A stretch of DNA of 64,000 nucleotides from Martinezella lusitana (lineage in GTDB: Bacteria > Pseudomonadota > Alphaproteobacteria > Rhizobiales > Rhizobiaceae). The position numbers were made by a program, and so were the translations under genes. How positions within the stretch are numbered: position 1 is the first letter of the stretch; each line of letters begins with the position of its first letter. The notes under the pieces are model-generated. The model made no database searches. It saw only the letters and a program-made list of their open reading frames with translations, and was not told where the DNA came from. Shown here in pieces: positions 1-64,000 of the stretch. The DNA lies in contig NZ_JAFEVL010000003.1 of assembly GCF_016901135.1 (NCBI RefSeq), forward strand, positions 124,001 through 188,000, given 5' to 3'.

Positions 1-97
1 ACCAGAGATTATCCTCATCATCCTGGACCTCGGGAGGCTGGGGCATGACGAAACAACCAAGAACGATGGCCGCCATGAAGGCAAGAAATAGAAGCAC
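1..97 (-). CDS. Small membrane protein, N-terminal part only
   Basis: The minus strand has a GTG codon at 97 preceded by GGAGGGGACCGC, a good ribosome binding site, and stays open to the window edge for 32 codons. The translated start is one hydrophobic segment (residues 2-18, beginning VLLFLAFMAAIVLG) followed by an acidic stretch ending PEVQDDEDNLW. This looks like a single-pass membrane or exported small protein. The family is not recognised and the C-terminus lies outside the window. Support rests only on the ribosome binding site and the hydrophobic/acidic pattern. Confidence 0.4.
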   Translation of the reverse strand, partial: MLLFLAFMAAIVLGCFVMPQPPEVQDDEDNLW

Positions 98-817
98 GCG
101 GTCCCCTCCGGTCTCATTGGAATGCAGCAGGCCTTGAAAGGTCGAGCAACGCTTTACCGTCGCTTGGCTCGTTGCCTTTAGGTGCCGGAGACGTTGATAC
201 AGCAGCTCGATTATCGAGCTTGCTGGAGACGGAAATTCGGCCGGAACGTTACCGTCTGTTACGGATTGTAGATTCTTGCAAACGAGGGATTGTGCTGGAA
301 ATTCTCTCTCGAGCCAGAATGCCCCTACAGCCGGGCGCAATTCAGGCGGCAAGCCTCTCGAAACATTGAATTTTGTAAACAAACCTAACAAGGATTGCCG
401 CAGGTAGTCTATGGAGCTTTGGAGCAAAGTAGAACCGGCGACGTAATTAATGTCATAATTTCCGATACTTACAGATATCAGCCCCTCACGAACCGACGAC
501 CTGCCCGTTTCATGTCGACCATGGACACATGGTTGCGGACATCTTCGTTGAGACAAAAAAATCTTTGGAAATCTTGGCGCCGGATTTCGATCACCGACCC
601 CGGTTATCGATCAATTCGCCGTCGTTGCCCCACAATTCGGACGGGCGGAAGCCGGAAGCGTGTGCCTGAGCGCGCTTCCGGCTTCTGACACTTACCATTC
701 ACCTGGCTGGTCCTGAATAATCATTCCGATGGGATGCCCACAGATGCTCTTGGTAACGGTCTAATGCCCCTTCGGCCCTGCACGGCAGCACTCCTCATTG
801 TCGACAAGGGCGCATCT
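98..817. other. Intergenic region, no convincing gene
   Basis: About 720 bases with no convincing coding sequence. Two short open frames (172-369 and 395-688) lack a ribosome binding site, a recognisable motif or rhizobial codon bias. The only clear structure is the perfect 13-bp hairpin at 648-685. The promoter of the leftward gene at 97 and that of the rightward gene at 818 must lie here. Confidence 0.5.
648..685. terminator. Perfect 13-bp hairpin, possible terminator or small-RNA end
   Basis: GAAGCCGGAAGCG (648-660) pairs exactly with CGCTTCCGGCTTC (673-685) around a 12-base loop. There is no T-tract on either side, so intrinsic termination is uncertain. The hairpin sits about 130 bases upstream of the glycosyltransferase start. 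Confidence 0.35.
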
Positions 818-1639
818 ATGACACTGGTTACCTTCATCATCCCCGTTCGTCATCAGGCCAATTCGAACGATTGGCCTTCGCTGAAGAGGAGGCTGTCGCA
901 AACGATAGCCTCCATTTCCGGGCAATCCAACGGCGACTGGCGCGCCGTGATCATCGCCAATGAGGGCGCCGATCTGCCCGACCTGCCGCCGAAATTCTCG
1001 GTAGAACGCGTGACCTTCCCGCCAAACCAGCTATTCGACCTGCATAGCGCCGAGCGCGAGCAGGTTTATGAAGCGGTGCGCCTGGACAAGGGCCGCCGCA
1101 TATTAACGGGGATGCTCTCCGCCCGGAACAGCCGATTTTTCATGATCGTCGATGATGACGATTTCGTCAGCGCCAATGTCGTCGAGTTCGCCGCAGAGAA
1201 TGTGGATGCCAATGGCTGGAAAATCGACAGAGGCTATCTCTGGAGCGAAGGCGGACGTCTGCTGCTGCATCACAACGACTTCGCCAATTATTGTGGCACA
1301 TCGCTGATCATCCGCTCGGATCTCTACCAGCTGCCGGCAACCTTCGAGGACGCCGATGTCGATTACATCAAGTCGATGCTCGGCAGCCATGTGCGCATCG
1401 GCAAGCTGCTGGCCGATCAAGGTCATCCGCTGGGATCGCTTCCCTTTCGTGGCGCAATCTACCGGGTCGGGCATAGCGGCGCTCACAGCAAATCCACCAA
1501 TCTGCTCCGAGCCTATTTCCTCAACTCATCAGTGCTTCGCCATCCACGCCAGTTCCTGCGCAACCTTTCTCGCCTGCGCTTGCTCGGTCGTGATCTGCGA
1601 AGCGAGTTCTTCGGCACAGTGCAAACTGATAACGCATGA
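818..1639 (+). CDS. Glycosyltransferase-like protein (GT-A/family 2 type)
   Basis: A 273-residue protein starting MTLVTFIIPVRH, the usual first beta strand of a family 2 glycosyltransferase. Around residues 105-115 the segment FFMIVDDDDFVS carries the acidic DXD-type metal/nucleotide-sugar motif. The acceptor and sugar cannot be read from sequence. The ATG at 818 is preferred over the in-frame codon at 734 because AAGGG precedes it and the Rossmann-like strand begins directly. The gene stands alone with no polysaccharide genes around it. The C-terminal third (LRHPRQFLRNLSRLRLLG) is basic and may be peripheral to the membrane. Fold confidence is good; specificity is unknown. Confidence 0.7.
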   Translation: MTLVTFIIPVRHQANSNDWPSLKRRLSQTIASISGQSNGDWRAVIIANEGADLPDLPPKFSVERVTFPPNQLFDLHSAEREQVYEAVRLDKGRRILTGMLSARNSRFFMIVDDDDFVSANVVEFAAENVDANGWKIDRGYLWSEGGRLLLHHNDFANYCGTSLIIRSDLYQLPATFEDADVDYIKSMLGSHVRIGKLLADQGHPLGSLPFRGAIYRVGHSGAHSKSTNLLRAYFLNSSVLRHPRQFLRNLSRLRLLGRDLRSEFFGTVQTDNA

Positions 1640-1953
1640 GCATGGAAAAGACGGTTCACGACCGCCCATTTGGCCAGCTTAGATAGACATCAGGGAGATG
1701 GCGAAGCCATTGCTACCGGATTGGATGCCTCCTATCCGGCTGTTGCAACATCCGGCGAGACTATGCCCCATTAGTTTCGTCGGACACCCCGCAGACGACC
1801 CGTCATGTTGCTCCTCTGAAACGGCCAACTCACTTCATCTCGCAATAGCAAGAAACGTCGCCGATAGGATGCGCCGCGCTCGAACTGTTCAACATAGGTT
1901 GAGCAATTCTCCTCTCTGATGTATCCAACAGTGGGTTTTGCGGGGAGGAAAAT
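1640..1953. other. Intergenic region, nothing recognised
   Basis: About 310 bases between the glycosyltransferase-like gene and the small lipoprotein gene. Short open frames on both strands are low-complexity shadows without ribosome binding sites. The promoter for the gene at 1954 is presumably here, but no box stands out. Confidence 0.4.
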
Positions 1954-2343
1954 ATGAAAAAATCTATCTCGATACTGGCATGCGCCATATTGGCATCCTG
2001 TCATTTACTTAGACCTACTCCTGAAGCGCCTCCCTCTGTCGTACGTCCATTGACGCCGGAGGAAACCAGCGCCGTTCAAAACGGATTTCAAAAATCGCTT
2101 TCGTTGAAGCAGGTGGCGGTTAACAGCGGGAAAGCCCGCTCATCGTCTGGCGGAGCGACATATGCCTGCGGCACAGCGAACCTCGGCAAAGACAGCCCGA
2201 ATGCCCCATACATCGGCACGCTCGTGCAAAGTCAGTTTGGAGGCCAGAACATCACCATCTTCAACCTGATGGCCTACGGGCAGACGGATGAACTGGCGGC
2301 GCAAGTGCGTGATCGCTGCAAGGCCAACGGTATTGATACTTAA
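1954..2343 (+). CDS. Small putative lipoprotein
   Basis: A 129-residue protein with a type II signal peptide: KK charge, the hydrophobic stretch SISILACAILASC, and a lipobox-like LASC with the candidate lipidated cysteine at residue 16. The mature part has a proline-rich linker (PTPEAPPSVVRPLTPEE) and two further cysteines (YACGT, RDRCKANG). GGGGAGGAAAAT precedes the ATG. It is probably anchored in the envelope. The family is not recognised; Rhizobiales genomes contain many small lipoproteins of this kind. It may be related in role to the next exported protein, 170 bases downstream. Confidence 0.65.
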   Translation: MKKSISILACAILASCHLLRPTPEAPPSVVRPLTPEETSAVQNGFQKSLSLKQVAVNSGKARSSSGGATYACGTANLGKDSPNAPYIGTLVQSQFGGQNITIFNLMAYGQTDELAAQVRDRCKANGIDT

Positions 2344-2516
2344 GAACGCCGGCCAGCCGTGATGGCCTTGCTTTGATCGGCAATGCCAATTTCCGCGCTG
2401 AGTTTCGGCCCTAACACATTCGGCCTGCCCTTTGTAAGCCATGGGCGACCTCTCGCGCTCGACTCTCGCTCTGGATTCAAAGATGATCATCCGGAACTTG
2501 GGAGGAGAATGGCACC

Positions 2517-2987
2517 TTGAAGCGTGTGACGCTGACCGCGGTTCTGCTGACCTCGATGACAAGTTCATCATTTGCGTCCGGCACCATTTACTATGGCTCT
2601 CGTGCCGGGATGGAAGTCACCATCGTTAGCATGTCGGGTCTGGACACTTCTCATGCCGAAATCCGGGCAAAGCATACGCGCGCAAATGCAATCGCCTTCT
2701 GTCGTGAATACGTTCAGAAAGTTACTCCGGACTGCATCAGGCAAGAGCTGTCAACGCCATTGAACGATGTGATAAAGGCCGATTGTAAGATCGGGATTTT
2801 CACAGATTTTGCCGGCGATCGATATCAATTCCTCGGTCGCAACCCTGCCCCCGACAGCGTGGCGAAATATCGGCTGGCGAACCTGCAGACCAATGACGAT
2901 GCGGACGGCTCTTCTGCGTCTGGCTACCCGACAAATATGGTGATCTTCCGCGCTCTGTGCCCAAGGACCGCGCCGGCGGACTATTGA
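2517..2987 (+). CDS. Exported hypothetical protein with TTG start
   Basis: A 156-residue protein with a signal peptide (MKRVTLTAVLLTSMTSSSFAS, predicted cleavage after FAS) and four cysteines in the mature part (FCREY, TPDC, KADCKIG, ALCPR), which suggests two disulfides in the periplasm. The start is TTG at 2517, nine bases after the strong GGGAGGAG at 2501-2508. The nearer ATG at 2509 meets a stop after three codons, so the ribosome binding site only makes sense with the TTG. Function is not recognised. Confidence 0.6.
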   Translation: MKRVTLTAVLLTSMTSSSFASGTIYYGSRAGMEVTIVSMSGLDTSHAEIRAKHTRANAIAFCREYVQKVTPDCIRQELSTPLNDVIKADCKIGIFTDFAGDRYQFLGRNPAPDSVAKYRLANLQTNDDADGSSASGYPTNMVIFRALCPRTAPADY

Positions 2988-3654
2988 AGCCCAGCCATGA
3001 CGATCCTGCGGATGACGTTACTTCCAGTATCACGAGCCCTCTTGCCAGGTTAACAGCCCACGGCAAGCCGGGCACAATCACCTGCGGGATTGTCGGCATT
3101 TCCAACAGGGCAAGTCAATCATCGACTGCCCGATGCCCATCGTGAAGATACCCACTCTAACTGACCAGATAGCCGAGTTTGGTGCCTTCGTATCTCCTGG
3201 TGCTCCGATCGATCTCGGACACCGAGCGCGCCCAGTCTTTGCCGGCAAAGACATGCCATAGGGCTCACATTCCATCACCCGAATCGGCGTAATTCCTGCT
3301 CAAAACGGCTCTATCGAGAGTTAAAATCAGTATAAATAGTAATATAGACTTATCATATGGCTACTATCATTCTAGTTTATATATACATTACGTACGTTTA
3401 TTTAGTATTTCCGGTAGATATAGTTGGATAGACTCAACCGTTATTGAGTATACGTGATGTATTTTTGCACCTATGACAATTTTATGTCTAAAAATACACG
3501 GCGTGGCGAAACTATTGTGTTCCGATGCCATATCGGTCTCGCTACCGTGTGCGTGGGGGGCCGTTGGCTTCCATTAAGAGGGAACAGCCTGATCAATGAA
3601 CGTAGCGGGTGGTCGCCAGCGTCGTTCCGATCAGGCATATCGATTGGAGACAAA
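2988..3654. other. Long leader/promoter region of the porin with AT-rich core
   Basis: About 670 bases without a supportable gene. Bases 3300-3500 are far more AT-rich than the rest of the window, with several TATA-like runs (for example around 3375-3390). TGTATTTTT (3458-3466) and AAAAATACA (3490-3498) form a 9-bp inverted repeat. The reading frame upstream of the porin ATG stays open back to 3454 but lacks a ribosome binding site. The region is best read as an unusually long, AT-rich regulatory leader. Confidence 0.5.
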
Positions 3655-4716
3655 ATGAATATCAAGAGCCTTCTTCTCGGCTCCGCTGCTGCACTGGCAG
3701 CAGTATCCGGTGCTCACGCGGCTGACGCTGTCGTCGCTGCTGAACCGGAGCCGCTTGAATATGTTCGCATCTGCGACGCTTACGGCGCCGGCTACTTCTT
3801 CATCCCGGGCACCGAAACCTGCCTCAAGATCGGCGGCAAGGTTCGTACCGAAGGTCAGTGGTACGACCCCTACAACCCGAACAGCCGTTTCGGTACGCTC
3901 TGGCACACCCGCGCTGAACTGCAGCTGCAGACGGCAACGGACACCGAGTATGGTCCGCTGAAGACCAACACCGAACTGCGTTGGGACTGGTCCAATGGCG
4001 GCTCGACCTCCACCAACCTGCTGCACGCCAGCATCAGCCTCGGTGGCTTCACCGTTGGTAAGGAAGACTCGCAGTTCAACGTCTTCACCGGTTATGCCGG
4101 CGACGTCATCAACGACGACGTGGTTTATGACGGTCCGTACGAACTTAACCAGATCACCTACAACTACGACGCGGGCAACGGCTTCACGGCTGTGATCTCT
4201 GTCGAAGATACCAACTCTGGTACGGGCGCTACCGGCTCTAACGGCGAAGACAGCTCCGACCATTACGCTCCCGACGTTGTTGCCGGTGCCGGTTTCAAGT
4301 CTGGCGCATGGGGCTTCAAGGTCGTCGGCGGCTATGACTCCATCGTCGAAGAAGGCGCCATCAAGGCTCGTGTCGATGCTGACTTCGGTGTCTTCTCGGC
4401 CTTCTTGATGGGTGGCTGGAACACCGATGGCGACAAGCTCAACAAGTATGCTGGTTCGAACGGTGGTGGCGATGCTTCCGGTATCGGCTGGGGCGACTGG
4501 GCTCTTTGGGGCGGCGTTGGCGTTCCGATCAACGACAAGCTGAAGTGGAACCTCCAGGCAGCCTACACCGACTCGAAGATCTTCTCGGCAACCACGAACC
4601 TCAAGTTCAAGCCGGTCAAGAACCTGCTCATCGAGCCGGAAGTAACCTACACCAACTGGGATTCGATCAACGAAGACCAGTGGGCTGGTATCCTCCGCTT
4701 CGAGCGTAGCTTCTAA
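3655..4716 (+). CDS. Outer membrane porin, RopA family
   Basis: A 353-residue alphaproteobacterial porin (Porin_2 type) forming a beta-barrel for passive uptake of small hydrophilic solutes. The signal peptide MNIKSLLLGSAAALAAVSG...AHA is typical of rhizobial RopA proteins. It is followed by the family signature EYVRICDAYGAGYFFIPG and TCLKIGGKVR, and the chain ends in the barrel-closing phenylalanine (GILRFERSF). The ATG at 3655 follows GGAGACAAA; the in-frame extension to 3454 has no signal peptide and is rejected. Rhizobia carry several ropA paralogues, so no symbol is given. A strong terminator follows the stop. Confidence 0.93.
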   Translation: MNIKSLLLGSAAALAAVSGAHAADAVVAAEPEPLEYVRICDAYGAGYFFIPGTETCLKIGGKVRTEGQWYDPYNPNSRFGTLWHTRAELQLQTATDTEYGPLKTNTELRWDWSNGGSTSTNLLHASISLGGFTVGKEDSQFNVFTGYAGDVINDDVVYDGPYELNQITYNYDAGNGFTAVISVEDTNSGTGATGSNGEDSSDHYAPDVVAGAGFKSGAWGFKVVGGYDSIVEEGAIKARVDADFGVFSAFLMGGWNTDGDKLNKYAGSNGGGDASGIGWGDWALWGGVGVPINDKLKWNLQAAYTDSKIFSATTNLKFKPVKNLLIEPEVTYTNWDSINEDQWAGILRFERSF

Positions 4717-4750
4717 TCTGATCTGACTTCGACCTCCGATCAGAGAAGGG

Positions 4751-4786
4751 AGAAGGTTCGGTTTCCCTCCGAGCCTTCTTTCTATT
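4751..4786 (+). terminator. Rho-independent terminator of the porin gene
   Basis: AGAAGGTTCGG (4751-4761) pairs with CCGAGCCTTCT (4769-4779), 11 bp with one G-U pair and a 7-base loop, followed by TCTTTCTATTT. It lies 34 bases after the porin stop codon. Confidence 0.85.
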
Positions 4787-5006
4787 TATGAGGGTCATCA
4801 GCAGCGCCTGCTCAATGAGAAGCCATTTTTCTCTATGCAAGCAGCATGGGTGCAGGGATCGGTCTGCGTCGGCAATTCGGTCCATGATGGATATTGTCAG
4901 GCTGCGTCCGCTCCGCAGCGAACGGCTTTGCGAACCGAATACTCTCCAGGGTCATATGCGACCCTTTGAAGGTGATACGCTGTAGACACCAGCAACAAAT
5001 ACCGTG

Positions 5007-5942
5007 TTAGATCCCCGGAATGTTGAAGCGAGCCAATCGCTGTTCGAGCATTTCAAACAGATCGTCGCAGCGCGCATTTGTGATGATCTTGCAGTTGGCC
5101 TGCCGCCCTGCGAGATGGCGCGAGCTGACGGAGGCGACCGTGCGGCCATAGTTCGGCCCCGCCGCGCAATCGACCTCAAGCAAGGCATCGACGCCCGAAA
5201 ACAGACCCGGATCAATCATCCAGGCGATAACGCAGGGATCATGCAGGCATGGGTCACCCTGAGCATAAGCCGTCATCATTCGAACCACGGTTCGCGCCAC
5301 ATCGTTGTCGAACGTCTCCAGACGGACCAGACGCTCAGGGGTCGCAATGACGGAGCGCGTAACATCGAGACCAAACATCGTGAGCTGCACACCGCTGCAG
5401 GCGACGATGTGGGCCGCGTGGGGATCAACATAGACATTGAATTCGGCAGAGGGCGTCGTGTTGCCAGATCCGAAGGCCGCGCCACCCATGAAGACGATCT
5501 GCTTCAGATTGGAAGCAAGACGCGGCTCCTTCACGAGGGCGACCGCGACATTCGTCAGCGGTCCTATCGGACATAGCGTCACCTCACCTGGGCGGCTCAT
5601 TACCGTATCGATGATGAAATCGACGGCGTGTTCTGACGCCGGTTCAATGCCGTCGTTCGTAAGTTCGACGCCACCCAGCCCCTCGGTACCATGCATGATC
5701 GAGCGATGACCCACAGCGCGCATCAACGGTCGTGCGCAGCCGGCATAGACAGGAATGTCCGGCCTGCGCAGTAGGGCCAGCAAACCGATGGCATTTCGGG
5801 TCGTATTCTCGAGCGGTACATTGCCGGCAACCGTGGTGACGCCCAATAGTTCGATCTCGTCAGGCGCGGCGAGCGCCAATGTTATGGCGACGGCATCGTC
5901 TACCCCAGGATCGCAATCTATGATGATTTTATGAGAGGCCAT
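5007..5942 (-). CDS. Inosine-uridine preferring nucleoside hydrolase family protein
   Basis: A 311-residue cytoplasmic hydrolase that splits the N-glycosidic bond of ribonucleosides to free base and ribose. The N-terminal calcium-binding aspartate cluster DCDPGVDDA is at residues 9-17, with NVYVDPHAA and CLHDPCVIAW further on, and the length is usual. The start at 5942 is chosen over the upstream in-frame start at 6002 because GGGAG sits nine bases before it. It is transcribed divergently from the monooxygenase operon across a 230-bp region holding TTAGG-type inverted repeats, so it may serve the same pathway. The base released is unknown. It could also act in purine or pyrimidine salvage. 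Confidence 0.88.
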   Translation of the reverse strand: MASHKIIIDCDPGVDDAVAITLALAAPDEIELLGVTTVAGNVPLENTTRNAIGLLALLRRPDIPVYAGCARPLMRAVGHRSIMHGTEGLGGVELTNDGIEPASEHAVDFIIDTVMSRPGEVTLCPIGPLTNVAVALVKEPRLASNLKQIVFMGGAAFGSGNTTPSAEFNVYVDPHAAHIVACSGVQLTMFGLDVTRSVIATPERLVRLETFDNDVARTVVRMMTAYAQGDPCLHDPCVIAWMIDPGLFSGVDALLEVDCAAGPNYGRTVASVSSRHLAGRQANCKIITNARCDDLFEMLEQRLARFNIPGI

Positions 5943-6024
5943 GCCATCCGTCTCCCTTGTGTTTGACGACCGAGCCTTTGGACGAAGCGCGGACGGAGGC
6001 AAATCATTTTTTCCTCTGCGCTGT

Positions 6025-6039
6025 TTAGGCTTTTCCTAA
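6025..6039. promoter_or_regulatory. Candidate LysR-type operator TTAGG-N5-CCTAA
   Basis: TTAGG (6025-6029) and CCTAA (6035-6039) form a dyad with a 5-base spacer and fit the T-N11-A form of LysR-type sites. The same arms and spacing recur at 15053-15067 in front of the ABC transporter. The LysR gene at 9464 is the obvious candidate regulator. Confidence 0.5.
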
Positions 6040-6055
6040 GCCCCAAATCCGCATT

Positions 6056-6069
6056 GCCTAGGTTTAGGC
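6056..6069. promoter_or_regulatory. Second inverted repeat in the divergent promoter region
   Basis: GCCTA (6056-6060) and TAGGC (6065-6069) form a shorter dyad 16 bases beyond the TTAGG-N5-CCTAA site and share the TTTAGGC element with it. It could be the activation half of a two-part LysR regulatory site. Confidence 0.35.
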
Positions 6070-6173
6070 GAAGCAAGGCACCGGAAACTAATATTTTCCA
6101 AATGCGGCCTTAGTCGCAATAGTCGCGCCAATCCTGCGAAAGCGGGCACGATGGTCGATTGAGGAACTACAGC

Positions 6174-7694
6174 ATGATCCGCACAGGTGCCGCGTATATT
6201 GAGTCCATCCGGGATGGGCGCGAAGTCTATATCGGCGGGGAACGGGTGAAGGATGTACCCAGTCACCCGATGTTCAAGCCGCTGGTGGATATCCGTGCCC
6301 GATTCTACGATATGCAGCATGACGAGAAGACCCGTCATCTCATGACATATGAGGAAGACGGCGAACGCAACGCAATCGGCAACAAGCTGCCACATACGCA
6401 ATCCGATTGGTGGGACAAGCGTCGCGCCACCGACACGCTGCTCGAGGATATCGGCGGCATCGTGACGCGCGTCGGCGACGAAACCGTCGGCGAGATGTGG
6501 TCGCTGTTCGACGGACAGGATGTTCTCAACGAGGTCGACCCGCAGTTTTCCGCCAATATCCGTAACCATATCAGCCACGTGCTCAAGGCAGATCCGTTCC
6601 ACGTCTCGGCCAACACGGATCCCAAGGGCGATCGTTCCAAGGCGCCGCAGGATCAGGATCCGGACATGCTGCTGCATGTCGTCAAGGAAACGGATGCCGG
6701 CATCGTCGTCCGCGGCGCCAAATACGAGACCGCCGCCGCCTACGCCAATCAGGCCTTCACCAAGCCGACCATCGCCAACTGGGGCAACGAAGCCTATTCG
6801 GACTATGCCGTCGGCTTCATCTGCGATCTCGGTTCGCCGGGCCTGAAGTTCATCTGCCGCACCGGCTTTGCAGGCCGGGCGCCGATCGAGGACTATCCGC
6901 TGGCGAACCGTTTCGATGAAGTCGACACGATCGTCATCTTCGACGACGTTCTGATCCCATGGGAGAACGTCCTCTTCTACCGTCATACCAAGGCTGCGGT
7001 CTTTATCCGCGCAACCTTGCACCGCTACTCGGCCTTTGCCTTCGTGCAGCGCAATCTCAAGCTTGCCGACATGATGATCGGCGCCGCCCTCTTCAATGCC
7101 CGTCAGACCGGTCTCGACAAACAGCCGGCCGTCCAGGAAAAGCTATCGAAACTCGCCGTCTATCGCGAAGGCATCAACGCGCATCTGACCGCTTCGATCG
7201 CGCTTGCCGAACGTTCGCCGGGCGGGCTTATGATGCCGAACCAGTCGCTGCTCTATACCGGCCGCGTACTCGCCTGTTCCCAGCTTCATGAGATGATGCA
7301 CATTGCGCGCGAGCTTTGTGGTGGCCAGATCTGCGTCACGCCCGATCGCGCCTCTTTCGAAGCTCCGGAAACAAAGCCTTGGCTCAGCAAATACTACAGC
7401 GTCAACGAGGAATGGATCGCGGACGATCGGCGCAAGCTGCTCGCCTTCGCCCGTGACATGCTGAACTCCGACTATGCCGGTCATCGCCTCACCTTCCAAC
7501 TGTTCGCCCAATCTCCGCCCTTCGCGCATCTGGCCGCCGTCTATCGCAATTTCGATTGGGACGGTCCGCTGGAGTTCGTGCAGAAGGCGGCCGGTCTTTC
7601 CGAACGCGTTCTCGGGCCGCAGACGCGGGCGTCCGGCGATAGTGCCGTAAGCCAGTGGTTCAAAACGCAGCCGTCGAAAGCTGCAGCCGAGTGA
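6174..7694 (+). CDS. Flavin-dependent monooxygenase, HpaB (4-hydroxyphenylacetate 3-hydroxylase) family, oxygenase component
   Basis: A 506-residue protein with the acyl-CoA-dehydrogenase-like fold of two-component hydroxylases that use reduced FAD from a partner reductase. The N-terminal part (TGAAYIESIRDGREVYIGG, then VKDVPSHPMFKPLVD) is typical of HpaB-type proteins, and the full length matches the family. The ATG at 6174 follows GAGG by nine bases; the TTG at 6159 lacks a site. The flavin reductase starts 43 bases downstream and supplies FADH2. RidA and DUF1028 genes follow, which makes a nitrogen-containing substrate more likely than 4-hydroxyphenylacetate. Substrate is unknown, so hpaB is not used. 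Confidence 0.88.
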   Translation: MIRTGAAYIESIRDGREVYIGGERVKDVPSHPMFKPLVDIRARFYDMQHDEKTRHLMTYEEDGERNAIGNKLPHTQSDWWDKRRATDTLLEDIGGIVTRVGDETVGEMWSLFDGQDVLNEVDPQFSANIRNHISHVLKADPFHVSANTDPKGDRSKAPQDQDPDMLLHVVKETDAGIVVRGAKYETAAAYANQAFTKPTIANWGNEAYSDYAVGFICDLGSPGLKFICRTGFAGRAPIEDYPLANRFDEVDTIVIFDDVLIPWENVLFYRHTKAAVFIRATLHRYSAFAFVQRNLKLADMMIGAALFNARQTGLDKQPAVQEKLSKLAVYREGINAHLTASIALAERSPGGLMMPNQSLLYTGRVLACSQLHEMMHIARELCGGQICVTPDRASFEAPETKPWLSKYYSVNEEWIADDRRKLLAFARDMLNSDYAGHRLTFQLFAQSPPFAHLAAVYRNFDWDGPLEFVQKAAGLSERVLGPQTRASGDSAVSQWFKTQPSKAAAE

Positions 7695-7737
7695 CCATGC
7701 GGAGCGATCGGTGACGCCGTCAATCAGGAGACCTGGG

Positions 7738-8271
7738 ATGACCGAGACGGGACTCGACGCCGAGAGCGGAAGCCTCCGCGACCGCTTCATTGCGGGCATG
7801 GGGGCCGCGGCCTGCACGGTCAACATCGTGACAACCGATGGCGCCGCCGGCAGAGCTGGCGTCACCGTTTCCGCCATGGCGTCGGTCTCCGCCGATGGCC
7901 AGCACCCGACGCTTCTCGTCTGTATCCATCATCTCAGTCCAGCCGCACGGGCAATCATCGAGAATGCGGTGTTTTGCGTCAATGTCCTGCGCGCTGACCA
8001 GTCACATATCTCCGACAGCTTTGCCGGCCGGCTCCATGCCTTCGCGAACGACAAATTCGCCTGCACCGACTGGACGTCGACCGAAAGCGGCTGCCTTCGG
8101 GTCGACGATGCGCTCGTCGCTTTCGACTGCCGCGTCACCTCGAGCGAGCAGATTGGAACACACCATGTCTTCATCGGCGCCGTCACCGGCGTCCATGGCA
8201 GCCGCCAGGGGTCGCCGTTGATCTATTCGAACAGGACCTATGCCAAGCCGCAGCCGCTTGCCGTCTCCTGA
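7738..8271 (+). CDS. Flavin reductase (RutF/HpaC-type FMN-binding split barrel)
   Basis: A 177-residue flavin reductase that uses NAD(P)H to supply reduced flavin to the monooxygenase encoded upstream. Visible family marks are SLRDRFIAGMGAAACTVNIVTT, the flavin-phosphate region AGVTVSAMASVSADGQHPTLLVCI, and the C-terminal SPLIYSNRTY. The start at 7738 follows AGGAG by seven bases. A methionine nine codons upstream is in frame but unsupported. The gene lies 43 bases after the oxygenase and 26 before the RidA gene, in one transcription unit. Confidence 0.88.
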   Translation: MTETGLDAESGSLRDRFIAGMGAAACTVNIVTTDGAAGRAGVTVSAMASVSADGQHPTLLVCIHHLSPAARAIIENAVFCVNVLRADQSHISDSFAGRLHAFANDKFACTDWTSTESGCLRVDDALVAFDCRVTSSEQIGTHHVFIGAVTGVHGSRQGSPLIYSNRTYAKPQPLAVS

Positions 8272-8297
8272 ACCCATTTTCAATCTAAGGATATCTC

Positions 8298-8729
8298 ATG
8301 GTCGTCCATAAGCGCATTCGTCAGTTCAACACCAAGGATACCTATCCGGAACAGAAGCTCGACAACGATCTCTGCCAGACTGTCGTCGCCAAGGGCAGCA
8401 TGGTTTTCGTGCGCGGTCAGATCGGCCAGGATCTCGATACGGCCGAAAGCGTGGCGATCGGCGACGCCGAGGGGCAGACCGAAAAGGCCATGGCCAACAT
8501 CAAGATGCTGCTCGAGGAAGCCGGCTCGAAACTCGAGCATATCTGCAAGATCACCATCTACATCATCGATCCGCGTTATCGCGAACCGGTCTACAGAACC
8601 GTCGGCAAGTGGCTGAAGGGCGTCTTCCCGGTGTCCACCGGTATCGTCGTCTCGGCGCTCGCACGTCCCGAGTGGCTTGTCGAAGTCGATGCGATCGCCG
8701 TCATTCCGGAAGACGAGAAACGCGCCTGA
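8298..8729 (+). CDS. RidA/YjgF/RutC family protein
   Basis: A 143-residue small trimeric protein. RidA members deaminate reactive enamines or imines; RutC acts on a peroxidation product in the pyrimidine Rut pathway. Recognisable stretches are SMVFVRGQIGQDLD near the N-terminus and NIKMLLEEAGSKLEHICKIT with YREPVYRTVGKWL later. AAGGA precedes the ATG. A reductase and a RidA member beside a flavin monooxygenase mimic the RutA-RutF-RutC trio. This suggests the oxygenase product is an unstable enamine, imine or N-acyl intermediate, which is inference. Confidence 0.88.
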   Translation: MVVHKRIRQFNTKDTYPEQKLDNDLCQTVVAKGSMVFVRGQIGQDLDTAESVAIGDAEGQTEKAMANIKMLLEEAGSKLEHICKITIYIIDPRYREPVYRTVGKWLKGVFPVSTGIVVSALARPEWLVEVDAIAVIPEDEKRA

Positions 8730-8748
8730 ATAGGGCTGGGGGCTAGCA

Positions 8749-9420
8749 ATGACATTTTCCATCTCCGCCCGCTGCCCGCAAACCGGCATGCTCGGCATGG
8801 CAATCTCGTCGTCTTCTCCCGCCGTTGCGGCCCGATGCGCGCATGCCGAAGCAGGCGTCGGCGTGGTCGCCAGCCAGAACATCACCGATCCGGCGCTCGG
8901 AATAACGGGCCTTGCCCTCATGAGGCAGGGAAAATCCGCGCTGCAAGCGCGCGATGAGCTTGTCCAATCGACGCCGTATGCGCGTTTCCGCCAGCTTGCG
9001 CTTGTCGATTCCAAAGGTCTCACCGCCGGATTTTCCGGTTCCGGTATACTTGGCATTCACGCGGTTGCAGAAGGCGAAGGATGCATCGCTGCGGGAAACC
9101 TTCTTGCGAACGATGCGGTGCCGGCTGCGATGGTGGCAGCTTTCCTAGCCTCTCGCGAGCCGTTTCCGTTGCGTCTGCTTGTCGCGCTCGACGCCGGCCT
9201 TGCAGCGGGGGGTGAAGCAGGCCCGGTCTATTCCGCAGGCCTCAAGGTTGTGCGCGAGGTGTCGTGGCCGGTCGTCGATCTGCGCGTCGACTGGTCGGAA
9301 AATCCCATCCAAAAACTGACACAAATATGGGGCGTCTATGCGCCGCAACTTGAAGATTACGTCCGCCGCGCCGTCAATCCGGAGGCTGCCCCATCTTTCG
9401 GGGTACCCGGCGACGAATAG
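8749..9420 (+). CDS. DUF1028 family protein (Ntn-hydrolase-like)
   Basis: A 223-residue protein starting MTFSISARCPQTGMLGMAIS, which matches the beginning of DUF1028 proteins, with AEAGVGVVASQNITDPALG and LVDSKGLTAGFSGSG following. DUF1028 proteins have an N-terminal-nucleophile-hydrolase-like fold and are presumed to cleave amide bonds, although biochemical proof is sparse. It lies 19 bases after the RidA gene. In this context it may hydrolyse an amide or carbamoyl group after ring or side-chain oxidation, which is inference. Confidence 0.85.
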   Translation: MTFSISARCPQTGMLGMAISSSSPAVAARCAHAEAGVGVVASQNITDPALGITGLALMRQGKSALQARDELVQSTPYARFRQLALVDSKGLTAGFSGSGILGIHAVAEGEGCIAAGNLLANDAVPAAMVAAFLASREPFPLRLLVALDAGLAAGGEAGPVYSAGLKVVREVSWPVVDLRVDWSENPIQKLTQIWGVYAPQLEDYVRRAVNPEAAPSFGVPGDE

Positions 9421-9463
9421 CTTCGGTTAGGATTCTCTTGGGTTTTGCAGATACGATGGAGCG

Positions 9464-10414
9464 ATGAGGTACACTTTCCGACAGATCGAGTATTTTATCG
9501 CCACGGCGGAGACGGGAAGCATCACGCTTGCCTCCGAACGGCTGAATATCTCGCAACCATCGATTTCGACGGCGATCACCCATCTTGAGGAAGAGCTCGA
9601 AACGCAGCTTTTCGTGCGCCATCATGCCAAGGGCCTGTCGCTAACGCCAGCCGGCCGGACACTGCTTGCCGAGGCCAAGCGTCTCGTCGATCAGGCGGAG
9701 CACATGTATGCCGTTGCCTCCGAGATCAACGAAAAGATCAGGGGGCAGCTTTCGCTCGGTTGTCTGGTGACGCTCGCCTCGATGATCATGCCGGAGCTTT
9801 CGCATTCCTTCACGTCGGCCTTCCCGGCCACGCGTATCGTTCAGACGGTCAGCGATCACGAGGACCTGTTGGAGCGATTGTCGCGCGCCGAGATCGACGT
9901 TGCCTTGAGCTACGATCTTCTGGTGCCGGAAGGGTATGATTTCGTGCCGCTGGCGAGCTTGCCGCCACATGTGCTCGTCGGCGAGTCGCATCCCTTGGCA
10001 CGCCATTCCTCGATCAGCCTGACGGAGCTGGTGAAGGAACCGCTCATCCTCCTGGATCTGCCGATAAGCCGCGAATATTTCATGGGCCTGTTCGCCAAGC
10101 AGGGACTGGAACCGACGATCGCGACGCGTTCGCGCCATCAGGATGTCATCCGCACGATGGTGGCGAACGGATATGGCTACACGCTCGCCAATGTCAGGCC
10201 ACGCTCTCAAGTGGCGATGGACGGGCGGCCGGTGGTCAGAGTTCCGATCTCCGGCGAACACAAACCCATGATCATCGGAGTGCTGTCCTATCGCCAGGGG
10301 CGCCGGTCGCGGCTATTCGAAATATTCGAGCAGCACTGCAAGTCCTTTGTTTCCGACGCCTATATTCCGGGCATGGTCGCTCCCCTGATGGAGCGCCGCA
10401 AGATCACCCCCTAG
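9464..10414 (+). CDS. LysR family transcriptional regulator of the monooxygenase cluster
   Basis: A 316-residue regulator with the N-terminal winged helix (YTFRQIEYFIATAETGSITL, then SERLNISQPSISTAITHLEEEL) and the usual two-lobed effector domain. It lies 43 bases after the DUF1028 gene and is co-oriented, so it may be co-transcribed. TTAGGATTCT just upstream (about 9426) resembles half of the TTAGG-N5-CCTAA elements at 6025 and 15053. It probably activates the cluster in response to a pathway compound. Confidence 0.88.
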   Translation: MRYTFRQIEYFIATAETGSITLASERLNISQPSISTAITHLEEELETQLFVRHHAKGLSLTPAGRTLLAEAKRLVDQAEHMYAVASEINEKIRGQLSLGCLVTLASMIMPELSHSFTSAFPATRIVQTVSDHEDLLERLSRAEIDVALSYDLLVPEGYDFVPLASLPPHVLVGESHPLARHSSISLTELVKEPLILLDLPISREYFMGLFAKQGLEPTIATRSRHQDVIRTMVANGYGYTLANVRPRSQVAMDGRPVVRVPISGEHKPMIIGVLSYRQGRRSRLFEIFEQHCKSFVSDAYIPGMVAPLMERRKITP

Positions 10415-10518
10415 CCTGCCTCGGTTTTGGCGAAGCGTCGGTTTGGAAATCAGTTCTTTCGCCGAAGTACCGACTGGGACATGGATATCGCAAAGCAAAT
10501 GTTCCGAAGCGGATCTCC

Positions 10519-11391
10519 ATGCTGGCGACGAAAGCCAAATTCTCGAGCAAACCCGATGCCCTCCCCGTCGCCGGCATGGACGAGATGAGTATCGTCGGCG
10601 TCAAGGAGGCTCTGCCGTCGAGACTGGCGCGCAGCGTGCTCCTTCTGGGCAATTTCGACATGCTCCATGCCGGGCATCGCAAGCTCGTCGATGCCGCGCG
10701 GCGGATCGCGCGGCGGCGTGACGCACCCATGGCGATCATGTCCTGCGATCCGCATCCGCGCGAATTCTTCCTGCGATCCGATGCGTTTTCAAGGATCGGC
10801 ACGGCGGAGAGTTCACGGCTTGCCTTTGCCCGTGAAGGCTTCGATCTGCTGTTTCGTCCGCGCTTCGATGCAAGCTTTGCCGCCATGAGCGCCGTCAGCT
10901 TCATGGAGGACATTCTTGCCGGACAGCTCGATGTCGGCGCCGTGGTCTGCGGCGGCGATTTCCGCTTCGGACAAGGTCGGTCGGGAAGGCTTGACGACAT
11001 CCGCGATTTTGCGGCCCGCCACGGCATTGAGGTCGCGGTGTGTGACGAGGTGGCCGATGCGGCCGGCGTGCCCATTCGATCGAGCCGCATCCGGCAGGCG
11101 ATTGCCTATGGCGATATCGGGGCTGCAGAGGCTTTGCTCGGCGGACATTGGTACACGTCCGCCAATTGCACCCGCATGGGTACTGTCGAGTTTGACGGCC
11201 GGCAACTTCTGCCGCCGGCGGGATCCTATCGTGTGCGCCTGCTCGATATGGACGGAAATCATATCCACGACTGCGTTCTCAGGTTAGACGAGGAAGCGAG
11301 CAGGCGCCAATGCGATACACCGCCACCAGTAGCCGGAAACTACATCATCGTTTGGCTCGGCCATGTCAGGCACCCGGCCTGGCGAGCGTGA
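10519..11391 (+). CDS. FAD synthetase-like nucleotidyltransferase (FMN adenylyltransferase domain)
   Basis: A 290-residue protein resembling the adenylyltransferase half of RibF. LLLGNFDMLHAGHRKLVDAA (near residue 36) is the nucleotidyltransferase GxFDxxHxGH motif, and the later segments VVCGGDFRFGQGRSG and SSRIRQAIAYGDIGAAEALLG are characteristic of FAD synthetase. The C-terminal piece (GTVEFDGRQLLPPAGSYRV) is short and only vaguely like the riboflavin kinase domain. This is therefore probably an accessory enzyme making FAD from FMN, perhaps for the monooxygenase upstream. Gene spacing is 104 bases after the LysR gene and 49 before the glucosidase. It might instead be a divergent regulator or inactive paralogue. 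Confidence 0.75.
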   Translation: MLATKAKFSSKPDALPVAGMDEMSIVGVKEALPSRLARSVLLLGNFDMLHAGHRKLVDAARRIARRRDAPMAIMSCDPHPREFFLRSDAFSRIGTAESSRLAFAREGFDLLFRPRFDASFAAMSAVSFMEDILAGQLDVGAVVCGGDFRFGQGRSGRLDDIRDFAARHGIEVAVCDEVADAAGVPIRSSRIRQAIAYGDIGAAEALLGGHWYTSANCTRMGTVEFDGRQLLPPAGSYRVRLLDMDGNHIHDCVLRLDEEASRRQCDTPPPVAGNYIIVWLGHVRHPAWRA

Positions 11392-11440
11392 GCCGTCTTC
11401 TTCATTCCGGTCCGAACAGCAAAACCTCCAGGAGACAAAA

Positions 11441-13804
11441 GTGACGAACCCAAAACTGATGGAAGGCGATTTTGCCTCGCTGATCGCCGAAATGACGGTT
11501 GAAGAAAAGGTCGCACTTCTGGCCGGGCACCATATGTGGAAGACACATGCCATCCCGCGGCTCGACATCCCCAGCATCGTCATGACGGACGGCACCTATG
11601 GCGTGCGCTATTCCATTCCGCAGATCGATGACGACGAAGCCGGCGGCCAGGACTTTGCCGCCTTTCTGTCCGTGGTCAATCAGCGTGCCGATCACGTCCA
11701 GATCGCCTGGGGCAAGATCAAGCTCGCGACATGCTTTCCGAACGGGTCCAGCATCGGATGCTCCTGGGATATCGGTCTGGCGCACGAATTGGGAGAAGCG
11801 CTGGCGAAAGAGTGCCAGGAGTTCGGCGTCCATCTCCTGCTTGGGCCTGGAATCAATATCCGCCGCACGCCGCTTGGCGGCCGCAGCTATGAATATTACT
11901 CCGAAGACCCTGTGATCAGCGGCGATTTCGCAGCCGGCGTGATCAACGGATTGCAGGAAAACGGCGTAGGTGCATCGCTGAAGCATTTCGCCTGCAACAA
12001 TTCCGAAGTCGAGCGCACGTCGATGGACTCCGTCATCGAGGAACGGGCGCTGCGCGAAATCTACCTGAGGGGTTTCGAACGCGCGATCAAGCAGAGCAAT
12101 CCATGGACGGTGATGAGCTCCTACAACCGCCTGAATGGCGTTCAGGCGGCGGAGGATCCGTGGCTTCTGGATGAGGTGCTGCGCGGGGATTGGGGCTATG
12201 ACGGCCTCGTGGTCTCCGACTGGCACGGCATCAAGGATCGCCCCGCTTCGCTGATCGCCGGCAACGATCTCGACATGCCGGAAAGCGAGACCCGAAAGAA
12301 AGACCTGCTCGATGCGATCGAGGCCGGGCGGGTCGACCCCGCTATTCTCGATCGCGCCTGCGCCCGCGTTCTGCAACTGGTCAGGCTTTCCAAGCTCAGC
12401 GAACGGCGCGGAACGGTCTTCGACCGCGCTGCGCATCATGCGCTTGCCCGCCGCATGGCAGGCGAATCGATCGTGCTTCTCAAGAATGAGGACGCGCTTC
12501 TTCCGATTGTCGCCGGGAAGGTCAGGCGGATCGCCATCGTCGGCGAAGGTGCCGGCGAGCCGGTCATCCAGGGATCGGGCTGCGCGACCACATTGCCGAC
12601 TTCGGTCGACAGTCCGATCGAGGAAATCCTGAAGCTCGCCGACGGCAAGTTCCAGATCGATCGCTATCGCGGCACCAGCGAGATCGAAACGGAACGGACG
12701 GCGCTCCGGGCCGAGGCCGTCGCTGGCGCACTGGATGCCGATCTCGTCATTGTCTTCGTGAATACGGAAAACGGCTATGACGGCGAAGGCTCGGATCGGC
12801 GCTCGCTCGACCTGGCGCCCGGCCACGACGATCTGGTCTTTGCACTTGCGGCTGCAAATCCGAATATCGCCGTGGTCGTCGCCAGCCCCGATGCCGTCGT
12901 CATGCCCTGGATCGATGCGGTGAAATCCACCGTCGAGGTCTTCTTCTCCGGTCAGGCGATGGGCGGGGCGCTTGCCGATATCCTGTTCGGCAAGGTCAAC
13001 CCGTCCGGCAAGCTAACGACCACTTTCCCGAAGCGCATCGAAGATATTCCCGGCCATCTGACCTATCCGGGCGAAAACGGCCGTCACGTCTATAGCGAAG
13101 GCATTCACGTCGGCTACCGCTGGTACGACGCACGCGGGATCGAGCCCTTGTTTCCTTTCGGCCATGGCCTCGGCTACACCAGCTTTGCCTATTCCGACAT
13201 CCGGCTTGACCGGGAGACGTTGCAGACCGGCGAGACGCTCACCGTGAGCTTCACCGTCGAAAACACCGGCAAGGTCGCGGGCAAGGAAATATGCCAACTC
13301 TATGCCGCCTACCGCCAGCCACGCTTCAAGCGGCCGCTTCGTGAACTAAAGGCCTTCGCCAAGGTTGCGCTTGCGCCTGGCGAACGCCGAACCGTAACCT
13401 TCACCGTGCCGGCGGAGGATCTTGAACTCTACGATAAAGCGCGCGGTGCGTTCCTTCTCGACGATGATATGGTCGATATCCTGATCGGCTCCTCCTCACG
13501 GGACATCCGCCTTTCCGGCGCGCTTCGCACGCGCTCGGCGGTCTCGCGCCATCGCAAGATCGAATGGGATACGCAGCCTGTCTTCGTACTCGCCAATCCG
13601 GTTGCGAGAGCGAAGTTCAACAGTTTCCTGCAGAAGCAGCTTTCGGTGGATGAGGCGGAAGCTGATCGGATGCTGGAACATTGCGCCAACTCCTTCTTCG
13701 GCATCTTTACGACCTTCGATCGCCGCTTCCGTCAGGCCTTTCCGAAAGCGGATATCGCAGCGCTGCTGGCCGATATCGACGATGCGATGACGAAGGCAGC
13801 CTAA
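11441..13804 (+). CDS. Glycoside hydrolase family 3 beta-glucosidase
   Basis: A 787-residue enzyme removing terminal beta-linked glucose from oligosaccharides or plant glucosides. The GH3 N-terminal barrel carries the nucleophile aspartate in GLVVSDWHGIKDRP near residue 259. The C-terminal domain (ESIVLLKNEDALLPI, FVNTENGYDGEGSDRRSL) and a fibronectin-III-like domain (LTVSFTVENTGKVAGKE) follow. No signal peptide is visible, so it is probably cytoplasmic. The GTG at 11441 follows AGGAGACAAAA and avoids overlap with the upstream gene. A beta-glucosidase in this operon suggests that the pathway substrate may arrive as a glucoside. Confidence 0.92.
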   Translation: MTNPKLMEGDFASLIAEMTVEEKVALLAGHHMWKTHAIPRLDIPSIVMTDGTYGVRYSIPQIDDDEAGGQDFAAFLSVVNQRADHVQIAWGKIKLATCFPNGSSIGCSWDIGLAHELGEALAKECQEFGVHLLLGPGINIRRTPLGGRSYEYYSEDPVISGDFAAGVINGLQENGVGASLKHFACNNSEVERTSMDSVIEERALREIYLRGFERAIKQSNPWTVMSSYNRLNGVQAAEDPWLLDEVLRGDWGYDGLVVSDWHGIKDRPASLIAGNDLDMPESETRKKDLLDAIEAGRVDPAILDRACARVLQLVRLSKLSERRGTVFDRAAHHALARRMAGESIVLLKNEDALLPIVAGKVRRIAIVGEGAGEPVIQGSGCATTLPTSVDSPIEEILKLADGKFQIDRYRGTSEIETERTALRAEAVAGALDADLVIVFVNTENGYDGEGSDRRSLDLAPGHDDLVFALAAANPNIAVVVASPDAVVMPWIDAVKSTVEVFFSGQAMGGALADILFGKVNPSGKLTTTFPKRIEDIPGHLTYPGENGRHVYSEGIHVGYRWYDARGIEPLFPFGHGLGYTSFAYSDIRLDRETLQTGETLTVSFTVENTGKVAGKEICQLYAAYRQPRFKRPLRELKAFAKVALAPGERRTVTFTVPAEDLELYDKARGAFLLDDDMVDILIGSSSRDIRLSGALRTRSAVSRHRKIEWDTQPVFVLANPVARAKFNSFLQKQLSVDEAEADRMLEHCANSFFGIFTTFDRRFRQAFPKADIAALLADIDDAMTKAA

Positions 13805-13831
13805 AGCGCCGTGCAGCGGCTGCCAATAGCT

Positions 13832-13855
13832 GGCCCGCCGACCGGCGGGCCTCTT
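13832..13855 (+). terminator. GC-rich hairpin after the beta-glucosidase gene
   Basis: GGCCCGCC (13832-13839) pairs with GGCGGGCC (13844-13851) around GACC, followed only by TCTTG. It lies 28 bases after the stop. It may cause partial termination or stabilise the upstream message, since the next gene is co-oriented. Confidence 0.45.
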
Positions 13856-13883
13856 GCCGTTCAGTCCAAGGATCGACAGCGAC

Positions 13884-15035
13884 GTGGATACGATCGAACT
13901 TCTGGAGACGCTGGTCGGCTTCGAGACCGTCAGCAAGGATACCAATCTGCCGCTGCTCGATTTCGTCACAGCCTATCTCATCGAGCGGGGCTTCACCTGC
14001 CGGCGCATTGCGGACGAAACCGGCCTCAAAGCCAATCTCATTGCAAGCATCGGGCCACAGGGAAACGACGGGATCATCCTGTCGGGACATACCGACGTCG
14101 TTCCCGTTGCCGGGCAATCCTGGAGCAGCAATCCCTTCCGTCTCCGGCGTGACGGCGGCCGTCTCTACGGCCGTGGCGCTGCCGACATGAAGGGTTTCCT
14201 GGCTGCAGCGCTGCGGGTTGCCGACGAGGCAAGCCACATGCGTCTGCAGCGGCCGCTGCATCTGGCCTTATCGCATGACGAAGAGATCGGCTGCATCGGC
14301 GTGCGATCCTTGCTGGCCGACCTCAAAGGCCGCAGCTTTAAGGCTACCCTTTGCATCGTCGGCGAGCCGACTTCGATGAACATCGGTCTCGGCCACAAGG
14401 GCAAGCTCGCAGCGCGGGCGACGTGCAGGGGCGTCGGGGGTCATTCCGCCGTCGCGCCGCAGCTTCTGAACGCCATTCATCTGGCCGCCGATTTCGTCTC
14501 CGCCCTGCGTGAGGAACAGGCTGAGATCGCGATGTCAGGGGCATCGGATCCCGACTTCGATATCGCCTACAGCACGATCCACGCGGGGAAGATCAGCGGT
14601 GGCGCGGCGCTGAATGTCGTCGCCGACCAGGCGACTGTCGAATTCGAAATCCGCCACCTTGCGCAGGATGACCCGGCAATCATCCTGGCGCGACTGCAAG
14701 CTCGCGCTGAAGAGATCGTTCGACCCCAGCGGGAACGTTTCGACAATGCGGCGATCAAGATCAATGTCGACAACGCCTATCCCGGCTTTTCGATAGGCGC
14801 CGCCTCGCCGGCCGTGGCGCTGCTTCGATCCTGGTTGCCGTCAGCGGAAACGACGAAGGTCTCATTCGGCACTGAAGCCGGCCTCTACGCCGAGACGCTG
14901 AACATACCGACCATTGTCATAGGTCCCGGTTCGATGAACCAGGGACACAAACCGGACGAGTATATCGATGTCGATCAGCTTTCGGCCTGCGACACATTTC
15001 TCGATCGCATCCTGTCTTCGCTTGCAAAAGCCTGA
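13884..15035 (+). CDS. M20 family deacetylase, acetylornithine deacetylase (ArgE)-like
   Basis: A 383-residue zinc metallopeptidase-fold amidohydrolase. Metal ligands are visible in LSGHTDVVPV (His, Asp), GRGAADMKGF (Asp), LSHDEEIGCIG (Glu-Glu) and the late QGHKPDEY (His); the lid domain carries GVGGHSAV. The family removes acyl groups from N-acyl amino acids such as N-acetylornithine. The GTG at 13884 follows AAGGA and is preferred over the TTG at 13854. Placed between catabolic genes and an ABC importer, it more probably deacylates a pathway intermediate than serves arginine synthesis. Confidence 0.85.
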   Translation: MDTIELLETLVGFETVSKDTNLPLLDFVTAYLIERGFTCRRIADETGLKANLIASIGPQGNDGIILSGHTDVVPVAGQSWSSNPFRLRRDGGRLYGRGAADMKGFLAAALRVADEASHMRLQRPLHLALSHDEEIGCIGVRSLLADLKGRSFKATLCIVGEPTSMNIGLGHKGKLAARATCRGVGGHSAVAPQLLNAIHLAADFVSALREEQAEIAMSGASDPDFDIAYSTIHAGKISGGAALNVVADQATVEFEIRHLAQDDPAIILARLQARAEEIVRPQRERFDNAAIKINVDNAYPGFSIGAASPAVALLRSWLPSAETTKVSFGTEAGLYAETLNIPTIVIGPGSMNQGHKPDEYIDVDQLSACDTFLDRILSSLAKA

Positions 15036-15052
15036 ACCACAGCGTTTGGGGC

Positions 15053-15067
15053 TTAGGTCGCACCTAA
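15053..15067. promoter_or_regulatory. Candidate LysR-type operator TTAGG-N5-CCTAA before the ABC transporter
   Basis: TTAGGT (15053-15058), CGC and ACCTAA (15062-15067) form a near-perfect dyad in the 118-base gap before the solute-binding protein gene. Arms and spacing match the site at 6025-6039, which points to shared control with the monooxygenase genes. Confidence 0.5.
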
Positions 15068-15153
15068 CCAGAAGGCTCGAAATAAATAATTTACTTGGGT
15101 CAACCCGAATGGCTTTCTGAACGGGTCTCAGCCTCAGAAACGGGAACTAAAAT

Positions 15154-16221
15154 ATGAACAACAAACTAAGCATTACCCGCCGTAATCTCCTGAAAACGGG
15201 AGCAGGCGCTGCAGCCATGCTAGCGACGCCAGCCCTGATGACCAAAGGTTTTGCCGCAGATACGCTGACCGTTTCCGACTACGGCGGCGTGTTCGAACAG
15301 GGCTTTCGCCTCGCCTTCTATGATTCCTTCGAAAAGGAATTCGGCGTCAAGATCAACGTGACGACCGTCTCGCCCGATCCCGTCCCCCAGTACAAGATGA
15401 GTGTCGATACGAAGTCGTATCTGGCTGACGTCGTTATGCTGACGCCCGAGCATGTGGACCGTCTGACGAAGATGGGCAACTATCTCGAAGATCTCAATCT
15501 GAAGGTCGATGATCCGGAAAACTACGTCAAGGGCTCGCTGACCCCCAAATTCGGCGGCATCGAAGTCTATGCGCTGGCGCTTGGATATCGCAAGGATGCG
15601 GTGGGCGACAACGCGCCCAAGAATTGGTTGGATTTTTGGGATGCGGATAAATTCAAGGGCCGCCGCGGCCTTTGGCGCAGCCCGGTTCTGACGCTGGAGA
15701 TCGCGCTTCTTGCAGACGGCGTTGCTCCGGATAAGATCTATCCCCTCGATGTCGATCGTGCCTTCAAGAGCCTCGACAAGATCCGTGACCACGTCGACAT
15801 CTGGTGGACGAGCGGCGCACAGGCAACCCAGCTCATCCAGAGCGGCGAGCTCGACATGATGAGCATCTGGAGCACGCGTGCTCAGGCGGCGGCCGATGGT
15901 GGCGCGCCGGTCGGCATCTCCTGGGATCAGGGCTTCTACAACATCGATGGCTGGACGATTCCGACGGGCTCTCCAAAGGTGGAGCTTGGCCGTAAATTCA
16001 TCCAGTACTGCATGAACGCCGAACGTCAGGCCAAATTCACCGATGTTCTTTCGGCCGGCCCCGTCAATACGAAGGCCTATGACTTCATCAAGAAGGAGCG
16101 CGCGGAACTGCTGCCGACCACGCCGGCGCATGTCAAGGGAATGCAACCGCTGAACGCCTCGTTCTGGGGCGAACATCAGGATGCGCTCACCGAACGTTTC
16201 GAGAAGTGGATGCTTGGCTAA
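15154..16221 (+). CDS. ABC transporter substrate-binding protein, spermidine/putrescine (PotD-like) type
   Basis: A 355-residue periplasmic binding protein with a twin-arginine signal peptide (ITRRNLLKTGAGAAAMLATP, cleavage after GFAA). The mature start TLTVSDYGGVFEQGFRLAF is typical of PotD/PotF-like binding proteins. It captures a small, probably positively charged or amine-containing solute for the fused permease and ATPase that follow. The ligand cannot be read from sequence. Use of the Tat pathway suggests folding before export. Confidence 0.88.
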   Translation: MNNKLSITRRNLLKTGAGAAAMLATPALMTKGFAADTLTVSDYGGVFEQGFRLAFYDSFEKEFGVKINVTTVSPDPVPQYKMSVDTKSYLADVVMLTPEHVDRLTKMGNYLEDLNLKVDDPENYVKGSLTPKFGGIEVYALALGYRKDAVGDNAPKNWLDFWDADKFKGRRGLWRSPVLTLEIALLADGVAPDKIYPLDVDRAFKSLDKIRDHVDIWWTSGAQATQLIQSGELDMMSIWSTRAQAAADGGAPVGISWDQGFYNIDGWTIPTGSPKVELGRKFIQYCMNAERQAKFTDVLSAGPVNTKAYDFIKKERAELLPTTPAHVKGMQPLNASFWGEHQDALTERFEKWMLG

Positions 16222-16363
16222 GCCCGATCTGCAAGGCTGGCCTTGGCGAGCGTATCCTCGACAAGGCCGCAATTGCGCTAGCGTTTCTCGATCGGCGCGC
16301 CTATTCAGCGAGACAATATCCGTGTCGTTCGCGCGATCGTATTGGCTACCTCAAAGGGCTCCA

Positions 16364-18103
16364 ATGACTGCAATTCCCGAACCAATCGCCCTTAGCGCTT
16401 CGAGGTCCAAAGACCCGATCTGGCTTGCAGGCCCAGGTCTGCTCTACCTCGCTCTCTTCCTGATCCTTCCCGCAGCCGCCCTGATGTGGCTGAGTTTCAA
16501 TGACAATGCCGGCCATCTGACGCTGGACGGCTACCGGCAGATGTTCACCGCCGGTATTTACGTCAAGGTTCTGATCAACACGTTCCGGATCGCCGCCGAG
16601 ACGACGGCCGCCTGCCTTGTCTTCGGCTATCCCGTCGCATTCTGGCTTGCGCACATGCCGGAGCGCCGCCGGAGATGGATCATCCTGCTTGTCCTCCTGC
16701 CATTCTGGATGAGCGCGCTTTTGAAGAATTTTGCCTGGATGGTGCTCCTGTCACGCCGCGGCGTCGTCTCGCAGCTCGCTTCCCTGATCGGCTACAAGGG
16801 GCCGATCGATCTTCTCTACGGCCACGGCGCAGTCATTTTTGCCATGGCGCATACCATGCTGCCTTTGGCCATCATGACCATGCTGCCGACGCTGCTCAAC
16901 ATCGACGGCCGGCTGTCGCGCGCGGCCCATACGCTGGGCGCAACGTCTGGCCAGGCCTTCTGGCGGATCTATTTTCCGCAGTCGATGCCAGGTGTTGCCG
17001 CTGCCGGTCTCCTCGTCTTCATCGGAGCGCTTGGCTTCTTCATAACGCCCGCGCTCCTTGGCAGTCCGCGTGAAACCGTTATCGGCCAGCTCTTGATCAC
17101 CCAGGTGCAACAGCTCCTCAACTGGCAGCTCGCCGGCTGCATCGCGGTCATGCTTCTGACGGTCACGCTGGTGGTTTGTCTCGTCTATGACCGGCTCTTC
17201 GGCATCTCGGCGATTTCAGGCGAGCGAGCGGAGCCCAAGCCGCGCGCGGTTGCCCGCAGGATCGGCTACGGTGTCCTTGCTGTCCTCGCCGCTGTCACCG
17301 ATCTGATTGACCGGGTTCTGACCGCTTGCTTCGGGGGCCGCAGGGGCTGGCTTCTCAGCATCTTCGGAAGCCTGGTGGTAATCACATTGCTGCTGCCAGT
17401 GCTATTTTTCCCTCCGATGGCGTTCAGCAGCGCGACATTTCTGCAATTTCCGCCACCCGGGTTCTCGCTGCGGTGGATGCAGACATATTTCACCTCGGAC
17501 ATCTGGACGGGCGCGACAATCCGATCCTTTGCCATCGCCTTGGTGACGGCCGCCTTGGCGACGACGTTTGCGGGTGTAGCTGCATTCGGCGTTGCCAGAA
17601 CCAAGAGCCGGATGGGTAGCGGCGCATTTCTGATTTTCCTTTTGCCGATGATCATTCCGAACATCGTCACGGCCGTCGCGCTCTTTTATCTTTTCGCCCA
17701 TGTCGGCCTGATTGCGACCGATATCGGCATTGCCCTTGGCCATACGGTCACCGCCATGCCCGTCGTCTTCATCATTATCCTGACGGCCTTCAAGAACTAC
17801 GATTGGCGTCTCGATCAGGCGGCCGGCACTCTGGGCGCCAGCCGGCGGCAAACCGTGCAGAAAGTGACGGTGCCGATGGTGATCGGCAGCATCGTCGCGG
17901 CCTTTCTCTTTGCTTTCCTGCATTCCTTCGAGGAGCTGACCATATCGCTTTTCGTCGGCGGTGGGGTGAAGCAGACGCTGCCGAAACAGATGTGGGACGA
18001 TATCCTGCTTCAGGTCACGCCGACGCTGGCCGCGGCCTCGGTGGTGGTGCTCAGCGTCGTTGTCGTCGTCTTCCTCATCGCGGAGAGCACGCGGCGACGC
18101 TGA
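16364..18103 (+). CDS. ABC transporter permease, PotB-PotC-type fusion
   Basis: A 579-residue inner-membrane protein in which two permease halves, usually separate PotB and PotC subunits, are joined. The first half (residues about 15-290) has the EAA-like loop AAHTLGATSGQAFWRIYFP. The second half (about 330-579) has QAAGTLGASRRQTVQKVTVP. About six membrane segments are visible in each half, joined by a basic linker around SGERAEPKPRAVARR. The start at 16364 follows AAAGGG; the open frame back to 16181 overlaps the previous gene and lacks a site. The fusion replaces a heterodimer with a single chain. Confidence 0.88.
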   Translation: MTAIPEPIALSASRSKDPIWLAGPGLLYLALFLILPAAALMWLSFNDNAGHLTLDGYRQMFTAGIYVKVLINTFRIAAETTAACLVFGYPVAFWLAHMPERRRRWIILLVLLPFWMSALLKNFAWMVLLSRRGVVSQLASLIGYKGPIDLLYGHGAVIFAMAHTMLPLAIMTMLPTLLNIDGRLSRAAHTLGATSGQAFWRIYFPQSMPGVAAAGLLVFIGALGFFITPALLGSPRETVIGQLLITQVQQLLNWQLAGCIAVMLLTVTLVVCLVYDRLFGISAISGERAEPKPRAVARRIGYGVLAVLAAVTDLIDRVLTACFGGRRGWLLSIFGSLVVITLLLPVLFFPPMAFSSATFLQFPPPGFSLRWMQTYFTSDIWTGATIRSFAIALVTAALATTFAGVAAFGVARTKSRMGSGAFLIFLLPMIIPNIVTAVALFYLFAHVGLIATDIGIALGHTVTAMPVVFIIILTAFKNYDWRLDQAAGTLGASRRQTVQKVTVPMVIGSIVAAFLFAFLHSFEELTISLFVGGGVKQTLPKQMWDDILLQVTPTLAAASVVVLSVVVVVFLIAESTRRR

Positions 18104-18140
18104 TGCATGTCGCTGCGTAAGACCTATCAAGGAAAGCTTT

Positions 18141-19214
18141 ATGAATATGCAGATGTCCATCCCCGACCTAGAGGCGAAACGCGATCAGAAGATCAAGCTG
18201 AGCATCAAGGGTATAAGCAAGAACTACGGGTCGGCGACCGTCTTGCAATCGCTCGATCTGGATGTCCGGAACGGCGAGCTCCTGACATTGCTGGGGCCAT
18301 CCGGTTCCGGCAAGACGACACTTCTCCAGATCATCTGCGGGCTGACCGATCCGACCTCGGGCAGCCTGGTGATAGATGGGCGTGACCAGACCCGCCTGCC
18401 CGTCAACCAGCGCGATATCGGCGTCGTCTTCCAGCACTACGCTCTGTTTCCGCATCTAACTGTGGCTGAGAATGTCGCCTTTCCCCTGCAGATGCGCCAT
18501 GTCGCACGTGATGAAATCAAGCGGCGCGTGGAAGACGCCCTGGCAATGGTCAACCTTTCGCACGTCGGCGAACGGTTTCCGAAGGCGCTGTCCGGCGGAC
18601 AGCAGCAACGTGTCGCTCTTGCACGCTGCCTGGTCTATCGGCCAGGCGTGATCCTCATGGACGAGCCGCTTGGTGCTCTTGATCGCAAGCTTCGCGAGAC
18701 GATGCAGATGGAGATCAAGCGCATCCACCGGGAGACAGGCGCGACGATTATTTTCGTCACCCATGATCAGGAGGAAGCCCTGGCATTGTCCGATCGCATC
18801 TGCCTCATGAACGATGGCAGGATAGCGCAAATCGACAGGCCGCAGGTCGTTTACGATCAGCCTGCCAATCGCTTCGCCGCCGAATTTATCGGCCTTTCAA
18901 ACATCTTTGAAGGTGAACTGGTTGCCAACGGCTTAGTGACGCCTGACGGCCCGATACCCTTCGACGCAGAAGCGTCTGCGTCACGATGCATGATGGTGAG
19001 ACCCGAGCATGTCGAGTTCGGCAAGGAGGGCATCGGGTATTTTAATGCCACGGTCGTCGAGAGCATCTATGCCGGTTCGAGCAGTCTCGTCATGGCGAAA
19101 CTAGCCTCCGGTCTAACGATCTTATCCCAACGTCCGGCAAGTAGCACTGATATCGCGATCGGCTCGGTTGTCGGCGTTTCCTGGACGCCCAACGATGTCC
19201 GCTTTTTGCAGTGA
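18141..19214 (+). CDS. ABC transporter ATP-binding protein, PotA-like
   Basis: A 357-residue ATPase. Walker A is GPSGSGKTT (about residues 54-62), the signature LSGGQQQRVALARCL, Walker B VILMDEPLGALD, and the switch histidine VTHDQEEA. The C-terminal part is the TOBE domain (MMVRPEHVEFG). AAGGAAAG precedes the ATG at 18141; the frame upstream overlaps the permease and is rejected. It completes the three-gene spermidine/putrescine-type importer and starts 37 bases after the permease. Confidence 0.92.
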   Translation: MNMQMSIPDLEAKRDQKIKLSIKGISKNYGSATVLQSLDLDVRNGELLTLLGPSGSGKTTLLQIICGLTDPTSGSLVIDGRDQTRLPVNQRDIGVVFQHYALFPHLTVAENVAFPLQMRHVARDEIKRRVEDALAMVNLSHVGERFPKALSGGQQQRVALARCLVYRPGVILMDEPLGALDRKLRETMQMEIKRIHRETGATIIFVTHDQEEALALSDRICLMNDGRIAQIDRPQVVYDQPANRFAAEFIGLSNIFEGELVANGLVTPDGPIPFDAEASASRCMMVRPEHVEFGKEGIGYFNATVVESIYAGSSSLVMAKLASGLTILSQRPASSTDIAIGSVVGVSWTPNDVRFLQ

Positions 19215-19640
19215 GCGACTAACCTCTCGCTCGTGCTGAAATCTCCGCCACACGGAACGCTGTAGCCGCGACGCCGTTTTCTGGCGCAAAATAGGTTGGC
19301 TTTGTCGCTTCGCACCTGTAAAACATAGTCCATATCATCGTTGCCCGATCGATGGCGCCAGGCGGTGGCGAACAGAACACGTTGGAGATATCCGCATCGA
19401 AGGTCTTCTCCATTCGGTGATCGCTCTGAAATGCAAATCAATTCGCTCGGAAATAGCCTGAAAAACTAGAATGACTTTCGCGAATTGCAGGGAAATCCGG
19501 CTCTAGCGCGCAGAGCCTCTAAAAGCGCACAATCCCCCTCGCTACGAAGCGTTTACAAGCGCTTGTCGCACCGGCATCCGGAGGAGATGCGGGCTACATT
19601 CATGACATGCACTGGCGTTGGGAACGCTTAGGGAGGAACT
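19215..19640. other. Intergenic region before the purine permease
   Basis: About 425 bases. A 64-codon open frame on the minus strand (19219-19413) lacks a clear ribosome binding site and resembles no known family. The segment nearer the permease contains the palindrome at 19555-19566. The consensus elements of a purine riboswitch were looked for and not found. Confidence 0.45.
19555..19566. promoter_or_regulatory. 12-bp palindrome ACAAGCGCTTGT upstream of the purine permease
   Basis: A perfect 12-bp palindrome 75 bases before the permease start. Its form suits a dimeric regulator, but no partner copy was found in the window, so the role is conjectural. Confidence 0.3.
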
Positions 19641-20933
19641 ATGTTTGAACGACTTTTCAAATTGAGTGAGCACGGCACGTCCGTCCGCACCGAGCTCATC
19701 GCAGGCGTGACGACGTTCTTGACGATGTCCTATATCATCTTCGTCAATCCGGATATTCTGTCGACCACCGGCATGGACCGCAATGCCATTTTTGTCGCCA
19801 CCTGTCTTGCCGCGGCATTGGGTTCGATCGTGATGGGGCTTGTCGCCAATTGGCCGATCGGGCTGGCGCCAGGCATGGGGCTCAATGCCTTCTTTGCCTT
19901 CACCGTCGTCGCAGCACTCGGCTTTACATGGCAGCAGGCGCTCGGAGCGGTCTTTATTTCGGGTGCGATCTTCGTCCTGCTGACCGTCACCGGCGTGCGC
20001 AGTTGGCTGATCGCCGGAATCCCGCGCTCGCTCAGAAGTGCGATCGCTGCCGGTATCGGCCTCTTTCTGGCTATCATTGCACTCAAGGGAGCTGGCATCG
20101 TCGTCGCCAATAAGGCGACGCTCATCGGTCTCGGAGACCTGAAGCAGACCGGCCCCCTTCTCGCAATCTTCGGTTTTTTTGTCATCGCCGTTCTTGATGC
20201 GCTGAAAGTAAGGGGATCGATCCTGATCGGCATTCTTGCTGTCACCGTTCTCTCCTGGATCTTCGGCGTCAGCCAATTTCACGGCATCGTTTCGATGCCT
20301 CCCTCGATCATGCCGACCTTCATGCAGCTCGACATCGTAGGGGCTCTCCATGGAGGCTTGATCCACATTATCCTCGTCTTCGTGCTCGTTGAGGTCTTCG
20401 ACGCAACCGGGACGCTGATCGGTGTCGCCAAGCGGGCGAAACTGATCGAGGAAGGCAAGCCGAACCGCTTGAGCCGGGCTCTGCTCGCCGACAGCGCGGC
20501 TATTGTCGCCGGCTCGTTGATGGGCACCAGCAGCACGACTGCCTACGTCGAAAGTGCTTCGGGTGTTCAGGCGGGAGGTCGCACTGGCCTGACGGCGGTG
20601 ACAATTGCCGTGCTCTTTGTCGCGGCCCTGTTCTTTTCCCCACTCGCAGCCTCTGTTCCAGCTTATGCAACGGCGCCAGCCCTGCTCTACGTCGCCGGCC
20701 TGATGATGCGCGAGCTGACGGAAATCGAATGGGATGATCTGACCGAAGCTGCACCCGCAGCACTCACGGCGCTGGCGATGCCGTTCACCTACTCGATCGC
20801 CAATGGTCTTGCTTTCGGGTTCATCAGCTACGTCGTCATGAAGGTTTGCACCGGCCGATGGAAGACGCTCCATCTGGCGACACAGATCGTTGCAGCCTTG
20901 TTCATCGTGCGCTTCGCCTTCTTCGCAGACTAA
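19641..20933 (+). CDS. NCS2/AzgA-type purine permease (guanine/hypoxanthine)
   Basis: A 430-residue inner-membrane symporter with about 12 membrane spans. It begins FERLFKLSEHGTSVRTELIAG and has the family segments TFLTMSYIIFVNPDIL, NWPIGLAPGMGLNAFFAF and GTSSTTAYVESASGVQAGG. This subgroup usually imports hypoxanthine, guanine or adenine. GGGAGGAACT precedes the ATG. The next 12 kb encode purine breakdown (guanine deaminase, xanthine dehydrogenase, urate oxidation), so the permease very likely feeds that pathway. Confidence 0.9.
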   Translation: MFERLFKLSEHGTSVRTELIAGVTTFLTMSYIIFVNPDILSTTGMDRNAIFVATCLAAALGSIVMGLVANWPIGLAPGMGLNAFFAFTVVAALGFTWQQALGAVFISGAIFVLLTVTGVRSWLIAGIPRSLRSAIAAGIGLFLAIIALKGAGIVVANKATLIGLGDLKQTGPLLAIFGFFVIAVLDALKVRGSILIGILAVTVLSWIFGVSQFHGIVSMPPSIMPTFMQLDIVGALHGGLIHIILVFVLVEVFDATGTLIGVAKRAKLIEEGKPNRLSRALLADSAAIVAGSLMGTSSTTAYVESASGVQAGGRTGLTAVTIAVLFVAALFFSPLAASVPAYATAPALLYVAGLMMRELTEIEWDDLTEAAPAALTALAMPFTYSIANGLAFGFISYVVMKVCTGRWKTLHLATQIVAALFIVRFAFFAD

Positions 20934-20947
20934 CAATTGCACGCGTC

Positions 20948-20985
20948 AAGGAGCCGGGTCATCCGATGGGACGTCCCGGCTCCTT
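20948..20985. terminator. Perfect 11-bp hairpin between convergent genes
   Basis: AAGGAGCCGGG (20948-20958) pairs exactly with CCCGGCTCCTT (20975-20985) around 16 bases. It lies just after the permease stop. There is no long T-run, so efficiency is uncertain. Confidence 0.5.
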
Positions 20986-21071
20986 GGCCTGTTTGCAGGC
21001 CGGTTCTCGTTGCATCGGAAAATGTCCTGCGACGCGTTGGATGTGAAATGTCAGATGCTCGCAACAGGAAT

Positions 21072-21104
21072 AGGGGGACGCCGCGGTCGCGGCGCCCCCC
21101 TCTT
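21072..21104. terminator. GC-rich terminator-like hairpin between convergent genes
   Basis: GGGGG (21073-21077) with a bulged A and CGCCGC (21079-21084) pairs with GCGGCG (21089-21094) and CCCCC (21095-21099) around GGTC, then CTCTTAT. It can serve the permease gene on the plus strand and the ureidoglycolate lyase gene on the minus strand. Confidence 0.6.
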
Positions 21105-21129
21105 ATCGTCTGGGATCACCCGGACCCGA

Positions 21130-21615
21130 TCAGCGGATCAGGAATGGTTCCTTGAAGAAATGCTCTTCCAGGTTTACGCCCTCACCGGCGCGGTCGACGA
21201 CGGCAAAGTCAGAGACGCCGTCGAGGGGGGTGAGGATGCCGTGCCAGACATTGCGCCCGATATTGATGCCCTGCCCAGGCTTCGTCCGGAAAGCCAGCGG
21301 CTCACCCGGCCCATTGGCTGTTTCCTGCGCCACGACAACCAGGAACGGGTTATCCGTCAACGGTATGAAGGCCTGACTGCCAAAGGGATGCCGCTCAACC
21401 ATCCGCAGTTCCAGCGGCAGCATGTAAGGCTCGCCGCGGAGCAGACTGATCATTGCTCGCGCCTTCTCGCCTGTTGTCTCGATCTTCGCGAGGTCATGGT
21501 ATCGGACGCATTTCCCGGCATTGATGGGATAGTTATATGCCCCCTCCGTTTCGATCACCTCGCCGAAGGGGAAGAAGGCAACGCTCGTCAGCGGCTGAAT
21601 CTGGATCACTTTCAT
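21130..21615 (-). CDS. allA: Ureidoglycolate lyase
   Basis: A 161-residue cupin-fold enzyme that splits ureidoglycolate into glyoxylate and urea, the last step of ureide breakdown. Characteristic parts are IQPLTSVAFFPFGEVIE at the start, MLPLELRMVERHPFGSQAFI in the middle and IGRNVWHGILTPL near the C-terminus, with the length usual for AllA. It is the second gene of a minus-strand pair, 44 bases after the allantoinase/decarboxylase stop. Its glyoxylate product links to the beta-hydroxyaspartate cycle genes at 33-38 kb. An allantoicase or allantoate amidohydrolase is not seen nearby. Confidence 0.92.
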   Translation of the reverse strand: MKVIQIQPLTSVAFFPFGEVIETEGAYNYPINAGKCVRYHDLAKIETTGEKARAMISLLRGEPYMLPLELRMVERHPFGSQAFIPLTDNPFLVVVAQETANGPGEPLAFRTKPGQGINIGRNVWHGILTPLDGVSDFAVVDRAGEGVNLEEHFFKEPFLIR

Positions 21616-21659
21616 TCACGCTCTCCTCATTTCTGTTCTTTCAGGGCAGCGCCGGCGCT

Positions 21660-23117
21660 TCACGCGGCAGTCCGCTGGCCGAGCGGGTGCAACGCCTGTC
21701 CGTCCTCGAACAAGGCGGTGAGCCGCAGAAGCGCGATCCGCTCCACTTGACGGCAGGCGGTGGCGAATTCGGCGGCGCGGTCGTTCTCGATCCGGGTCTC
21801 GAACGCGGCGAAGATCCCGGATTTCGTGTGGTCGCGCACGGCGATGATGAACGGGAAACCGAATTTCGCGACGTAGCGGCTGTTGAGGTCGGTGAGGCGC
21901 ACGCGTTCATCGTCCGTCAGCGCATCGAGGCCGGCAGAGACCTGTTCTTCCGTCGAGCTCGCTGTCAGGCGCTTGGCCTGCGCCAGCTTGCCGGCAAGAT
22001 CCGGGTGGGCGACGAGCACGCTAAGCCGCTCCTCCTCGCTCGCTGCGCGGAACTGGAAGGCGAGCGCGGCATGGAGACCGATCGCAGTATCGTTCGCCGG
22101 CGAAAGTTCGCCAGCGAAGGCGCGACGTGCGATCCAGGGCGAATGTTCGAAGATGCCGCCGAAGCGCTCGACAAAATCGGCCTCGGGCATCTGCGAAGGT
22201 CGTTCCGTGGCGAGCTTCGACGGATGGGTTTTCGCCCAATGCTCAGCGATATCGACGCGGCGGGCGATCCAGACTTTCCCGTGGCTTTGAACGTAGTCGA
22301 TGAAGCGGGCGAGCGCCATAACGCGGCCCGGTCGACCGATCAACCGGCAATGCAGTCCGATGCTCATCATCTTCGGGCTGTCGGCGGCGCCTTCCGCATA
22401 GAGCGCATCGAAGGAATCCTTCAGGTAGCTGAAGAACTGGTCGCCGCTGTTGAAGCCCTGCGGCGTCGCAAAGCGCATGTCGTTGGCGTCGAGCGTGTAG
22501 GGGATGATGAGCTGCTGGCGACCGCCATGCTCATACCAGTAGGGAAGATCGTCGGCATAGGTGTCGGAGATATAGTCGAAGCCGCCGAGTTCCGTCACCA
22601 GATCGACGGTGTTTATCGAACAGCGACCGGTGTACCAGCCGCGCGGCCGCTCGCCGGTGACGAGTGTGTGCAGGCGAACCGCCTCGGCGATTGCCGCGCG
22701 CTCCTCGTCCGGCTCCATGTCCTTGTGCTCGACCCATTTCAGGCCGTGCGAGGCGATTTCCCAGCCGGCCTCCAGCATGGTGGCGACCTGCTCCGGCGAG
22801 CGCTGCAGCGCGGTTGCGACGCCGTAGACGGTGACGGGCACCTGCTTTTCGGTGAAAAGCCGGTGGAGGCGCCAGAAGCCGGCGCGAGCGCCATATTCAT
22901 AGATCGATTCCATATTCCAGTGGCGCTGGCCCGGCCATTGGGAGGCGCCGACGATTTCCGAAAGAAAGGCCTCGGATGCGGCATCGCCATGCAGCACGCA
23001 GTTCTCGCCGCCCTCCTCGTAGTTCAGGACGAATTGCACGGCGACGCGCGCATCGCCCGGCCACTGAGCCGCCGGCGGCGTCTGACCATAACCGTGCATG
23101 TCACGGCAATATCGCAT
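21660..23117 (-). CDS. puuE: Fused allantoinase (PuuE) and OHCU decarboxylase
   Basis: A 485-residue bifunctional protein. Residues 1 to about 310 form a polysaccharide-deacetylase-like PuuE allantoinase (DMHGYGQTPP, QFVLNYEEGGE, WEIASHGLKWVEH), which opens the allantoin ring. From about residue 320 to the end lies an OHCU decarboxylase (FGGIFEHSPWIARRAF, LVAHPDLAGKLAQ, NSRYVAKFGFPFIIAVRD), which gives S-allantoin from 2-oxo-4-hydroxy-4-carboxy-5-ureidoimidazoline. The ATG at 23117 follows GGAGGAGTGTTCC; the open frame to 23162 is rejected. It diverges from hiuH, which performs the preceding step. Confidence 0.93.
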   Translation of the reverse strand: MRYCRDMHGYGQTPPAAQWPGDARVAVQFVLNYEEGGENCVLHGDAASEAFLSEIVGASQWPGQRHWNMESIYEYGARAGFWRLHRLFTEKQVPVTVYGVATALQRSPEQVATMLEAGWEIASHGLKWVEHKDMEPDEERAAIAEAVRLHTLVTGERPRGWYTGRCSINTVDLVTELGGFDYISDTYADDLPYWYEHGGRQQLIIPYTLDANDMRFATPQGFNSGDQFFSYLKDSFDALYAEGAADSPKMMSIGLHCRLIGRPGRVMALARFIDYVQSHGKVWIARRVDIAEHWAKTHPSKLATERPSQMPEADFVERFGGIFEHSPWIARRAFAGELSPANDTAIGLHAALAFQFRAASEEERLSVLVAHPDLAGKLAQAKRLTASSTEEQVSAGLDALTDDERVRLTDLNSRYVAKFGFPFIIAVRDHTKSGIFAAFETRIENDRAAEFATACRQVERIALLRLTALFEDGQALHPLGQRTAA

Positions 23118-23173
23118 GGAACACTCCTCCAAATGTTGTCGATGGCAAATCTCTAACCGCAAATCGCGCGCGC

Positions 23174-23230
23174 TATTCCCCTTGGAAATTTTGAAAGTCT
23201 CGAACGATCTCGCCGCTTTTCAGGGGAATA
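23174..23230. promoter_or_regulatory. Separated 9-bp inverted repeat between puuE and hiuH
   Basis: TATTCCCCT (23174-23182) and AGGGGAATA (23222-23230) are exact inverted copies separated by 39 bases. They lie centrally in the 159-base divergent promoter region, which suits a looped or paired operator controlling both directions. Confidence 0.4.
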
Positions 23231-23276
23231 AGCCTGGCGGATAGTGGAGACAGGAGCGCTACGTTCGGGAGAAAAC

Positions 23277-23642
23277 ATGCAGTCTCATTCGCAAGGAGCC
23301 GGCCGGCTCACGACCCACGTGCTGGATACGGCGCTCGGCAAGCCAGCCCAGGGCCTGCGCATCGATCTCTATCGGATCGAGGGCGATGCGCATCACCACG
23401 TCAAATCAACAGAGACCAACGGCGACGGCCGCTGTGATGCACCGCTGCTATCGGGCGAAACCATGAAGGCCGGCACTTACGAACTGCGCTTCCATGCCGG
23501 TGATTATATCGGCCGCACATCGCAAAGCCCGATGTTCCTCGATATCATCCCGATAAGGTTCGGCCTTTCGGATGAAGGCGCGCACTATCACGTGCCGCTG
23601 CTCCTCTCGCCCTACAGCTATTCCACCTACCGTGGGAGTTAA
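23277..23642 (+). CDS. hiuH: 5-hydroxyisourate hydrolase (transthyretin-like)
   Basis: A 121-residue transthyretin-related enzyme hydrolysing 5-hydroxyisourate, the product of urate oxidation, to OHCU. The N-terminal active-site region is [17 protein letters not shown] and the C-terminus is the diagnostic YRGS. GGGAGAAAAC precedes the ATG at 23277. The stop codon TAA abuts the ATG of the xanthine dehydrogenase small subunit, so translation is probably coupled. No signal peptide is seen, so it is cytoplasmic. Confidence 0.94.
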
Positions 23643-25130
23643 ATGATGGCGCCCGTCACGATCCGCTCCGAACTGCGTTTCATCCTCAACGGCCAGGACA
23701 TTGCGCTCGGCGACGTTGCGCCGAGCCAGACGCTGCTCGACTGGTTGCGTCTTTCCCGCTCGCTCAAGGGCACCAAGGAAGGCTGTGCCGAGGGCGACTG
23801 CGGCGCCTGCACGGTATTGGTCGGCCGGGTTACTCCGGCGGGTGGCCTTGTCTATGAGGGGGTCAATGCCTGCATACGCTTCCTTGGTTCGCTGGATGGC
23901 TGCCATGTGGTGACCGTCGAGCATGTCGCGGGAAGCGATGGCCATCTGCATCCGGTGCAGCAGGCTATGATCGACTGTCATGGCTCACAATGCGGCTTCT
24001 GCACGCCGGGCTTCGTCATGTCGCTCTACGGCCTCTGGATGCAGACGCCGAACCCGACCGACCAGCAGATCGAAATCGCGCTCCAGGGCAACCTTTGTCG
24101 CTGCACAGGCTATGAGCCGATCCTGCGCGCCGCACGCGCCATCTCCAGCTATGGCGGGACGACCAAGGACCCTCTGCTCGTCGAACGCGAAGCGATGATC
24201 GCCCGCCTGCGGGCCTTGCACGACGGCGCCCGCGTCGAGATCGGCGAAGGCAGCAACCGCCTGGTCGTGCCGGCGAACCTTGATGATTTTGCCGCTGTTC
24301 TCGAGGTGTCGCCGACCGCCACCGTGGTCGCGGGCTCCACCGATGTCGGCCTCTGGGTCACCAAGCACATGCGCGACATCTCACCAGCGGTCTTCATTGC
24401 CGGGCTCGACGAGTTGAAGTCGATCGCCGTGAAAGACGGCATCGTCTCCATCGGCGCCGGCGTTACCTACTCGGAGGCGATCGTGACGCTTTCGCGGCAC
24501 ATTCCGGCACTCGGTTCGCTGATCACCCGTATTGGTGGCCAGCAGGTGCGCAACATGGGAACGATCGGCGGCAATATCGCCAATGGCTCGCCGATCGGCG
24601 ACACACCGCCTCCCCTGATCGCGCTCGGTGGATCCCTCACCTTGCGCAAGGGTGCTATCAGGCGCACCGTATCACTCGAAGACTTCTTCATCACCTATGG
24701 CAAGCAGGACCGCCAGCCTGGCGAATTCGTGGAAGCCGTGCATGTGCCGGTTCCCACCGCTGAGGAAAAATTTGCCATTTACAAAGTGACCAAGCGCCGG
24801 GACGAGGACATCACGGCAACGCTCGGTGCCTTCCGCCTGACACTTGCCGCGGACGGTACAGTCACGGAGATCCGGATCGCCTATGGCGGCATGGCCGGAA
24901 CGCCGAAACGGGCGTTTGCCGTGGAAAAGGCGCTGCTTGGCCAGCCCTGGAACGAGGCCACGGTGGAACGAGCGATGGAAAGATACGCCGAGGACTACAC
25001 GCCGCTCAGCGATATGCGGGCCACCGCCGAATACCGGGCGCTCGCGGCAAGGAACCTTCTTCTCCGCTTCTACTTGGAAACGACATCAGGCGCTGCGCCG
25101 GCTCAGGTGTCCAGATACGAGGCTGCGTAA
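23643..25130 (+). CDS. xdhA: Xanthine dehydrogenase small subunit (2Fe-2S and FAD)
   Basis: A 495-residue subunit passing electrons from the molybdenum centre to NAD. The N-terminal 2Fe-2S clusters show EGDCGACTV (about residues 44-52), SQCGFCTPGFVMSLYG and NLCRCTGYEPIL. The FAD domain from about residue 200 contains TVVAGSTDVGLW and TIGGNIANGSPIGDTPP. It begins directly after the hiuH stop and is followed after three bases by xdhB, giving an operon hiuH-xdhABC. Length and motif order are complete. Confidence 0.95.
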   Translation: MMAPVTIRSELRFILNGQDIALGDVAPSQTLLDWLRLSRSLKGTKEGCAEGDCGACTVLVGRVTPAGGLVYEGVNACIRFLGSLDGCHVVTVEHVAGSDGHLHPVQQAMIDCHGSQCGFCTPGFVMSLYGLWMQTPNPTDQQIEIALQGNLCRCTGYEPILRAARAISSYGGTTKDPLLVEREAMIARLRALHDGARVEIGEGSNRLVVPANLDDFAAVLEVSPTATVVAGSTDVGLWVTKHMRDISPAVFIAGLDELKSIAVKDGIVSIGAGVTYSEAIVTLSRHIPALGSLITRIGGQQVRNMGTIGGNIANGSPIGDTPPPLIALGGSLTLRKGAIRRTVSLEDFFITYGKQDRQPGEFVEAVHVPVPTAEEKFAIYKVTKRRDEDITATLGAFRLTLAADGTVTEIRIAYGGMAGTPKRAFAVEKALLGQPWNEATVERAMERYAEDYTPLSDMRATAEYRALAARNLLLRFYLETTSGAAPAQVSRYEAA

Positions 25131-25133
25131 GCC

Positions 25134-27488
25134 ATGAACAAGCACACTTCAGACCTCAAGGCCGAAACCATCGTTGGTGGCGTCCATTCCAGCCCGCGTC
25201 ATGACTCCGCTCACAAGCACGTCGCCGGCACGGCCGTCTATATCGACGATATCCCGGAGCCTGCCGGTACCCTGCATGCAGGGATTGGCCTATCGACCGT
25301 CGCGCACGGCCTCTTGAAATCGGTCGATCTCACCGCCGTGCGCGCCGCGCCCGGCGTTATCACCGTCCTGACCCATGAGGACGTGCCCGGCGTCAACGAT
25401 ATCTCGCCCTCCTGTATGAACGACGACCCTGTGCTCGCCGCCGGCAAGGTCGAGTTTCATGGCCAGCCGATCTTCTGCGTGATCGCCGAAACGCGCGAGC
25501 AGGCGCGTCGGGCGGCGCGGTTGGCAAAGATCGAGTATGAAGTCTTGCCTGCCGATATCGACATCTGGGACCTCGACGTTTCAACCCATCGGCAGGTCGT
25601 CACGCCGCTGACGCTGAAGCGCGGCGATGCGGCGGCCGGGCTTGAAAGTGCGCCGCGCCGCGTGAAGGGCCGCATGCGGCTCGGCGGCCAGGATCATTTC
25701 TATCTAGAAGGTCAAGTCTCACTCGCCATGCCCGGCGAGGACGACGAGATTATCGTCTATTGCTCGACCCAGGGTCCGAGCGAGACGCAGCACATGGTCG
25801 CCCATGCGCTCGGCGTGCCGAGCAATGCCGTGACGATCGAGGTCCGCCGCATGGGCGGCGGCTTCGGCGGCAAGGAAACACAGGCGAATCAATGCGCGGC
25901 GATCGCTGCCATCGCCGCCAAGAAGCTGAGCCGCGCCGTTAAAGTCCGGCTCGACCGCGATGAGGACATGACCGCCACCGGCAAGCGGCACGACTTCGCC
26001 ATCGACTACGATGTCGGCTTCGACGACGAGGGCCGCATCCTCGCCATCGACTATATCTTCGCACTTCGCGCCGGCTTTTCCGCCGACCTCTCCGGCCCGG
26101 TTGGCGACCGCGCACTGTTCCACTGCGACAACGCCTATTTCTTCCCTCACGTTCACGCGAAATCAGCGCCGCTCTACACCAACACCGTCTCCAATACGGC
26201 CTTCCGCGGTTTCGGTGGCCCGCAGGGCATGGTGGGTGCCGAGCGCGTCATCGACGAGGTAGCCTTTGCCGTCGGCAAGGATCCGCTCGAAATCCGCAAG
26301 CTGAACTTTTACGACGCCATGGGTGTTGACGGCGAGCGCAACCTCACTCCCTATCACCAGAAGGTCGAGGACTGCATCATCCAGCGCATCGTCGCGGAGC
26401 TTGAGGAAAGCGCCGATTATGCCGGCCGCCGAAAGGCTATCGCCGCGTTCAATGCGAAGAGCCGCATCGTCAAGCGCGGTCTCGCACTGACTCCGGTGAA
26501 ATTTGGCATCTCCTTCACCAAGACCGAGTCGAACCAGGCCGGCGCTCTGGTGCATGTCTACAGCGACGGTTCCGTGCACATGAACCATGGTGGTACCGAG
26601 ATGGGGCAAGGTCTGCACCTGAAGGTGGCCCAGGTGGTGGCGGAAGAATTCCAGATCGATCTCGACCGGGTGAAGATCACCGCCACCACGACAGGCAAGG
26701 TGCCCAATACCTCGCCGACGGCCGCCTCTTCCGGCGCGGACCTCAATGGCATGGCGGCGCAGAACGCCGCGCGCCAGATCAAGGACCGGCTGATCGCCTT
26801 CGCGGCAGAAAGCCACCAGGTACCCCGCGAGCAAGTCATCTTCCTGCCCAACCGGGTGCGCATCGGCGATATCGAGATCCCCTTCAACGATCTCGTCAAG
26901 AAGGCCTATATGGCGCGCGTCCAGCTCTCGGCGGCCGGCTTCTACAAGACGCCGAAGATCCATTGGGACCGCTCCAAGGGCCGCGGCCACGCCTTCTACT
27001 ACTATGCCTATGGCGCCGCGTGCTCGGAGGTATCCATCGATACGCTCACTGGAGAATATGTGGTCGAGCGGACGGATATCCTGCACGATACCGGCCGTTC
27101 CTTGAACAAGGCCATCGATATCGGACAGATCGAGGGCGGCTTCATTCAGGGCATGGGCTGGCTGACGACGGAGGAATTGTGGTGGGACGACAAGGGGCGG
27201 CTGCGCACCCACGCGCCCTCCACGTACAAGATCCCGCTTGCCTCCGACCGGCCGAAGATTTTCAATGTGGCGCTCACCGACTGGTCGGAGGCTTATGAGC
27301 CGACGATCCACCGTTCCAAGGCGGTCGGCGAGCCGCCCTTGCCGCTCGGTCTTGCCGTTTTACATGCCCTTTCGGATGCGGTGGCGAGTGTCGCCGACCA
27401 CAAGATCTGCCCGCGCCTCGATGCGCCGGCAACGCCCGAGCGGGTGCTGATGGCAATCGAACGTCTCAAGGCAGCAAAAAAGGGGTGA
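25134..27488 (+). CDS. xdhB: Xanthine dehydrogenase large subunit (molybdopterin)
   Basis: A 784-residue molybdenum-cofactor subunit oxidising hypoxanthine to xanthine and xanthine to urate. Cofactor-binding motifs include RRMGGGFGGKETQA (about residues 240-253), NTAFRGFGGPQG and MNHGGTEMGQGLH. The catalytic glutamate lies in AVGEPPLPLG near residue 731. It starts four bases after xdhA and runs to four bases before xdhC. Nothing appears missing. Confidence 0.95.
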   Translation: MNKHTSDLKAETIVGGVHSSPRHDSAHKHVAGTAVYIDDIPEPAGTLHAGIGLSTVAHGLLKSVDLTAVRAAPGVITVLTHEDVPGVNDISPSCMNDDPVLAAGKVEFHGQPIFCVIAETREQARRAARLAKIEYEVLPADIDIWDLDVSTHRQVVTPLTLKRGDAAAGLESAPRRVKGRMRLGGQDHFYLEGQVSLAMPGEDDEIIVYCSTQGPSETQHMVAHALGVPSNAVTIEVRRMGGGFGGKETQANQCAAIAAIAAKKLSRAVKVRLDRDEDMTATGKRHDFAIDYDVGFDDEGRILAIDYIFALRAGFSADLSGPVGDRALFHCDNAYFFPHVHAKSAPLYTNTVSNTAFRGFGGPQGMVGAERVIDEVAFAVGKDPLEIRKLNFYDAMGVDGERNLTPYHQKVEDCIIQRIVAELEESADYAGRRKAIAAFNAKSRIVKRGLALTPVKFGISFTKTESNQAGALVHVYSDGSVHMNHGGTEMGQGLHLKVAQVVAEEFQIDLDRVKITATTTGKVPNTSPTAASSGADLNGMAAQNAARQIKDRLIAFAAESHQVPREQVIFLPNRVRIGDIEIPFNDLVKKAYMARVQLSAAGFYKTPKIHWDRSKGRGHAFYYYAYGAACSEVSIDTLTGEYVVERTDILHDTGRSLNKAIDIGQIEGGFIQGMGWLTTEELWWDDKGRLRTHAPSTYKIPLASDRPKIFNVALTDWSEAYEPTIHRSKAVGEPPLPLGLAVLHALSDAVASVADHKICPRLDAPATPERVLMAIERLKAAKKG

Positions 27489-27492
27489 TATC

Positions 27493-28392
27493 ATGTCTGC
27501 CGCACGCGAAGACATCAGGGATTTCCTGCGGCGGGAGCCGGTGTCGGTCCTGGTCGAGGTAACGGGTGCGGCGGGCTCTACGCCGCGCGATACCGATGCC
27601 TGGATGCTGGTATCGGAAGAGACAATCTTCGCGACGATCGGCGGCGGACAGCTCGAATATATGGCGATCGACCAGGCGCGGCGGGCCTTGCGTTCCGGCC
27701 TTGCGGCGGAGCCGATGAACGTGCCGCTCGGTCCGGAAATCGGACAATGCTGCGGCGGCCGCGTGGGCCTGGCCTTCACGGTGCTCAACCCGGCGCTTGC
27801 GAGTGAGCTCATCGCCCGCAGCGACCGGGAAATGGCGGCGCGGCCGCATGTCTATGTTTTCGGGGCGGGCCATGTCGGCGATGCGCTCGCCATGGCGCTT
27901 TCGCTGGCGCCGCTACGCGTCGTGCTGGTGGATACCCGTGAGGACGAACTCACCGCCTGTACCGTGCCACGCATCGAGACTTGCCTGACGGCCATGCCCG
28001 AGGCCGTAGTGCGCGACGCTCCGGCCGGCAGCAGCTTCGTCATCCTCACCCATGATCATGCGCTCGACTTCCTTATTACCGCGGAAGCGCTGAGACACAG
28101 GGATGCTGCCTATGTCGGCATGATCGGCTCCAAGACGAAACGCGCCACATTCCGTAACTGGCTGTCGCGAGAAGTCGGCCAGCCCGACCTTTTCGATCAT
28201 CTGGTCTGCCCGATCGGCGGAACTGCGTTGAAGGACAAGCGTCCTGCCGTCATCGCCACGCTCGCCGCTGCCGAAATCTTGACGGCGGCGCTGACTTGGG
28301 CACCAAAACCGGGCAAAATCCGTGCAGACTGTCAGCCGGTAGAGACCACGGCCGCAGGCTCGTCTTGGAGCAGCTTGCCGATCAGCCGCTGA
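27493..28392 (+). CDS. xdhC: Xanthine dehydrogenase accessory protein XdhC
   Basis: A 299-residue chaperone that binds sulfurated molybdenum cofactor and inserts it into XdhB. Family marks are VTGAAGSTPRDTDAWMLV, ATIGGGQLEYMAID with GQCCGGRVGL, and the Rossmann-like VYVFGAGHVGDALA. It starts four bases after xdhB. Its last 61 bases overlap the 3' end of the convergent LysR gene, so the C-terminal 20 residues are coded on both strands. Confidence 0.93.
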   Translation: MSAAREDIRDFLRREPVSVLVEVTGAAGSTPRDTDAWMLVSEETIFATIGGGQLEYMAIDQARRALRSGLAAEPMNVPLGPEIGQCCGGRVGLAFTVLNPALASELIARSDREMAARPHVYVFGAGHVGDALAMALSLAPLRVVLVDTREDELTACTVPRIETCLTAMPEAVVRDAPAGSSFVILTHDHALDFLITAEALRHRDAAYVGMIGSKTKRATFRNWLSREVGQPDLFDHLVCPIGGTALKDKRPAVIATLAAAEILTAALTWAPKPGKIRADCQPVETTAAGSSWSSLPISR

Positions 28393-29276
28393 CAGCGTTC
28401 CGCCATGAAATCGATCATCAGGCGGACCTTCGGATCCTGAAAACGCTTGTGCGGATAGATCGCAGCAAGCTGCACAGGGGCTGGCGGGCTGTCCTTCAAG
28501 ATCTCCATCAGCCGGCCTTCCCTAAGATAGGCCTTCACCTCGAAGAGCGGCTTGTTGATGATGCCGCGGCCTTCCAGCGCCCATTGGGTCAGCACGTCGC
28601 CGTCGTCGCTGTCATAAGGGCCGGCGACCTCGAATTTGCGTGGGCCATCCGCCGTTACCAGCGTCCAGAAATACTCCTTCGATCCAGGATAGCGCAGCAG
28701 CAGACAGTCATGCTTCTCGGCAATCAGCGCATCCGCGTTAACAGGCACGCCGCGGTGCGTGAAATAGGCCGGCGAGGCGCAGAGCACGCGTTCGCAATTG
28801 AGGATGCCGCGCATGCGCAGGTTCGAGTCCTCCAGCACACCGAGCTTGAAGGCCACGTCGACACCTTCGGCGAGGATGTCGACATTGTGGTCCGACAAGC
28901 GGACGCGCACTTCGATATCCGGATACTTGTCGTGGAACTCCGGAATGCCGGACGCGATCAGCCGGCGGCCGATGCCGAGCGGCGCGGTAATCCTAAGCGA
29001 ACCTTTCGGGTTGCGCGAGAGGTCGGCGATCGCCCCCTCAGCCTCGTTCACCGCCTCGATAATCTTCACAGCCCCGTCGTAAAAGACGCGGCCATGTTCG
29101 GTCGGCGAGAGTTTCCTGGTCGTGCGGTTGAAGAGCCGTACGCCGAGATGGCGCTCGAGTTCCTTGATGCGATTGCTCGCCACCGCGGGTGTGACGCGTT
29201 GATCGCGCCCCGCTGCCGAAAGGGTTCCGAGTTCGACCACACGAACGAAGACACGCACATTATCGAGATAGGACAT
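28332..29276 (-). CDS. LysR family regulator beside the urate oxidase genes
   Basis: A 314-residue regulator starting MSYLDNVRVFVRVVELGTLS with the helix-turn-helix RDQRVTPAVASNRIKELERH. The start at 29276 follows AAGGAACC. It is convergent with xdhC (61-base overlap) and divergent from the urate oxidase/guanine deaminase pair, with 140 bases between, so control of those genes is the simplest guess. The effector could be urate or xanthine. The sequence group resembles LysR proteins close to DhcR/CrgA-type regulators. Confidence 0.88.
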   Translation of the reverse strand: MSYLDNVRVFVRVVELGTLSAAGRDQRVTPAVASNRIKELERHLGVRLFNRTTRKLSPTEHGRVFYDGAVKIIEAVNEAEGAIADLSRNPKGSLRITAPLGIGRRLIASGIPEFHDKYPDIEVRVRLSDHNVDILAEGVDVAFKLGVLEDSNLRMRGILNCERVLCASPAYFTHRGVPVNADALIAEKHDCLLLRYPGSKEYFWTLVTADGPRKFEVAGPYDSDDGDVLTQWALEGRGIINKPLFEVKAYLREGRLMEILKDSPPAPVQLAAIYPHKRFQDPKVRLMIDFMAERCQRLIGKLLQDEPAAVVSTG

Positions 29277-29416
29277 GGTTCCTTTTACCACATTGGCGTG
29301 CGGATCAAAGCAGGGGTCATCTTATAGATTTTTTTGAAAGTGTTGCGGATTCACCGGGATTTCCTAGAAAATCATGGGATGGCAAACAGTCCCCTGAAGA
29401 TCGGGAGGACTTTCCC

Positions 29417-30658
29417 TTGTACGAATACGCTATCGCCTGGGACTGGGTAACATTTGCCGTCCGCTGGCTGCACGTGATCACGGCTATCGCCTGGATCGGC
29501 TCGTCATTCTATTTCGTCGCGCTGGACTTGGGCTTGAAGAAACATGCCGCATTGCCTCCGGGGGCGTACGGCGAAGAGTGGCAGGTTCATGGCGGGGGCT
29601 TCTACCATATCCAGAAGTACCTGGTAGCACCGGCCAATATGCCGGACCATCTCGTCTGGTTCAAATGGGAAAGCTACGTCACCTGGCTCTCCGGCTTCGG
29701 CATGCTCTGTCTCGTCTACTACGCCGGCGCAGACCTCTACATGATCGATCCGGCGGTACTCGACGTATCGAAGCCCGTGGCGATCGCCATTTCGCTAGGT
29801 ACGATCGCGGGTGGCTGGATCATGTACGATCTCATCTGCAAGTCGCCCTTCGGGAATGACAATACGCGGCTGATGGTGGCGCTGTATTTCATTCTGGTCG
29901 GGGTAGCGTGGGGATATACGCATCTGTTCACGGGCCGGGCCGCCTTCCTGCATCTCGGCGCCTTCACGGCGACGATCATGTCGGCCAACGTGTTCTTCAT
30001 CATCATCCCGAACCAGAAGATCGTCGTCGCCGACCTCCTTGCCGGCCGCACGCCCGTTGCGAAATACGGCAGGATCGCAAAGCAGCGCTCGACGCACAAC
30101 AACTACCTGACGCTGCCAGTGCTGTTCCTGATGCTGTCGAACCACTATCCACTGGCGTTCGGTACCCAGTTCAACTGGATCATTGCCTCGCTGGTCTTCC
30201 TGATGGGCGTCACGATCCGCCATTATTTCAACACCCGCCACGCCAATGCCGGCAACCCGACCTGGACCTGGCTCGTCACCGTCGTTCTCTTCATCGTCAT
30301 CATGTGGCTTTCGACGGTGCCGAAGCTGCTGACCGGTGAAGCAGCCGACGCCAAGATCTCGGCTATCCAGCAGCCCTTCGTCACGGCGCAAGCCTTCCCG
30401 AAGGTGCGCGATACGGTGATGGGACGATGCTCCATGTGCCATGCCAAGGAACCCAGCTGGGAGGGCATCGTCGCCCCTCCCAAGGGCGTGGTGTTCGAGA
30501 CGGATCGCGACATCGCCGCCCATGCCCGCGAGATCTATCTGCAGGCCGGCCGCTCGCACGCCATGCCGCCAGCCAATGCCTCACATATTACTGACGAGGA
30601 GCGCCGCCTGCTCGTCTCCTGGTACGAAAGCGCCATTAGTGGAGAGAAAGCCCAATGA
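29417..30658 (+). CDS. puuD: Membrane-bound urate hydroxylase with cytochrome c domain
   Basis: A 413-residue cofactor-free-type alternative to soluble uricase. The N-terminal 320 residues have about eight membrane spans (WVTFAVRWLHVITAIAWIGS, WLVTVVLFIVIMWLSTVP). The C-terminal part is a cytochrome c with heme motif CSMCH near residue 337. It oxidises urate to 5-hydroxyisourate and passes electrons to the respiratory chain rather than to oxygen to form peroxide. The start is TTG at 29417, seven bases after GGGAGGA. Its stop overlaps the guanine deaminase start by four bases. Confidence 0.92.
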   Translation: MYEYAIAWDWVTFAVRWLHVITAIAWIGSSFYFVALDLGLKKHAALPPGAYGEEWQVHGGGFYHIQKYLVAPANMPDHLVWFKWESYVTWLSGFGMLCLVYYAGADLYMIDPAVLDVSKPVAIAISLGTIAGGWIMYDLICKSPFGNDNTRLMVALYFILVGVAWGYTHLFTGRAAFLHLGAFTATIMSANVFFIIIPNQKIVVADLLAGRTPVAKYGRIAKQRSTHNNYLTLPVLFLMLSNHYPLAFGTQFNWIIASLVFLMGVTIRHYFNTRHANAGNPTWTWLVTVVLFIVIMWLSTVPKLLTGEAADAKISAIQQPFVTAQAFPKVRDTVMGRCSMCHAKEPSWEGIVAPPKGVVFETDRDIAAHAREIYLQAGRSHAMPPANASHITDEERRLLVSWYESAISGEKAQ

Positions 30659-31998
30659 ACGAATTCCTGATCCGCGGCCGTGTGCTGACATTTGTCGCCG
30701 AGCCGCAAGGCATCGATGACGCCGCCGCCTATCATTACTTCGACGACGGCGCAGTTTTCGTGCGTAACGGCAAGATCGTCGAGACCGGGAGCTATGGCGA
30801 TATCCGCAAGCTGGCGGGTGCCAATGTTGAGGTTGCCGACCACCGGCCGAACCTCATCCTGCCCGGCTTTATCGATACGCACCTGCATTTCCCGCAGACG
30901 CAGGCGATTGCCTCCTACGGCGCGCAGCTGCTCGAATGGCTGAACACCTATATCTTCGTCGAGGAACAGAAGTTCGCACGCGCCACTCATGCGGCTGAAG
31001 TGGCCGACCGCTTCATGGACGAGCTGTTGTCGAACGGTACGACGACGGCGGTTGTTTATTGCTCGGTACATCCTGAAAGCGTCGACGCCTATTTCGCCGC
31101 GGCCGAGGCGCGCGGCATGCGCATGATCGGCGGCAAGGTCATGATGGATCGCAATGCTCCGGAAGCATTACGCGACACGCCGCAGCAGGGCTATGACGAG
31201 ACGAAACGGCTTATTGAGAAATGGCATGGCCGCGGTCGCGCGCATTATGCGATCAGCCCGCGCTTTGCCATCACCTCCACGCCCGAGCAGATGGAAATGA
31301 GCCAGGCCCTCGTCGCCGAACACCCCACCTGCTACGTCCAGACGCACCTCTCCGAAAATCGCGACGAGGTTGCCTTTGCCACCTCCCTTTATCCCGAGGC
31401 GAAGGATTACACGGATATCTACGCCCGCTACGACCTGCTCAATGAGCGTATGCTGCTCGGTCATTCCATTCATCTGAGCGATCGCGAGGTCTCCGTATTT
31501 GCCGAAACCGGCGCGGTCGGCGTCTTCTGCCCGACGTCGAACCTCTTCCTGGGTTCGGGTTTGTTCGACGCTGCCCGGTTCGACAGGCTTGGCGCGCGCT
31601 GGTCGGTCGCAACCGACGTCGGCGGCGGCACCAGCTTCTCCATGCTGGAAACCATGGACGAGGCCTACAAGGTGCTGCACCTGCAGGGTCAGCGGCTGAC
31701 GCCGTTCAATTCCTTCTATCGCATGACGCGCGGCAATGCCCTGGCACTTGGATTGGAACGGCATATCGGTTCGCTCCAGGCAGGCGCGGATGCCGACATC
31801 GTCGTGCTCGATTCCCGCGCGAAGTCGGCGATGGAGTTCCGCATGCGCACGGCGACGTCGCTCGCCGAAGAGCTCTTTATTCTCCAGACCATGGGCGACG
31901 ACCGTTGCATCGCCGAAGTCTATGTTGCCGGCAAGGCGATAAAGGCGAAGGATAGAAAACGTGAGGCAGCGGCACCTCAGCCACTGCAAATTGCCTGA
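30655..31998 (+). CDS. guaD: Guanine deaminase
   Basis: A 447-residue zinc amidohydrolase converting guanine to xanthine. Metal and substrate residues appear in FIDTHLHFPQTQAIASYG, QTHLSENRDE, LLGHSIHLSD and ATDVGGGTSFSM. Its ATG overlaps the puuD stop (ATGA), so the two are translationally coupled. It brings guanine imported by the 19.6-kb permease into the xanthine dehydrogenase route. Confidence 0.94.
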   Translation: MNEFLIRGRVLTFVAEPQGIDDAAAYHYFDDGAVFVRNGKIVETGSYGDIRKLAGANVEVADHRPNLILPGFIDTHLHFPQTQAIASYGAQLLEWLNTYIFVEEQKFARATHAAEVADRFMDELLSNGTTTAVVYCSVHPESVDAYFAAAEARGMRMIGGKVMMDRNAPEALRDTPQQGYDETKRLIEKWHGRGRAHYAISPRFAITSTPEQMEMSQALVAEHPTCYVQTHLSENRDEVAFATSLYPEAKDYTDIYARYDLLNERMLLGHSIHLSDREVSVFAETGAVGVFCPTSNLFLGSGLFDAARFDRLGARWSVATDVGGGTSFSMLETMDEAYKVLHLQGQRLTPFNSFYRMTRGNALALGLERHIGSLQAGADADIVVLDSRAKSAMEFRMRTATSLAEELFILQTMGDDRCIAEVYVAGKAIKAKDRKREAAAPQPLQIA

Positions 31999-32087
31999 TC
32001 AACCGGCGGGACGCGCCGCGCCGCGCCGCCATCTCCGGCATAGGGGACGGCGGCGAAACGGGAAAGTCCAGCGAGAATGACAAACTC

Positions 32088-32103
32088 GTCGTCTTCAGAC
32101 GAC
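32088..32103. terminator. Small hairpin between guaD and the convergent GAPDH-like gene
   Basis: GTCGTC (32088-32093) pairs with GACGAC (32098-32103) around TTCA in the 118-base convergent gap. The T-tract is weak, so this is a low-confidence bidirectional terminator. Confidence 0.35.
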
Positions 32104-32116
32104 AAATTCACCACTC

Positions 32117-33115
32117 CTAGTTCGTGCGCCCGATGTATTGCGCCATGTCAAGCATCCGGTTCGAGAAGCCCCATTCGTTGTCGTACCAGCCGAACACCCT
32201 GAGAAGGCCGCCGGCGCCAAGCGAGATCTCCGGTCCACTCAAAACAAGAGATTCAGGTCGACCGCGCAGATCCACCGAAACCAGTGGCTTCTCGATCCAA
32301 CCCAACACCGGCGACCCATCGGCTGCTTGTTTCAGTTTCGCACGCATGGTGTTGAGGTCCGAAACATGCCGAACCGCGACGGTGAGATCGATCGCCGAAA
32401 CGCTGGCGGTCGGCACCCGAAGCGCGCGCGCCTCGATCAAGCCGGCAAGATGTGGAAGAACTTCACCGACGATCGCATGGGCGCTCGTGGTCGTCGGCAC
32501 CATCGAAAGCGCGGCGGCACGGCTTCGGGACAGGTCGGAGCGCGGTTGATCTGTGGTCGGCTGGCTCGCAGTGTAGCAATGAATGGTGGTCATCTGACCA
32601 CCGACGATGCCAAATTCCTCGTCAACGATACGCAAAAGCGGCGCAAGCGCATTTGTGGTGCATGAGGCGTTCGAAATCACGGTCTCGCCGCGGAAGGCTT
32701 CCTCATTGGCACCCAGCACCAATGTTACATCGGCAGCGGCAGAGGGCCCGGAAATCAGCACCTTCTTTGCGCCGGCATCTATGCCTCGTTGAGCCACCGC
32801 TCGGGAATTGGCATGGCCGGTGCATTCCAGAAGAACGTCGACGCCGTGAAGGTCGAGCTTGCTGATATCAGGAACATTGTGAAACGGGATCGACACCTTG
32901 CCGACGACGAGCGTCCGCTCGCCAGTGGAGACGGCCTCCGGCCAGGGACCATAAATACTGTCATATTCGAAGAGGTAGGCGCATGTCTCCAAAGCGGCGA
33001 TGTCGTTGATCAGCACGACTTCCATATCAGGACGATCGCGCAGGAGGAGACGCAGGACCGAACGCCCGATCCTGCCAAACCCGTTAATTGCAATCCTCAA
33101 CGGCCGGTTCGACAT
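32117..33115 (-). CDS. Type I glyceraldehyde-3-phosphate / erythrose-4-phosphate dehydrogenase-like protein
   Basis: A 332-residue NAD-dependent phosphorylating dehydrogenase. The N-terminal Rossmann segment is LRIAINGFGRIGRSVLRLL. The catalytic cysteine lies in NASCTTNALAPLLR near residue 150 with the partner histidine in MTTIHCYTASQ, and the C-terminus has YDNEWGFSNRMLDMA. It differs from housekeeping GapA: TASQPTTDQ and MVPTTTSAHAIVGEV replace the usual TNDQ and PTSTGAAKAVG regions. AAGGG precedes the ATG at 33115. It lies 127 bases after bhcD on the same strand and may belong to that operon. It may be an Epd-like enzyme; substrate is uncertain. Confidence 0.82.
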   Translation of the reverse strand: MSNRPLRIAINGFGRIGRSVLRLLLRDRPDMEVVLINDIAALETCAYLFEYDSIYGPWPEAVSTGERTLVVGKVSIPFHNVPDISKLDLHGVDVLLECTGHANSRAVAQRGIDAGAKKVLISGPSAAADVTLVLGANEEAFRGETVISNASCTTNALAPLLRIVDEEFGIVGGQMTTIHCYTASQPTTDQPRSDLSRSRAAALSMVPTTTSAHAIVGEVLPHLAGLIEARALRVPTASVSAIDLTVAVRHVSDLNTMRAKLKQAADGSPVLGWIEKPLVSVDLRGRPESLVLSGPEISLGAGGLLRVFGWYDNEWGFSNRMLDMAQYIGRTN

Positions 33116-33242
33116 ACGACTTACACCCTTGCTCGACAATGCCGGAGGCCTGCAATGTCGCGGTTGAATTGGCTATCGCCGTGGCGTCGCGGATGTCGAT
33201 GCCACTGTCCTCCCTATCCTCCTCCCTTTAGATGCGCCGGCC

Positions 33243-34208
33243 CTAGAAGTCGACCTCAATTGCCACGCCTTTCGCCAGAGCGAGCTCGACGGCAGCCGAG
33301 GCGACGGCAAGATCCTGAAGGCCAACCCCCGTACCGTCGAAGAGGGTGATCTGGTCTGCGGAGGTGCGTCCGGGATGAGTGCCGTTGATGACGGCGCCAA
33401 TCTCGACGATGGCCTCTTCGCGGATCAGCCCCCTTTCGATGGCATGCTGGGATTCGCCGATGGTTATGGCCTGTGCGACTTCATCGGTGAAGACGGTTGC
33501 CGCAGCGAGGATTTCGGCTTCGATCTCCTGCTTACCCTTCGTGTCGGTCCCCATGCAGGCGAGATGCGTGCCCGGTCGAACTTGCGACGCCTTGAGCATC
33601 GGAGCGAAAGACGAGGTGATCGAAATAATGACATCCGCTTCAGCCCCCAGGCGATCAAGATCGACTGCCTCGAAGGGAAGGCCCTCCTCCTTGGCAACCT
33701 CCTCCAGACGGCTCAGCATATCCGGATGCAGATTCCAGCCGACAATCTTTTCGAATTGGCGCTGCTCAAGGGCTGCGCGCAATTGAAACGTCGCCTGATG
33801 ACCAGCACCGATCATGCCGAGGACCTTCGCGTCTTTACGGGCAAGATATTTTATCGAGATGGCAGAGGCCGCCGCCGTCCGCAGCGCAGTCAACAGATTG
33901 CCGCCGACGACGGCGCGGCATTTGCCGGTATCGGCATCGAACAGGAACACGGTGGACTGATGATTGGTGAGGCCTTTGTGGACGTTGTTCGGCCAGAAAC
34001 CACCGGCCTTGAGACCGAGCGCCAGGCCTTTGCGATCGAACCCCGACTTGAAGCCGTAGAGGGCATCGGCATGCCCGATCGCCTCGCGGACGACGGGGAA
34101 GTTATAGGCCGATCTGCTCGCCATCGAAGCAAAGACGCCCTCGACTGCCTTGAGGCAATCGGCAGGCGTGACCAATCCAGCAATTTCAGTCTCAGGAACG
34201 ATAATCAT
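33243..34208 (-). CDS. bhcD: Iminosuccinate reductase of the beta-hydroxyaspartate cycle (ornithine cyclodeaminase family)
   Basis: A 321-residue member of the ornithine cyclodeaminase/mu-crystallin family. The nucleotide-binding motif is VLGMIGAGHQATFQLRAA and the family segment VVGGNLLTALRTAAASAIS precedes it. By itself the sequence could be read as an ornithine cyclodeaminase or alanine dehydrogenase. Its place after an aldolase, a dehydratase and a glyoxylate-type aminotransferase, with a divergent IclR gene, matches BhcD, which reduces iminosuccinate to L-aspartate. The ATG at 34208 is chosen; a TTG at 34259 overlapping bhcC is the alternative. Confidence 0.85.
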   Translation of the reverse strand: MIIVPETEIAGLVTPADCLKAVEGVFASMASRSAYNFPVVREAIGHADALYGFKSGFDRKGLALGLKAGGFWPNNVHKGLTNHQSTVFLFDADTGKCRAVVGGNLLTALRTAAASAISIKYLARKDAKVLGMIGAGHQATFQLRAALEQRQFEKIVGWNLHPDMLSRLEEVAKEEGLPFEAVDLDRLGAEADVIISITSSFAPMLKASQVRPGTHLACMGTDTKGKQEIEAEILAAATVFTDEVAQAITIGESQHAIERGLIREEAIVEIGAVINGTHPGRTSADQITLFDGTGVGLQDLAVASAAVELALAKGVAIEVDF

Positions 34209-34255
34209 TGTGGCTTCCGCCTGCTTTTCAATGGGGGCCGGAGCCCCCTGTTTCG

Positions 34256-35419
34256 TCAATAGGCCTTGCCGCGGGCGGACACCGGCCAGAGCGTTTCAAC
34301 CACGCCGTTGCGCACGCCGACATACCAATCATGGACATTGCAGGTCGGATCGCAATGACCGGGGACCAGACGCAGCTTTTCGTTGATCTTGAGGACGCCG
34401 TTCGGGTCTTCGATAACGCCGTGCTCGTCCGAGCATTTGATATATTTCACGTCATCGCGACCGTAGATAAACGGCAATCCGGAGTCGACCGATTGCGCCT
34501 TGAGACCGGCATCGCAGATTGCCTTATCCGCCTTTGCGTGGCTCATGATGCTGGTCAGGATGAACAGTGCATTTTCCCATTCCCCCTGATCGATCCGCTT
34601 GCCGTCCTTGTCGTGGATGCGACCATAATCCGCGTCCATGAACGCGTAGCTGCCGCACTGCAGCTCATTGTAGACACCCGAATTGCTCTCGAAATAGTAG
34701 CTGCCTGTGCCGCCGCCGCTGACCAGCTCGGGGTCGAGACCTTCGGCCTTGAGCGCTTCGACGGCATCCTTGACCTGGGCTATCGCCACATCAAGCTTCG
34801 CCTTGCGGTCTTCATACTTGTCGATGTGCTGCATGGCACCCTGATAGGCCTGGATGCCGGTGAACTTGAGGCCGGGGGCCGCATGGATAGCGTTGGCAAG
34901 CTCGACGACGGCCGCAGTCGTCGTGACGCCGCACCGTCCGGCGCCGCAATCGATCTCGATGAAGCATTCCAAGGTCGTGCCGTATTTCTGCGCTGCCCGG
35001 GAGAGCTCATCGACATTGGCCAGATCGTCGACGCAGACGATGATCCGCGCGCCGTGCTGCGGCAGAAGCGCCAGTCGATCGATCTTTGCCGGATCGCGAA
35101 CCTGGTTCGAGACCAGCACATCCTTGATACCGCCGCGAACGAAGACTTCCGCTTCGGAAACCTTCTGGCAGCAGACGCCGATCGCGCCGCCCAATTCCTG
35201 CTGAAGCCTCAGAACATCGACTGACTTGTGCATCTTGCCATGCGCCCGGTGGCGCATGTTGTGAGCCTTTGCATAATCGCCCATCTTGCGGATGTTGCGC
35301 TCGAGCGCGTCGAGATCCAGGATCAGGCACGGCGTCTGGATATCATCGACGCTCATTCCGGGAAGAGCCGGTACGTCGTAGCCGACTTCCATGCCGGCGA
35401 ATTTCGTTTCCATGTTCAT
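34256..35419 (-). CDS. bhcC: beta-hydroxyaspartate aldolase (D-threonine aldolase family)
   Basis: A 387-residue PLP and metal enzyme of the alanine racemase-like D-threonine aldolase family. The PLP lysine is in HRAHGKMHKS (residues 58-66) and the C-terminal metal site is VPGHCDPTCNVHDW. In the beta-hydroxyaspartate cycle, BhcC condenses glycine and glyoxylate to (2R,3S)-beta-hydroxyaspartate. It starts 12 bases after bhcB. Isolated homologues are usually annotated as D-threonine aldolase; the operon context decides the call. Confidence 0.87.
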   Translation of the reverse strand: MNMETKFAGMEVGYDVPALPGMSVDDIQTPCLILDLDALERNIRKMGDYAKAHNMRHRAHGKMHKSVDVLRLQQELGGAIGVCCQKVSEAEVFVRGGIKDVLVSNQVRDPAKIDRLALLPQHGARIIVCVDDLANVDELSRAAQKYGTTLECFIEIDCGAGRCGVTTTAAVVELANAIHAAPGLKFTGIQAYQGAMQHIDKYEDRKAKLDVAIAQVKDAVEALKAEGLDPELVSGGGTGSYYFESNSGVYNELQCGSYAFMDADYGRIHDKDGKRIDQGEWENALFILTSIMSHAKADKAICDAGLKAQSVDSGLPFIYGRDDVKYIKCSDEHGVIEDPNGVLKINEKLRLVPGHCDPTCNVHDWYVGVRNGVVETLWPVSARGKAY

Positions 35420-35431
35420 AGCGTTTGCTCC

Positions 35432-36379
35432 CTATTGCCAAGGCAATTTATCGAGGTCGACGTTGCCGCCGGTGATGATGATGCCGACACGTTTTCCGGC
35501 AAAGACGTGCTTGTTCTTCAGGATGGTCGCCAGAGGCACGGCACTGGAAGGCTCCATGACGATCTTCATCCGCTTCCAGATGAGCTTCATCGCATCGACG
35601 ATGTCTTCCTCGGAAGCCGTCAGGATATCAGTGACGTGGTTCTTGACGAAATGCCACGTGAGGTCCTTGAGCGGCACCTTGAGGCCATCGGCCACGGTGT
35701 TCGGCGCATCGTCAGCTATGATGTGGCCGGCTTTGAAACTGCGGTAAGCATCATCAGCCTGTTCCGGTTCGGCCGCATAGATCCTAATGCGGGGCGCGAG
35801 GTTGGACAGGGTGAGGCAGGTTCCCGAGACCATTCCGCCGCCACCGATCGGTGCGATCACGGCATCAAGCCCGTCAACCTGTTCGATCAGCTCTTTCGAG
35901 CAGGTCGCCTGGCCCGCAATGACCCGTGGATCGTTATAGGGATGCACGAACTCCGCACCCGTTTCGGCGACGACTTCAGCAAAAACGGCTTCGCGCGATG
36001 AGGTCGAGGGTTCGCACTCGACGACCTTGCCGCCATATCCTCGGACGGCATCCTTCTTTGCCTGCGGTGCAGTGCGCGGCATGACGACCGTGCAGGGAAT
36101 TCCGCGACGGCCGGCCGCATAGGAAAGACATGTGCCATGGTTGCCGGACGAATGGGTGGCGACACCCCTGGCGGCCTGTTCGTCGCTGAGGCCAAAGACG
36201 GCATTCGACGCGCCGCGTGCCTTGAAGGCCCCCGCTTTCTGGAAGTTCTCGCATTTGAAGAACAGTTCGGCTCCCGCCAGCGAATTGATAAAGCTGGAGG
36301 TCAGAACCGGGGTGCGATGAATATGGCGCCTGATCCGCTCTTCTGCGGCGGTCATGTCGGCAAGTGTTGGAATATACAT
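35432..36379 (-). CDS. bhcB: beta-hydroxyaspartate dehydratase (threonine dehydratase family)
   Basis: A 315-residue fold-type II PLP enzyme. The PLP lysine is in KAGAFKARGASNA near residue 53, the substrate loop is THSSGNHGTCLSYAAG, and the phosphate-binding loop is APIGGGGMVSGT. It lacks the C-terminal ACT regulatory domain of biosynthetic threonine deaminase. In this operon it fits BhcB, which removes water from beta-hydroxyaspartate to form iminosuccinate. It begins 14 bases after bhcA. Serine/threonine dehydratase or serine racemase activity cannot be excluded from sequence alone. Confidence 0.87.
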   Translation of the reverse strand: MYIPTLADMTAAEERIRRHIHRTPVLTSSFINSLAGAELFFKCENFQKAGAFKARGASNAVFGLSDEQAARGVATHSSGNHGTCLSYAAGRRGIPCTVVMPRTAPQAKKDAVRGYGGKVVECEPSTSSREAVFAEVVAETGAEFVHPYNDPRVIAGQATCSKELIEQVDGLDAVIAPIGGGGMVSGTCLTLSNLAPRIRIYAAEPEQADDAYRSFKAGHIIADDAPNTVADGLKVPLKDLTWHFVKNHVTDILTASEEDIVDAMKLIWKRMKIVMEPSSAVPLATILKNKHVFAGKRVGIIITGGNVDLDKLPWQ

Positions 36380-36393
36380 GGGTCTGGCTCTCC

Positions 36394-37584
36394 TCAGGCA
36401 GCAGCCTGGATTTTCGAAGCGCGGCCGTCGCGATAATAGTCCTGCGCCGCCGCGACACCCGAGCCGAGCCTGATGTTGAGGCCGAGATCGACCATGACCA
36501 TCTCAGCCGTCGCAATGCCGGATAGGGCCATGACATCAGTCAGGCTGCCGAGATGCCCGATGCGGAAGACCTTGCCGGCAACCTCACCAAGACCAACCCC
36601 GAACGCGACATCATATGTCTTGGCGGCGTGGGCGACGATCGACGTCGCATCGAAACCATCAGGCGTGCGGATTGCGCTCACCGTGTCGGAGTAAAGGTCC
36701 TCACTCCTGGCGCAGAGTTCCAGCCCCCATGCCCGGACGGCCGCACGAATGCCCGAGGCAATGCGGCGATGGCGGGCGAAGACATTCTCCAGGCCTTCCG
36801 CCAGCAACAGTTCCGTTGACAGCTTGAGCCCATTAAGGAGACCGACGGCCGGCGTATAGGGATAGGCATTGTTTGCGTAGCTCCGCGCCATGTCTCGGAT
36901 ATCGAAAAATGTCCGCGGGAGCCTGGCCGTTTCGACCGCCGCCAGGGCCTTTGGCGAAAAGGCGGTGATTGCGAGGCCTGCAGGCAGCATGAAGCCTTTC
37001 TGCGAGCCTGTGACCGCGATGTCGACCGACCATTCGTCCATGCGGAAATCCATCGAAGCGATGGAGCTGACGCCATCCACGAACAACAAGGCGGGATGAC
37101 GCGCCGCATCGATCGCTCGACGAACGGCGGCAATGTCCGATTTGACGCCGGTTGCCGTCTCGTTATGGGTGACGAGAACCGCCTTGATCTCATGGGCGGT
37201 GTCACCTGCGAGGATTTCCTCGTAACGGTCAGCGGGAGCGCCGCCGCCCCATGCCGCTTCGATGATATCGACCTTCAGCCCGTGCCGCTGGCACATATCG
37301 ATCCAGCGCTGGCTGAACATGCCATAGCGGGCGGCAAGAACGCGGTCGCCGGGGCTAAGCGTATTGGTAATCGCCGTTTCCCATCCGCCGGTTCCCGTGG
37401 ACGGAAATACGTAGACAGAGGCCGCTTCGGTTTTGAGGACCTTCTTCACGCCGGCAAGCGCGGGCCGCAGGATCTCTCCGAACAAGGGCGAGCGATGATC
37501 GAGCGTCGGCATGTCCGCAGCCTTGCGAAGGATCTCAGGCATGTTCGTCGGGCCCGGAATGAAGACGGGGTTTTGCATATACAT
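36394..37584 (-). CDS. bhcA: Aspartate-glyoxylate aminotransferase of the beta-hydroxyaspartate cycle (class V)
   Basis: A 396-residue class V aminotransferase. It opens NPVFIPGPTNMPEILRKA, has VFPSTGTGGWETAITNTL and LLFVDGVSSIASMDFRMDEW, and carries the PLP lysine in VTGSQKGFMLPAGLA near residue 197. This subgroup includes serine-glyoxylate and aspartate-glyoxylate aminotransferases. As first gene of a four-gene operon opposite an IclR regulator it fits BhcA, which turns glyoxylate into glycine using aspartate and releases oxaloacetate. AGGAGG precedes the ATG by eight bases. Confidence 0.88.
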   Translation of the reverse strand: MYMQNPVFIPGPTNMPEILRKAADMPTLDHRSPLFGEILRPALAGVKKVLKTEAASVYVFPSTGTGGWETAITNTLSPGDRVLAARYGMFSQRWIDMCQRHGLKVDIIEAAWGGGAPADRYEEILAGDTAHEIKAVLVTHNETATGVKSDIAAVRRAIDAARHPALLFVDGVSSIASMDFRMDEWSVDIAVTGSQKGFMLPAGLAITAFSPKALAAVETARLPRTFFDIRDMARSYANNAYPYTPAVGLLNGLKLSTELLLAEGLENVFARHRRIASGIRAAVRAWGLELCARSEDLYSDTVSAIRTPDGFDATSIVAHAAKTYDVAFGVGLGEVAGKVFRIGHLGSLTDVMALSGIATAEMVMVDLGLNIRLGSGVAAAQDYYRDGRASKIQAAA

Positions 37585-37642
37585 TTGGGCGACCTCCTGT
37601 TGTTAGGGAATGGATAGCACGTCGAAAATCAGAGATAAATTT

Positions 37643-37663
37643 TTTTGAAATCATTTTTCAAAA
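37643..37663. promoter_or_regulatory. Inverted repeat in the bhcA/bhcR divergent promoter
   Basis: TTTTGAAA (37643-37650) and TTTCAAAA (37656-37663) are exact inverted copies with a 5-base spacer, in an AT-rich 196-base region between bhcA and the IclR gene. IclR regulators bind short palindromes of this size, so this is the best candidate BhcR site. Confidence 0.5.
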
Positions 37664-37780
37664 TTGTGATAAATACAATAATATCTATTATAATCAAAAT
37701 CTTGATATTTTTTCATTGTACAAATGTATTTTTCAAGTCAGAATTTTTCGTCAATTGAATCCTAGTGGAGACGACGGCTG

Positions 37781-38590
37781 ATGCCTGCTGAACCGCGCCG
37801 TAGAGGACGCCCCAAGGCCTTCAATGGCCCTCAGACACAAAACACGATCCAGGCGCTTGATCGGGCACTGGATGTCCTTGATGCTCTGGCAACCCCGGAG
37901 GGCAAGACGCTTTCCGAGCTGGCCGGCCAGCTCGGTCAGTCAGCGGCAACCATGCATCGCGTCTTGGCGACGCTGGAGCGCCGCGAGTTCGTCGAGATCA
38001 GCCCCGATCGCCAGGTCTGGCACATTGGGCCTGAGGCCTATCGGCTTGGCGCGGCTTTTCTCCGTCGCTCCAACGTCGTCGAGCGCAGCCGCCCCATCAT
38101 GCGCGAGCTCATGCTCGAAACGGGGGAAACATCCAATCTGGGCATCGAGAAGGACGGGAACGTCCTGTTCATCAGCCAGGTGGAGACCCATGAGTCGATC
38201 CGTGCCTTCTTCCCGCCCGGAACGCTGTCGCCGCTGCATGCTTCCGGCATCGGCAAGGCGCTTCTCAGCACATATGACGAAGACCGGCTTTCAGCGCTCT
38301 TCAAGAAAAAAGAATTCGAGCGATTTACCGAAAACACCGTGCGTTCCTTCGAGCAACTGCGCGAGGAGCTGCAGAAGACGCGCGAGAGAGGCTATTCGTT
38401 CGACGACGAGGAGCGCACCAAGGGGATGCGATGCGTCGCGGCGCCAATCCTGAACGTGCACGGCGAGGCGGTGGCAGGCATTTCCGTTTCCGGACCAATA
38501 CATCGTCTTCCGGACGCCGATATCCACCGGATCGGCGAGCGAGTGAGAAACGCGGCGAGAATGGTGTCCCGTCGCCTCGGCGCACCGTAG
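37781..38590 (+). CDS. bhcR: IclR family regulator of the beta-hydroxyaspartate cycle
   Basis: A 269-residue IclR-type regulator with a basic N-terminus (MPAEPRRRGRPKAFNG), a winged helix (LDVLDALATPEGKTLSELAG, QSAATMHRVLATLERREF) and the GAF-like effector domain (LETGETSNLGIEKDGNVLFI, GIGKALLSTY). Characterised BhcR from Paracoccus denitrificans senses glyoxylate and controls the divergent bhcABCD genes. Position and family are the same here, so the assignment by context is strong. Binding would be to the inverted repeat at 37643-37663. Confidence 0.87.
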   Translation: MPAEPRRRGRPKAFNGPQTQNTIQALDRALDVLDALATPEGKTLSELAGQLGQSAATMHRVLATLERREFVEISPDRQVWHIGPEAYRLGAAFLRRSNVVERSRPIMRELMLETGETSNLGIEKDGNVLFISQVETHESIRAFFPPGTLSPLHASGIGKALLSTYDEDRLSALFKKKEFERFTENTVRSFEQLREELQKTRERGYSFDDEERTKGMRCVAAPILNVHGEAVAGISVSGPIHRLPDADIHRIGERVRNAARMVSRRLGAP

Positions 38591-38626
38591 GATCGACGTT
38601 TAGGCCCGGCCCGTTATCCAGCCGAC

Positions 38627-38640
38627 CTAGACCTAAGTAT
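38627..38640. promoter_or_regulatory. ACCTANGTAT element upstream of the formate/nitrite channel gene
   Basis: CTAGACCTAAGTAT lies 88 bases before the channel gene start. It shares 13 of 14 bases with the element at 42562 before the oxalate decarboxylase unit, and the core ACCTANGTAT with the one at 39676. The FixJ-like regulator at 41315 is the likely binder. Confidence 0.5.
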
Positions 38641-38727
38641 GATTCTGCTCAGTAGCGTCTGGCACTAGCTTCCTGCATCAGCCAGCCAAGCGCTCGGTTC
38701 GAGCCGGGCAAGATGCGAGGATTCGTC

Positions 38728-39561
38728 ATGTACCAGGATTCCATTCTCAACTTCGCCGAATCCGGCGAACACAAGGCCCTCACAGTACGCACACAGCTCT
38801 TCGCCTTCCTCATCGGGGCGGCGATGGCCGGGGCGTATATCGGGTTCGGCGACATCATCATGTTTACCGCCGGCGCGCATGCAGATGCTGCCTGGGCGCA
38901 TCTCATCATGGGCGCAGTCTTCTCGTCGGCCCTGACGATCGTCGTGTTCGCTGGTTCCGAGCTGTTTACCGGAACGGCCATGTACATGCCGCTTGCGGTG
39001 CTGACACGGCGCGCGCGCCTTTCGGACATGTTGCTCGTCTGGTGCAGCGCCTGGGTCGGCAACCTGGTCGGCGCGGTGGTCCTCGCCGGGCTGTTCCACA
39101 TGGCGGGTGGTGGCGTGCTGCTGGGCGATGGAAGCCAGGAATTCTTTGCGGTTGTCTCGGCCAAGATGTCGGCAAGTTCGCTTGAGCTTTTTGCTCGCGG
39201 CATCCTATGCAACTGGCTTGTCTGTCTGGCGATCTGGATGGCGGGGCGCACCGACAATGCCGCTGCCAAAATCATGCTGATCTTCTGGCCAATCACGATT
39301 TTCGTCGTCGCCGGATATGAGCACTCCGTCGCGAACATGTTCACCTTCGCCATGGCGCTGATGGGCGATCATCCCGCAAATATCACCCTTGGCGGCGCGG
39401 TTCACAATCTGGTCTGGGTCACGCTTGGCAATCTGATCGGCGGTTCGGTCTTCATGGCCTTGGGTTACTGGGTCCAGTTCCAAAGCAGTGGCCATGTTTC
39501 ATTTGCACCGGCTCCCGCGGCCATCCGGACGGAGGTTTCGGCCAACAGGAAACAAAAGTGA
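38728..39561 (+). CDS. Formate/nitrite transporter (FNT) family channel
   Basis: A 277-residue inner-membrane channel with six membrane spans (FAFLIGAAMAGAYIGFGDII, LFARGILCNWLVCLAIWMA) and FNT features: GSELFTGTAMYMPLAVL and GYEHSVANMFTFAMAL. FNT members pass formate, nitrite or hydrosulfide. With an oxalate decarboxylase 3.3 kb downstream sharing a promoter element, formate is the likely cargo, although NirC-like nitrite transport is possible. The ATG at 38728 follows GAGGATTCGTC; the ATG at 38713 lacks a site. Confidence 0.87.
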   Translation: MYQDSILNFAESGEHKALTVRTQLFAFLIGAAMAGAYIGFGDIIMFTAGAHADAAWAHLIMGAVFSSALTIVVFAGSELFTGTAMYMPLAVLTRRARLSDMLLVWCSAWVGNLVGAVVLAGLFHMAGGGVLLGDGSQEFFAVVSAKMSASSLELFARGILCNWLVCLAIWMAGRTDNAAAKIMLIFWPITIFVVAGYEHSVANMFTFAMALMGDHPANITLGGAVHNLVWVTLGNLIGGSVFMALGYWVQFQSSGHVSFAPAPAAIRTEVSANRKQK

Positions 39562-39675
39562 GCCGCCCTGACAGGCTGGTTCGATGTCACGAGCCCCAGC
39601 CCGCCGATTGAAAGCTATCCGACTGGACGATAACTTGCCTTCAGCGTCATCGTCGCTTCCACTCAGCCGGACCAC

Positions 39676-39689
39676 ACCTATGTATAGGT
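39676..39689. promoter_or_regulatory. ACCTATGTATAGGT element upstream of the histidine kinase gene
   Basis: ACCTAT and ATAGGT form an inverted repeat around GT, 53 bases before the kinase start. Its first ten bases fit ACCTANGTAT, as found at 38631-38640 and 42566-42575. This suggests autoregulation of the two-component system. Confidence 0.5.
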
Positions 39690-39741
39690 TAAGTGGTACC
39701 AATGAGAGGATATGCTTGCGGTCAAAGAGGCTGAGGGAACG

Positions 39742-41322
39742 ATGTCCATAGTGTCGATATTGCTTCGTGCCCGCGATCCCGGGGAAGGTCACAACGTGGC
39801 CTTCGGTTTGATTGCAGTCACGCTCGCCACCATCATCTTTTACATCGATACCTATACCGACATCGAGGGCGCCATCGCGGTTCTCTACGTCGTCACCATG
39901 CTGCTTGCCGCCCAGGCGACGACGCGTATCGGCCTGCTTGTCATCGCGGCAGGATGCGCCTCCCTCACGCTTCTTTCCTACGCTATGACACATGGCGAGG
40001 AGGCAGATCTTCAGGAGACGCTCCGTCTTTTCGGGGCGCTCTCTGCATTGTTCGTGACGACCATGCTGCTCCTGAAAACGGAGACGGCACGCCTCAATCT
40101 GCTTTCGACCAATTCTGCTCTGAAGGAAAGCGAGGCGAGATATCGCTCGATTTTCGATCGCACGCGCGTTGCTCTGTGGGAGCGCGACTTTTCGAAACTG
40201 CGACGCTATCTGATGGATGTCAGGGCGCAGGGCGTTACCGACATCAAGGCTTATGCTCGGACCAATTCAACCTTCGTCGATCACTGTATCGGTCTCATCA
40301 AGGCGGTTGAAGCAAATGAGGCAGCACGTGAATTGCTGGGTCCAATATCCTCCGGCATAGGGATTCCGCAGCGCTCCCTTATTGCAGGTGAGGAGAAGTT
40401 CCTTGATATGCTTCAAGCGATCCTGAACGGCGACAGAATCTTCGAAGACAAGGTAGAGGTACGGACGGACAATGGGGAAGACAAGCTGGTGCTGCTCAGC
40501 ATCAGCCTCCCGGGAGATCCTGCCGCCTTCAGCCGTGTGGTCGTCAGTATGGTCGATGTCACCCAGCGCGAAATGGTTTTGAAGGCGCGAGCCGACGCGC
40601 AGGCGGAGCTGATGAGGGCATCGAAGGCCGCCATGGTCGGCGCGATGTCGGCATCGCTCGCTCACGAACTCAACCAGCCACTCGGCGCGATCGTCGTCAA
40701 TTCGCAGACGGTGCTGCGATGGCTCGATCGCGATCCACCGGATCTCGCCGCCGTGCGCCGCTCGGCCGAAAGAATGGTCCGTGACAGCCAGCGGGCAAGC
40801 GAGATCATCCAGAACACGCGCAACCTGCTTTCTCCCTCGAACAGCAAGCTCGAGAATGTCTGCCTGGATAGGCTGATCGGCGAAACGATGGCTCTGATGG
40901 AATACGAGCTTCAGCAGAGCGGGACGGCGGTGCTTGTGGATTGCAAGCCCCACGTCCCACCGGTTTGGATCGTGAAGACAGAATTGCAGCAGGTGCTGAT
41001 CAATCTCGTCACAAACGCCATCCAGGCAATGGAGGAGGCCGAGAGCACGCGGCGGATTATCAGGATAGCGACGGGCCGACCGGATATCGAGCATGCCTGC
41101 ATTGCCGTGCATGACTCCGGACCTGGAATCGTTGAAGATGTGAAGGACAAGCTCTTTGCCCCGTTCTTTACGACCAAGGCGACCGGCATGGGCATGGGCC
41201 TTTCCATTTGCCGCAGCACGCTGGAGGCTCGTGGCGGCAAGCTTGATGGAACCAATCATCCCGATGGCGGCGCAATCTTCGAGATGCATCTGCTCATAAA
41301 GCCGGAAGCGGAACATGCCTGA
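39742..41322 (+). CDS. Membrane sensor histidine kinase, FixL-like
   Basis: A 526-residue sensor kinase. The N-terminal 100 residues hold several membrane spans (VAFGLIAVTLATIIFYIDTY, IAVLYVVTMLLAAQ, LFVTTMLLL). A PAS-like domain (SEARYRSIFDRTRVALWERD) follows. The H-box is SLAHELNQPLGAIVVNSQ, the N-box LVTNAIQAMEE, and the ATP lid DSGPGI...FFTTKATGMGMGLSI. AHELNQPL is typical of FixL-type kinases, but no heme-binding signature was recognised. GAGGGAACG precedes the ATG at 39742. The stop overlaps the response regulator start by eight bases, so the two are a coupled pair. Confidence 0.9.
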   Translation: MSIVSILLRARDPGEGHNVAFGLIAVTLATIIFYIDTYTDIEGAIAVLYVVTMLLAAQATTRIGLLVIAAGCASLTLLSYAMTHGEEADLQETLRLFGALSALFVTTMLLLKTETARLNLLSTNSALKESEARYRSIFDRTRVALWERDFSKLRRYLMDVRAQGVTDIKAYARTNSTFVDHCIGLIKAVEANEAARELLGPISSGIGIPQRSLIAGEEKFLDMLQAILNGDRIFEDKVEVRTDNGEDKLVLLSISLPGDPAAFSRVVVSMVDVTQREMVLKARADAQAELMRASKAAMVGAMSASLAHELNQPLGAIVVNSQTVLRWLDRDPPDLAAVRRSAERMVRDSQRASEIIQNTRNLLSPSNSKLENVCLDRLIGETMALMEYELQQSGTAVLVDCKPHVPPVWIVKTELQQVLINLVTNAIQAMEEAESTRRIIRIATGRPDIEHACIAVHDSGPGIVEDVKDKLFAPFFTTKATGMGMGLSICRSTLEARGGKLDGTNHPDGGAIFEMHLLIKPEAEHA

Positions 41323-41971
41323 TCTACGCAAGTTGCAGAAGGAACCACCTGGGCCTGTTGTTTTCATTGTCGACGACGATCTGTCGATGCGGGAAGCCCT
41401 GACGGATTTGTTCCGCTCGATGCAGTTCGACGCCGAGGCGTTCGATAGCGCGGCGACACTCATGGAGACAGCGAATTTCGATCGGCCGGGCTGCATTCTT
41501 CTCGATGTCCGGTTGCCTGGCGTCAGCGGACTGGATCTGCAGATGCAGCTGGAGCGCATCGGCAGCAAGATGCCCATTATATTCATGACCGGTTTTGGAG
41601 ACATACCGATGAGCGTGCGGGCAATGAAGGCCGGCGCCGTCGACTTTCTGACCAAGCCATTCAAGGATCAGGACATTCTCGACGCGGTGGCGACGGCGAT
41701 GGAACGCGATGCGGCACGCCGGCGCCAGAGCGCGCGGAGCCAGGCCGTTGCCTCGCTTGAGGAGAGCTTAACGCCGCGCGAGCGCGAGGTCATGAAGGCT
41801 GTTGTCAAGGGGCTGATGAACAAGCAGATCGCTCACGAGCTCGGTATCAGCGAAGTCACGGTGAAGCTGCACCGCGGCAATGTCATGCGGAAAATGGAAG
41901 TTCGCTCGGTCGCCGAACTTGTCAGGAAAGCCGAAATGCTGGGCGATAGCATAAAGCCACCTGTATCTTAG
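41315..41971 (+). CDS. FixJ/NarL-family response regulator
   Basis: A 218-residue regulator. The receiver has the acidic pair VDDDLSMREA, the phosphorylated aspartate in CILLDVRLPG, and the lysine in DFLTKPFKDQD. The LuxR-type helix-turn-helix at residues 150-210 reads LTPREREVMKAVVKGLMNKQ, then ELGISEVTVKLHRG. It starts within the kinase 3' end. The likely targets are the ACCTANGTAT-bearing promoters of the channel, kinase and oxalate decarboxylase genes. Confidence 0.92.
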   Translation: MPDLRKLQKEPPGPVVFIVDDDLSMREALTDLFRSMQFDAEAFDSAATLMETANFDRPGCILLDVRLPGVSGLDLQMQLERIGSKMPIIFMTGFGDIPMSVRAMKAGAVDFLTKPFKDQDILDAVATAMERDAARRRQSARSQAVASLEESLTPREREVMKAVVKGLMNKQIAHELGISEVTVKLHRGNVMRKMEVRSVAELVRKAEMLGDSIKPPVS

Positions 41972-41977
41972 TATGAT
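41959..41977. promoter_or_regulatory. Degenerate copy of the shared element before the orphan receiver gene
   Basis: ACCTGTATCTTAGTATGAT overlaps the stop of the response regulator gene, 73 bases before the receiver start. Its right part CTTAGTATGAT matches ten of eleven bases of CTAAGTATGAT at 38633-38643, but the core deviates, so this is the weakest of the four sites. Confidence 0.3.
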
Positions 41978-42049
41978 ATCTTTCGAGGCAGGCATGAGCG
42001 CATAAAGCCCATATTAAGCATCGGAAAGCAGTCAGAGAAGGTCGCTTCG

Positions 42050-42421
42050 TTGCCCCCTGTACCGACCATAGCCATTGTCGATGACGACCACGCCATCCGC
42101 GAAGCAATGGATGATCTGGTCAAGTCCTGTGGTTACGAGTGCCGCCTGTTCGCGTCGGCGGAGGAGTTTCTCGCCTTCGAACCGAGATCGGCGATCGACT
42201 GCATGCTCGTCGACGTGAAGATGCCTGGTCTTAGCGGGATCGAGCTTCAGGCTGAATTGAACAGGCATTCGGCGCGTCCGCCGATGATCTTCGTCACCTC
42301 TCACAAGGATGAGCGGACCCGCAAAAGAGCAATGAACGGCGGCGCCTTCGCCTTCCTGGGCAAGCCGGTCGATATCGAGAGGCTGATTGGTTGCCTTGAG
42401 TCAGCGCTCGGTCACTGCTAG
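42050..42421 (+). CDS. Single-domain response regulator (receiver only)
   Basis: A 123-residue stand-alone receiver. It has AIVDDDHAIREAMDDLV at the start, the phosphorylation site CMLVDVKMPGLSG, the threonine/serine switch MIFVTSHKD and lysine FLGKPVDIE. No output domain is present. The start is TTG at 42050 after AGAAGG. It may act as a phosphate sink or feedback element for the kinase upstream, as known for other single-domain receivers, but the partner is inferred from position only. Confidence 0.82.
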   Translation: MPPVPTIAIVDDDHAIREAMDDLVKSCGYECRLFASAEEFLAFEPRSAIDCMLVDVKMPGLSGIELQAELNRHSARPPMIFVTSHKDERTRKRAMNGGAFAFLGKPVDIERLIGCLESALGHC

Positions 42422-42561
42422 CCGAAAGGCAATCGGGAGGCGGCCTGCCCTCTTCGGCTGATCCAGCCCTTTGCAATCATTCATCTGCTGGTCGTGTTCC
42501 CCGCGCCATCGGGTCGATATTTTGTATTCATGCGCAGGCATATACCTTTTGCGAGACCCCA

Positions 42562-42575
42562 CTAGACCTAGGTAT
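42562..42575. promoter_or_regulatory. ACCTANGTAT element upstream of the oxalate decarboxylase unit
   Basis: CTAGACCTAGGTAT lies 64 bases before the 71-aa gene and differs at one base from CTAGACCTAAGTAT at 38627-38640. Such a long match in two promoters 4 kb apart is unlikely by chance. Confidence 0.55.
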
Positions 42576-42638
42576 AGATGTGCGGTTGCCTCTGCGGTTG
42601 TAGCCTCCTGTCATTACATTCGTCGGCAGGAGGAGACG

Positions 42639-42854
42639 ATGTTCAGATTTGAAGCGAAGCGCGCCTTATTGGCCCTTCCTGGGACCGGTATCACCGGCTC
42701 GATTTCGATCCACCTCGAAAACACCATCGATGCTGTACGCCATTGGCTTGGGTTGCAGTGGCGATCCCTGGCGTTTGCGCCATCGGCGAATGACTTCCTA
42801 GCCGCCACCGAGTGTTCGTCTGCAGAGACGGCAGCCCTGGCCCCGGCGGAATAG
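42639..42854 (+). CDS. 71-residue hypothetical protein preceding the oxalate decarboxylase
   Basis: A small protein starting MFRFEAKRALLALPG and ending SSAETAALAPAE. The ATG at 42639 follows AGGAGGAGACG, one of the best ribosome binding sites in the window. The same frame is open to 42471, but that part contains the promoter element and is not coding. No membrane span or known domain is visible; the central part HLENTIDAVRHWLGLQW may be an amphipathic helix. It lies 28 bases before the bicupin gene and is probably co-transcribed with it. Function is unknown. Confidence 0.65.
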   Translation: MFRFEAKRALLALPGTGITGSISIHLENTIDAVRHWLGLQWRSLAFAPSANDFLAATECSSAETAALAPAE

Positions 42855-42882
42855 CCCCATCCACATGAAAGGAGTAATAGCA

Positions 42883-44130
42883 ATGGAATCTCTATCGAGA
42901 CGCTCAGTTCTCGCCCTCGGAGCTATGGGAGGTGCTGCACTTGCGGCAGGGGCTGCCCAGGCGGCCAGTTTCGGCAATCCCGATCAGCCGGCCGAGGGCG
43001 CGATCAATGCTAATCCCGCAAGCCTCTCGGACCCCGGTCCAAAGAACCCGGCGCTCTACGAGCAATTTCCCTCGTTCCAGAGCCCGCCGGCCACCGACAT
43101 CGGCGACATGCAGCTCTTCTGGGGGTCGTTCAATAACGCCGCCAAGCGTGTCCAGAACGGCGGTTGGGCGCGTCAGCTCACCAAGGCCGATTTCGCCATC
43201 TCGGAGGCCGTGTCGGGCGTCAACATGCGTCTTGGCCCAGGCGGCGTTCGCGAACTGCACTGGCACCGCGCGGCCGAATGGGCGATCATGACCAACGGAA
43301 GCTGCCGCATCACTGTTCTCGACGCACAAGGGCGCGCCTATGTGCAGGATGTGGGAGTGGGCGACCTCTGGTATTTCCCCGCCGGCTTTCCCCATTCGCT
43401 GCAAGGACTTGGTCCCGACGGCTGCGAATTCGTGATCGTCTTCGACCAGGGCGACCAATCCGAATACAACACACTGCTGGTGACGGACTGGTTTGCGCAT
43501 ACGCCGCCGGAGTTGCTTGCCAAGAACTTCGGCCTCCCGCAAGACACCTTCAAGAACATCCCGCTGCAGGATCTGTGGATCTTCCAGGGCAAGGAACCCG
43601 GCCCGCTTTCGGCCGATCAGGAAGCCGTTGCCTCGGGCGGCCTGCCGCCCTACCCCTTCACCTACAAGTTGACCGCTTCAGCACCGGTGAAGCAGAACGC
43701 CTCCGGCATTCTCCAACTTGCTGACAGCAGTGTCTTCAAAGTCTCCAAGACGATTGCCGCGGCCATCGAGACGATCAAGCCCGGCGGCGTGCGCGAAATG
43801 CATTGGCATCCGAATGCCGACGAATGGCAATATTGGATCAAGGGCGAAGGCCGCATGACGGTTTTCGATGCCGGTCCGCACAGCCAGACCGCCGATTTCC
43901 GGCCGGGTGATGTCGGCTACGTCAAGAAGAGCCAGGGCCACGTCATCGAGAATACCGGCAAGACGGATCTGCAATTTGTCGCCGTCTTCAAGGTGGCCGA
44001 ATATCAGGAAATCGGCTTGTCGTCCTGGCTCGCCCATACGCCACCGGCGCTCGTCGCACAACATCTGAACGTCAGTCTCGCCGACATTGCCAAGTTCCCC
44101 GCCGATCAACCCGGGCTCATGCCGCGCTAA
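42883..44130 (+). CDS. Oxalate decarboxylase, bicupin, Tat-exported
   Basis: A 415-residue bicupin enzyme that splits oxalate into formate and CO2 with manganese. The Tat signal peptide reads LSRRSVLALGAMGG, with predicted cleavage after AAQA. The two cupin metal sites are GGVRELHWHRAAEWA near residue 119 and GGVREMHWHPNADEWQYW near residue 300, each followed by a glycine-rich second motif (GDLWYFPAGFPHSLQGLG, GDVGYVKKSQGHVIENTG). The start at 42883 follows AAAGGAG. Oxalate oxidase activity in the same fold cannot be fully excluded. The formate channel and two-component system upstream fit a periplasmic oxalate-to-formate system. Confidence 0.9.
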   Translation: MESLSRRSVLALGAMGGAALAAGAAQAASFGNPDQPAEGAINANPASLSDPGPKNPALYEQFPSFQSPPATDIGDMQLFWGSFNNAAKRVQNGGWARQLTKADFAISEAVSGVNMRLGPGGVRELHWHRAAEWAIMTNGSCRITVLDAQGRAYVQDVGVGDLWYFPAGFPHSLQGLGPDGCEFVIVFDQGDQSEYNTLLVTDWFAHTPPELLAKNFGLPQDTFKNIPLQDLWIFQGKEPGPLSADQEAVASGGLPPYPFTYKLTASAPVKQNASGILQLADSSVFKVSKTIAAAIETIKPGGVREMHWHPNADEWQYWIKGEGRMTVFDAGPHSQTADFRPGDVGYVKKSQGHVIENTGKTDLQFVAVFKVAEYQEIGLSSWLAHTPPALVAQHLNVSLADIAKFPADQPGLMPR

Positions 44131-44276
44131 GTGCCCGAATCGCGGCACCATAGCGCGCCGCGACGCTCAAAAGGCGGTCAAATTTGCACACCGGAACACA
44201 CGGCAGGCGTGCTTCCAGGAGAGTTTATGACCCTGCGGCCACGGTTATGAGAACCAGCTCTCCGTCAGCTGCGACG

Positions 44277-44297
44277 TACCGGTCGACCTGACCGGTA
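44277..44297. terminator. 8-bp hairpin between convergent genes
   Basis: TACCGGTC (44277-44284) pairs exactly with GACCGGTA (44290-44297) around GACCT, between the oxalate decarboxylase stop and the chemoreceptor stop. No T-tract follows on either strand. Confidence 0.4.
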
Positions 44298-44304
44298 TGA
44301 AGCC

Positions 44305-46251
44305 TCAAAACTCTTCCCATTCCTTTTGAGAGGCTGCTGAAGCCGATGCCCTGTTTCCTGCGGCTGCGGCTCGTTTAGGCTGAGGCATCATGGAAACGAC
44401 GGTCGCCTGCCTATCGGGTTCTGCCATCGCCCGTCCCGTCCTGCGCAGCGCTGCGGATTGTGCCGAGGCGGCCGCTTGCAGCGTGAATTGGGAGACGAGA
44501 TCACGAAGCTTGGCTGCCTCCATTGCCAGGCTATTCGAGGCTGCGGTCGATTGTTCGACCATGGCTGCGTTCTGCTGTGTCGTCTGGTCCATCGAATTGA
44601 CGGCCGTATTGACCTCCGCCAGTCCGGTGGACTGTTCCTTCGCTGATGTCGCAATGGCGTTCATATGCTGGTTGATGTCAGCGATTTGCTCGCCAATCGT
44701 CTTCAGCGACATGCCGGTATCCAGCACGAGCTTGACGCCGCTTTCAACCTCTGATGACGACTTCTGAATCAGTCCCTTGATCTCCTTGGCCGCTTGCGCC
44801 GACCGCTGTGCGAGTTCACGCACTTCCTGAGCGACAACCGCAAAACCCTTTCCGGCTTCGCCGGCGCGCGCTGCCTCGACCCCGGCATTCAGTGCCAGAA
44901 GGTTTGTCTGGAAGGCGATCTCGTCGATCACCCCGATGATGCTGGAAATCTGTTGCGAAGATGTCTCAATGCGACGCATGGCTTCCTCGGCGTGCGACAC
45001 GACTTCGGCGGACTTTGCGGCGCTGCGATTGGCTTCGGTCGCCGCAGTGCGGGCCTCGTCGGCGCGCCTGCTCGAATTCGACACGTTGACGGTGATCTGG
45101 TCAAGGGCTGCGGCTGTTTCCTCGAGGGAGGCCGCCTGCTGTTCGGTGCGCTTGGAGAGATCGTTGGCCCCGGAAGAAATCTCGCGCGTGCCGTCATCGA
45201 TCGCTCCAATCGCCGCTGAGATTGCGCCGAGCGCATCTCCAAGCTGCTTGACCGAGCTGTTGAAATCCTGCCGAAGCGCTTCGAAATCCGCGGAAAAAGG
45301 CTCGTCAAGCTGAAAGGCAAGATCGCCGCCGGCAAGCCGTTTTAATCCGGCCGCAAGGCCTGATGTGGCAGCGCGAAGGCGATCCGCCGCTTCTTCGTCG
45401 GCCTGGCGTCGAACAGCAACCTGGTTCGATTCGGCTTGAATTCTGGCTGCCTCTGCGTCCTGTTCAAGCCGCTTATTGGCAATCGCAGCTTGCCGGAAGA
45501 CTTCGAAGGCCGATCCCATGACGCCGATTTCGTCTGAACGACCGATCGCGCCGCAACGGATGTCGGTCTCGCCCCCGGCCAGCGTCTGCATATCATTGGA
45601 AAGTGCAAGGATCGGCTTCGTGACTGTCTTGCGTGTCAGCCAGTAGAGGCTGATGGAAAACAGTGCCGTTAAGCCGAGAAGGCCACTCAAAAGCCTGTCC
45701 ACGAAGGTTTGCATGTCGGCGCTGTATTTTGCTGTTGCAGCGGACAAGGAACTGATGTGATCCCCGGCCTGTTCCATGGCCGTTTCAAGAGCGGAAAACT
45801 GATTCATGAAATCGGGTAGTGATTTCATGGCTGCAGCCTGATCCTTCGCAGCAAGATCGACCATTGCCGTGGCACTGTCGATATACTTCAAAAGAGGAAC
45901 TTCGACCTTGACCAGCACGTCTTGTACGCTCTTGTCGGTTGCGAGCTTTTTGTTGGCTTCGATCATTTCCCGGAACGAGGCCTCGTGTTCCTTTAGATCA
46001 GCCTTTACCGCGTCCGTGGTGATCCCTGCCGCCGGATTGGCCGCCAGCATCGCCGCCAGCACGTCTGCGCGAAGCGCATCGTGCATCATATCCGCCTGCA
46101 TGTGGTTCCGAAGCACATCCCCCGTTCGGGCAACCTCGGCGTTGTTATCTGCAAGAGTTGCGGCTGACCACAGCCCGACACCCGTGGCGCCACCGGCCAA
46201 GGCGAAAATTGCGACACTTGCAATGATGATCTTATGCTGTATCGACGCCAT
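44305..46251 (-). CDS. Methyl-accepting chemotaxis protein
   Basis: A 648-residue chemoreceptor. TM1 is [20 protein letters not shown], then a periplasmic helical sensor of about 150 residues, TM2 ([19 protein letters not shown] near residue 200), HAMP, and a signalling domain with the hairpin tip [21 protein letters not shown]. The C-terminus EWEEF matches the xWxxF-type pentapeptide that docks CheR/CheB. The ATG at 46251 follows GGGGGAG. The ligand is unknown. It sits between the oxalate and sugar modules and could guide the cell to either type of compound. Confidence 0.93.
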
Positions 46252-46489
46252 CGAAGCACTCCCCCGGCTTGTTTCCAATACAAAACTAGCCAAACATTCT
46301 TAATTATTTATCAACCATACATTTCTACTTAGATCACACGAAATTATATTATAATCTTCTAAAATTACTTCAGGTTGAAAGTATAATAGGATTCCGCAAG
46401 GAACAGCCGCAGTTAAAAGCCAAACGAAATAGCGTGGAAGTATCATCTCCTACTTTGATGCCCCTGCGCGGCCACCTTATGGAGCCGTA

Positions 46490-47545
46490 TCATTCCGCTT
46501 TGGGTGCGGCATTTATCAACGGCATAGCAAAGGGCTTCGAGGAGCTCTCCCGAATCAAGAGATCCGGCTCGACCTGGATAATGCGCGGTTCGGGAAGATC
46601 CCCGCTGACGGCGATCAACTCGATGATGCGATCGACTGCCAGCTGCGACACCCGCTTCACGTCGTAATCGACGGTCGACAGCGGCGTCACCGCGAATTCG
46701 CCGAATTCGATATTGTCGAACCCGATGATGGAGATCTCGCCCGGCACCTTGATCGAGTGTTTGCTGCAATAACGCAGGACGCCGAGCGCCAGGGAATCAT
46801 TCGTTGCGAAGACGGCCGTCGGCTTGACCGGACGTTCCATCAAGGCTGCCATCGCCCAGTATCCGTATTCGACGGAATGGCCTTTGGGATCAACAAAAAG
46901 CTCGGTATCGACAGCAAGGCCCGCTTCGGCATGCGCCTGAAGATAGCCAGTCTGCTTTTCGATATTGCCGAGAATGACCGCGGCATCGATCAACGCAATC
47001 TTTCTATGACCGATCGCGATCAGATGGCTGACGGCCTTGTAGGCGCCGCTCTGCTCGTCCATCGAGACCGCATCGATGCCTGCATTGGGATCGCCGACGA
47101 GAAGCACGACGGGATAGTTTCGGCTGCGCAGCTGCCTGATATGGTCGAGGCGGCGGTGACTGCAGGGGAAGATCAGCATGCCGTCGGCACGGCGCGTGCT
47201 GAAGACTTCGATCATGCGCATCTCTTCCTCGAGATTGTTGTTCGAGGTGGCAAGCAGCGTCGTATAGCCATTGCGGGCAAGCGCCAGTTCGATGCTTTGC
47301 GCCACATGGGTCAGCACCGGGTTTTCGAGATCGGTCAGGATCAGGCCGACCGACTTGGTCTCCTTGGCGACGAGCGAGCGGGCAACATCATTGGGCAGGT
47401 AATTCAGTTGTTCGGCCACTTGCTTGATCAGCTTCCGCGTCTCAATCGGGATACGGGGGCTGTTGCGCAGCGCAAGTGAAACGGTGTTGACGGAAAAACC
47501 TGTCAGCTCAGCCACATCCTTCAGCCGCGCCACAGGTTTTCCCAT
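46490..47545 (-). CDS. LacI family transcriptional repressor of the sugar module
   Basis: A 351-residue repressor with the N-terminal helix-turn-helix (ARLKDVAELTGFSVNTVSLA, hinge NYLPNDVARSLVAKETKSVG) and a periplasmic-binding-like effector domain. It lies 22 bases after the VOC gene on the same strand. Palindromic sequences at 48068-48083 and 49060-49075, with central CG pairs as in LacI operators, lie in front of its own operon and between the aldo/keto reductase and ABC genes. It probably represses both units until a pathway sugar or sugar acid is present. Confidence 0.9.
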   Translation of the reverse strand: MGKPVARLKDVAELTGFSVNTVSLALRNSPRIPIETRKLIKQVAEQLNYLPNDVARSLVAKETKSVGLILTDLENPVLTHVAQSIELALARNGYTTLLATSNNNLEEEMRMIEVFSTRRADGMLIFPCSHRRLDHIRQLRSRNYPVVLLVGDPNAGIDAVSMDEQSGAYKAVSHLIAIGHRKIALIDAAVILGNIEKQTGYLQAHAEAGLAVDTELFVDPKGHSVEYGYWAMAALMERPVKPTAVFATNDSLALGVLRYCSKHSIKVPGEISIIGFDNIEFGEFAVTPLSTVDYDVKRVSQLAVDRIIELIAVSGDLPEPRIIQVEPDLLIRESSSKPFAMPLINAAPKAE

Positions 47546-47567
47546 TGTCTTCTCCGCTTGATCGATG

Positions 47568-48014
47568 TCAGGCCGGCTGCCGCTGCTTGCGCAGCTCGGC
47601 GATCGCCTTGAATTGCAGGCAATCGGGATGCATCTCCATCAATTCGATCCGATTGCCGTCGGGATCTTCAATCCACGCCTGCCGATTGCCGTCAAGCCCT
47701 TGCTTGATCTCAGCCGTCAACTTAATGCCCGCAGCCTTGATACGCTCGGCCGTCCCATCGAGATCTTCGATGATGAAGCACATGTGATTGACACCATTGG
47801 CGTTCCAGCCGGGCGCACGATCATTCTCAGCGCCTGGAAAAATCTCCAGATACTGATCGTCGGTGATGCGCAAATAGACGAGCCAGGTACTGCCATCGTC
47901 GTTTTTAAGCCGCAGCATCTCGGGAAATTGGAGACGCTCGCGATAAAAATCGAGCGATACATCAAGATCCCTAACCTTGATTGCGACGTGACCGATACTT
48001 GTTATTCCACGCAT
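47568..48014 (-). CDS. VOC family protein (glyoxalase/dioxygenase fold)
   Basis: A 148-residue single-unit vicinal-oxygen-chelate protein. It starts MRGITSIGHVAIKVRDLDVS and contains GVNHMCFIIEDLDGTAERI and AWIEDPDGNRIELMEM, with metal ligands His/Glu in the usual places. The start at 48014 follows AAGGA; the longer frame to 48068 overlaps a candidate operator. It may act as an isomerase or lyase on a sugar-derived intermediate. A second, dissimilar VOC gene lies in the divergent operon at 53467. Confidence 0.85.
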   Translation of the reverse strand: MRGITSIGHVAIKVRDLDVSLDFYRERLQFPEMLRLKNDDGSTWLVYLRITDDQYLEIFPGAENDRAPGWNANGVNHMCFIIEDLDGTAERIKAAGIKLTAEIKQGLDGNRQAWIEDPDGNRIELMEMHPDCLQFKAIAELRKQRQPA

Positions 48015-48067
48015 TGAGTAGGTCCTTCTTCTCCATTTTTGGCCCGAGAAAATGCCTCGAATGGCCA

Positions 48068-48083
48068 ATAATAACGCTAATAC
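48068..48083. promoter_or_regulatory. Degenerate LacI-type operator before the VOC-lacI unit
   Basis: ATAATAACGCTAATAC matches 12 of 16 positions of the perfect palindrome at 49060-49075, with the right half identical. Its position 54 bases before the VOC start fits autorepression. Confidence 0.45.
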
Positions 48084-48137
48084 AACTTACTGATTTCAAT
48101 AGGCATCATTTTCTGATCGATGGCTTTGCTCCCCTGA

Positions 48138-48959
48138 TCAATCCCAATCCGGACCCCAATCCGGATCGATTGAGCGTGCTCCCGGCACGATGGCGTCGAT
48201 CGCCGCTAGGTCTTCCGGCGTCAAGCGCAGTACCGTTGCCGCGAAATTCGAGCGGATGCGTTCCACCCGGCTGGAAGTCGGGATCGCGGCATAGCCCTTG
48301 GCAAGTCCATAGGCGATGGCGATCTGCTCTTCCGCTGCCCCATGGCGCGCGGCAATGGGTGCGAGAACGGGATGACCCGAGACGCGGCCTTGAGCGATCG
48401 GCTGATAGCACGTCACCAAAATGCCACTTTCGCTGCAGTAGTTTGCAATTTTCGTGTTTCTAAACAGCGGGTTGAGTTCGATCTGGTTGGTCGCGATCCG
48501 ACCCCTGCCAATCAGCCGTTCAGCCTCTTTCAAAAGAGCAATGGTGAAGTTGGAAACACCGATCAGCCGCGTCAAGCCAAGCGCCTGCGCCTCGACGATC
48601 TGGTGCATGTAGGTTGCCAGCGGTATCCGGCCATTGGGGGCAGGCCAATGGATCAGGCATAGATCCACATGATCGACGCCGATCTGATCCAGGCTGCGCC
48701 TTAAGGACGGAACGAGCTTTCCTTCGTCGAGATTCTCGCTCGAAATCTTGGTGGTGATGAAGACGTCATCGCGCTTGAGACGGCTGCGTCGGACCGCTTC
48801 GCCGACAAAGGCTTCACTACCATAGGTTTGCGCCGTATCAAGATGCCGATAACCTACCTCTAGTGCCGCAAGGATTGCCGAAACCCCCGCCTCTCCGAGA
48901 CGGCCATAAGTTCCAAAGCCGATTCTCGGAATATCCGTTGAATCTCGACCCAGACTCAT
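48138..48959 (-). CDS. Aldo/keto reductase
   Basis: A 273-residue NADPH-dependent reductase of the AKR superfamily. The catalytic tetrad is visible in YRHLDTAQTYGSE (Asp, Tyr), VFITTKI (Lys) and CLIHWPAP (His); the C-terminal cofactor loop is IPTSSRVERIRSN. The ATG at 48959 follows GGGGAGAAAGCGC, and the open frame to 49166 overlaps the operator region and is rejected. It diverges from the sugar ABC operon and probably reduces or oxidises a sugar from that pathway. Confidence 0.9.
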   Translation of the reverse strand: MSLGRDSTDIPRIGFGTYGRLGEAGVSAILAALEVGYRHLDTAQTYGSEAFVGEAVRRSRLKRDDVFITTKISSENLDEGKLVPSLRRSLDQIGVDHVDLCLIHWPAPNGRIPLATYMHQIVEAQALGLTRLIGVSNFTIALLKEAERLIGRGRIATNQIELNPLFRNTKIANYCSESGILVTCYQPIAQGRVSGHPVLAPIAARHGAAEEQIAIAYGLAKGYAAIPTSSRVERIRSNFAATVLRLTPEDLAAIDAIVPGARSIDPDWGPDWD

Positions 48960-49059
48960 GCGCTTTCTCCCCATTTTCGCGCCTACGAGAGCGATTTCGC
49001 GATGCAAAATGCAAAAGGCAGCAAAATTGCCGACTTGACGCATGAAACATCGCATGCCA

Positions 49060-49075
49060 GTATTAGCGCTAATAC
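49060..49075. promoter_or_regulatory. Perfect 16-bp LacI-type operator GTATTAGCGCTAATAC
   Basis: A perfect palindrome with central GCGC, located 60 bases before the ABC permease and 100 before the aldo/keto reductase start. It matches the form of LacI-family operators and has a partner at 48068. The nearby LacI gene at 46490 is the expected binder. Confidence 0.65.
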
Positions 49076-49135
49076 GATCTCGGCGCAAGAGGCCTTCATG
49101 CAACCAGAAGGGTGGCGGGATCAGGGGAGGAAAGA

Positions 49136-50035
49136 ATGAAGCTACGATGGAGCCGTCTATCGCCACAGCTTGCCTTGGCTCCCGCTGCGACCATCACCCT
49201 CGTCGCATTCGCCGGCTCGATTCTCTGGACGATCTACGTCTCATTCACCGGAAGTCGCCGTCTGCCGGACTACGCGATCGACTGGTCGGACCCCTTCCGC
49301 CAATATCAGCGGCTCTATCACGACATGGGTTGGCACATTTCGCTTTCCAACCTGATCATTCTGGCGATTGGAAGCACTCTTGCAATCATCTTCGGCTTCA
49401 TTCTCGCGGCAATGATCGAGCGGGAGCGGCGCGGCGAAGACGCCTTCCGGACTGTTTTTCTCTATCCGCTGGCCATATCACTGATCGTCACCGGCGTCGC
49501 CTGGCGCTGGATTCTCAATCCGCAACTCGGCCTGGAAAATTTCCTGCATCAGATCGGCCTGACGGGCATCAGCCTCAATTGGCTGGCAAGCGGCGACACC
49601 GCGATCTATGCGATCATCCTGGCATCGATCTGGCAAAGCTCCGGCTTCTACATGGCGCTGATGCTGGCGGGCCTGAAGGGGATCAACACGGAAATATGGA
49701 GTGCTGCCCGGCTCGATGGCGCGAGCCTATGGAAGGTTTATCTCGAAATCATCATCCCGATGATGAAGTTCACCTTCCTGACCTGCGCCATCCTGCTGTC
49801 GCTCGGTGTCATCAAGGCCTATGACATCATCGTCGCGATGACCAATGGCGGCCCCGGCCAATCGACATGGATGCCGGCTTATTTCACGATCAACGCCCTG
49901 ACGAACAAGAACAATCTCGGCTATGCCTCGGCTGCCGCCTCTCTGATGCTCGCGATAACCGTCCTCCTCTTTCTGCCGCTCGTTCTTCTCGTCGTCTGGC
50001 AGCAGCGCGGGGCACGCAAGGGGGGCCTTGCATGA
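49136..50035 (+). CDS. Sugar ABC transporter permease 1 (CUT1, UgpA/MalF-like)
   Basis: A 299-residue inner-membrane permease with six membrane spans and the EAA loop EIWSAARLDGASLWKVYLEIIIP. The C-terminal NGGPGQSTWMPAYF region is usual for CUT1 sugar permeases. GGGGAGGAAAGA precedes the ATG at 49136. It is the first gene of an operon that runs to about 56.8 kb and overlaps the next permease by four bases. Confidence 0.92.
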   Translation: MKLRWSRLSPQLALAPAATITLVAFAGSILWTIYVSFTGSRRLPDYAIDWSDPFRQYQRLYHDMGWHISLSNLIILAIGSTLAIIFGFILAAMIERERRGEDAFRTVFLYPLAISLIVTGVAWRWILNPQLGLENFLHQIGLTGISLNWLASGDTAIYAIILASIWQSSGFYMALMLAGLKGINTEIWSAARLDGASLWKVYLEIIIPMMKFTFLTCAILLSLGVIKAYDIIVAMTNGGPGQSTWMPAYFTINALTNKNNLGYASAAASLMLAITVLLFLPLVLLVVWQQRGARKGGLA

Positions 50036-50985
50036 GCAACGTCAATCCCCTGCAGCTTACCGCATCCTCCGCGAAGTCCGCGCTTCGCGTCGCGCCCGAA
50101 TCCGGCGCCAAGGTCATCTATCCAAGACGCAAGAAGCGCATCAAGGCACGATCGATCGCTGTTCTCGTCTTCCTCACCATGGCGGCATTGTTCTTCTGCG
50201 TGCCGCTCTATGTGCTGATCGTGACGTCCTTCAAGACGATGGATCAGATCCGGGAAGGCGCCATCTTCTCGTTGCCGCATGTCTGGACGCTCCAACCCTG
50301 GGATTACGCCTGGAACCAGGCCTGCTCCGGTCTCACCTGCGCGGGCCTCAAGGGCGGCTTCATGAATTCCGTAAAGATCCTTGTCCCCTCGCTGATTGCT
50401 TCCATCGCCATCTCGTCTGTCACGGGCTATGCGCTCGCGATGTGGAACGTGCGCTGGGCGGGGACTTTCCTCTTCGTCCTGTTTCTTTGCGCTTTCGTGC
50501 CGTTCCAGATCATCATGTATCCCTTGATCATCATCACGGTTAACCTCGGCATCTATGGTTCGATATGGGCGGTTGCCTTCATCCACACCATCCTGGCCCT
50601 GCCGGTGCTGACGCTGATTTTCCGGAATTATTACAAGGATATACCGGCCGATCTCCTCAAGGCCGCGATCATGGACAGCGGCTCCTTCTGGCGCATCTTC
50701 GGCGAGATCATTCTGCCGATGTCCGGCAACATCCTGATCGTCGTGCTTATCATGCAGATCACCAGCATCTGGAACGACTATCTGATCGGCGTCACCTTCG
50801 GCGGGCTTGGCGCCGCGCCGATGACGGTCAACCTGGCGAACATGGTGACGGTGACGACGGGAACAGCCTCCTACAATTCCAACATGGCGGCGGCGCTGCT
50901 GACCGCCATTCCACCGCTCTTCATCTACTTCGTACTCGGCAAATTCTTCGTCCAGGGCATCTCAGCAGGCGCCATCAAAGGCTAA
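50032..50985 (+). CDS. Sugar ABC transporter permease 2 (CUT1, UgpE/MalG-like)
   Basis: A 317-residue permease with a basic cytoplasmic N-terminus (YPRRKKRIKARS), six spans and the EAA loop DLLKAAIMDSGSFWRIFGEIILP. Its ATG overlaps the stop of permease 1 (ATGA), giving translational coupling; the longer open frame to 49867 lies inside permease 1. The segment NQACSGLTCAGLKGGFMNS in the first periplasmic loop has two cysteines and is longer than usual. It pairs with permease 1 to form the transmembrane channel. Confidence 0.92.
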   Translation: MSNVNPLQLTASSAKSALRVAPESGAKVIYPRRKKRIKARSIAVLVFLTMAALFFCVPLYVLIVTSFKTMDQIREGAIFSLPHVWTLQPWDYAWNQACSGLTCAGLKGGFMNSVKILVPSLIASIAISSVTGYALAMWNVRWAGTFLFVLFLCAFVPFQIIMYPLIIITVNLGIYGSIWAVAFIHTILALPVLTLIFRNYYKDIPADLLKAAIMDSGSFWRIFGEIILPMSGNILIVVLIMQITSIWNDYLIGVTFGGLGAAPMTVNLANMVTVTTGTASYNSNMAAALLTAIPPLFIYFVLGKFFVQGISAGAIKG

Positions 50986-51009
50986 CCGGACGGACCAACG
51001 GAGGACCGC

Positions 51010-52110
51010 ATGCCCAGTGTCTCGTTTGAACATATCGTCAAGAAATACGGTGAGCTCATCGTGCTCGACGATTTGAATCTGTCGATCGAGGATGGTGACT
51101 TCCTTGTTCTGCTCGGCCCCTCGGGCTGCGGCAAGACCACGCTCCTCAATCTGCTTGCCGGCCTCAACGACGTCTCAAGCGGCCAGATTCTGATCGGCTC
51201 GCGCGATGTCACCGATCTCGACCCGAAGGATCGCGGCCTCGCCATGGTCTTCCAATCCTATGCGCTTTACCCAACCAAGACGGTGCGAGGAAACCTGAAG
51301 TTCGGGCTGTCCGCCAGCCGCCTTTCGAAGGAAGAGGCGGAGAAGCGGATTGCCTGGGCGGCCGACATGCTGCAACTCGGGGCACTGATGGATCGCAAAC
51401 CGGCGCAACTCTCCGGCGGACAACGCCAGCGCGTCGCCATCGGCCGTGCGCTCGTCAAGCACGCCGGCGTGCTCCTCTTCGACGAACCGCTTTCCAATCT
51501 CGATGCCAAGTTGCGCACCGAAATGCGGATGGAGATCAAGAAGCTGCATGAAGAGCTCAATCCGACCGTTGTCTATGTGACCCACGACCAGATCGAAGCC
51601 ATGACGATGGCGACGAAGATCGCCATCATGAACGGCGGCGAGATCCAGCAATTCGGATCCCCGGATGAGGTCTATGAAAAGCCCGCCAATCTCTTCGTTG
51701 CTGGCTTCATCGGATCGCCGGCGATGAACCTGTTCAATGTGGATATCGGAGCCGCAAATGGAGAGGTTGTCGGTACCTTCTCGACGGGGGAAACGATCAC
51801 CCTTTCGGACTACCCGTTCGAAAAGCCGCCGCAACCGGGATCCAAAGCAGTCGTCGGCCTGCGGCCGGAGCATTTCGCCAGGCCAGAGGAAAAATCGAGC
51901 GAAAACGCGTTTGCGATCGAAGTGCCGGTGCGCGCGGTCGAGCGCACAGGCTCGGATGCCATCCTGTCGTTGAATTTTGCCGGCGGGTTGCTGGCCGTCC
52001 GCGCCGAGCCCGATCGCGCGGCCGGTATGAAAGCCGGGCAAATGGTCTCCGTCCGCTATCCGAAAACCAAGATCAATCTCTTCGATGCCCGGACCGGGCA
52101 GCGCATGTAA
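51010..52110 (+). CDS. Sugar ABC transporter ATP-binding protein (UgpC/MalK-like)
   Basis: A 366-residue ATPase. Walker A GPSGCGKTT (about residues 37-45), signature LSGGQRQRVAIGRAL, Walker B LLFDEPLSNLD and VTHDQIEAMTM are all present. The C-terminal MalK-type OB domain includes VVGLRPEHFARPEE. GGAGGACCGC precedes the ATG. It powers import through the two permeases upstream. Confidence 0.94.
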   Translation: MPSVSFEHIVKKYGELIVLDDLNLSIEDGDFLVLLGPSGCGKTTLLNLLAGLNDVSSGQILIGSRDVTDLDPKDRGLAMVFQSYALYPTKTVRGNLKFGLSASRLSKEEAEKRIAWAADMLQLGALMDRKPAQLSGGQRQRVAIGRALVKHAGVLLFDEPLSNLDAKLRTEMRMEIKKLHEELNPTVVYVTHDQIEAMTMATKIAIMNGGEIQQFGSPDEVYEKPANLFVAGFIGSPAMNLFNVDIGAANGEVVGTFSTGETITLSDYPFEKPPQPGSKAVVGLRPEHFARPEEKSSENAFAIEVPVRAVERTGSDAILSLNFAGGLLAVRAEPDRAAGMKAGQMVSVRYPKTKINLFDARTGQRM

Positions 52111-52142
52111 CGTCCTTGTCATTTTTCATTGGGAGGAAAGAT

Positions 52143-53390
52143 ATGTTCAAGACGCTGAAGTTAGGCATCGGTGCCGGGCTGGTGGCTGGCATCATGGTGG
52201 CATCCGCCTCGGCTGAGGATCTCGTGATCTACCAGGATTGGTCCTCGCCGGCGGAAGTGGCCGCGCTGAATGTCCTCAAAAAGGCGGCGGCGGCGAAGGG
52301 GATCAACTGGATCGACATCAGCATCCCTCATGATACCGGCTCGAACGTCAATCTTCTCAATCTCGTGACCGGCGGCAACCCGCCCAACGTCTTTGTCGAG
52401 AACAGTCCTGGTGTCTATCGAGACCTGACGAAGATGGGTCTTGGCCATCCGCTGACCCAACTCTTCACATCCATCGGCGCTGCCGATCATTTTCCTGCCT
52501 CTGTGAAGAAATCAATCACGGTCGACGGCGAACTGATGAAGATCCCACTCGGCATACAGATGGACGGAATGGTCTATTACAACATGGATGTGGCCAAGAA
52601 GGCCGGTGTCGACCCGACCAAATGGGATTCGCTGGACGCGATGTTTGCAGACTTCCCGAAGATCAAGCAGGCCGGCTTCGTGCCCCTGGCGCTTGGCGCA
52701 CAACAATGGCAGGTCGGCTACCTCATGCATGCCCTGGTCGCCACGCTCGGTGGCCAGGATGTCTACATGAAGGTCTATGGCGAGAAGCCGGATCGCGCGG
52801 CCCTGGATTCGCCCGCCATGCGCGATGTCTTCACCTGGCTGCGCAAGTTTCAGCAGGCCGCCGATTCCGGTTCGGTCAATCGCGATTGGAACATGACCAC
52901 CAATACGGTGATCACGGGCAAAGCCCTGATGCAGATCCATGGCGACTGGATGAAGGGCGAATGGGTTGCCGCCGGCAAGCGCGCGAACCAGGATTTTGGC
53001 TGCATCCCGATCCCGGGCGCCAAAGCCTATGCCGTCAGCGTCGATTCCTGGGGCATCCTCGGCAAACAATCGCCGGCCAAGGATAAGGCCGAGCTGGACT
53101 TTGCCGCGACGATCGTCGACCCAACGGTCAATACGGACTTCGCGGTCGCTAAGGGGTCGACACCCATCCGTAACGATGTAGACGCCTCGAAGCTGGATAG
53201 CTGCTCCCAGGAAGTCCTGACAATGCTGAAGGACCCGGACAAGCAGGTTCAGAACCCGCATTCGATGACCGATGCCGACTGGCTGGCAGCCACCTGGGAA
53301 GTCGCCTTCAATTTCTGGAGCGACCCTTCCATGTCGGTCGACGATGCCATCAAGCAGCTCCAATCCGGCTACGACACCATCGTGCAATGA
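52143..53390 (+). CDS. Sugar ABC transporter substrate-binding protein
   Basis: A 415-residue periplasmic protein of the CUT1 (family 1 extracellular) type. The signal peptide is MFKTLKLGIGAGLVAGIMVA with cleavage after ASA. The mature part has VTGGNPPNVFVENSPGVYRD and MQIHGDWMKGEW, typical of glycerol-3-phosphate or oligosaccharide binders. GGGAGGAAAGAT precedes the ATG at 52143. It is last of the four transporter genes. The neighbouring dehydratase and isomerase suggest a sugar, glycoside or sugar-acid ligand. Confidence 0.92.
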   Translation: MFKTLKLGIGAGLVAGIMVASASAEDLVIYQDWSSPAEVAALNVLKKAAAAKGINWIDISIPHDTGSNVNLLNLVTGGNPPNVFVENSPGVYRDLTKMGLGHPLTQLFTSIGAADHFPASVKKSITVDGELMKIPLGIQMDGMVYYNMDVAKKAGVDPTKWDSLDAMFADFPKIKQAGFVPLALGAQQWQVGYLMHALVATLGGQDVYMKVYGEKPDRAALDSPAMRDVFTWLRKFQQAADSGSVNRDWNMTTNTVITGKALMQIHGDWMKGEWVAAGKRANQDFGCIPIPGAKAYAVSVDSWGILGKQSPAKDKAELDFAATIVDPTVNTDFAVAKGSTPIRNDVDASKLDSCSQEVLTMLKDPDKQVQNPHSMTDADWLAATWEVAFNFWSDPSMSVDDAIKQLQSGYDTIVQ

Positions 53391-53466
53391 GCCTTCCAGG
53401 ACTGCCGATCGCGGCCCGACAAAGGTCGGGTCGCAAAACCGCCTCCAAGACTGAAAGGTATTCCCA

Positions 53467-53946
53467 ATGACAACGTCCCTGCTCGATGAAGATCGGGTCT
53501 TCCAAATCTGCTTTGTGACCGACGATGTGCAGAAATCCGCAAAATGGTTCTCCGACTTGACCGGCAAGCCAATTCCGCCGGAGGGCAAGGCAGCCGATCC
53601 GGAGGAGGCCAAGGCAATCTATAACGGCATGCCGGCTGCCGTTGGCTGCCGCATCATCATGTTTGAATTCGGCAATATCGATTTCGAATTCCTACAGCCC
53701 GGGCCGGAAAAAAGCGCCTGGCGCGATCTGCTAGAGGCCAAGGGGCCTGGCTGCCACCACATCGCGTTCAAGACACGCAACCTGACGAAGAGAAATGCCT
53801 TTTTGGAAGCGCAGGGACACAAGCTTCTGCAGCGCGGCGAATTCCAAGGCGGCCATGGCCGATATGCCTATTACGATACGATGCCGCAGCTCGGCGCCCT
53901 GGTCGAGCTTCTCGAATTCGATGCCGACAAGGAGCCGCAGCCCTGA
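53467..53946 (+). CDS. VOC family protein
   Basis: A 159-residue glyoxalase-fold protein. FQICFVTDDVQKSAKWFSDL opens the first half, GPGCHHIAFKTRNLTKRNAF contains a metal-ligand histidine of the second, and LGALVELLEF supplies the final glutamate. It resembles the methylmalonyl-CoA epimerase/glyoxalase group rather than the VOC protein at 47568. It lies 76 bases after the binding protein and 58 before the isomerase, so it is probably an epimerase or lyase of the same pathway. The exact reaction is unknown. Confidence 0.83.
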   Translation: MTTSLLDEDRVFQICFVTDDVQKSAKWFSDLTGKPIPPEGKAADPEEAKAIYNGMPAAVGCRIIMFEFGNIDFEFLQPGPEKSAWRDLLEAKGPGCHHIAFKTRNLTKRNAFLEAQGHKLLQRGEFQGGHGRYAYYDTMPQLGALVELLEFDADKEPQP

Positions 53947-54004
53947 CCGAACGATCGAGCGTCCTCGAAGACTCGCACTCGGTCGCCAATGAAAGCCGTA
54001 TCCG

Positions 54005-54760
54005 ATGAGCTATAAGATTGCCTATCAACTCTATTCGTCGCGCAATTTTCCACCGCTTGCCGCTCAGCTTCCGATCTTAAAGGGCATGGGCTATGACGCG
54101 ATCGAGCCTTGGCTGCCTGCCTATGAGGCCGATCCCGTTCTTTTCCGCCGGCAGCTGAACGATGCGGGCCTCGCCTGCTATGGCTTCCATATGCCACTGG
54201 CCGGCCTTGTGAACGAGCCCAATCGTTACCTCGATATCGCCGAAACACTTGGCGCCACCTACCTTATCCCGCCCTTCGTGCCGAAGGAGGAAAGGCAGGA
54301 AACGACCGATTTCTGGAAAGGAATCGGCGGAAAGCTGGCGGCAGGAGCTGACAGAGCCGGAACACGCGGTCTCAAGGTCGTTTGGCACAATCACGATTTC
54401 GAATATTTCCCCCTGCCCGACGGCTCCCGGCCGATCGATCACATTCTCGGACAAAGCGACGCGGTTCTCTTCGAAATCGACTGCGGCTGGATCACCCGCG
54501 CAGGCGCGGACCCAGCTTCCGAACTTCAGCACTATGCCGACCGCATCGCATGCATCCAGGTGAAGGATACGGCACCCTCTGGAACGGTCGAGGATGACGG
54601 CTGGACTGCGACCGGCGACGGCATTATCGACTGGCAGGCGCTCGTGCCGCTATTTCGGAAGACCTCCGCCGACCACATCGTGACCGAGCATGACAATCCT
54701 TCCGACTGGGAACGCTTCGCGCGCCGATCGATTGACTATCTCCGGGTTCTTGGGTTGTAG
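54005..54760 (+). CDS. Sugar phosphate isomerase/epimerase family protein (xylose isomerase-like TIM barrel)
   Basis: A 251-residue TIM-barrel protein of the IolE/Hyi-like group. KIAYQLYSSRNFPPLAAQLP starts the barrel; metal-site residues are suggested by WHNHDFEYFPL, FEIDCGWITRAG and IVTEHDNPSDWERFARRS. This family isomerises or epimerises keto sugars or inososes. It is followed after five bases by the dehydratase gene. Confidence 0.88.
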   Translation: MSYKIAYQLYSSRNFPPLAAQLPILKGMGYDAIEPWLPAYEADPVLFRRQLNDAGLACYGFHMPLAGLVNEPNRYLDIAETLGATYLIPPFVPKEERQETTDFWKGIGGKLAAGADRAGTRGLKVVWHNHDFEYFPLPDGSRPIDHILGQSDAVLFEIDCGWITRAGADPASELQHYADRIACIQVKDTAPSGTVEDDGWTATGDGIIDWQALVPLFRKTSADHIVTEHDNPSDWERFARRSIDYLRVLGL

Positions 54761-54765
54761 CGGTC

Positions 54766-55962
54766 ATGAAGATCGTCGACATCAAATGTGCAGTCATCGG
54801 ACGCAGCCCAGTTCTCCGGATCATCACCGACCAGGGCGTTGATGGATACGCCCAGGCGGAAACCTGGAAACCGTTCCTCAAGCCACATATCTTAAGTTTT
54901 CGCGACAACCTGATCGGTTGCGACCCGACAGACGTCGAACGCACGATGATGAAGATCCGCCAGCGCGGCGGCTTCAAGCCCTGGGGCGCGGCCGTCAGCA
55001 CGATCGAAATGGCGCTGTGGGATATTGCCGGCAAGGCGGCCGGCGTACCGGTCTACAAGCTGCTCGGTGGAAAGGTCCGCGACCGGGTCCGCGTCTACAA
55101 TGGTGCAGTCCGCCTTCCCCTTACCGGCTATGGCCCGGAAGACTATGCTGAAAATACCAGGGCCATGGTGGAGAGTGCCGAAGGCTTTACTATTATCAAG
55201 CAGCCGATCGGCTTCCACAGCCCGATGGCCCGGACCATTCCGGACTTCTTCTATGGCGACCCGGAAGCCGGCAAAGTCCATGGAACCCACGATCGCGGCA
55301 TGCTGACGGAACGCGGCCTGAAGCATCTGGTCGAATGCGTTGCCGCCATGAAGGACGTGACGGGGGATCGCGTCGGACTGGCGCTCGATTGCGGCCCGGG
55401 TTTCACCCTTCCCGACGCCATCCGCTTTGCCCGCGCTGTCGAACCCTTCAATCTCGTCTGGCTCGAGGACCTGTTGACCGGCGATTATTCGCCTTTCGTC
55501 AATCCGGATATTTATCGCGACCTTACGATCTCGACGACGACGCCGATCCATACCGGCGAGCAGATCTATCTCCGGCAAAACTTCAAGCCGCTGATCGAAG
55601 GCAAATGCGTCAATATTATCGGCCCCGATCCGGGCGATATCGGTGGCATCGCCGAGCTCAAATGGGTTGCCGAACATGCCGATCTCCATGGCGTGTTGAT
55701 GGCGCCACACGGTACGGCCAATGGCCTGCTCGGTCTTGCCGCGCTGGTCCAGGTCTCGGCTGTTCTGCCGCACAACTTCATTGCCTTCGAATACCCGGTT
55801 GGCGATCCCGACTGGTGGTACGAGATCGTCGAGGGGCTACCGCATCCCGTCGTTCAAGATGGACATATCAGGGTCTGGGACAGGCCGGGAATGGGCGTCA
55901 GCCTGATCCCTGAGAAGGCGAGCCGCTATCTGGCACCCGAGGATGCCGACTTCTTCCGCTAA
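54766..55962 (+). CDS. Mandelate racemase/muconate lactonizing enzyme family protein (enolase superfamily)
   Basis: A 398-residue enolase-superfamily enzyme, probably a sugar-acid dehydratase. The capping domain includes AAVSTIEMALWDIAGKAAG. The barrel has metal ligands in LALDCGPG (Asp), LVWLEDLL (Glu) and HTGEQIYL (Glu), with the late APHGTANG histidine. The usual KxK catalytic element is replaced by FTIIKQPIGFH, with a long insertion after it (about residues 145-185). Products of this family are 2-keto-3-deoxy acids. No KDG kinase or aldolase follows, so the pathway is incomplete here. Confidence 0.87.
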   Translation: MKIVDIKCAVIGRSPVLRIITDQGVDGYAQAETWKPFLKPHILSFRDNLIGCDPTDVERTMMKIRQRGGFKPWGAAVSTIEMALWDIAGKAAGVPVYKLLGGKVRDRVRVYNGAVRLPLTGYGPEDYAENTRAMVESAEGFTIIKQPIGFHSPMARTIPDFFYGDPEAGKVHGTHDRGMLTERGLKHLVECVAAMKDVTGDRVGLALDCGPGFTLPDAIRFARAVEPFNLVWLEDLLTGDYSPFVNPDIYRDLTISTTTPIHTGEQIYLRQNFKPLIEGKCVNIIGPDPGDIGGIAELKWVAEHADLHGVLMAPHGTANGLLGLAALVQVSAVLPHNFIAFEYPVGDPDWWYEIVEGLPHPVVQDGHIRVWDRPGMGVSLIPEKASRYLAPEDADFFR

Positions 55963-55988
55963 AGCATGAACACGATGAGGGATTTCCC

Positions 55989-56816
55989 ATGACAAGCGAA
56001 CTGGCAATCTACGACTTGGAAGGCGGCGCGGTGACGACCGTCTTGACGACACCGGAGCTGATCGAAGCGCCGAATTGGACGCCCGACGGCAAATGGCTCG
56101 TGATCAACGGCGGCGGCAGGCTATTTCGCGTCGATCCCCACGCGCCCGAAATGATCGAGATCGACACCGGCTTTGCCAAGGACATCAACAATGACCACGG
56201 CATTTCGCCCGATGGAACATTGATCGTCATCAGCGATTCTACGGAGGCAGGATCGAGCGCCATCTATTCCCTCCCCTTCGCCGGCGGCACGCCTCAACGG
56301 ATTATTGAGAAGGTGCCGTCCTACTGGCACGGCTGGTCGCCAGACGGCAAAACGATCGCCTATGTCGCCAACCGCAATGGCACCTACCAGGTGTACACCT
56401 GCCCGATCACAGGCGGCGCCGAAACGCAAGTCACCTCAGCCTTCGATCATTGCGATGGCCCGGACTTCACGCCGGACGGCCGATGGATCTGGCTCAACGG
56501 CGAAAAGAACGGCGAGGTTGCCCTGTGGCGCATCAGGCCCGATGGCAGCGACGCGCAGAAAATGACCGAAGACGAGCGCGTCAACTGGTTTCCCCACCCC
56601 TCGCCCGATGGACGCCATATCCTCTACGTCGCGTATGAACATGGGGTCAAAGGTCACCCTCGCGACCACGAAGTGGAGCTGCGTATGATGCCTGCGGAAG
56701 GTGGACCGGCAAGGACATTGCTCCATCTCTTCGGCGGACAGGGCACGATCAATGTCCCCTGCTGGGCGCCGGACAGCAGACGATTCGCTTTCGTCCGCTT
56801 CCACAAGGCGGCATAG
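55989..56816 (+). CDS. TolB-like beta-propeller protein (PD40 repeats)
   Basis: A 275-residue protein built of WD40-like/PD40 blades: repeated PDGKW/PDGR motifs such as NWTPDGKWLVINGGGRLFR, HGWSPDGKTIAYVANRNG and FTPDGRWIWLNGEKNG. No signal peptide is visible, so unlike TolB it is probably cytoplasmic. It starts 26 bases after the dehydratase stop and closes the operon. Similar proteins accompany sugar or uronate catabolism genes (oligogalacturonide lyase-like fold), where the propeller may be catalytic. Confidence 0.82.
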   Translation: MTSELAIYDLEGGAVTTVLTTPELIEAPNWTPDGKWLVINGGGRLFRVDPHAPEMIEIDTGFAKDINNDHGISPDGTLIVISDSTEAGSSAIYSLPFAGGTPQRIIEKVPSYWHGWSPDGKTIAYVANRNGTYQVYTCPITGGAETQVTSAFDHCDGPDFTPDGRWIWLNGEKNGEVALWRIRPDGSDAQKMTEDERVNWFPHPSPDGRHILYVAYEHGVKGHPRDHEVELRMMPAEGGPARTLLHLFGGQGTINVPCWAPDSRRFAFVRFHKAA

Positions 56817-57251
56817 AGCAGCCCTGGCATTCCATGTCGGCAACTCATATCGCGCGGTTGGAATGACCATCAATCAGCAGCGAACATCGGCACCGTGATG
56901 TAGAACAGCGATTGGTCTGAATTCGAGGCCGCATGCCACCAGCACGGTGTGGCCGGGCTGGTGGCGATGGTAGCCGATCATATCGACGGGGCCACCGCAT
57001 CTGCTATGTCAAAGCTCACGATTTCGGCCCTCCCCCTCAAATCTACGCGGCAACAGAAAAGCTCAGCCCGCCGGTGATCACGTTAGTCGATGCGAACCCT
57101 CTTCGCTAAGGGGCAGGTAATTCCTGGCCTGATCGGCAATCCGAATATTCCATCGGCACACTGGTTGCGGCGCCATTCCTGGCGCGTCGCAAGCAGCTCT
57201 TGCCGAAGCAGCTTTGTCGGAGCAGATTGCGGCGACAACGGAGATACATGC
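56817..57251. other. Intergenic region before the glucoamylase gene
   Basis: About 435 bases with no supportable gene. The open frame upstream of the glucoamylase (57090-57251) codes for an implausible stretch without ribosome binding site. No repeats or terminator with a clear T-tract were seen; the promoter of the next gene should lie in the second half. Confidence 0.45.
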
Positions 57252-59675
57252 ATGACACAGGACGATGCTTCAGGCTCTAACGTGGGCGCTATCGCGCCTC
57301 GCTGGACATCCAGCGCGAAGAGCGGTGTTGGCACGGCGCTCTCATCGGCGTGCCGCATATGGTTCACGCTCAGCCACGGCATCCTCAACGAAGTCTATTT
57401 TCCGCGCGTCGATTGCGCCTGTACGCGCGACCTTGGCCTGATCGTCACCGGTCCGGACGGCTATTTTTCCGAGGAAAAGCGCGATACCGAAAGCATTGTT
57501 ACGACGATAGAGGACGGCGTTCCGGCCTATCGGCTCGTCAACACGGCACTTGATGGGCGCTACCGGATCGTCAAGCGCATCATCGTCGATCCGGTGCGCA
57601 ACAGCTTACTTCAGCAAATATCCTTCGAAGCGTTGCAAGGGTCGGTCCACGACTATCGCCTCTATGTGCTTGCCGCCCCGCATCTGGTCAATGCCGGCAG
57701 CGGCAACACCGGCTGGGTTGGCGATTACAAGGGCACGCCGATGCTCTTTGCGACGGGCAAAGGTGGTATCTCGCTGGCGCTAGCCGTTAGCGACGGATGG
57801 CGGACGGCGTCCGCCGGCTATGTCGGCATTTCCGACGGATGGCGTCAGTTGCAGGATGCCGGCCAATTGGACCCGCGCGTCACTCATGCCGCTAACGGCA
57901 ACGTCGCGCTAACAGGCGAAATCGATCTTGCGGCCGGCAGCGACACCTTCCTTCTGTCGCTTGGCTTCGGAAACCGTCCCGAGGAGGCGGGCTACAACGC
58001 GCTTGCCAGCCTGCAGGCCGGCTACGAGGATGCCGAGCGTTCCTACGTCGCCGACTGGCGGACATGGCAGAGCACTCTATTACCGCTGGATGAACCGAGA
58101 GCGCCGCCGCCCGAGGTCAATCGCTACCGGATATCGACGGCCGTTCTTGCCACGCACCGGCCTTTGTCCTTCGAGGGGCCGGCCGTCGCCTCACTGTCTA
58201 TCCCGTGGGGCTTTGCCAAGGGCGATGAGGATCTCGGAGGCTATCATCTGGTCTGGCCACGCGATCTCGTCGAGACGGCCGGCGGCTTCCTTGCGGCTGG
58301 CGCCCCGCAGGATGCGCTCCGTATCCTTGCCTATCTTCGGACGATCCAGGAGGCAGACGGGCACTGGCCACAGAACGCCTGGCTCGACGGTGTGCCCTAC
58401 TGGACCGGCATACAGATGGATGAATGCGCCTTTCCGATCCTGCTGGCCGACGCGCTGCGCCGCGAAGGAGCGCTCACCGGCGATGCGCTCTTGTCCTATG
58501 TTTCGATGGTCGAACGAGCGGCGCGCTATGTCGTCGTGAACGGTCCGGTAACGGGTGAGGACCGCTGGGAGGAGGATGGCGGCTTCTCTCCCTTCACGCT
58601 TGCTGTCGAGATCGCCGCGCTGCTCGCCGCTGCCGACATTCTGGAGATTGCCGGCCAAAACCACAATGCCGAATATCTCAGGCAAACGGCCGATGCCTGG
58701 AATGACCAGATCGAGCGCTGGACCTATGTCGGCGCCGATGCCGCTAGTGCCGGTCTTGGGGTCAAGGGCTATTATGTACGCATCGCCCCACCCGAGATCG
58801 CCGACGGCGCCTCGCCTGCCGATGGTTTCGTGCCAATCAAAAACCGCCCGCTCGCGGAATCGTTTCTGCCGACGGCCCGCGTCGTCAGCCCGGATGCTTT
58901 GGCGCTGGTTAGGTTCGGATTGCGTGCCGCCGACGATCCACGCATCCTTGACACCGTTAGGGTTATCGACGCGCAGCTCAAATGCGATCTGCCGCAAGGT
59001 CCGCTCTGGTATCGCTATACGGGCGACGGCTATGGCGAGCATGCCGACGGCGGCCCATTCGACGGTATCGGCATCGGTCGCCCGTGGCCATTGCTCGCCG
59101 GCGAACGAGCCCATTATGAACTTGCTGCCGGCAGACCGAAAGCAGCCATCGCATTGCTTAGCGCTCTTGAAGGCTCTGCAGGACCGGGCGGGCTACTGCC
59201 CGAGCAAGTATGGGACCAGCCTGACATACCCGAGCGAGGCCTTGTTTTCGGCGAACCGTCCGGCAGTGCGATGCCGCTCGTCTGGGCGCATGCCGAACAC
59301 ATCAAGCTGCTGCGTTCGCTGAGAGACAATGCCGTTTTCGACATGCCGCCACAGGGCGTCGAGCGCTATATCAAAAACAAGACCACCGCGCCTTTCGTGC
59401 TCTGGCGCTTCAACAACAAAACATCGCAGTTTTCTGTCGGCAAGCGTCTCCGGATCGAAGTGATGGCGCGGGCGGTGGTGCGCTGGAGTTCGGATGGTTG
59501 GGAAAGCGCAAGCGATACCACAACCCGCCAAAATGGCTTCGGCATCGATGTTGCGGAGCTTGCGACTGAACGGCTGCCAAAGGGCACGGTGATCGCCTTC
59601 ACCTTCTATTGGCCTGACACCGACCACTGGGAGGGAGAGGATTTCTCAGTCGTCGTGGCTGACGGCGACGCGTAA
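57252..59675 (+). CDS. Glycoside hydrolase family 15 glucoamylase/glucodextranase-like
   Basis: An 807-residue enzyme releasing glucose from the ends of alpha-glucans. An N-terminal beta-sandwich (residues about 20-280, IWFTLSHGILNEVYFPRVD, DLGLIVTGPDGYFSEEKRD) precedes the (alpha/alpha)6 barrel with YHLVWPRDLVETAGGFLAAG, GIQMDECAFPILLADALR and GLVFGEPSGSAMPLVWAHAE. A C-terminal segment (TTAPFVLWRFNNKTSQF) resembles a small beta domain. No signal peptide is visible with the start at 57252, which follows GGAG, so cytoplasmic use on imported or stored glucan is likely. A glucokinase-like gene follows, fitting glucose phosphorylation. Confidence 0.9.
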   Translation: MTQDDASGSNVGAIAPRWTSSAKSGVGTALSSACRIWFTLSHGILNEVYFPRVDCACTRDLGLIVTGPDGYFSEEKRDTESIVTTIEDGVPAYRLVNTALDGRYRIVKRIIVDPVRNSLLQQISFEALQGSVHDYRLYVLAAPHLVNAGSGNTGWVGDYKGTPMLFATGKGGISLALAVSDGWRTASAGYVGISDGWRQLQDAGQLDPRVTHAANGNVALTGEIDLAAGSDTFLLSLGFGNRPEEAGYNALASLQAGYEDAERSYVADWRTWQSTLLPLDEPRAPPPEVNRYRISTAVLATHRPLSFEGPAVASLSIPWGFAKGDEDLGGYHLVWPRDLVETAGGFLAAGAPQDALRILAYLRTIQEADGHWPQNAWLDGVPYWTGIQMDECAFPILLADALRREGALTGDALLSYVSMVERAARYVVVNGPVTGEDRWEEDGGFSPFTLAVEIAALLAAADILEIAGQNHNAEYLRQTADAWNDQIERWTYVGADAASAGLGVKGYYVRIAPPEIADGASPADGFVPIKNRPLAESFLPTARVVSPDALALVRFGLRAADDPRILDTVRVIDAQLKCDLPQGPLWYRYTGDGYGEHADGGPFDGIGIGRPWPLLAGERAHYELAAGRPKAAIALLSALEGSAGPGGLLPEQVWDQPDIPERGLVFGEPSGSAMPLVWAHAEHIKLLRSLRDNAVFDMPPQGVERYIKNKTTAPFVLWRFNNKTSQFSVGKRLRIEVMARAVVRWSSDGWESASDTTTRQNGFGIDVAELATERLPKGTVIAFTFYWPDTDHWEGEDFSVVVADGDA

Positions 59676-59774
59676 ACGTCACTAACAACAAACCTACCGA
59701 AAGGGGAGACGCACCGTGAACGAAAAACCCGAATCTCTCGCGCACACAACGCCGATCGCGCCGAAGGATCTGTC

Positions 59775-60434
59775 GTGCTGGCAATCGATCTTGGCGGTTC
59801 GCATGTCAAAACGCGTCTGAGTTCTGGCAGCGACCGGCGGGCAGCCGTCTCCGGTGTGGCAATGTCCGCGCAAAAGATGGTCGAAGCAGTCAAAGAGCTT
59901 ACCGCCGACTGGCGATACGACGTCATCGGTATGGGATATCCCGGCCCGGTCACCGACAACAGACCGGCAGCGGAGCCGCACAATCTGGGGGCCGGCTGGA
60001 AGGACTTCGATTTTTCAGCCGCTTTCGGCAAGCCTGTCAGGCTCGTCAACGACGCAGTTTTGCAGGCAATCGGCAGCTATGAGGACGGCAACATGCTGTT
60101 TATTGGGCTCGGCACGGGGCTGGGTTCGGCAATGATCGTCAAGCACGTCTGCTTGCCCATGGAACTTGCACATCTGCCCTACAAAAAGGATGAGACGTTC
60201 GAGGACCTCGTCGGCGAGCGTGGCCTCGTGAAATATGGCAAGAAGAAATGGCGCAAGTCGGTCGAGAAGGTCGTCGGCAGGTTGCAAGCGGCACTGCTGC
60301 CGCATGAAACTGTCATTGGTGGCGGCAATGTCGACAAGCTCGAGAAGCTGCCCGACGGCTGCCGCGCCGGCGACAACGAGAATGCATTTCTTGGCGGCTT
60401 TCGCCTATGGAAGGACGAAAGCCTGAGATTTTAG
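59775..60434 (+). CDS. ROK family / polyphosphate glucokinase-like protein
   Basis: A 219-residue sugar kinase with the phosphate-binding loop LAIDLGGSHVKTRLSSG at the N-terminus, the catalytic region PVRLVNDAVLQAIGS and FIGLGTGLGSAMI. It resembles polyphosphate-dependent glucokinases. GTG at 59775 follows AAGGATCTGTC. A stronger site, AAAGGGGAGACGCACC, precedes a GTG at 59716 whose frame codes for a plausible N-terminal tail (MNEKPESLAHTTPIAP) but stops at 59820 in the wrong frame. The original start may therefore have been lost by a one-base change near 59758-59762. The kinase domain itself is intact. Confidence 0.8.
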   Translation: MLAIDLGGSHVKTRLSSGSDRRAAVSGVAMSAQKMVEAVKELTADWRYDVIGMGYPGPVTDNRPAAEPHNLGAGWKDFDFSAAFGKPVRLVNDAVLQAIGSYEDGNMLFIGLGTGLGSAMIVKHVCLPMELAHLPYKKDETFEDLVGERGLVKYGKKKWRKSVEKVVGRLQAALLPHETVIGGGNVDKLEKLPDGCRAGDNENAFLGGFRLWKDESLRF

Positions 60435-60794
60435 GCTGGATCCGGCATGGGTTGCCGCCTGCGCCTCAGTCTCAAAAACAACGGAGATCGGAGATCGTCG
60501 ATCGTGTTCCTTCGATCTGCGAGGGTAGAACGGCTTCCTTCCTGGCATGCATATAAAGAAACAGCTCTCGACGCGGAACGGCATCGTGAGATATCGTCCA
60601 GCCGTCCGAGAGCTCGCTCCGCCAAGCTAAGCAGCGACAAAGAAGGGGAGAATTTCATCAAAACCCTACCTTAATGGCTGAAATCTCCGGAAAATGGGAA
60701 ACTCTTGAAGAGTTTCGGATTGTTGATAGTAAAGTACACGCGCTATAAGGTCGGTGCGCGAGCTAGATGGCCGTGGAAGTGAAGAGGAAATACG
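60435..60794. other. Leader region of the cold-shock gene
   Basis: About 360 bases without a convincing gene. It contains a hairpin, GAAACTC (60698-60704) with GAGTTTC (60710-60716) around TTGAA, and then a promoter-like pair at 60720-60749. A 75-codon open frame (60447-60674) has no ribosome binding site and looks spurious. Confidence 0.45.
60720..60749 (+). promoter_or_regulatory. Possible sigma-70 promoter of the cold-shock gene
   Basis: TTGTTG (60720-60725) and TATAAG (60744-60749) are spaced 18 bases apart, about 45 bases before the start codon of the cold-shock gene. The match to consensus is moderate. Confidence 0.35.
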
Positions 60795-60998
60795 ATGCCT
60801 ACAGGTACTGTGAAATTTTTCAATGAAGACAAGGGATTTGGCTTCATTACTCCAGAGAACGGAGGAACGGATGTGTTCGTTCACGTTTCCGCTCTACAGC
60901 GGGGCGGTTCTCTCAGAGAAGGTGAGAAGGTTAGCTACGAATTGGGCCAGGACCGGAAGACCGGAAAGTCGAAGGCTGAAAACGTCAGCGTGCTCTGA
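60795..60998 (+). CDS. Cold-shock domain protein (CspA family)
   Basis: A 67-residue single cold-shock domain binding single-stranded RNA and DNA. RNP1 KGFGFITP and RNP2 DVFVHVSAL are both present and the length is typical. AAGAGGAAATACG precedes the ATG. Rhizobia carry several csp paralogues, so no specific symbol is assigned. It is unrelated to the catabolic neighbours. Confidence 0.95.
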
Positions 60999-61024
60999 TC
61001 GCATGAGCTAGCAGACCCGCCGCG

Positions 61025-61060
61025 GATTTAGCCTGCTTCATGATTGGAACAGGCTAAATC
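61025..61060 (+). terminator. Perfect 11-bp hairpin after the cold-shock gene
   Basis: GATTTAGCCTG (61025-61035) pairs exactly with CAGGCTAAATC (61050-61060) around a 14-base loop, 27 bases after the stop. There is no T-tract, so it may protect the 3' end or end transcription inefficiently. Confidence 0.45.
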
Positions 61061-61268
61061 AACCCCGTTGCTTGAGTGGAATCGAATCAGCGGCTCCGGC
61101 GTGCAGACAACAACTATTTCAGAATCCGGCCCGACATGGTGCCGCTTTCTTTTGTCCTGCTCTCCGAGCATGCCCGCGTTGTTCCCATAATCGCGGGATT
61201 TTTGCGTAGTTTCGCTGCAAGGCCGTCCGCGCAGTCGTCACTGCGCCATGATGCCCACCGCGGCGCCC

Positions 61269-62174
61269 TCAACCCTCTGCGGTATCGACCAACCCAGCTG
61301 CGACATCGCGTGAGCATTCTTCGATGTCCTGTATCGCGCGCCGGCGATCAGCTCGGCGCCTCACGAGAGCGGTTCCCACAGGAGGAACGCCAATCTCGAT
61401 ATATCTGATGGCGGGATTGGAATAGTAGCGCTCAAGGCGCTCGCCAACGATGACGACGGCCTCGCCTGATTCGACGACCGCAAGACATTCCCTAATCGTT
61501 GTCACGATTGGCCCGCGCGCAATCGGCTTGCCGGAGGGCGTGTGGTCAGGGAAATGGATCGCCGCCCAAGCTCCCAACTGATGATTGTCCGGTAATGTCG
61601 GCAAGGTCTCGAACGCGAGCTCCTCCGGATCGATCAGGTCTCGGTCGCACAGCCTGTGATCGGCAGGCACGACCAGCTTCTTCTTCTCCTCGAATAGAAC
61701 GGCGCATTGCACCAAGCCATCATGGGAAAGCGGAAGTCTGCAGAACGCTGCATCGACCTTGCCCAGTGCAACCGCTTCGAACTGATCCAGCAGCGAAAGC
61801 TCCACCCAGTCGACATCGATATGGAACTTGCTCCTGAGATGTCTGACAAATGGCAGGGTGTACTCATAAAGACCACCACCGAGGAAACCGATCCGCAGCC
61901 GGCCCGCCTGGCCAAGAGCGGTTTTCCTGCAATCATCCAGCGTGGCGCGGAGGACCAGGGCGGCGGGTTCTACGCCGAGACGAAACTTCTCGCCAAGGGG
62001 CGTCAGCTGGACGCGTCTGCTCGTTCGCACGAAGAGCTGCCCGCCCAATTCTTTCTCCAACGAGTGTATCGCTTCGGAGACGGAGGATTGTGCGAGGGAC
62101 AGCCTCTCCGCCGCTTTTCCGAAATGTAGATCCGTAGCGACCGCCAGGAAGCAATCGATCTGCCGTAGTTCCAC
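61269..62174 (-). CDS. LysR family transcriptional regulator
   Basis: A 301-residue regulator with the helix-turn-helix ELRQIDCFLAVATDLHFGKA, then ERLSLAQSSVSEAIHSLEKE, and an effector domain typical of CatR/BenM-like proteins (GRLRIGFLGGGLYEYTLPFV, DAAFCRLPLSHDGL). The GTG at 62174 follows GGGGATCGGC; the longer frame to 62258 is not supported. It diverges from the EthD-like gene and the SDR gene and probably controls them. Confidence 0.87.
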   Translation of the reverse strand: MELRQIDCFLAVATDLHFGKAAERLSLAQSSVSEAIHSLEKELGGQLFVRTSRRVQLTPLGEKFRLGVEPAALVLRATLDDCRKTALGQAGRLRIGFLGGGLYEYTLPFVRHLRSKFHIDVDWVELSLLDQFEAVALGKVDAAFCRLPLSHDGLVQCAVLFEEKKKLVVPADHRLCDRDLIDPEELAFETLPTLPDNHQLGAWAAIHFPDHTPSGKPIARGPIVTTIRECLAVVESGEAVVIVGERLERYYSNPAIRYIEIGVPPVGTALVRRRADRRRAIQDIEECSRDVAAGLVDTAEG

Positions 62175-62444
62175 GCCGATCCCCGCATGAACCGATTGAT
62201 CATATTTACCGATTGAATGCCACTCTACGCTTCGGGGATGCAGCTCGCAATCTGGCAACTATCTTGCGGCAGCTTCATCATGACAGCCATGGCCGATTAA
62301 TCGGTTCTACCGATCGAATGTATGGGAAACGCCGCTTGTTCGGGCGGAAGCCAATAAAATATCACTGATGACCTCACGAGACTTGGGCGCTCCTGCTTTC
62401 CATCGTCTCGTAAAAAACTGGGCGCCATCGCCAGAGGAACCAGA

Positions 62445-63378
62445 ATGACCCAACATAGTCAGCAAAGCGCTCCGTCGCCGGTGGCCAACTATGCTGAGCG
62501 CGATGAGAACATAAGCTGTTCGTCCTATGCTGTCCTGCGCAAGCTGGCTGGGCTTCCGCAGGATTTATTCGCGGACTACTGGCGTGATGTCCTCGGGCCG
62601 CTCTGCGCGCGACTTCCTGGTGTGGGCTACTACGTGCAGCACCACTTTTCTCGGGATCACCGGGCAAATCTCTGGCCTCTGCCGGACGGCGTTCGCCGCA
62701 TGGACGTCGTGCTCGACGGCGCCGCTGAAATCGGCTTCGCCGACATCGCCGGTCTGAACCGCTATGCTGAGGCGAGCCCCATGCTGTTCAGAGACGTGTT
62801 CCATTTATTTGAGCACATCGTTGCCTATAGTCTGCCTCGGGGGTCACATACGCTGGTTGATCGCGAGACCGACGGCATTCCCAACGGGCCGGACCGGCTG
62901 TACCGCCTGCATTTGCATCTGAACGGCGGGTCCGGCGACGGATTCCGGCCCTGGCTGTCGGATTGGGCGCGACAACTGGCATCGGCGCCGGCAGTGCAAA
63001 TTACGCCTGCATCTGCCGGAACCCTACGACAACGATCGCCCGTCGCCGCCCTCGCCCCACGGCGATCATCAGGTTAGTGGCGAACGCAAGGACATCGGTG
63101 TCATCGAGATCAGTTTCGCGAGTGCGTTCACCGCACGGGAATTCTGGGAAAGCGAAGCCTATCGCGCAACTGTCGAGGAACAGCGCAGGCACCTCCGCTC
63201 TGTCGGCGCATTTCTGGTGTCTGGTATCTACACATATGTCCGCGACGGCGTGATCACCACCGCCGGTTTGAGAGGCAGCCGGACTGCGGAGCTCATCGAA
63301 CGAATAGGTGCCGTCAACCAGACCCGGGATGAGGTGACGCGGCTCTTCGTACAGGACCCTCATCGGCAGCCCAACTGA
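62445..63378 (+). pseudogene. EthD-like domain protein gene interrupted by a frameshift
   Basis: The first frame (62445-63077) codes for SYAVLRKLAGLPQDLFADYW and GVGYYVQHHFSRDH, an EthD-like ferredoxin-fold domain, but after about 63000 turns into an implausible tail. The +1 frame continues from there (KLRLHLPEPYDND, then IEISFASAFTAREFWES, SGIYTYVRDGVITTAGLR) to a TGA at 63376-63378 and has the codon use of a real gene. A net +1 shift near the AAA at 62999-63001 would join both into one protein of about 310 residues with two related domains. This is either a true lesion or a sequencing error. EthD proteins often assist oxidative catabolism. Confidence 0.7.
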
Positions 63379-63498
63379 ACCCGGCATGGGGCTCGAACCT
63401 CCACCGGCGAGCTATGTGCCAAGCCGAGCGTTTCATGACCGGAGCTCGGGCCGTTCGCCAACATTACAAATCGACACGCCCAGCAGAGAGAATGAATC

Positions 63499-64000
63499 AT
63501 GGGTAAATTGCAAGGGAAAGTGGCTGTCATTACCGGAGGCACTCAAGGCATCGGCCTTGCCACGGCAAAACTCTTCGCCAGCGAGGGCGCTTATGTTTTC
63601 ATTACCGGCCGCCGCCAGAAGGAACTCGAAGAAGCGGTAGCGTTCATAGGCGGCAACGTCACTGGCGTTCAAGGCGACGTCGCAAAGCTGGCCGACCTCG
63701 ATCGTCTCTACGAGAGCGTCAACGCGAAGGGCCGAATTGATGTCCTCTTCGCCAATGTCGGGCTTGGCGGTTTCGTCCCGCTGGGAAGCATCACCGAGGA
63801 ATACTATGACAAGACCTTCGACACCAACGTCAAGGGGCTGCTCTTCACGGTACAGAAGGCGCTGCCGTTTCTGAACGATGGCGCCTCCATCATCCTGACC
63901 GGCTCAGCCGCGGCCGCCAAAGGCACTCCGAGCTTCGGCGTCTATGCCGCAAGCAAAGCGGCTGTTCGCTCATTCGTGCGAACCTGGACCGTGGAACTGA
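63499..64000 (+). CDS. Short-chain dehydrogenase/reductase, truncated by window end
   Basis: The ATG at 63499 opens 167 codons without a stop up to the window edge. The classical SDR features are all there: [20 protein letters not shown] (TGxxxGIG nucleotide motif), NVGLGG in place of NNAG, the catalytic serine in [12 protein letters not shown], and [11 protein letters not shown] (YxxxK). It reduces or oxidises a carbonyl/alcohol with NAD(P). GAGAG lies nine to fourteen bases upstream. It lies 120 bases after the broken EthD-like gene, and both may answer to the LysR gene at 61269. Confidence 0.9.

Follow-up and report, generated by a model that had tools for sequence, protein, structure and literature searches.

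A purine-degradation cluster joined to the β-hydroxyaspartate cycle genes in Martinezella lusitana, and the likely fate of purine-derived glyoxylate

A near-complete purine-degradation cluster was joined to bhcABCD in Martinezella lusitana (GCF_016901135.1, contig NZ_JAFEVL010000003.1); hence, purine-derived glyoxylate would likely be assimilated by the β-hydroxyaspartate cycle (BHAC), encoded at the site of the glycerate pathway in relatives. The window, that is, the whole stretch of 64,000 nucleotides analysed, covers positions 124,001–188,000 of the contig, and the block lies at 19641–38590 of the window. Gene content and order were read directly, and the genes were called via HMM searches, mostly scored against curated cut-offs. 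Every function that the original prediction had named for the block was recovered, mostly above the curated cut-offs and at matching coordinates, in the following order.

19641..20933, forward strand: NCS2-type purine permease (PF00860, Xan_ur_permease, 183 bits, cut-off 27)
21130..21615, reverse strand: allA, ureidoglycolate lyase (PF04115, 191 bits; NF009932, 213 bits, cut-off 160)
21660..23162, reverse strand: puuE-uraD fusion, allantoinase and OHCU decarboxylase (TIGR03212, 544.5 bits, cut-off 424.6; TIGR03164, 201.6 bits, cut-off 96.25)
23244..23642, forward strand: hydroxyisourate (HIU) hydrolase (TIGR02962, 136.7 bits, cut-off 87)
23643..25130, forward strand: xdhA, xanthine dehydrogenase small subunit (TIGR02963, 675 bits, cut-off 467)
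25134..27488, forward strand: xdhB, xanthine dehydrogenase large subunit (TIGR02965, 1364 bits, cut-off 849.5)
27493..28392, forward strand: xdhC, xanthine dehydrogenase accessory protein (TIGR02964, 311 bits, cut-off 161.6)
28332..29291, reverse strand: LysR-type regulator, predicted for the purine block (PF03466/PF00126)
29417..30658, forward strand: puuD, membrane urate oxidase with a cytochrome-like C-terminus (PF06181, Urate_ox_N, 447 bits, cut-off 27)
30655..31998, forward strand: guaD, guanine deaminase (TIGR02967, 580 bits, cut-off 375)
32117..33139, reverse strand: GAPDH-like gene closing the bhc run, putative role (TIGR01534, 333 bits, below the cut-off of 367)
33243..34259, reverse strand: bhcD, iminosuccinate reductase (NF045643, 593 bits, cut-off 500)
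34256..35419, reverse strand: bhcC, 3-hydroxy-D-aspartate aldolase (NF045642, 773.5 bits, cut-off 690)
35432..36379, reverse strand: bhcB, β-hydroxyaspartate dehydratase (NF045641, 612 bits, cut-off 550)
36394..37584, reverse strand: bhcA, L-aspartate-glyoxylate aminotransferase (NF045640, 750 bits, cut-off 650)
37585..37780, no strand: divergent bhcA/bhcR promoter region; an AT-rich palindrome conserved at 37644-37662 is a candidate BhcR operator
37781..38590, forward strand: bhcR, predicted IclR-type glyoxylate-sensing regulator, divergent from bhcA (NF045644, 413.6 bits, cut-off 350)

The genes bhcA, bhcB, bhcC and bhcD were adjacent on one strand and all exceeded the NCBIfam equivalog cut-offs, forming a complete BHAC cluster; the best PDB match of BhcC was 6qkb, a D-3-hydroxyaspartate aldolase. 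The 213 bits of AllA were over the subfamily model and under the narrower equivalog cut-offs. The PF13442 match at the C-terminus of PuuD was weak and below the cut-off. The allantoinase and OHCU decarboxylase form a single fused gene, and the GAPDH-like gene sits between guaD and bhcD; neither detail was part of the original prediction. Elsewhere in the genome, a urease was encoded (urease alpha, 999 bits, cut-off 680), and a second purine cluster was present, without bhc across the 20 kb read.

The recurrence of this arrangement was counted in three sets of bhc loci, a locus being scored as paired when one or more core purine genes lay no further than 10 kb from bhcC. Conserved adjacency in other Rhizobiaceae, proposed as a check with the original prediction, was found in 8/28 family loci besides that of the window; the corresponding values were 4/12 for the class loci and 39/79 for the named loci. 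When the cupin described below was not counted, the values became 7/28, 3/12 and 38/79. For the class set, the best 40 of 50 matches besides the window's own were retrieved, and the count was confined to the 12 that carried both BhcB and BhcC. One locus without BhcB (L185) was removed from the named set of 80, and G114, below the BhcA cut-off and without BhcB and BhcC, was left out. The counts were kept apart because some genomes occurred in both the family and the named sets; the control was the exception. For this control, eight genes were picked from two stretches elsewhere in the M. lusitana genome, and none of the 119 bhc loci had any of them as a neighbour, indicating that the purine–bhc association is far above chance. 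Hence, the pairing is no local accident. The adjacency recurred across several alphaproteobacterial families and in several gene orders, and the pairing label changed at least four times on strongly supported tree branches. Paracoccus contributed 19 of the 39 named positives. A same-strand purine gene followed bhcD within 100 bp in 17/79 named loci, all of them Paracoccus, and in P. ferrooxidans the bhc run was followed after about 40 bp by a purine permease, an 8-oxoguanine deaminase and uraH on the same strand. The bhc genes even lay inside the purine cluster in two cases (G173 and G124). In many loci, the LysR-type gene adjoined PuuD, HIU hydrolase or XdhA, and the GAPDH-like gene directly followed bhcD on the same strand in 10/79 named loci. 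A purine gene was lacking in 24/79 named loci despite flanks of 9 kb or more to either side, and a further 16 had short flanks and zero purine matches. It was also lacking in 20/28 family loci, some of which were on short contigs and were entered as negative.

The site beyond guaD was compared among relatives. Besides CCGE531 and CCGE532, 8 of the 18 listed records were retrieved. Among relatives with a purine block and without adjacent bhc, 7 of 8 retrieved carried a BhcR-like IclR gene and gcl-hyi-glxR at this site. Rhizobium tropici CIAT 899 was among the seven, and its genes at this site were confirmed by HMM. Its purine block on pRtrCIAT899c (L207) had approximately 85% DNA identity to window positions 23102-32055 and 19440-20935, and 75% over allA. 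The homology with the window ended 57 bp past guaD, where CIAT 899 carries IclR-gcl-hyi-glxR-glxK instead of gap-bhcDCBA-bhcR; moreover, CIAT 899 gave zero puuE-uraD match at this place. The genome of the window had no gcl match over the cut-off (best 344 bits versus 711). CCGE531 and strain IGFRI carried the same bhc-GAPDH module at the opposite end of the purine block. None of the 28 bhc genomes was among the 52 gcl genomes of the 247 in the family sample (Fisher 0.0011, uncorrected for kinship). The idea that gcl and bhc never occur together was rejected, as Sinorhizobium americanum and S. meliloti Rm41 hold both, and so does S. chiapasense, judging by consecutive records. The purine and bhc islands were located on megaplasmids in relatives.

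The E. coli K-12 cluster (allS-allA-allR-gcl-hyi-glxR-allW-allB-ybbY-glxK-allE-allC-allD) likewise combines ureide genes, AllA and a pathway for glyoxylate assimilation with two regulators, the IclR-type repressor AllR and AllS. It contains the glycerate pathway (gcl) and no Xdh, PuuD or HIU steps, whereas the window carries BHAC, PuuE in place of AllB, and a block without AllC and AllE. The block is a variation on the known allantoin–gcl arrangement, with bhc as the module instead of gcl. The bhcR-bhcABCD cluster of Paracoccus comprises the same five genes, with bhcR and bhcA divergent (mBio 2024, PMC11323563). The available portion of that paper describes it for glycolate, mentions in its introduction that glyoxylate can come from purines and allantoin, and does not describe a purine cluster beside bhc. 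In the accessible part of the open-licence literature, no description of the purine–bhc pairing was found. The 2019 Nature paper on the β-hydroxyaspartate cycle might show part of it.

The enzyme for the conversion of allantoate to ureidoglycolate was indeed missing from the block, as originally stated, and it was predicted elsewhere, as a cupin on the same contig approximately 85 kb upstream. This cupin scored 504 bits on NF040771 (bifunctional allantoicase/(S)-ureidoglycine aminohydrolase, cut-off 350) and likely represents the missing enzyme, an activity assigned from the model name and gene context. It had no purine-gene neighbours in the window's genome; its relatives were found in the stretches read around bhc in 7/28 family, 3/12 class and 18/79 named loci, and an E. 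coli AllC query gave zero matches in the stretches around the same loci. Allantoicase (PF03561) had no match in the whole genome, with a silent control, and the same search matched 58 of the 247 family genomes. Each of the 28 family genomes with bhc carried one or the other, the cupin in 25 and allantoicase in 3. There were 24 matches to M20 enzymes in the genome, of which 4 had what we take to be an AllC-like motif; the best score on the AllC model was 240 bits, below the cut-off of 597.75. Two of the M20 proteins passed NCBIfam subfamily models named allantoate amidohydrolase, and a protein other than the cupin could therefore perform the step. L013 (697 bits, cut-off 452) adjoins a dihydropyrimidinase, whereas L016 (402 bits, cut-off 399) is surrounded by ergothioneine-degradation genes and scores higher on ErtE; by gene context, both were ranked below the cupin. 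L019 and L020 were over the general hydantoinase/carbamoylase model only. Counting the predicted cupin, all steps from purine to glyoxylate (Xdh-PuuD-HIUH-UraD-PuuE-allantoate step-AllA) are encoded in the genome. Of the three outcomes named as speaking against the original prediction, one, the absence of any allantoate-degrading enzyme, is thus not what the genome suggests.

The regulatory sites were also explored. The palindrome at 37644-37662 was the top match in the window to a motif derived from 68 orthologous bhcA/bhcR intergenic regions. By alignment, the ligand pocket of BhcR consists of S143, A146, S154, M220, G160, I161, D212, S239 and S241 (E. coli IclR numbering), and 8 of the 9 positions agree with P. 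denitrificans BhcR; the exception is position 143, given as Thr in the published table for that protein (PMC11323563). No BhcR operator common to the purine promoters was found with this motif. Their best match, at 29325 in the lysR/puuD region, was rejected as a BhcR operator; it was also conserved in relatives with gcl instead of bhc, and a similar site occurred at bhc with or without purine neighbours. BhcR control of the purine genes is therefore not claimed, and the lysR/puuD site is more probably a target of the LysR regulator.

The adjacency could be explained otherwise. BHAC may mainly serve glycolate or another glyoxylate source, its place beside the purine block being incidental. In Paracoccus, glycolate was the substrate used to elucidate its regulation, according to the accessible text (PMC11323563). 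Some loci of Rhizobium and Sinorhizobium have glycolate-oxidase-like genes next to bhc, with GlcD- and GlcF-like genes in relatives L129, L130, L134, L137 and L145, and no shared BhcR operator was found in the purine promoters. We nevertheless consider this explanation unlikely. Purine neighbours occurred in 39/79 named loci against GlcD-like matches in at least 7/80, a lower bound since the GlcD query came from E. coli; furthermore, several bhc–purine gene orders exist, with the repeated changes on the tree, and gcl fills the site beyond guaD in relatives. A chance or transferred neighbourhood of two catabolic islands, without any functional link, is strongly disfavoured and would be very surprising. 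In CCGE531, bhc sits at the opposite end of the block, indicating that the module moves as a unit, which agrees with such a neighbourhood; nevertheless, the occurrence of bhc in two distinct positions next to this one block, the interleaving in G173 and G124, the apparent operons in Paracoccus and the empty controls all stand against it.

A closer competitor concerns purpose. Purines may be used for nitrogen, with BHAC detoxifying glyoxylate and feeding it into aspartate rather than supporting growth on purine carbon. Of the five carbons in the purine ring, only two end up in glyoxylate, with the rest lost as CO2 or urea, and the genome encodes a urease, both in favour of this purpose; by contrast, a glyoxylate-exit module of one of two kinds is retained across relatives, and the BHAC product, oxaloacetate, is net gluconeogenic. 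The genomic data fit nitrogen and carbon purposes alike. Scavenging for nitrogen is a serious minority possibility, and it does not exclude the preferred explanation, as both share the same glyoxylate flow and differ in purpose only.

The best reading is that the purine cluster formerly disposed of its glyoxylate via the glycerate pathway and that BHAC took over this role. We infer its flux, regulation, cupin activity and direction of replacement as follows. The NCS2 permease would import guanine, hypoxanthine and xanthine; GuaD would deaminate, and Xdh and PuuD would oxidise. HIU hydrolase and UraD would then yield allantoin, PuuE allantoate, and the distant cupin probably ureidoglycolate, from which AllA would release glyoxylate and urea, the latter passing to the urease. 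BhcR likely senses glyoxylate and switches on bhcABCD, which would convert two glyoxylate to oxaloacetate without carbon loss. Within this Rhizobium lineage, IclR-gcl-hyi-glxR-glxK likely stood first where the purine block ends and was displaced by the GAPDH-like gene and the bhc module. The core of the original prediction, that purine carbon enters the adjacent cycle as glyoxylate, is well supported by the recurrent adjacency in several families and orders, the rival pathway beyond guaD in relatives and the predicted allantoate enzyme. A special link to legume ureides is unsupported, because the pairing is shared by Paracoccus, Leisingera and others, for which we know of no role as legume symbionts. 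A broader proposal is tentative and falls somewhat short of even confidence: that purine clusters of alphaproteobacteria keep a position for glyoxylate disposal at which either of two interchangeable modules can stand, gcl-hyi-glxR-glxK or bhcABCD, the latter accompanied in some cases by a dedicated GAPDH-like enzyme, and that BHAC in many holders is primarily for purine-carbon salvage and not a glycolate pathway.

The β-hydroxyaspartate cycle has been studied as a glycolate-use route of marine and soil bacteria. The recurrent and at times operon-like pairing with purine genes suggests a second natural glyoxylate source for BHAC, which would be a carbon-neutral means of keeping both purine carbons that survive to glyoxylate. 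Moreover, the alternation of gcl and bhc beyond the same guaD resembles a natural experiment in pathway swapping, which yields predictions on how bhc mutants grow when given allantoin and on carbon yield in bhc-type versus gcl-type sister strains.

The window corresponds to positions 124001–188000 of contig C65 (436,288 bases) in a genome of 7.43 Mb and 78 contigs. The original prediction, that a purine-breakdown block is joined here to the β-hydroxyaspartate cycle (BHAC), which converts glyoxylate to oxaloacetate, was borne out by the gene order of the window and by the recurrence of the pairing in 39 of 79 loci from named genomes. The relevant features were arranged as follows.

Left end of the purine block: NCS2 permease
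Purine block, leftwards: puuE-uraD and allA
Purine block, rightwards: HIU hydrolase, xdhA, xdhB, xdhC
Purine block, opposed: lysR leftwards, puuD-guaD rightwards
32117–33139, minus strand: GAPDH-like gene
C65:57397–58233, ~85 kb left of the block: cupin (NF040771, 504 bits, cut-off 350)

The GAPDH-like gene and bhcD, bhcC, bhcB and bhcA were located on the minus strand, convergent with guaD, and were read from the divergent bhcA/bhcR promoter region. According to the gene coordinates, bhcC and bhcD overlapped by four bases, and the spacing among bhcA, bhcB and bhcC was 12–14 bases. The window bhcC shared 97% identity with its counterpart in Rhizobium lusitanum P1-7, in which 14.5 kb of DNA was alignable with the window at 92% identity and the genes on the guaD, GAPDH-like and bhc side stood in the same order. 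On this similarity, the organism most likely belongs to the R. tropici/R. lusitanum group; R. lusitanum appears as Martinezella lusitana in NCBI's 2026 taxonomy. Genes for a nucleoside hydrolase and for a polyamine-type ABC transporter accompanied by an ArgE-like M20 enzyme were found left of the block (5007–6002 and 13854–19214); the hydrolase might supply bases to it. Between bhcR and a chemoreceptor, the stretch 38713–44130 encoded a member of the formate/nitrite transporter family, a histidine kinase accompanied by FixJ-like regulators, and a bicupin of the oxalate decarboxylase family. This stretch was absent from R. lusitanum (locus L127), where the chemoreceptor directly adjoined bhcR. 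A second purine cluster (xdhB, xdhC, puuD, guaD, HIU hydrolase, allA, separate uraD and puuE; L027, L025) was present at C33:190001–210000 of the same genome, and no bhc genes occurred in the 20 kb read around it.

BhcA exceeded its cut-off in 28 of the 247 sampled Rhizobiaceae genomes (29 loci), and PuuD was detected in 224. A core purine gene was defined as AllA, PuuE-UraD, HIU hydrolase, Xdh, PuuD, GuaD, 8-oxoguanine deaminase, or the cupin at ≥45% identity. Conserved adjacency in other Rhizobiaceae was found: besides the window's own locus, at least one core gene lay within 10 kb of BhcC in 8 of 28 family loci (7 without counting the cupin), whereas eight control genes, drawn from two further regions of the window's genome, were found at 0 of 119 bhc loci. 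In genomes G173 and G124, bhcDCBA-R lay within a purine cluster, with allA on one side and guaD on the other. For the class sample (385 alphaproteobacterial genomes), the best 40 of 50 further matches were read, and 4 of the 12 loci with both BhcB and BhcC were positive (3 without the cupin). The named loci, which partly overlap the family set, were the best 80 from a BhcC-alignment scan, 79 of them with BhcB; the 39 positives (38 without the cupin, 19 from Paracoccus) compare with 24 negatives whose flanks each spanned at least 9 kb and 16 loci with short flanks. Chance adjacency was roughly estimated at ~1%, assuming that a 5-Mb genome carries one or two purine clusters. Positive loci came from Rhizobiaceae, Aurantimonadaceae, Paracoccaceae, Roseobacteraceae, Methylobacteriaceae, Phyllobacteriaceae and Ahrensiaceae. 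Mapped onto the BhcC tree, the purine-neighbour label required 13 changes, at least four of them on strongly supported branches; the mean for shuffled labels was 19.5, and 0 of 500 shuffles were as low as 13. Therefore, the label was clustered, yet repeatedly gained or lost. A Spirulina subsalsa contig (L139) carried BhcB and a BhcC grouping with Paracoccus, and is probably a contaminant. At two loci (L108 and L111, in G547 and G457), BhcA-like aminotransferases adjoined PuuD and a LysR gene without BhcB, BhcC or BhcD matches; our guess is that these are possibly ureidoglycine-glyoxylate aminotransferases.

The same purine block was present in R. tropici CIAT 899, with ~85% DNA identity to the window over most of its length, and the homology ended 57 bp beyond guaD. 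At the place of the GAPDH-like and bhc genes, CIAT 899 carried the rival glycerate exit for glyoxylate: an IclR gene scoring 358 bits against the BhcR model (cut-off 350), together with gcl (1193 bits), hyi, glxR and a gene resembling glycerate kinase. An IclR gene with a gcl-type set was found in 7 of 8 purine blocks read without adjacent bhc (CIAT 899, AB2/73, 11515TR, BG4, Shinella PSBB067, P. qamdonense and E. adhaerens). The stretch read in P. qamdonense had an intervening lysozyme gene and stopped inside glxR; in S. fredii CCBAU 45436, the set was absent within the flank read. No puuE-uraD match occurred at this place in the gcl-type blocks of CIAT 899, AB2/73, 11515TR, BG4 and Shinella, and the BG4 block had no allA match either. 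The bhc module with its GAPDH-like gene lay at the opposite block end, adjoining the NCS2 permease, in CCGE531 and strain IGFRI; the stretch read in CCGE531 showed no gcl. The window's genome contained no gcl over the cut-off (best 344 bits, cut-off 711). Moreover, the gcl (52) and bhc (28) genomes showed zero overlap among the 247 family genomes (Fisher 0.0011, kinship ignored); several Sinorhizobium strains carry both. From the spread of gcl, we infer that it was the earlier neighbour of the purine block. In some Rhizobium/Sinorhizobium loci without purine neighbours (L129, L130, L134, L137 and L145), bhc adjoined GlcD-/GlcF-like genes.

The glyoxylate-binding residues were kept in the window BhcR, and 8 of 9 pocket residues matched the P. 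denitrificans BhcR list in PMC11323563, position 143 being Ser rather than Thr. That paper describes BhcR as an activator that is closely related to IclR and AllR and is required for growth on glyoxylate. The bhcA/bhcR promoter region contained a conserved AT-rich palindrome, and the lysR/puuD and puuE/HIU-hydrolase promoter regions contained conserved elements in common with the gcl-type relatives. Because these purine promoter elements are common to gcl-type relatives, the purine and bhc genes here probably respond to different inducing signals, with glyoxylate as the link.

The enzyme converting allantoate to ureidoglycolate had been expected elsewhere in the genome; the genome search yielded the cupin as the predicted enzyme and two M20 enzymes over subfamily models, and no allantoicase. 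Allantoicase had no match in the window's genome or in the three other sampled members of the genus, and the same search was positive in 58 of the 247 family genomes. Among 24 M20 peptidase-family matches in the window's genome, four (L013, L016, L019 and L020) contained what we take to be the AllC-like hydrolase motif; none of the four came near the AllC cut-off. L013 (697 bits, cut-off 452), which adjoins dihydropyrimidinase, and L016 (402 bits, cut-off 399) exceeded NCBIfam subfamily models named allantoate amidohydrolase. L016 was best described by an unnamed-hydrolase model and the ErtE model and is part of an ergothioneine cluster. L019 and L020 exceeded only the general hydantoinase/carbamoylase model. 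The ergothioneine-degradation cluster at C43:280001–300000 (L216) included thiourocanate hydratase, thiohydantoin desulfurase, ErtD and an ErtE-like gene. The cupin matched a model named 'bifunctional allantoicase/(S)-ureidoglycine aminohydrolase', was 28% identical to E. coli AllE, and had 1sq4, a 'Glyoxylate-induced Protein', as its top PDB match. Cupin and allantoicase had nearly complementary distributions: of the 247 family genomes, 181 carried the cupin, 58 allantoicase, 8 both and 16 neither, and all 28 bhc genomes had the cupin (25) or allantoicase (3). Cupin homologues occurred in the stretches read at 7 of 28 family, 3 of 12 class and 18 of 79 named bhc loci, and the E. coli AllC query gave no match in the stretches read around bhc loci. 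The complementarity, the proximity to bhc and the blank AllC query favour the cupin for the allantoate step, a prediction from model name and gene context, and L013 and L016 remain alternatives to it. Urease alpha was found on contig C33 (999 bits, cut-off 680).

At 10 of the 79 named loci (L127, L128, L141, L143, L145, L146, L151, L159, L169 and L177), bhcD was followed by a GAPDH-like gene in the same orientation, within 150 bp at nine of them and at ~600 bp in one. The window protein kept SNASCTTN, scored under the GAPDH-I cut-off, and had PTTTSA versus PTSTGA in the two solved GAPDHs compared. It may be an enzyme dedicated to gluconeogenesis or one acting on a new substrate.

Seventeen of the 79 named loci, exclusively from Paracoccus, had a same-strand purine gene within 100 bp after bhcD. 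In P. ferrooxidans, whose record names the bhc genes by general family only and whose BhcC was identified by its own match, a purine permease began ~40 bp past the bhcD-position gene on the same strand, followed by 8-oxoguanine deaminase and uraH. At these Paracoccus loci, the BHAC and purine-use genes are presumably co-transcribed.

In keeping with the original remark that no description of the pairing was known, none was found in the open-licence literature searched. The allantoin cluster of E. coli is a known example of the same kind of coupling, from which the window differs by BHAC as the exit. The coupling of purine breakdown to BHAC is real, recurrent and made of known pathways, and the picture is one of two modular interfaces, one where the purine block meets either gcl or bhc, the other where bhc meets either glycolate oxidase or purines.
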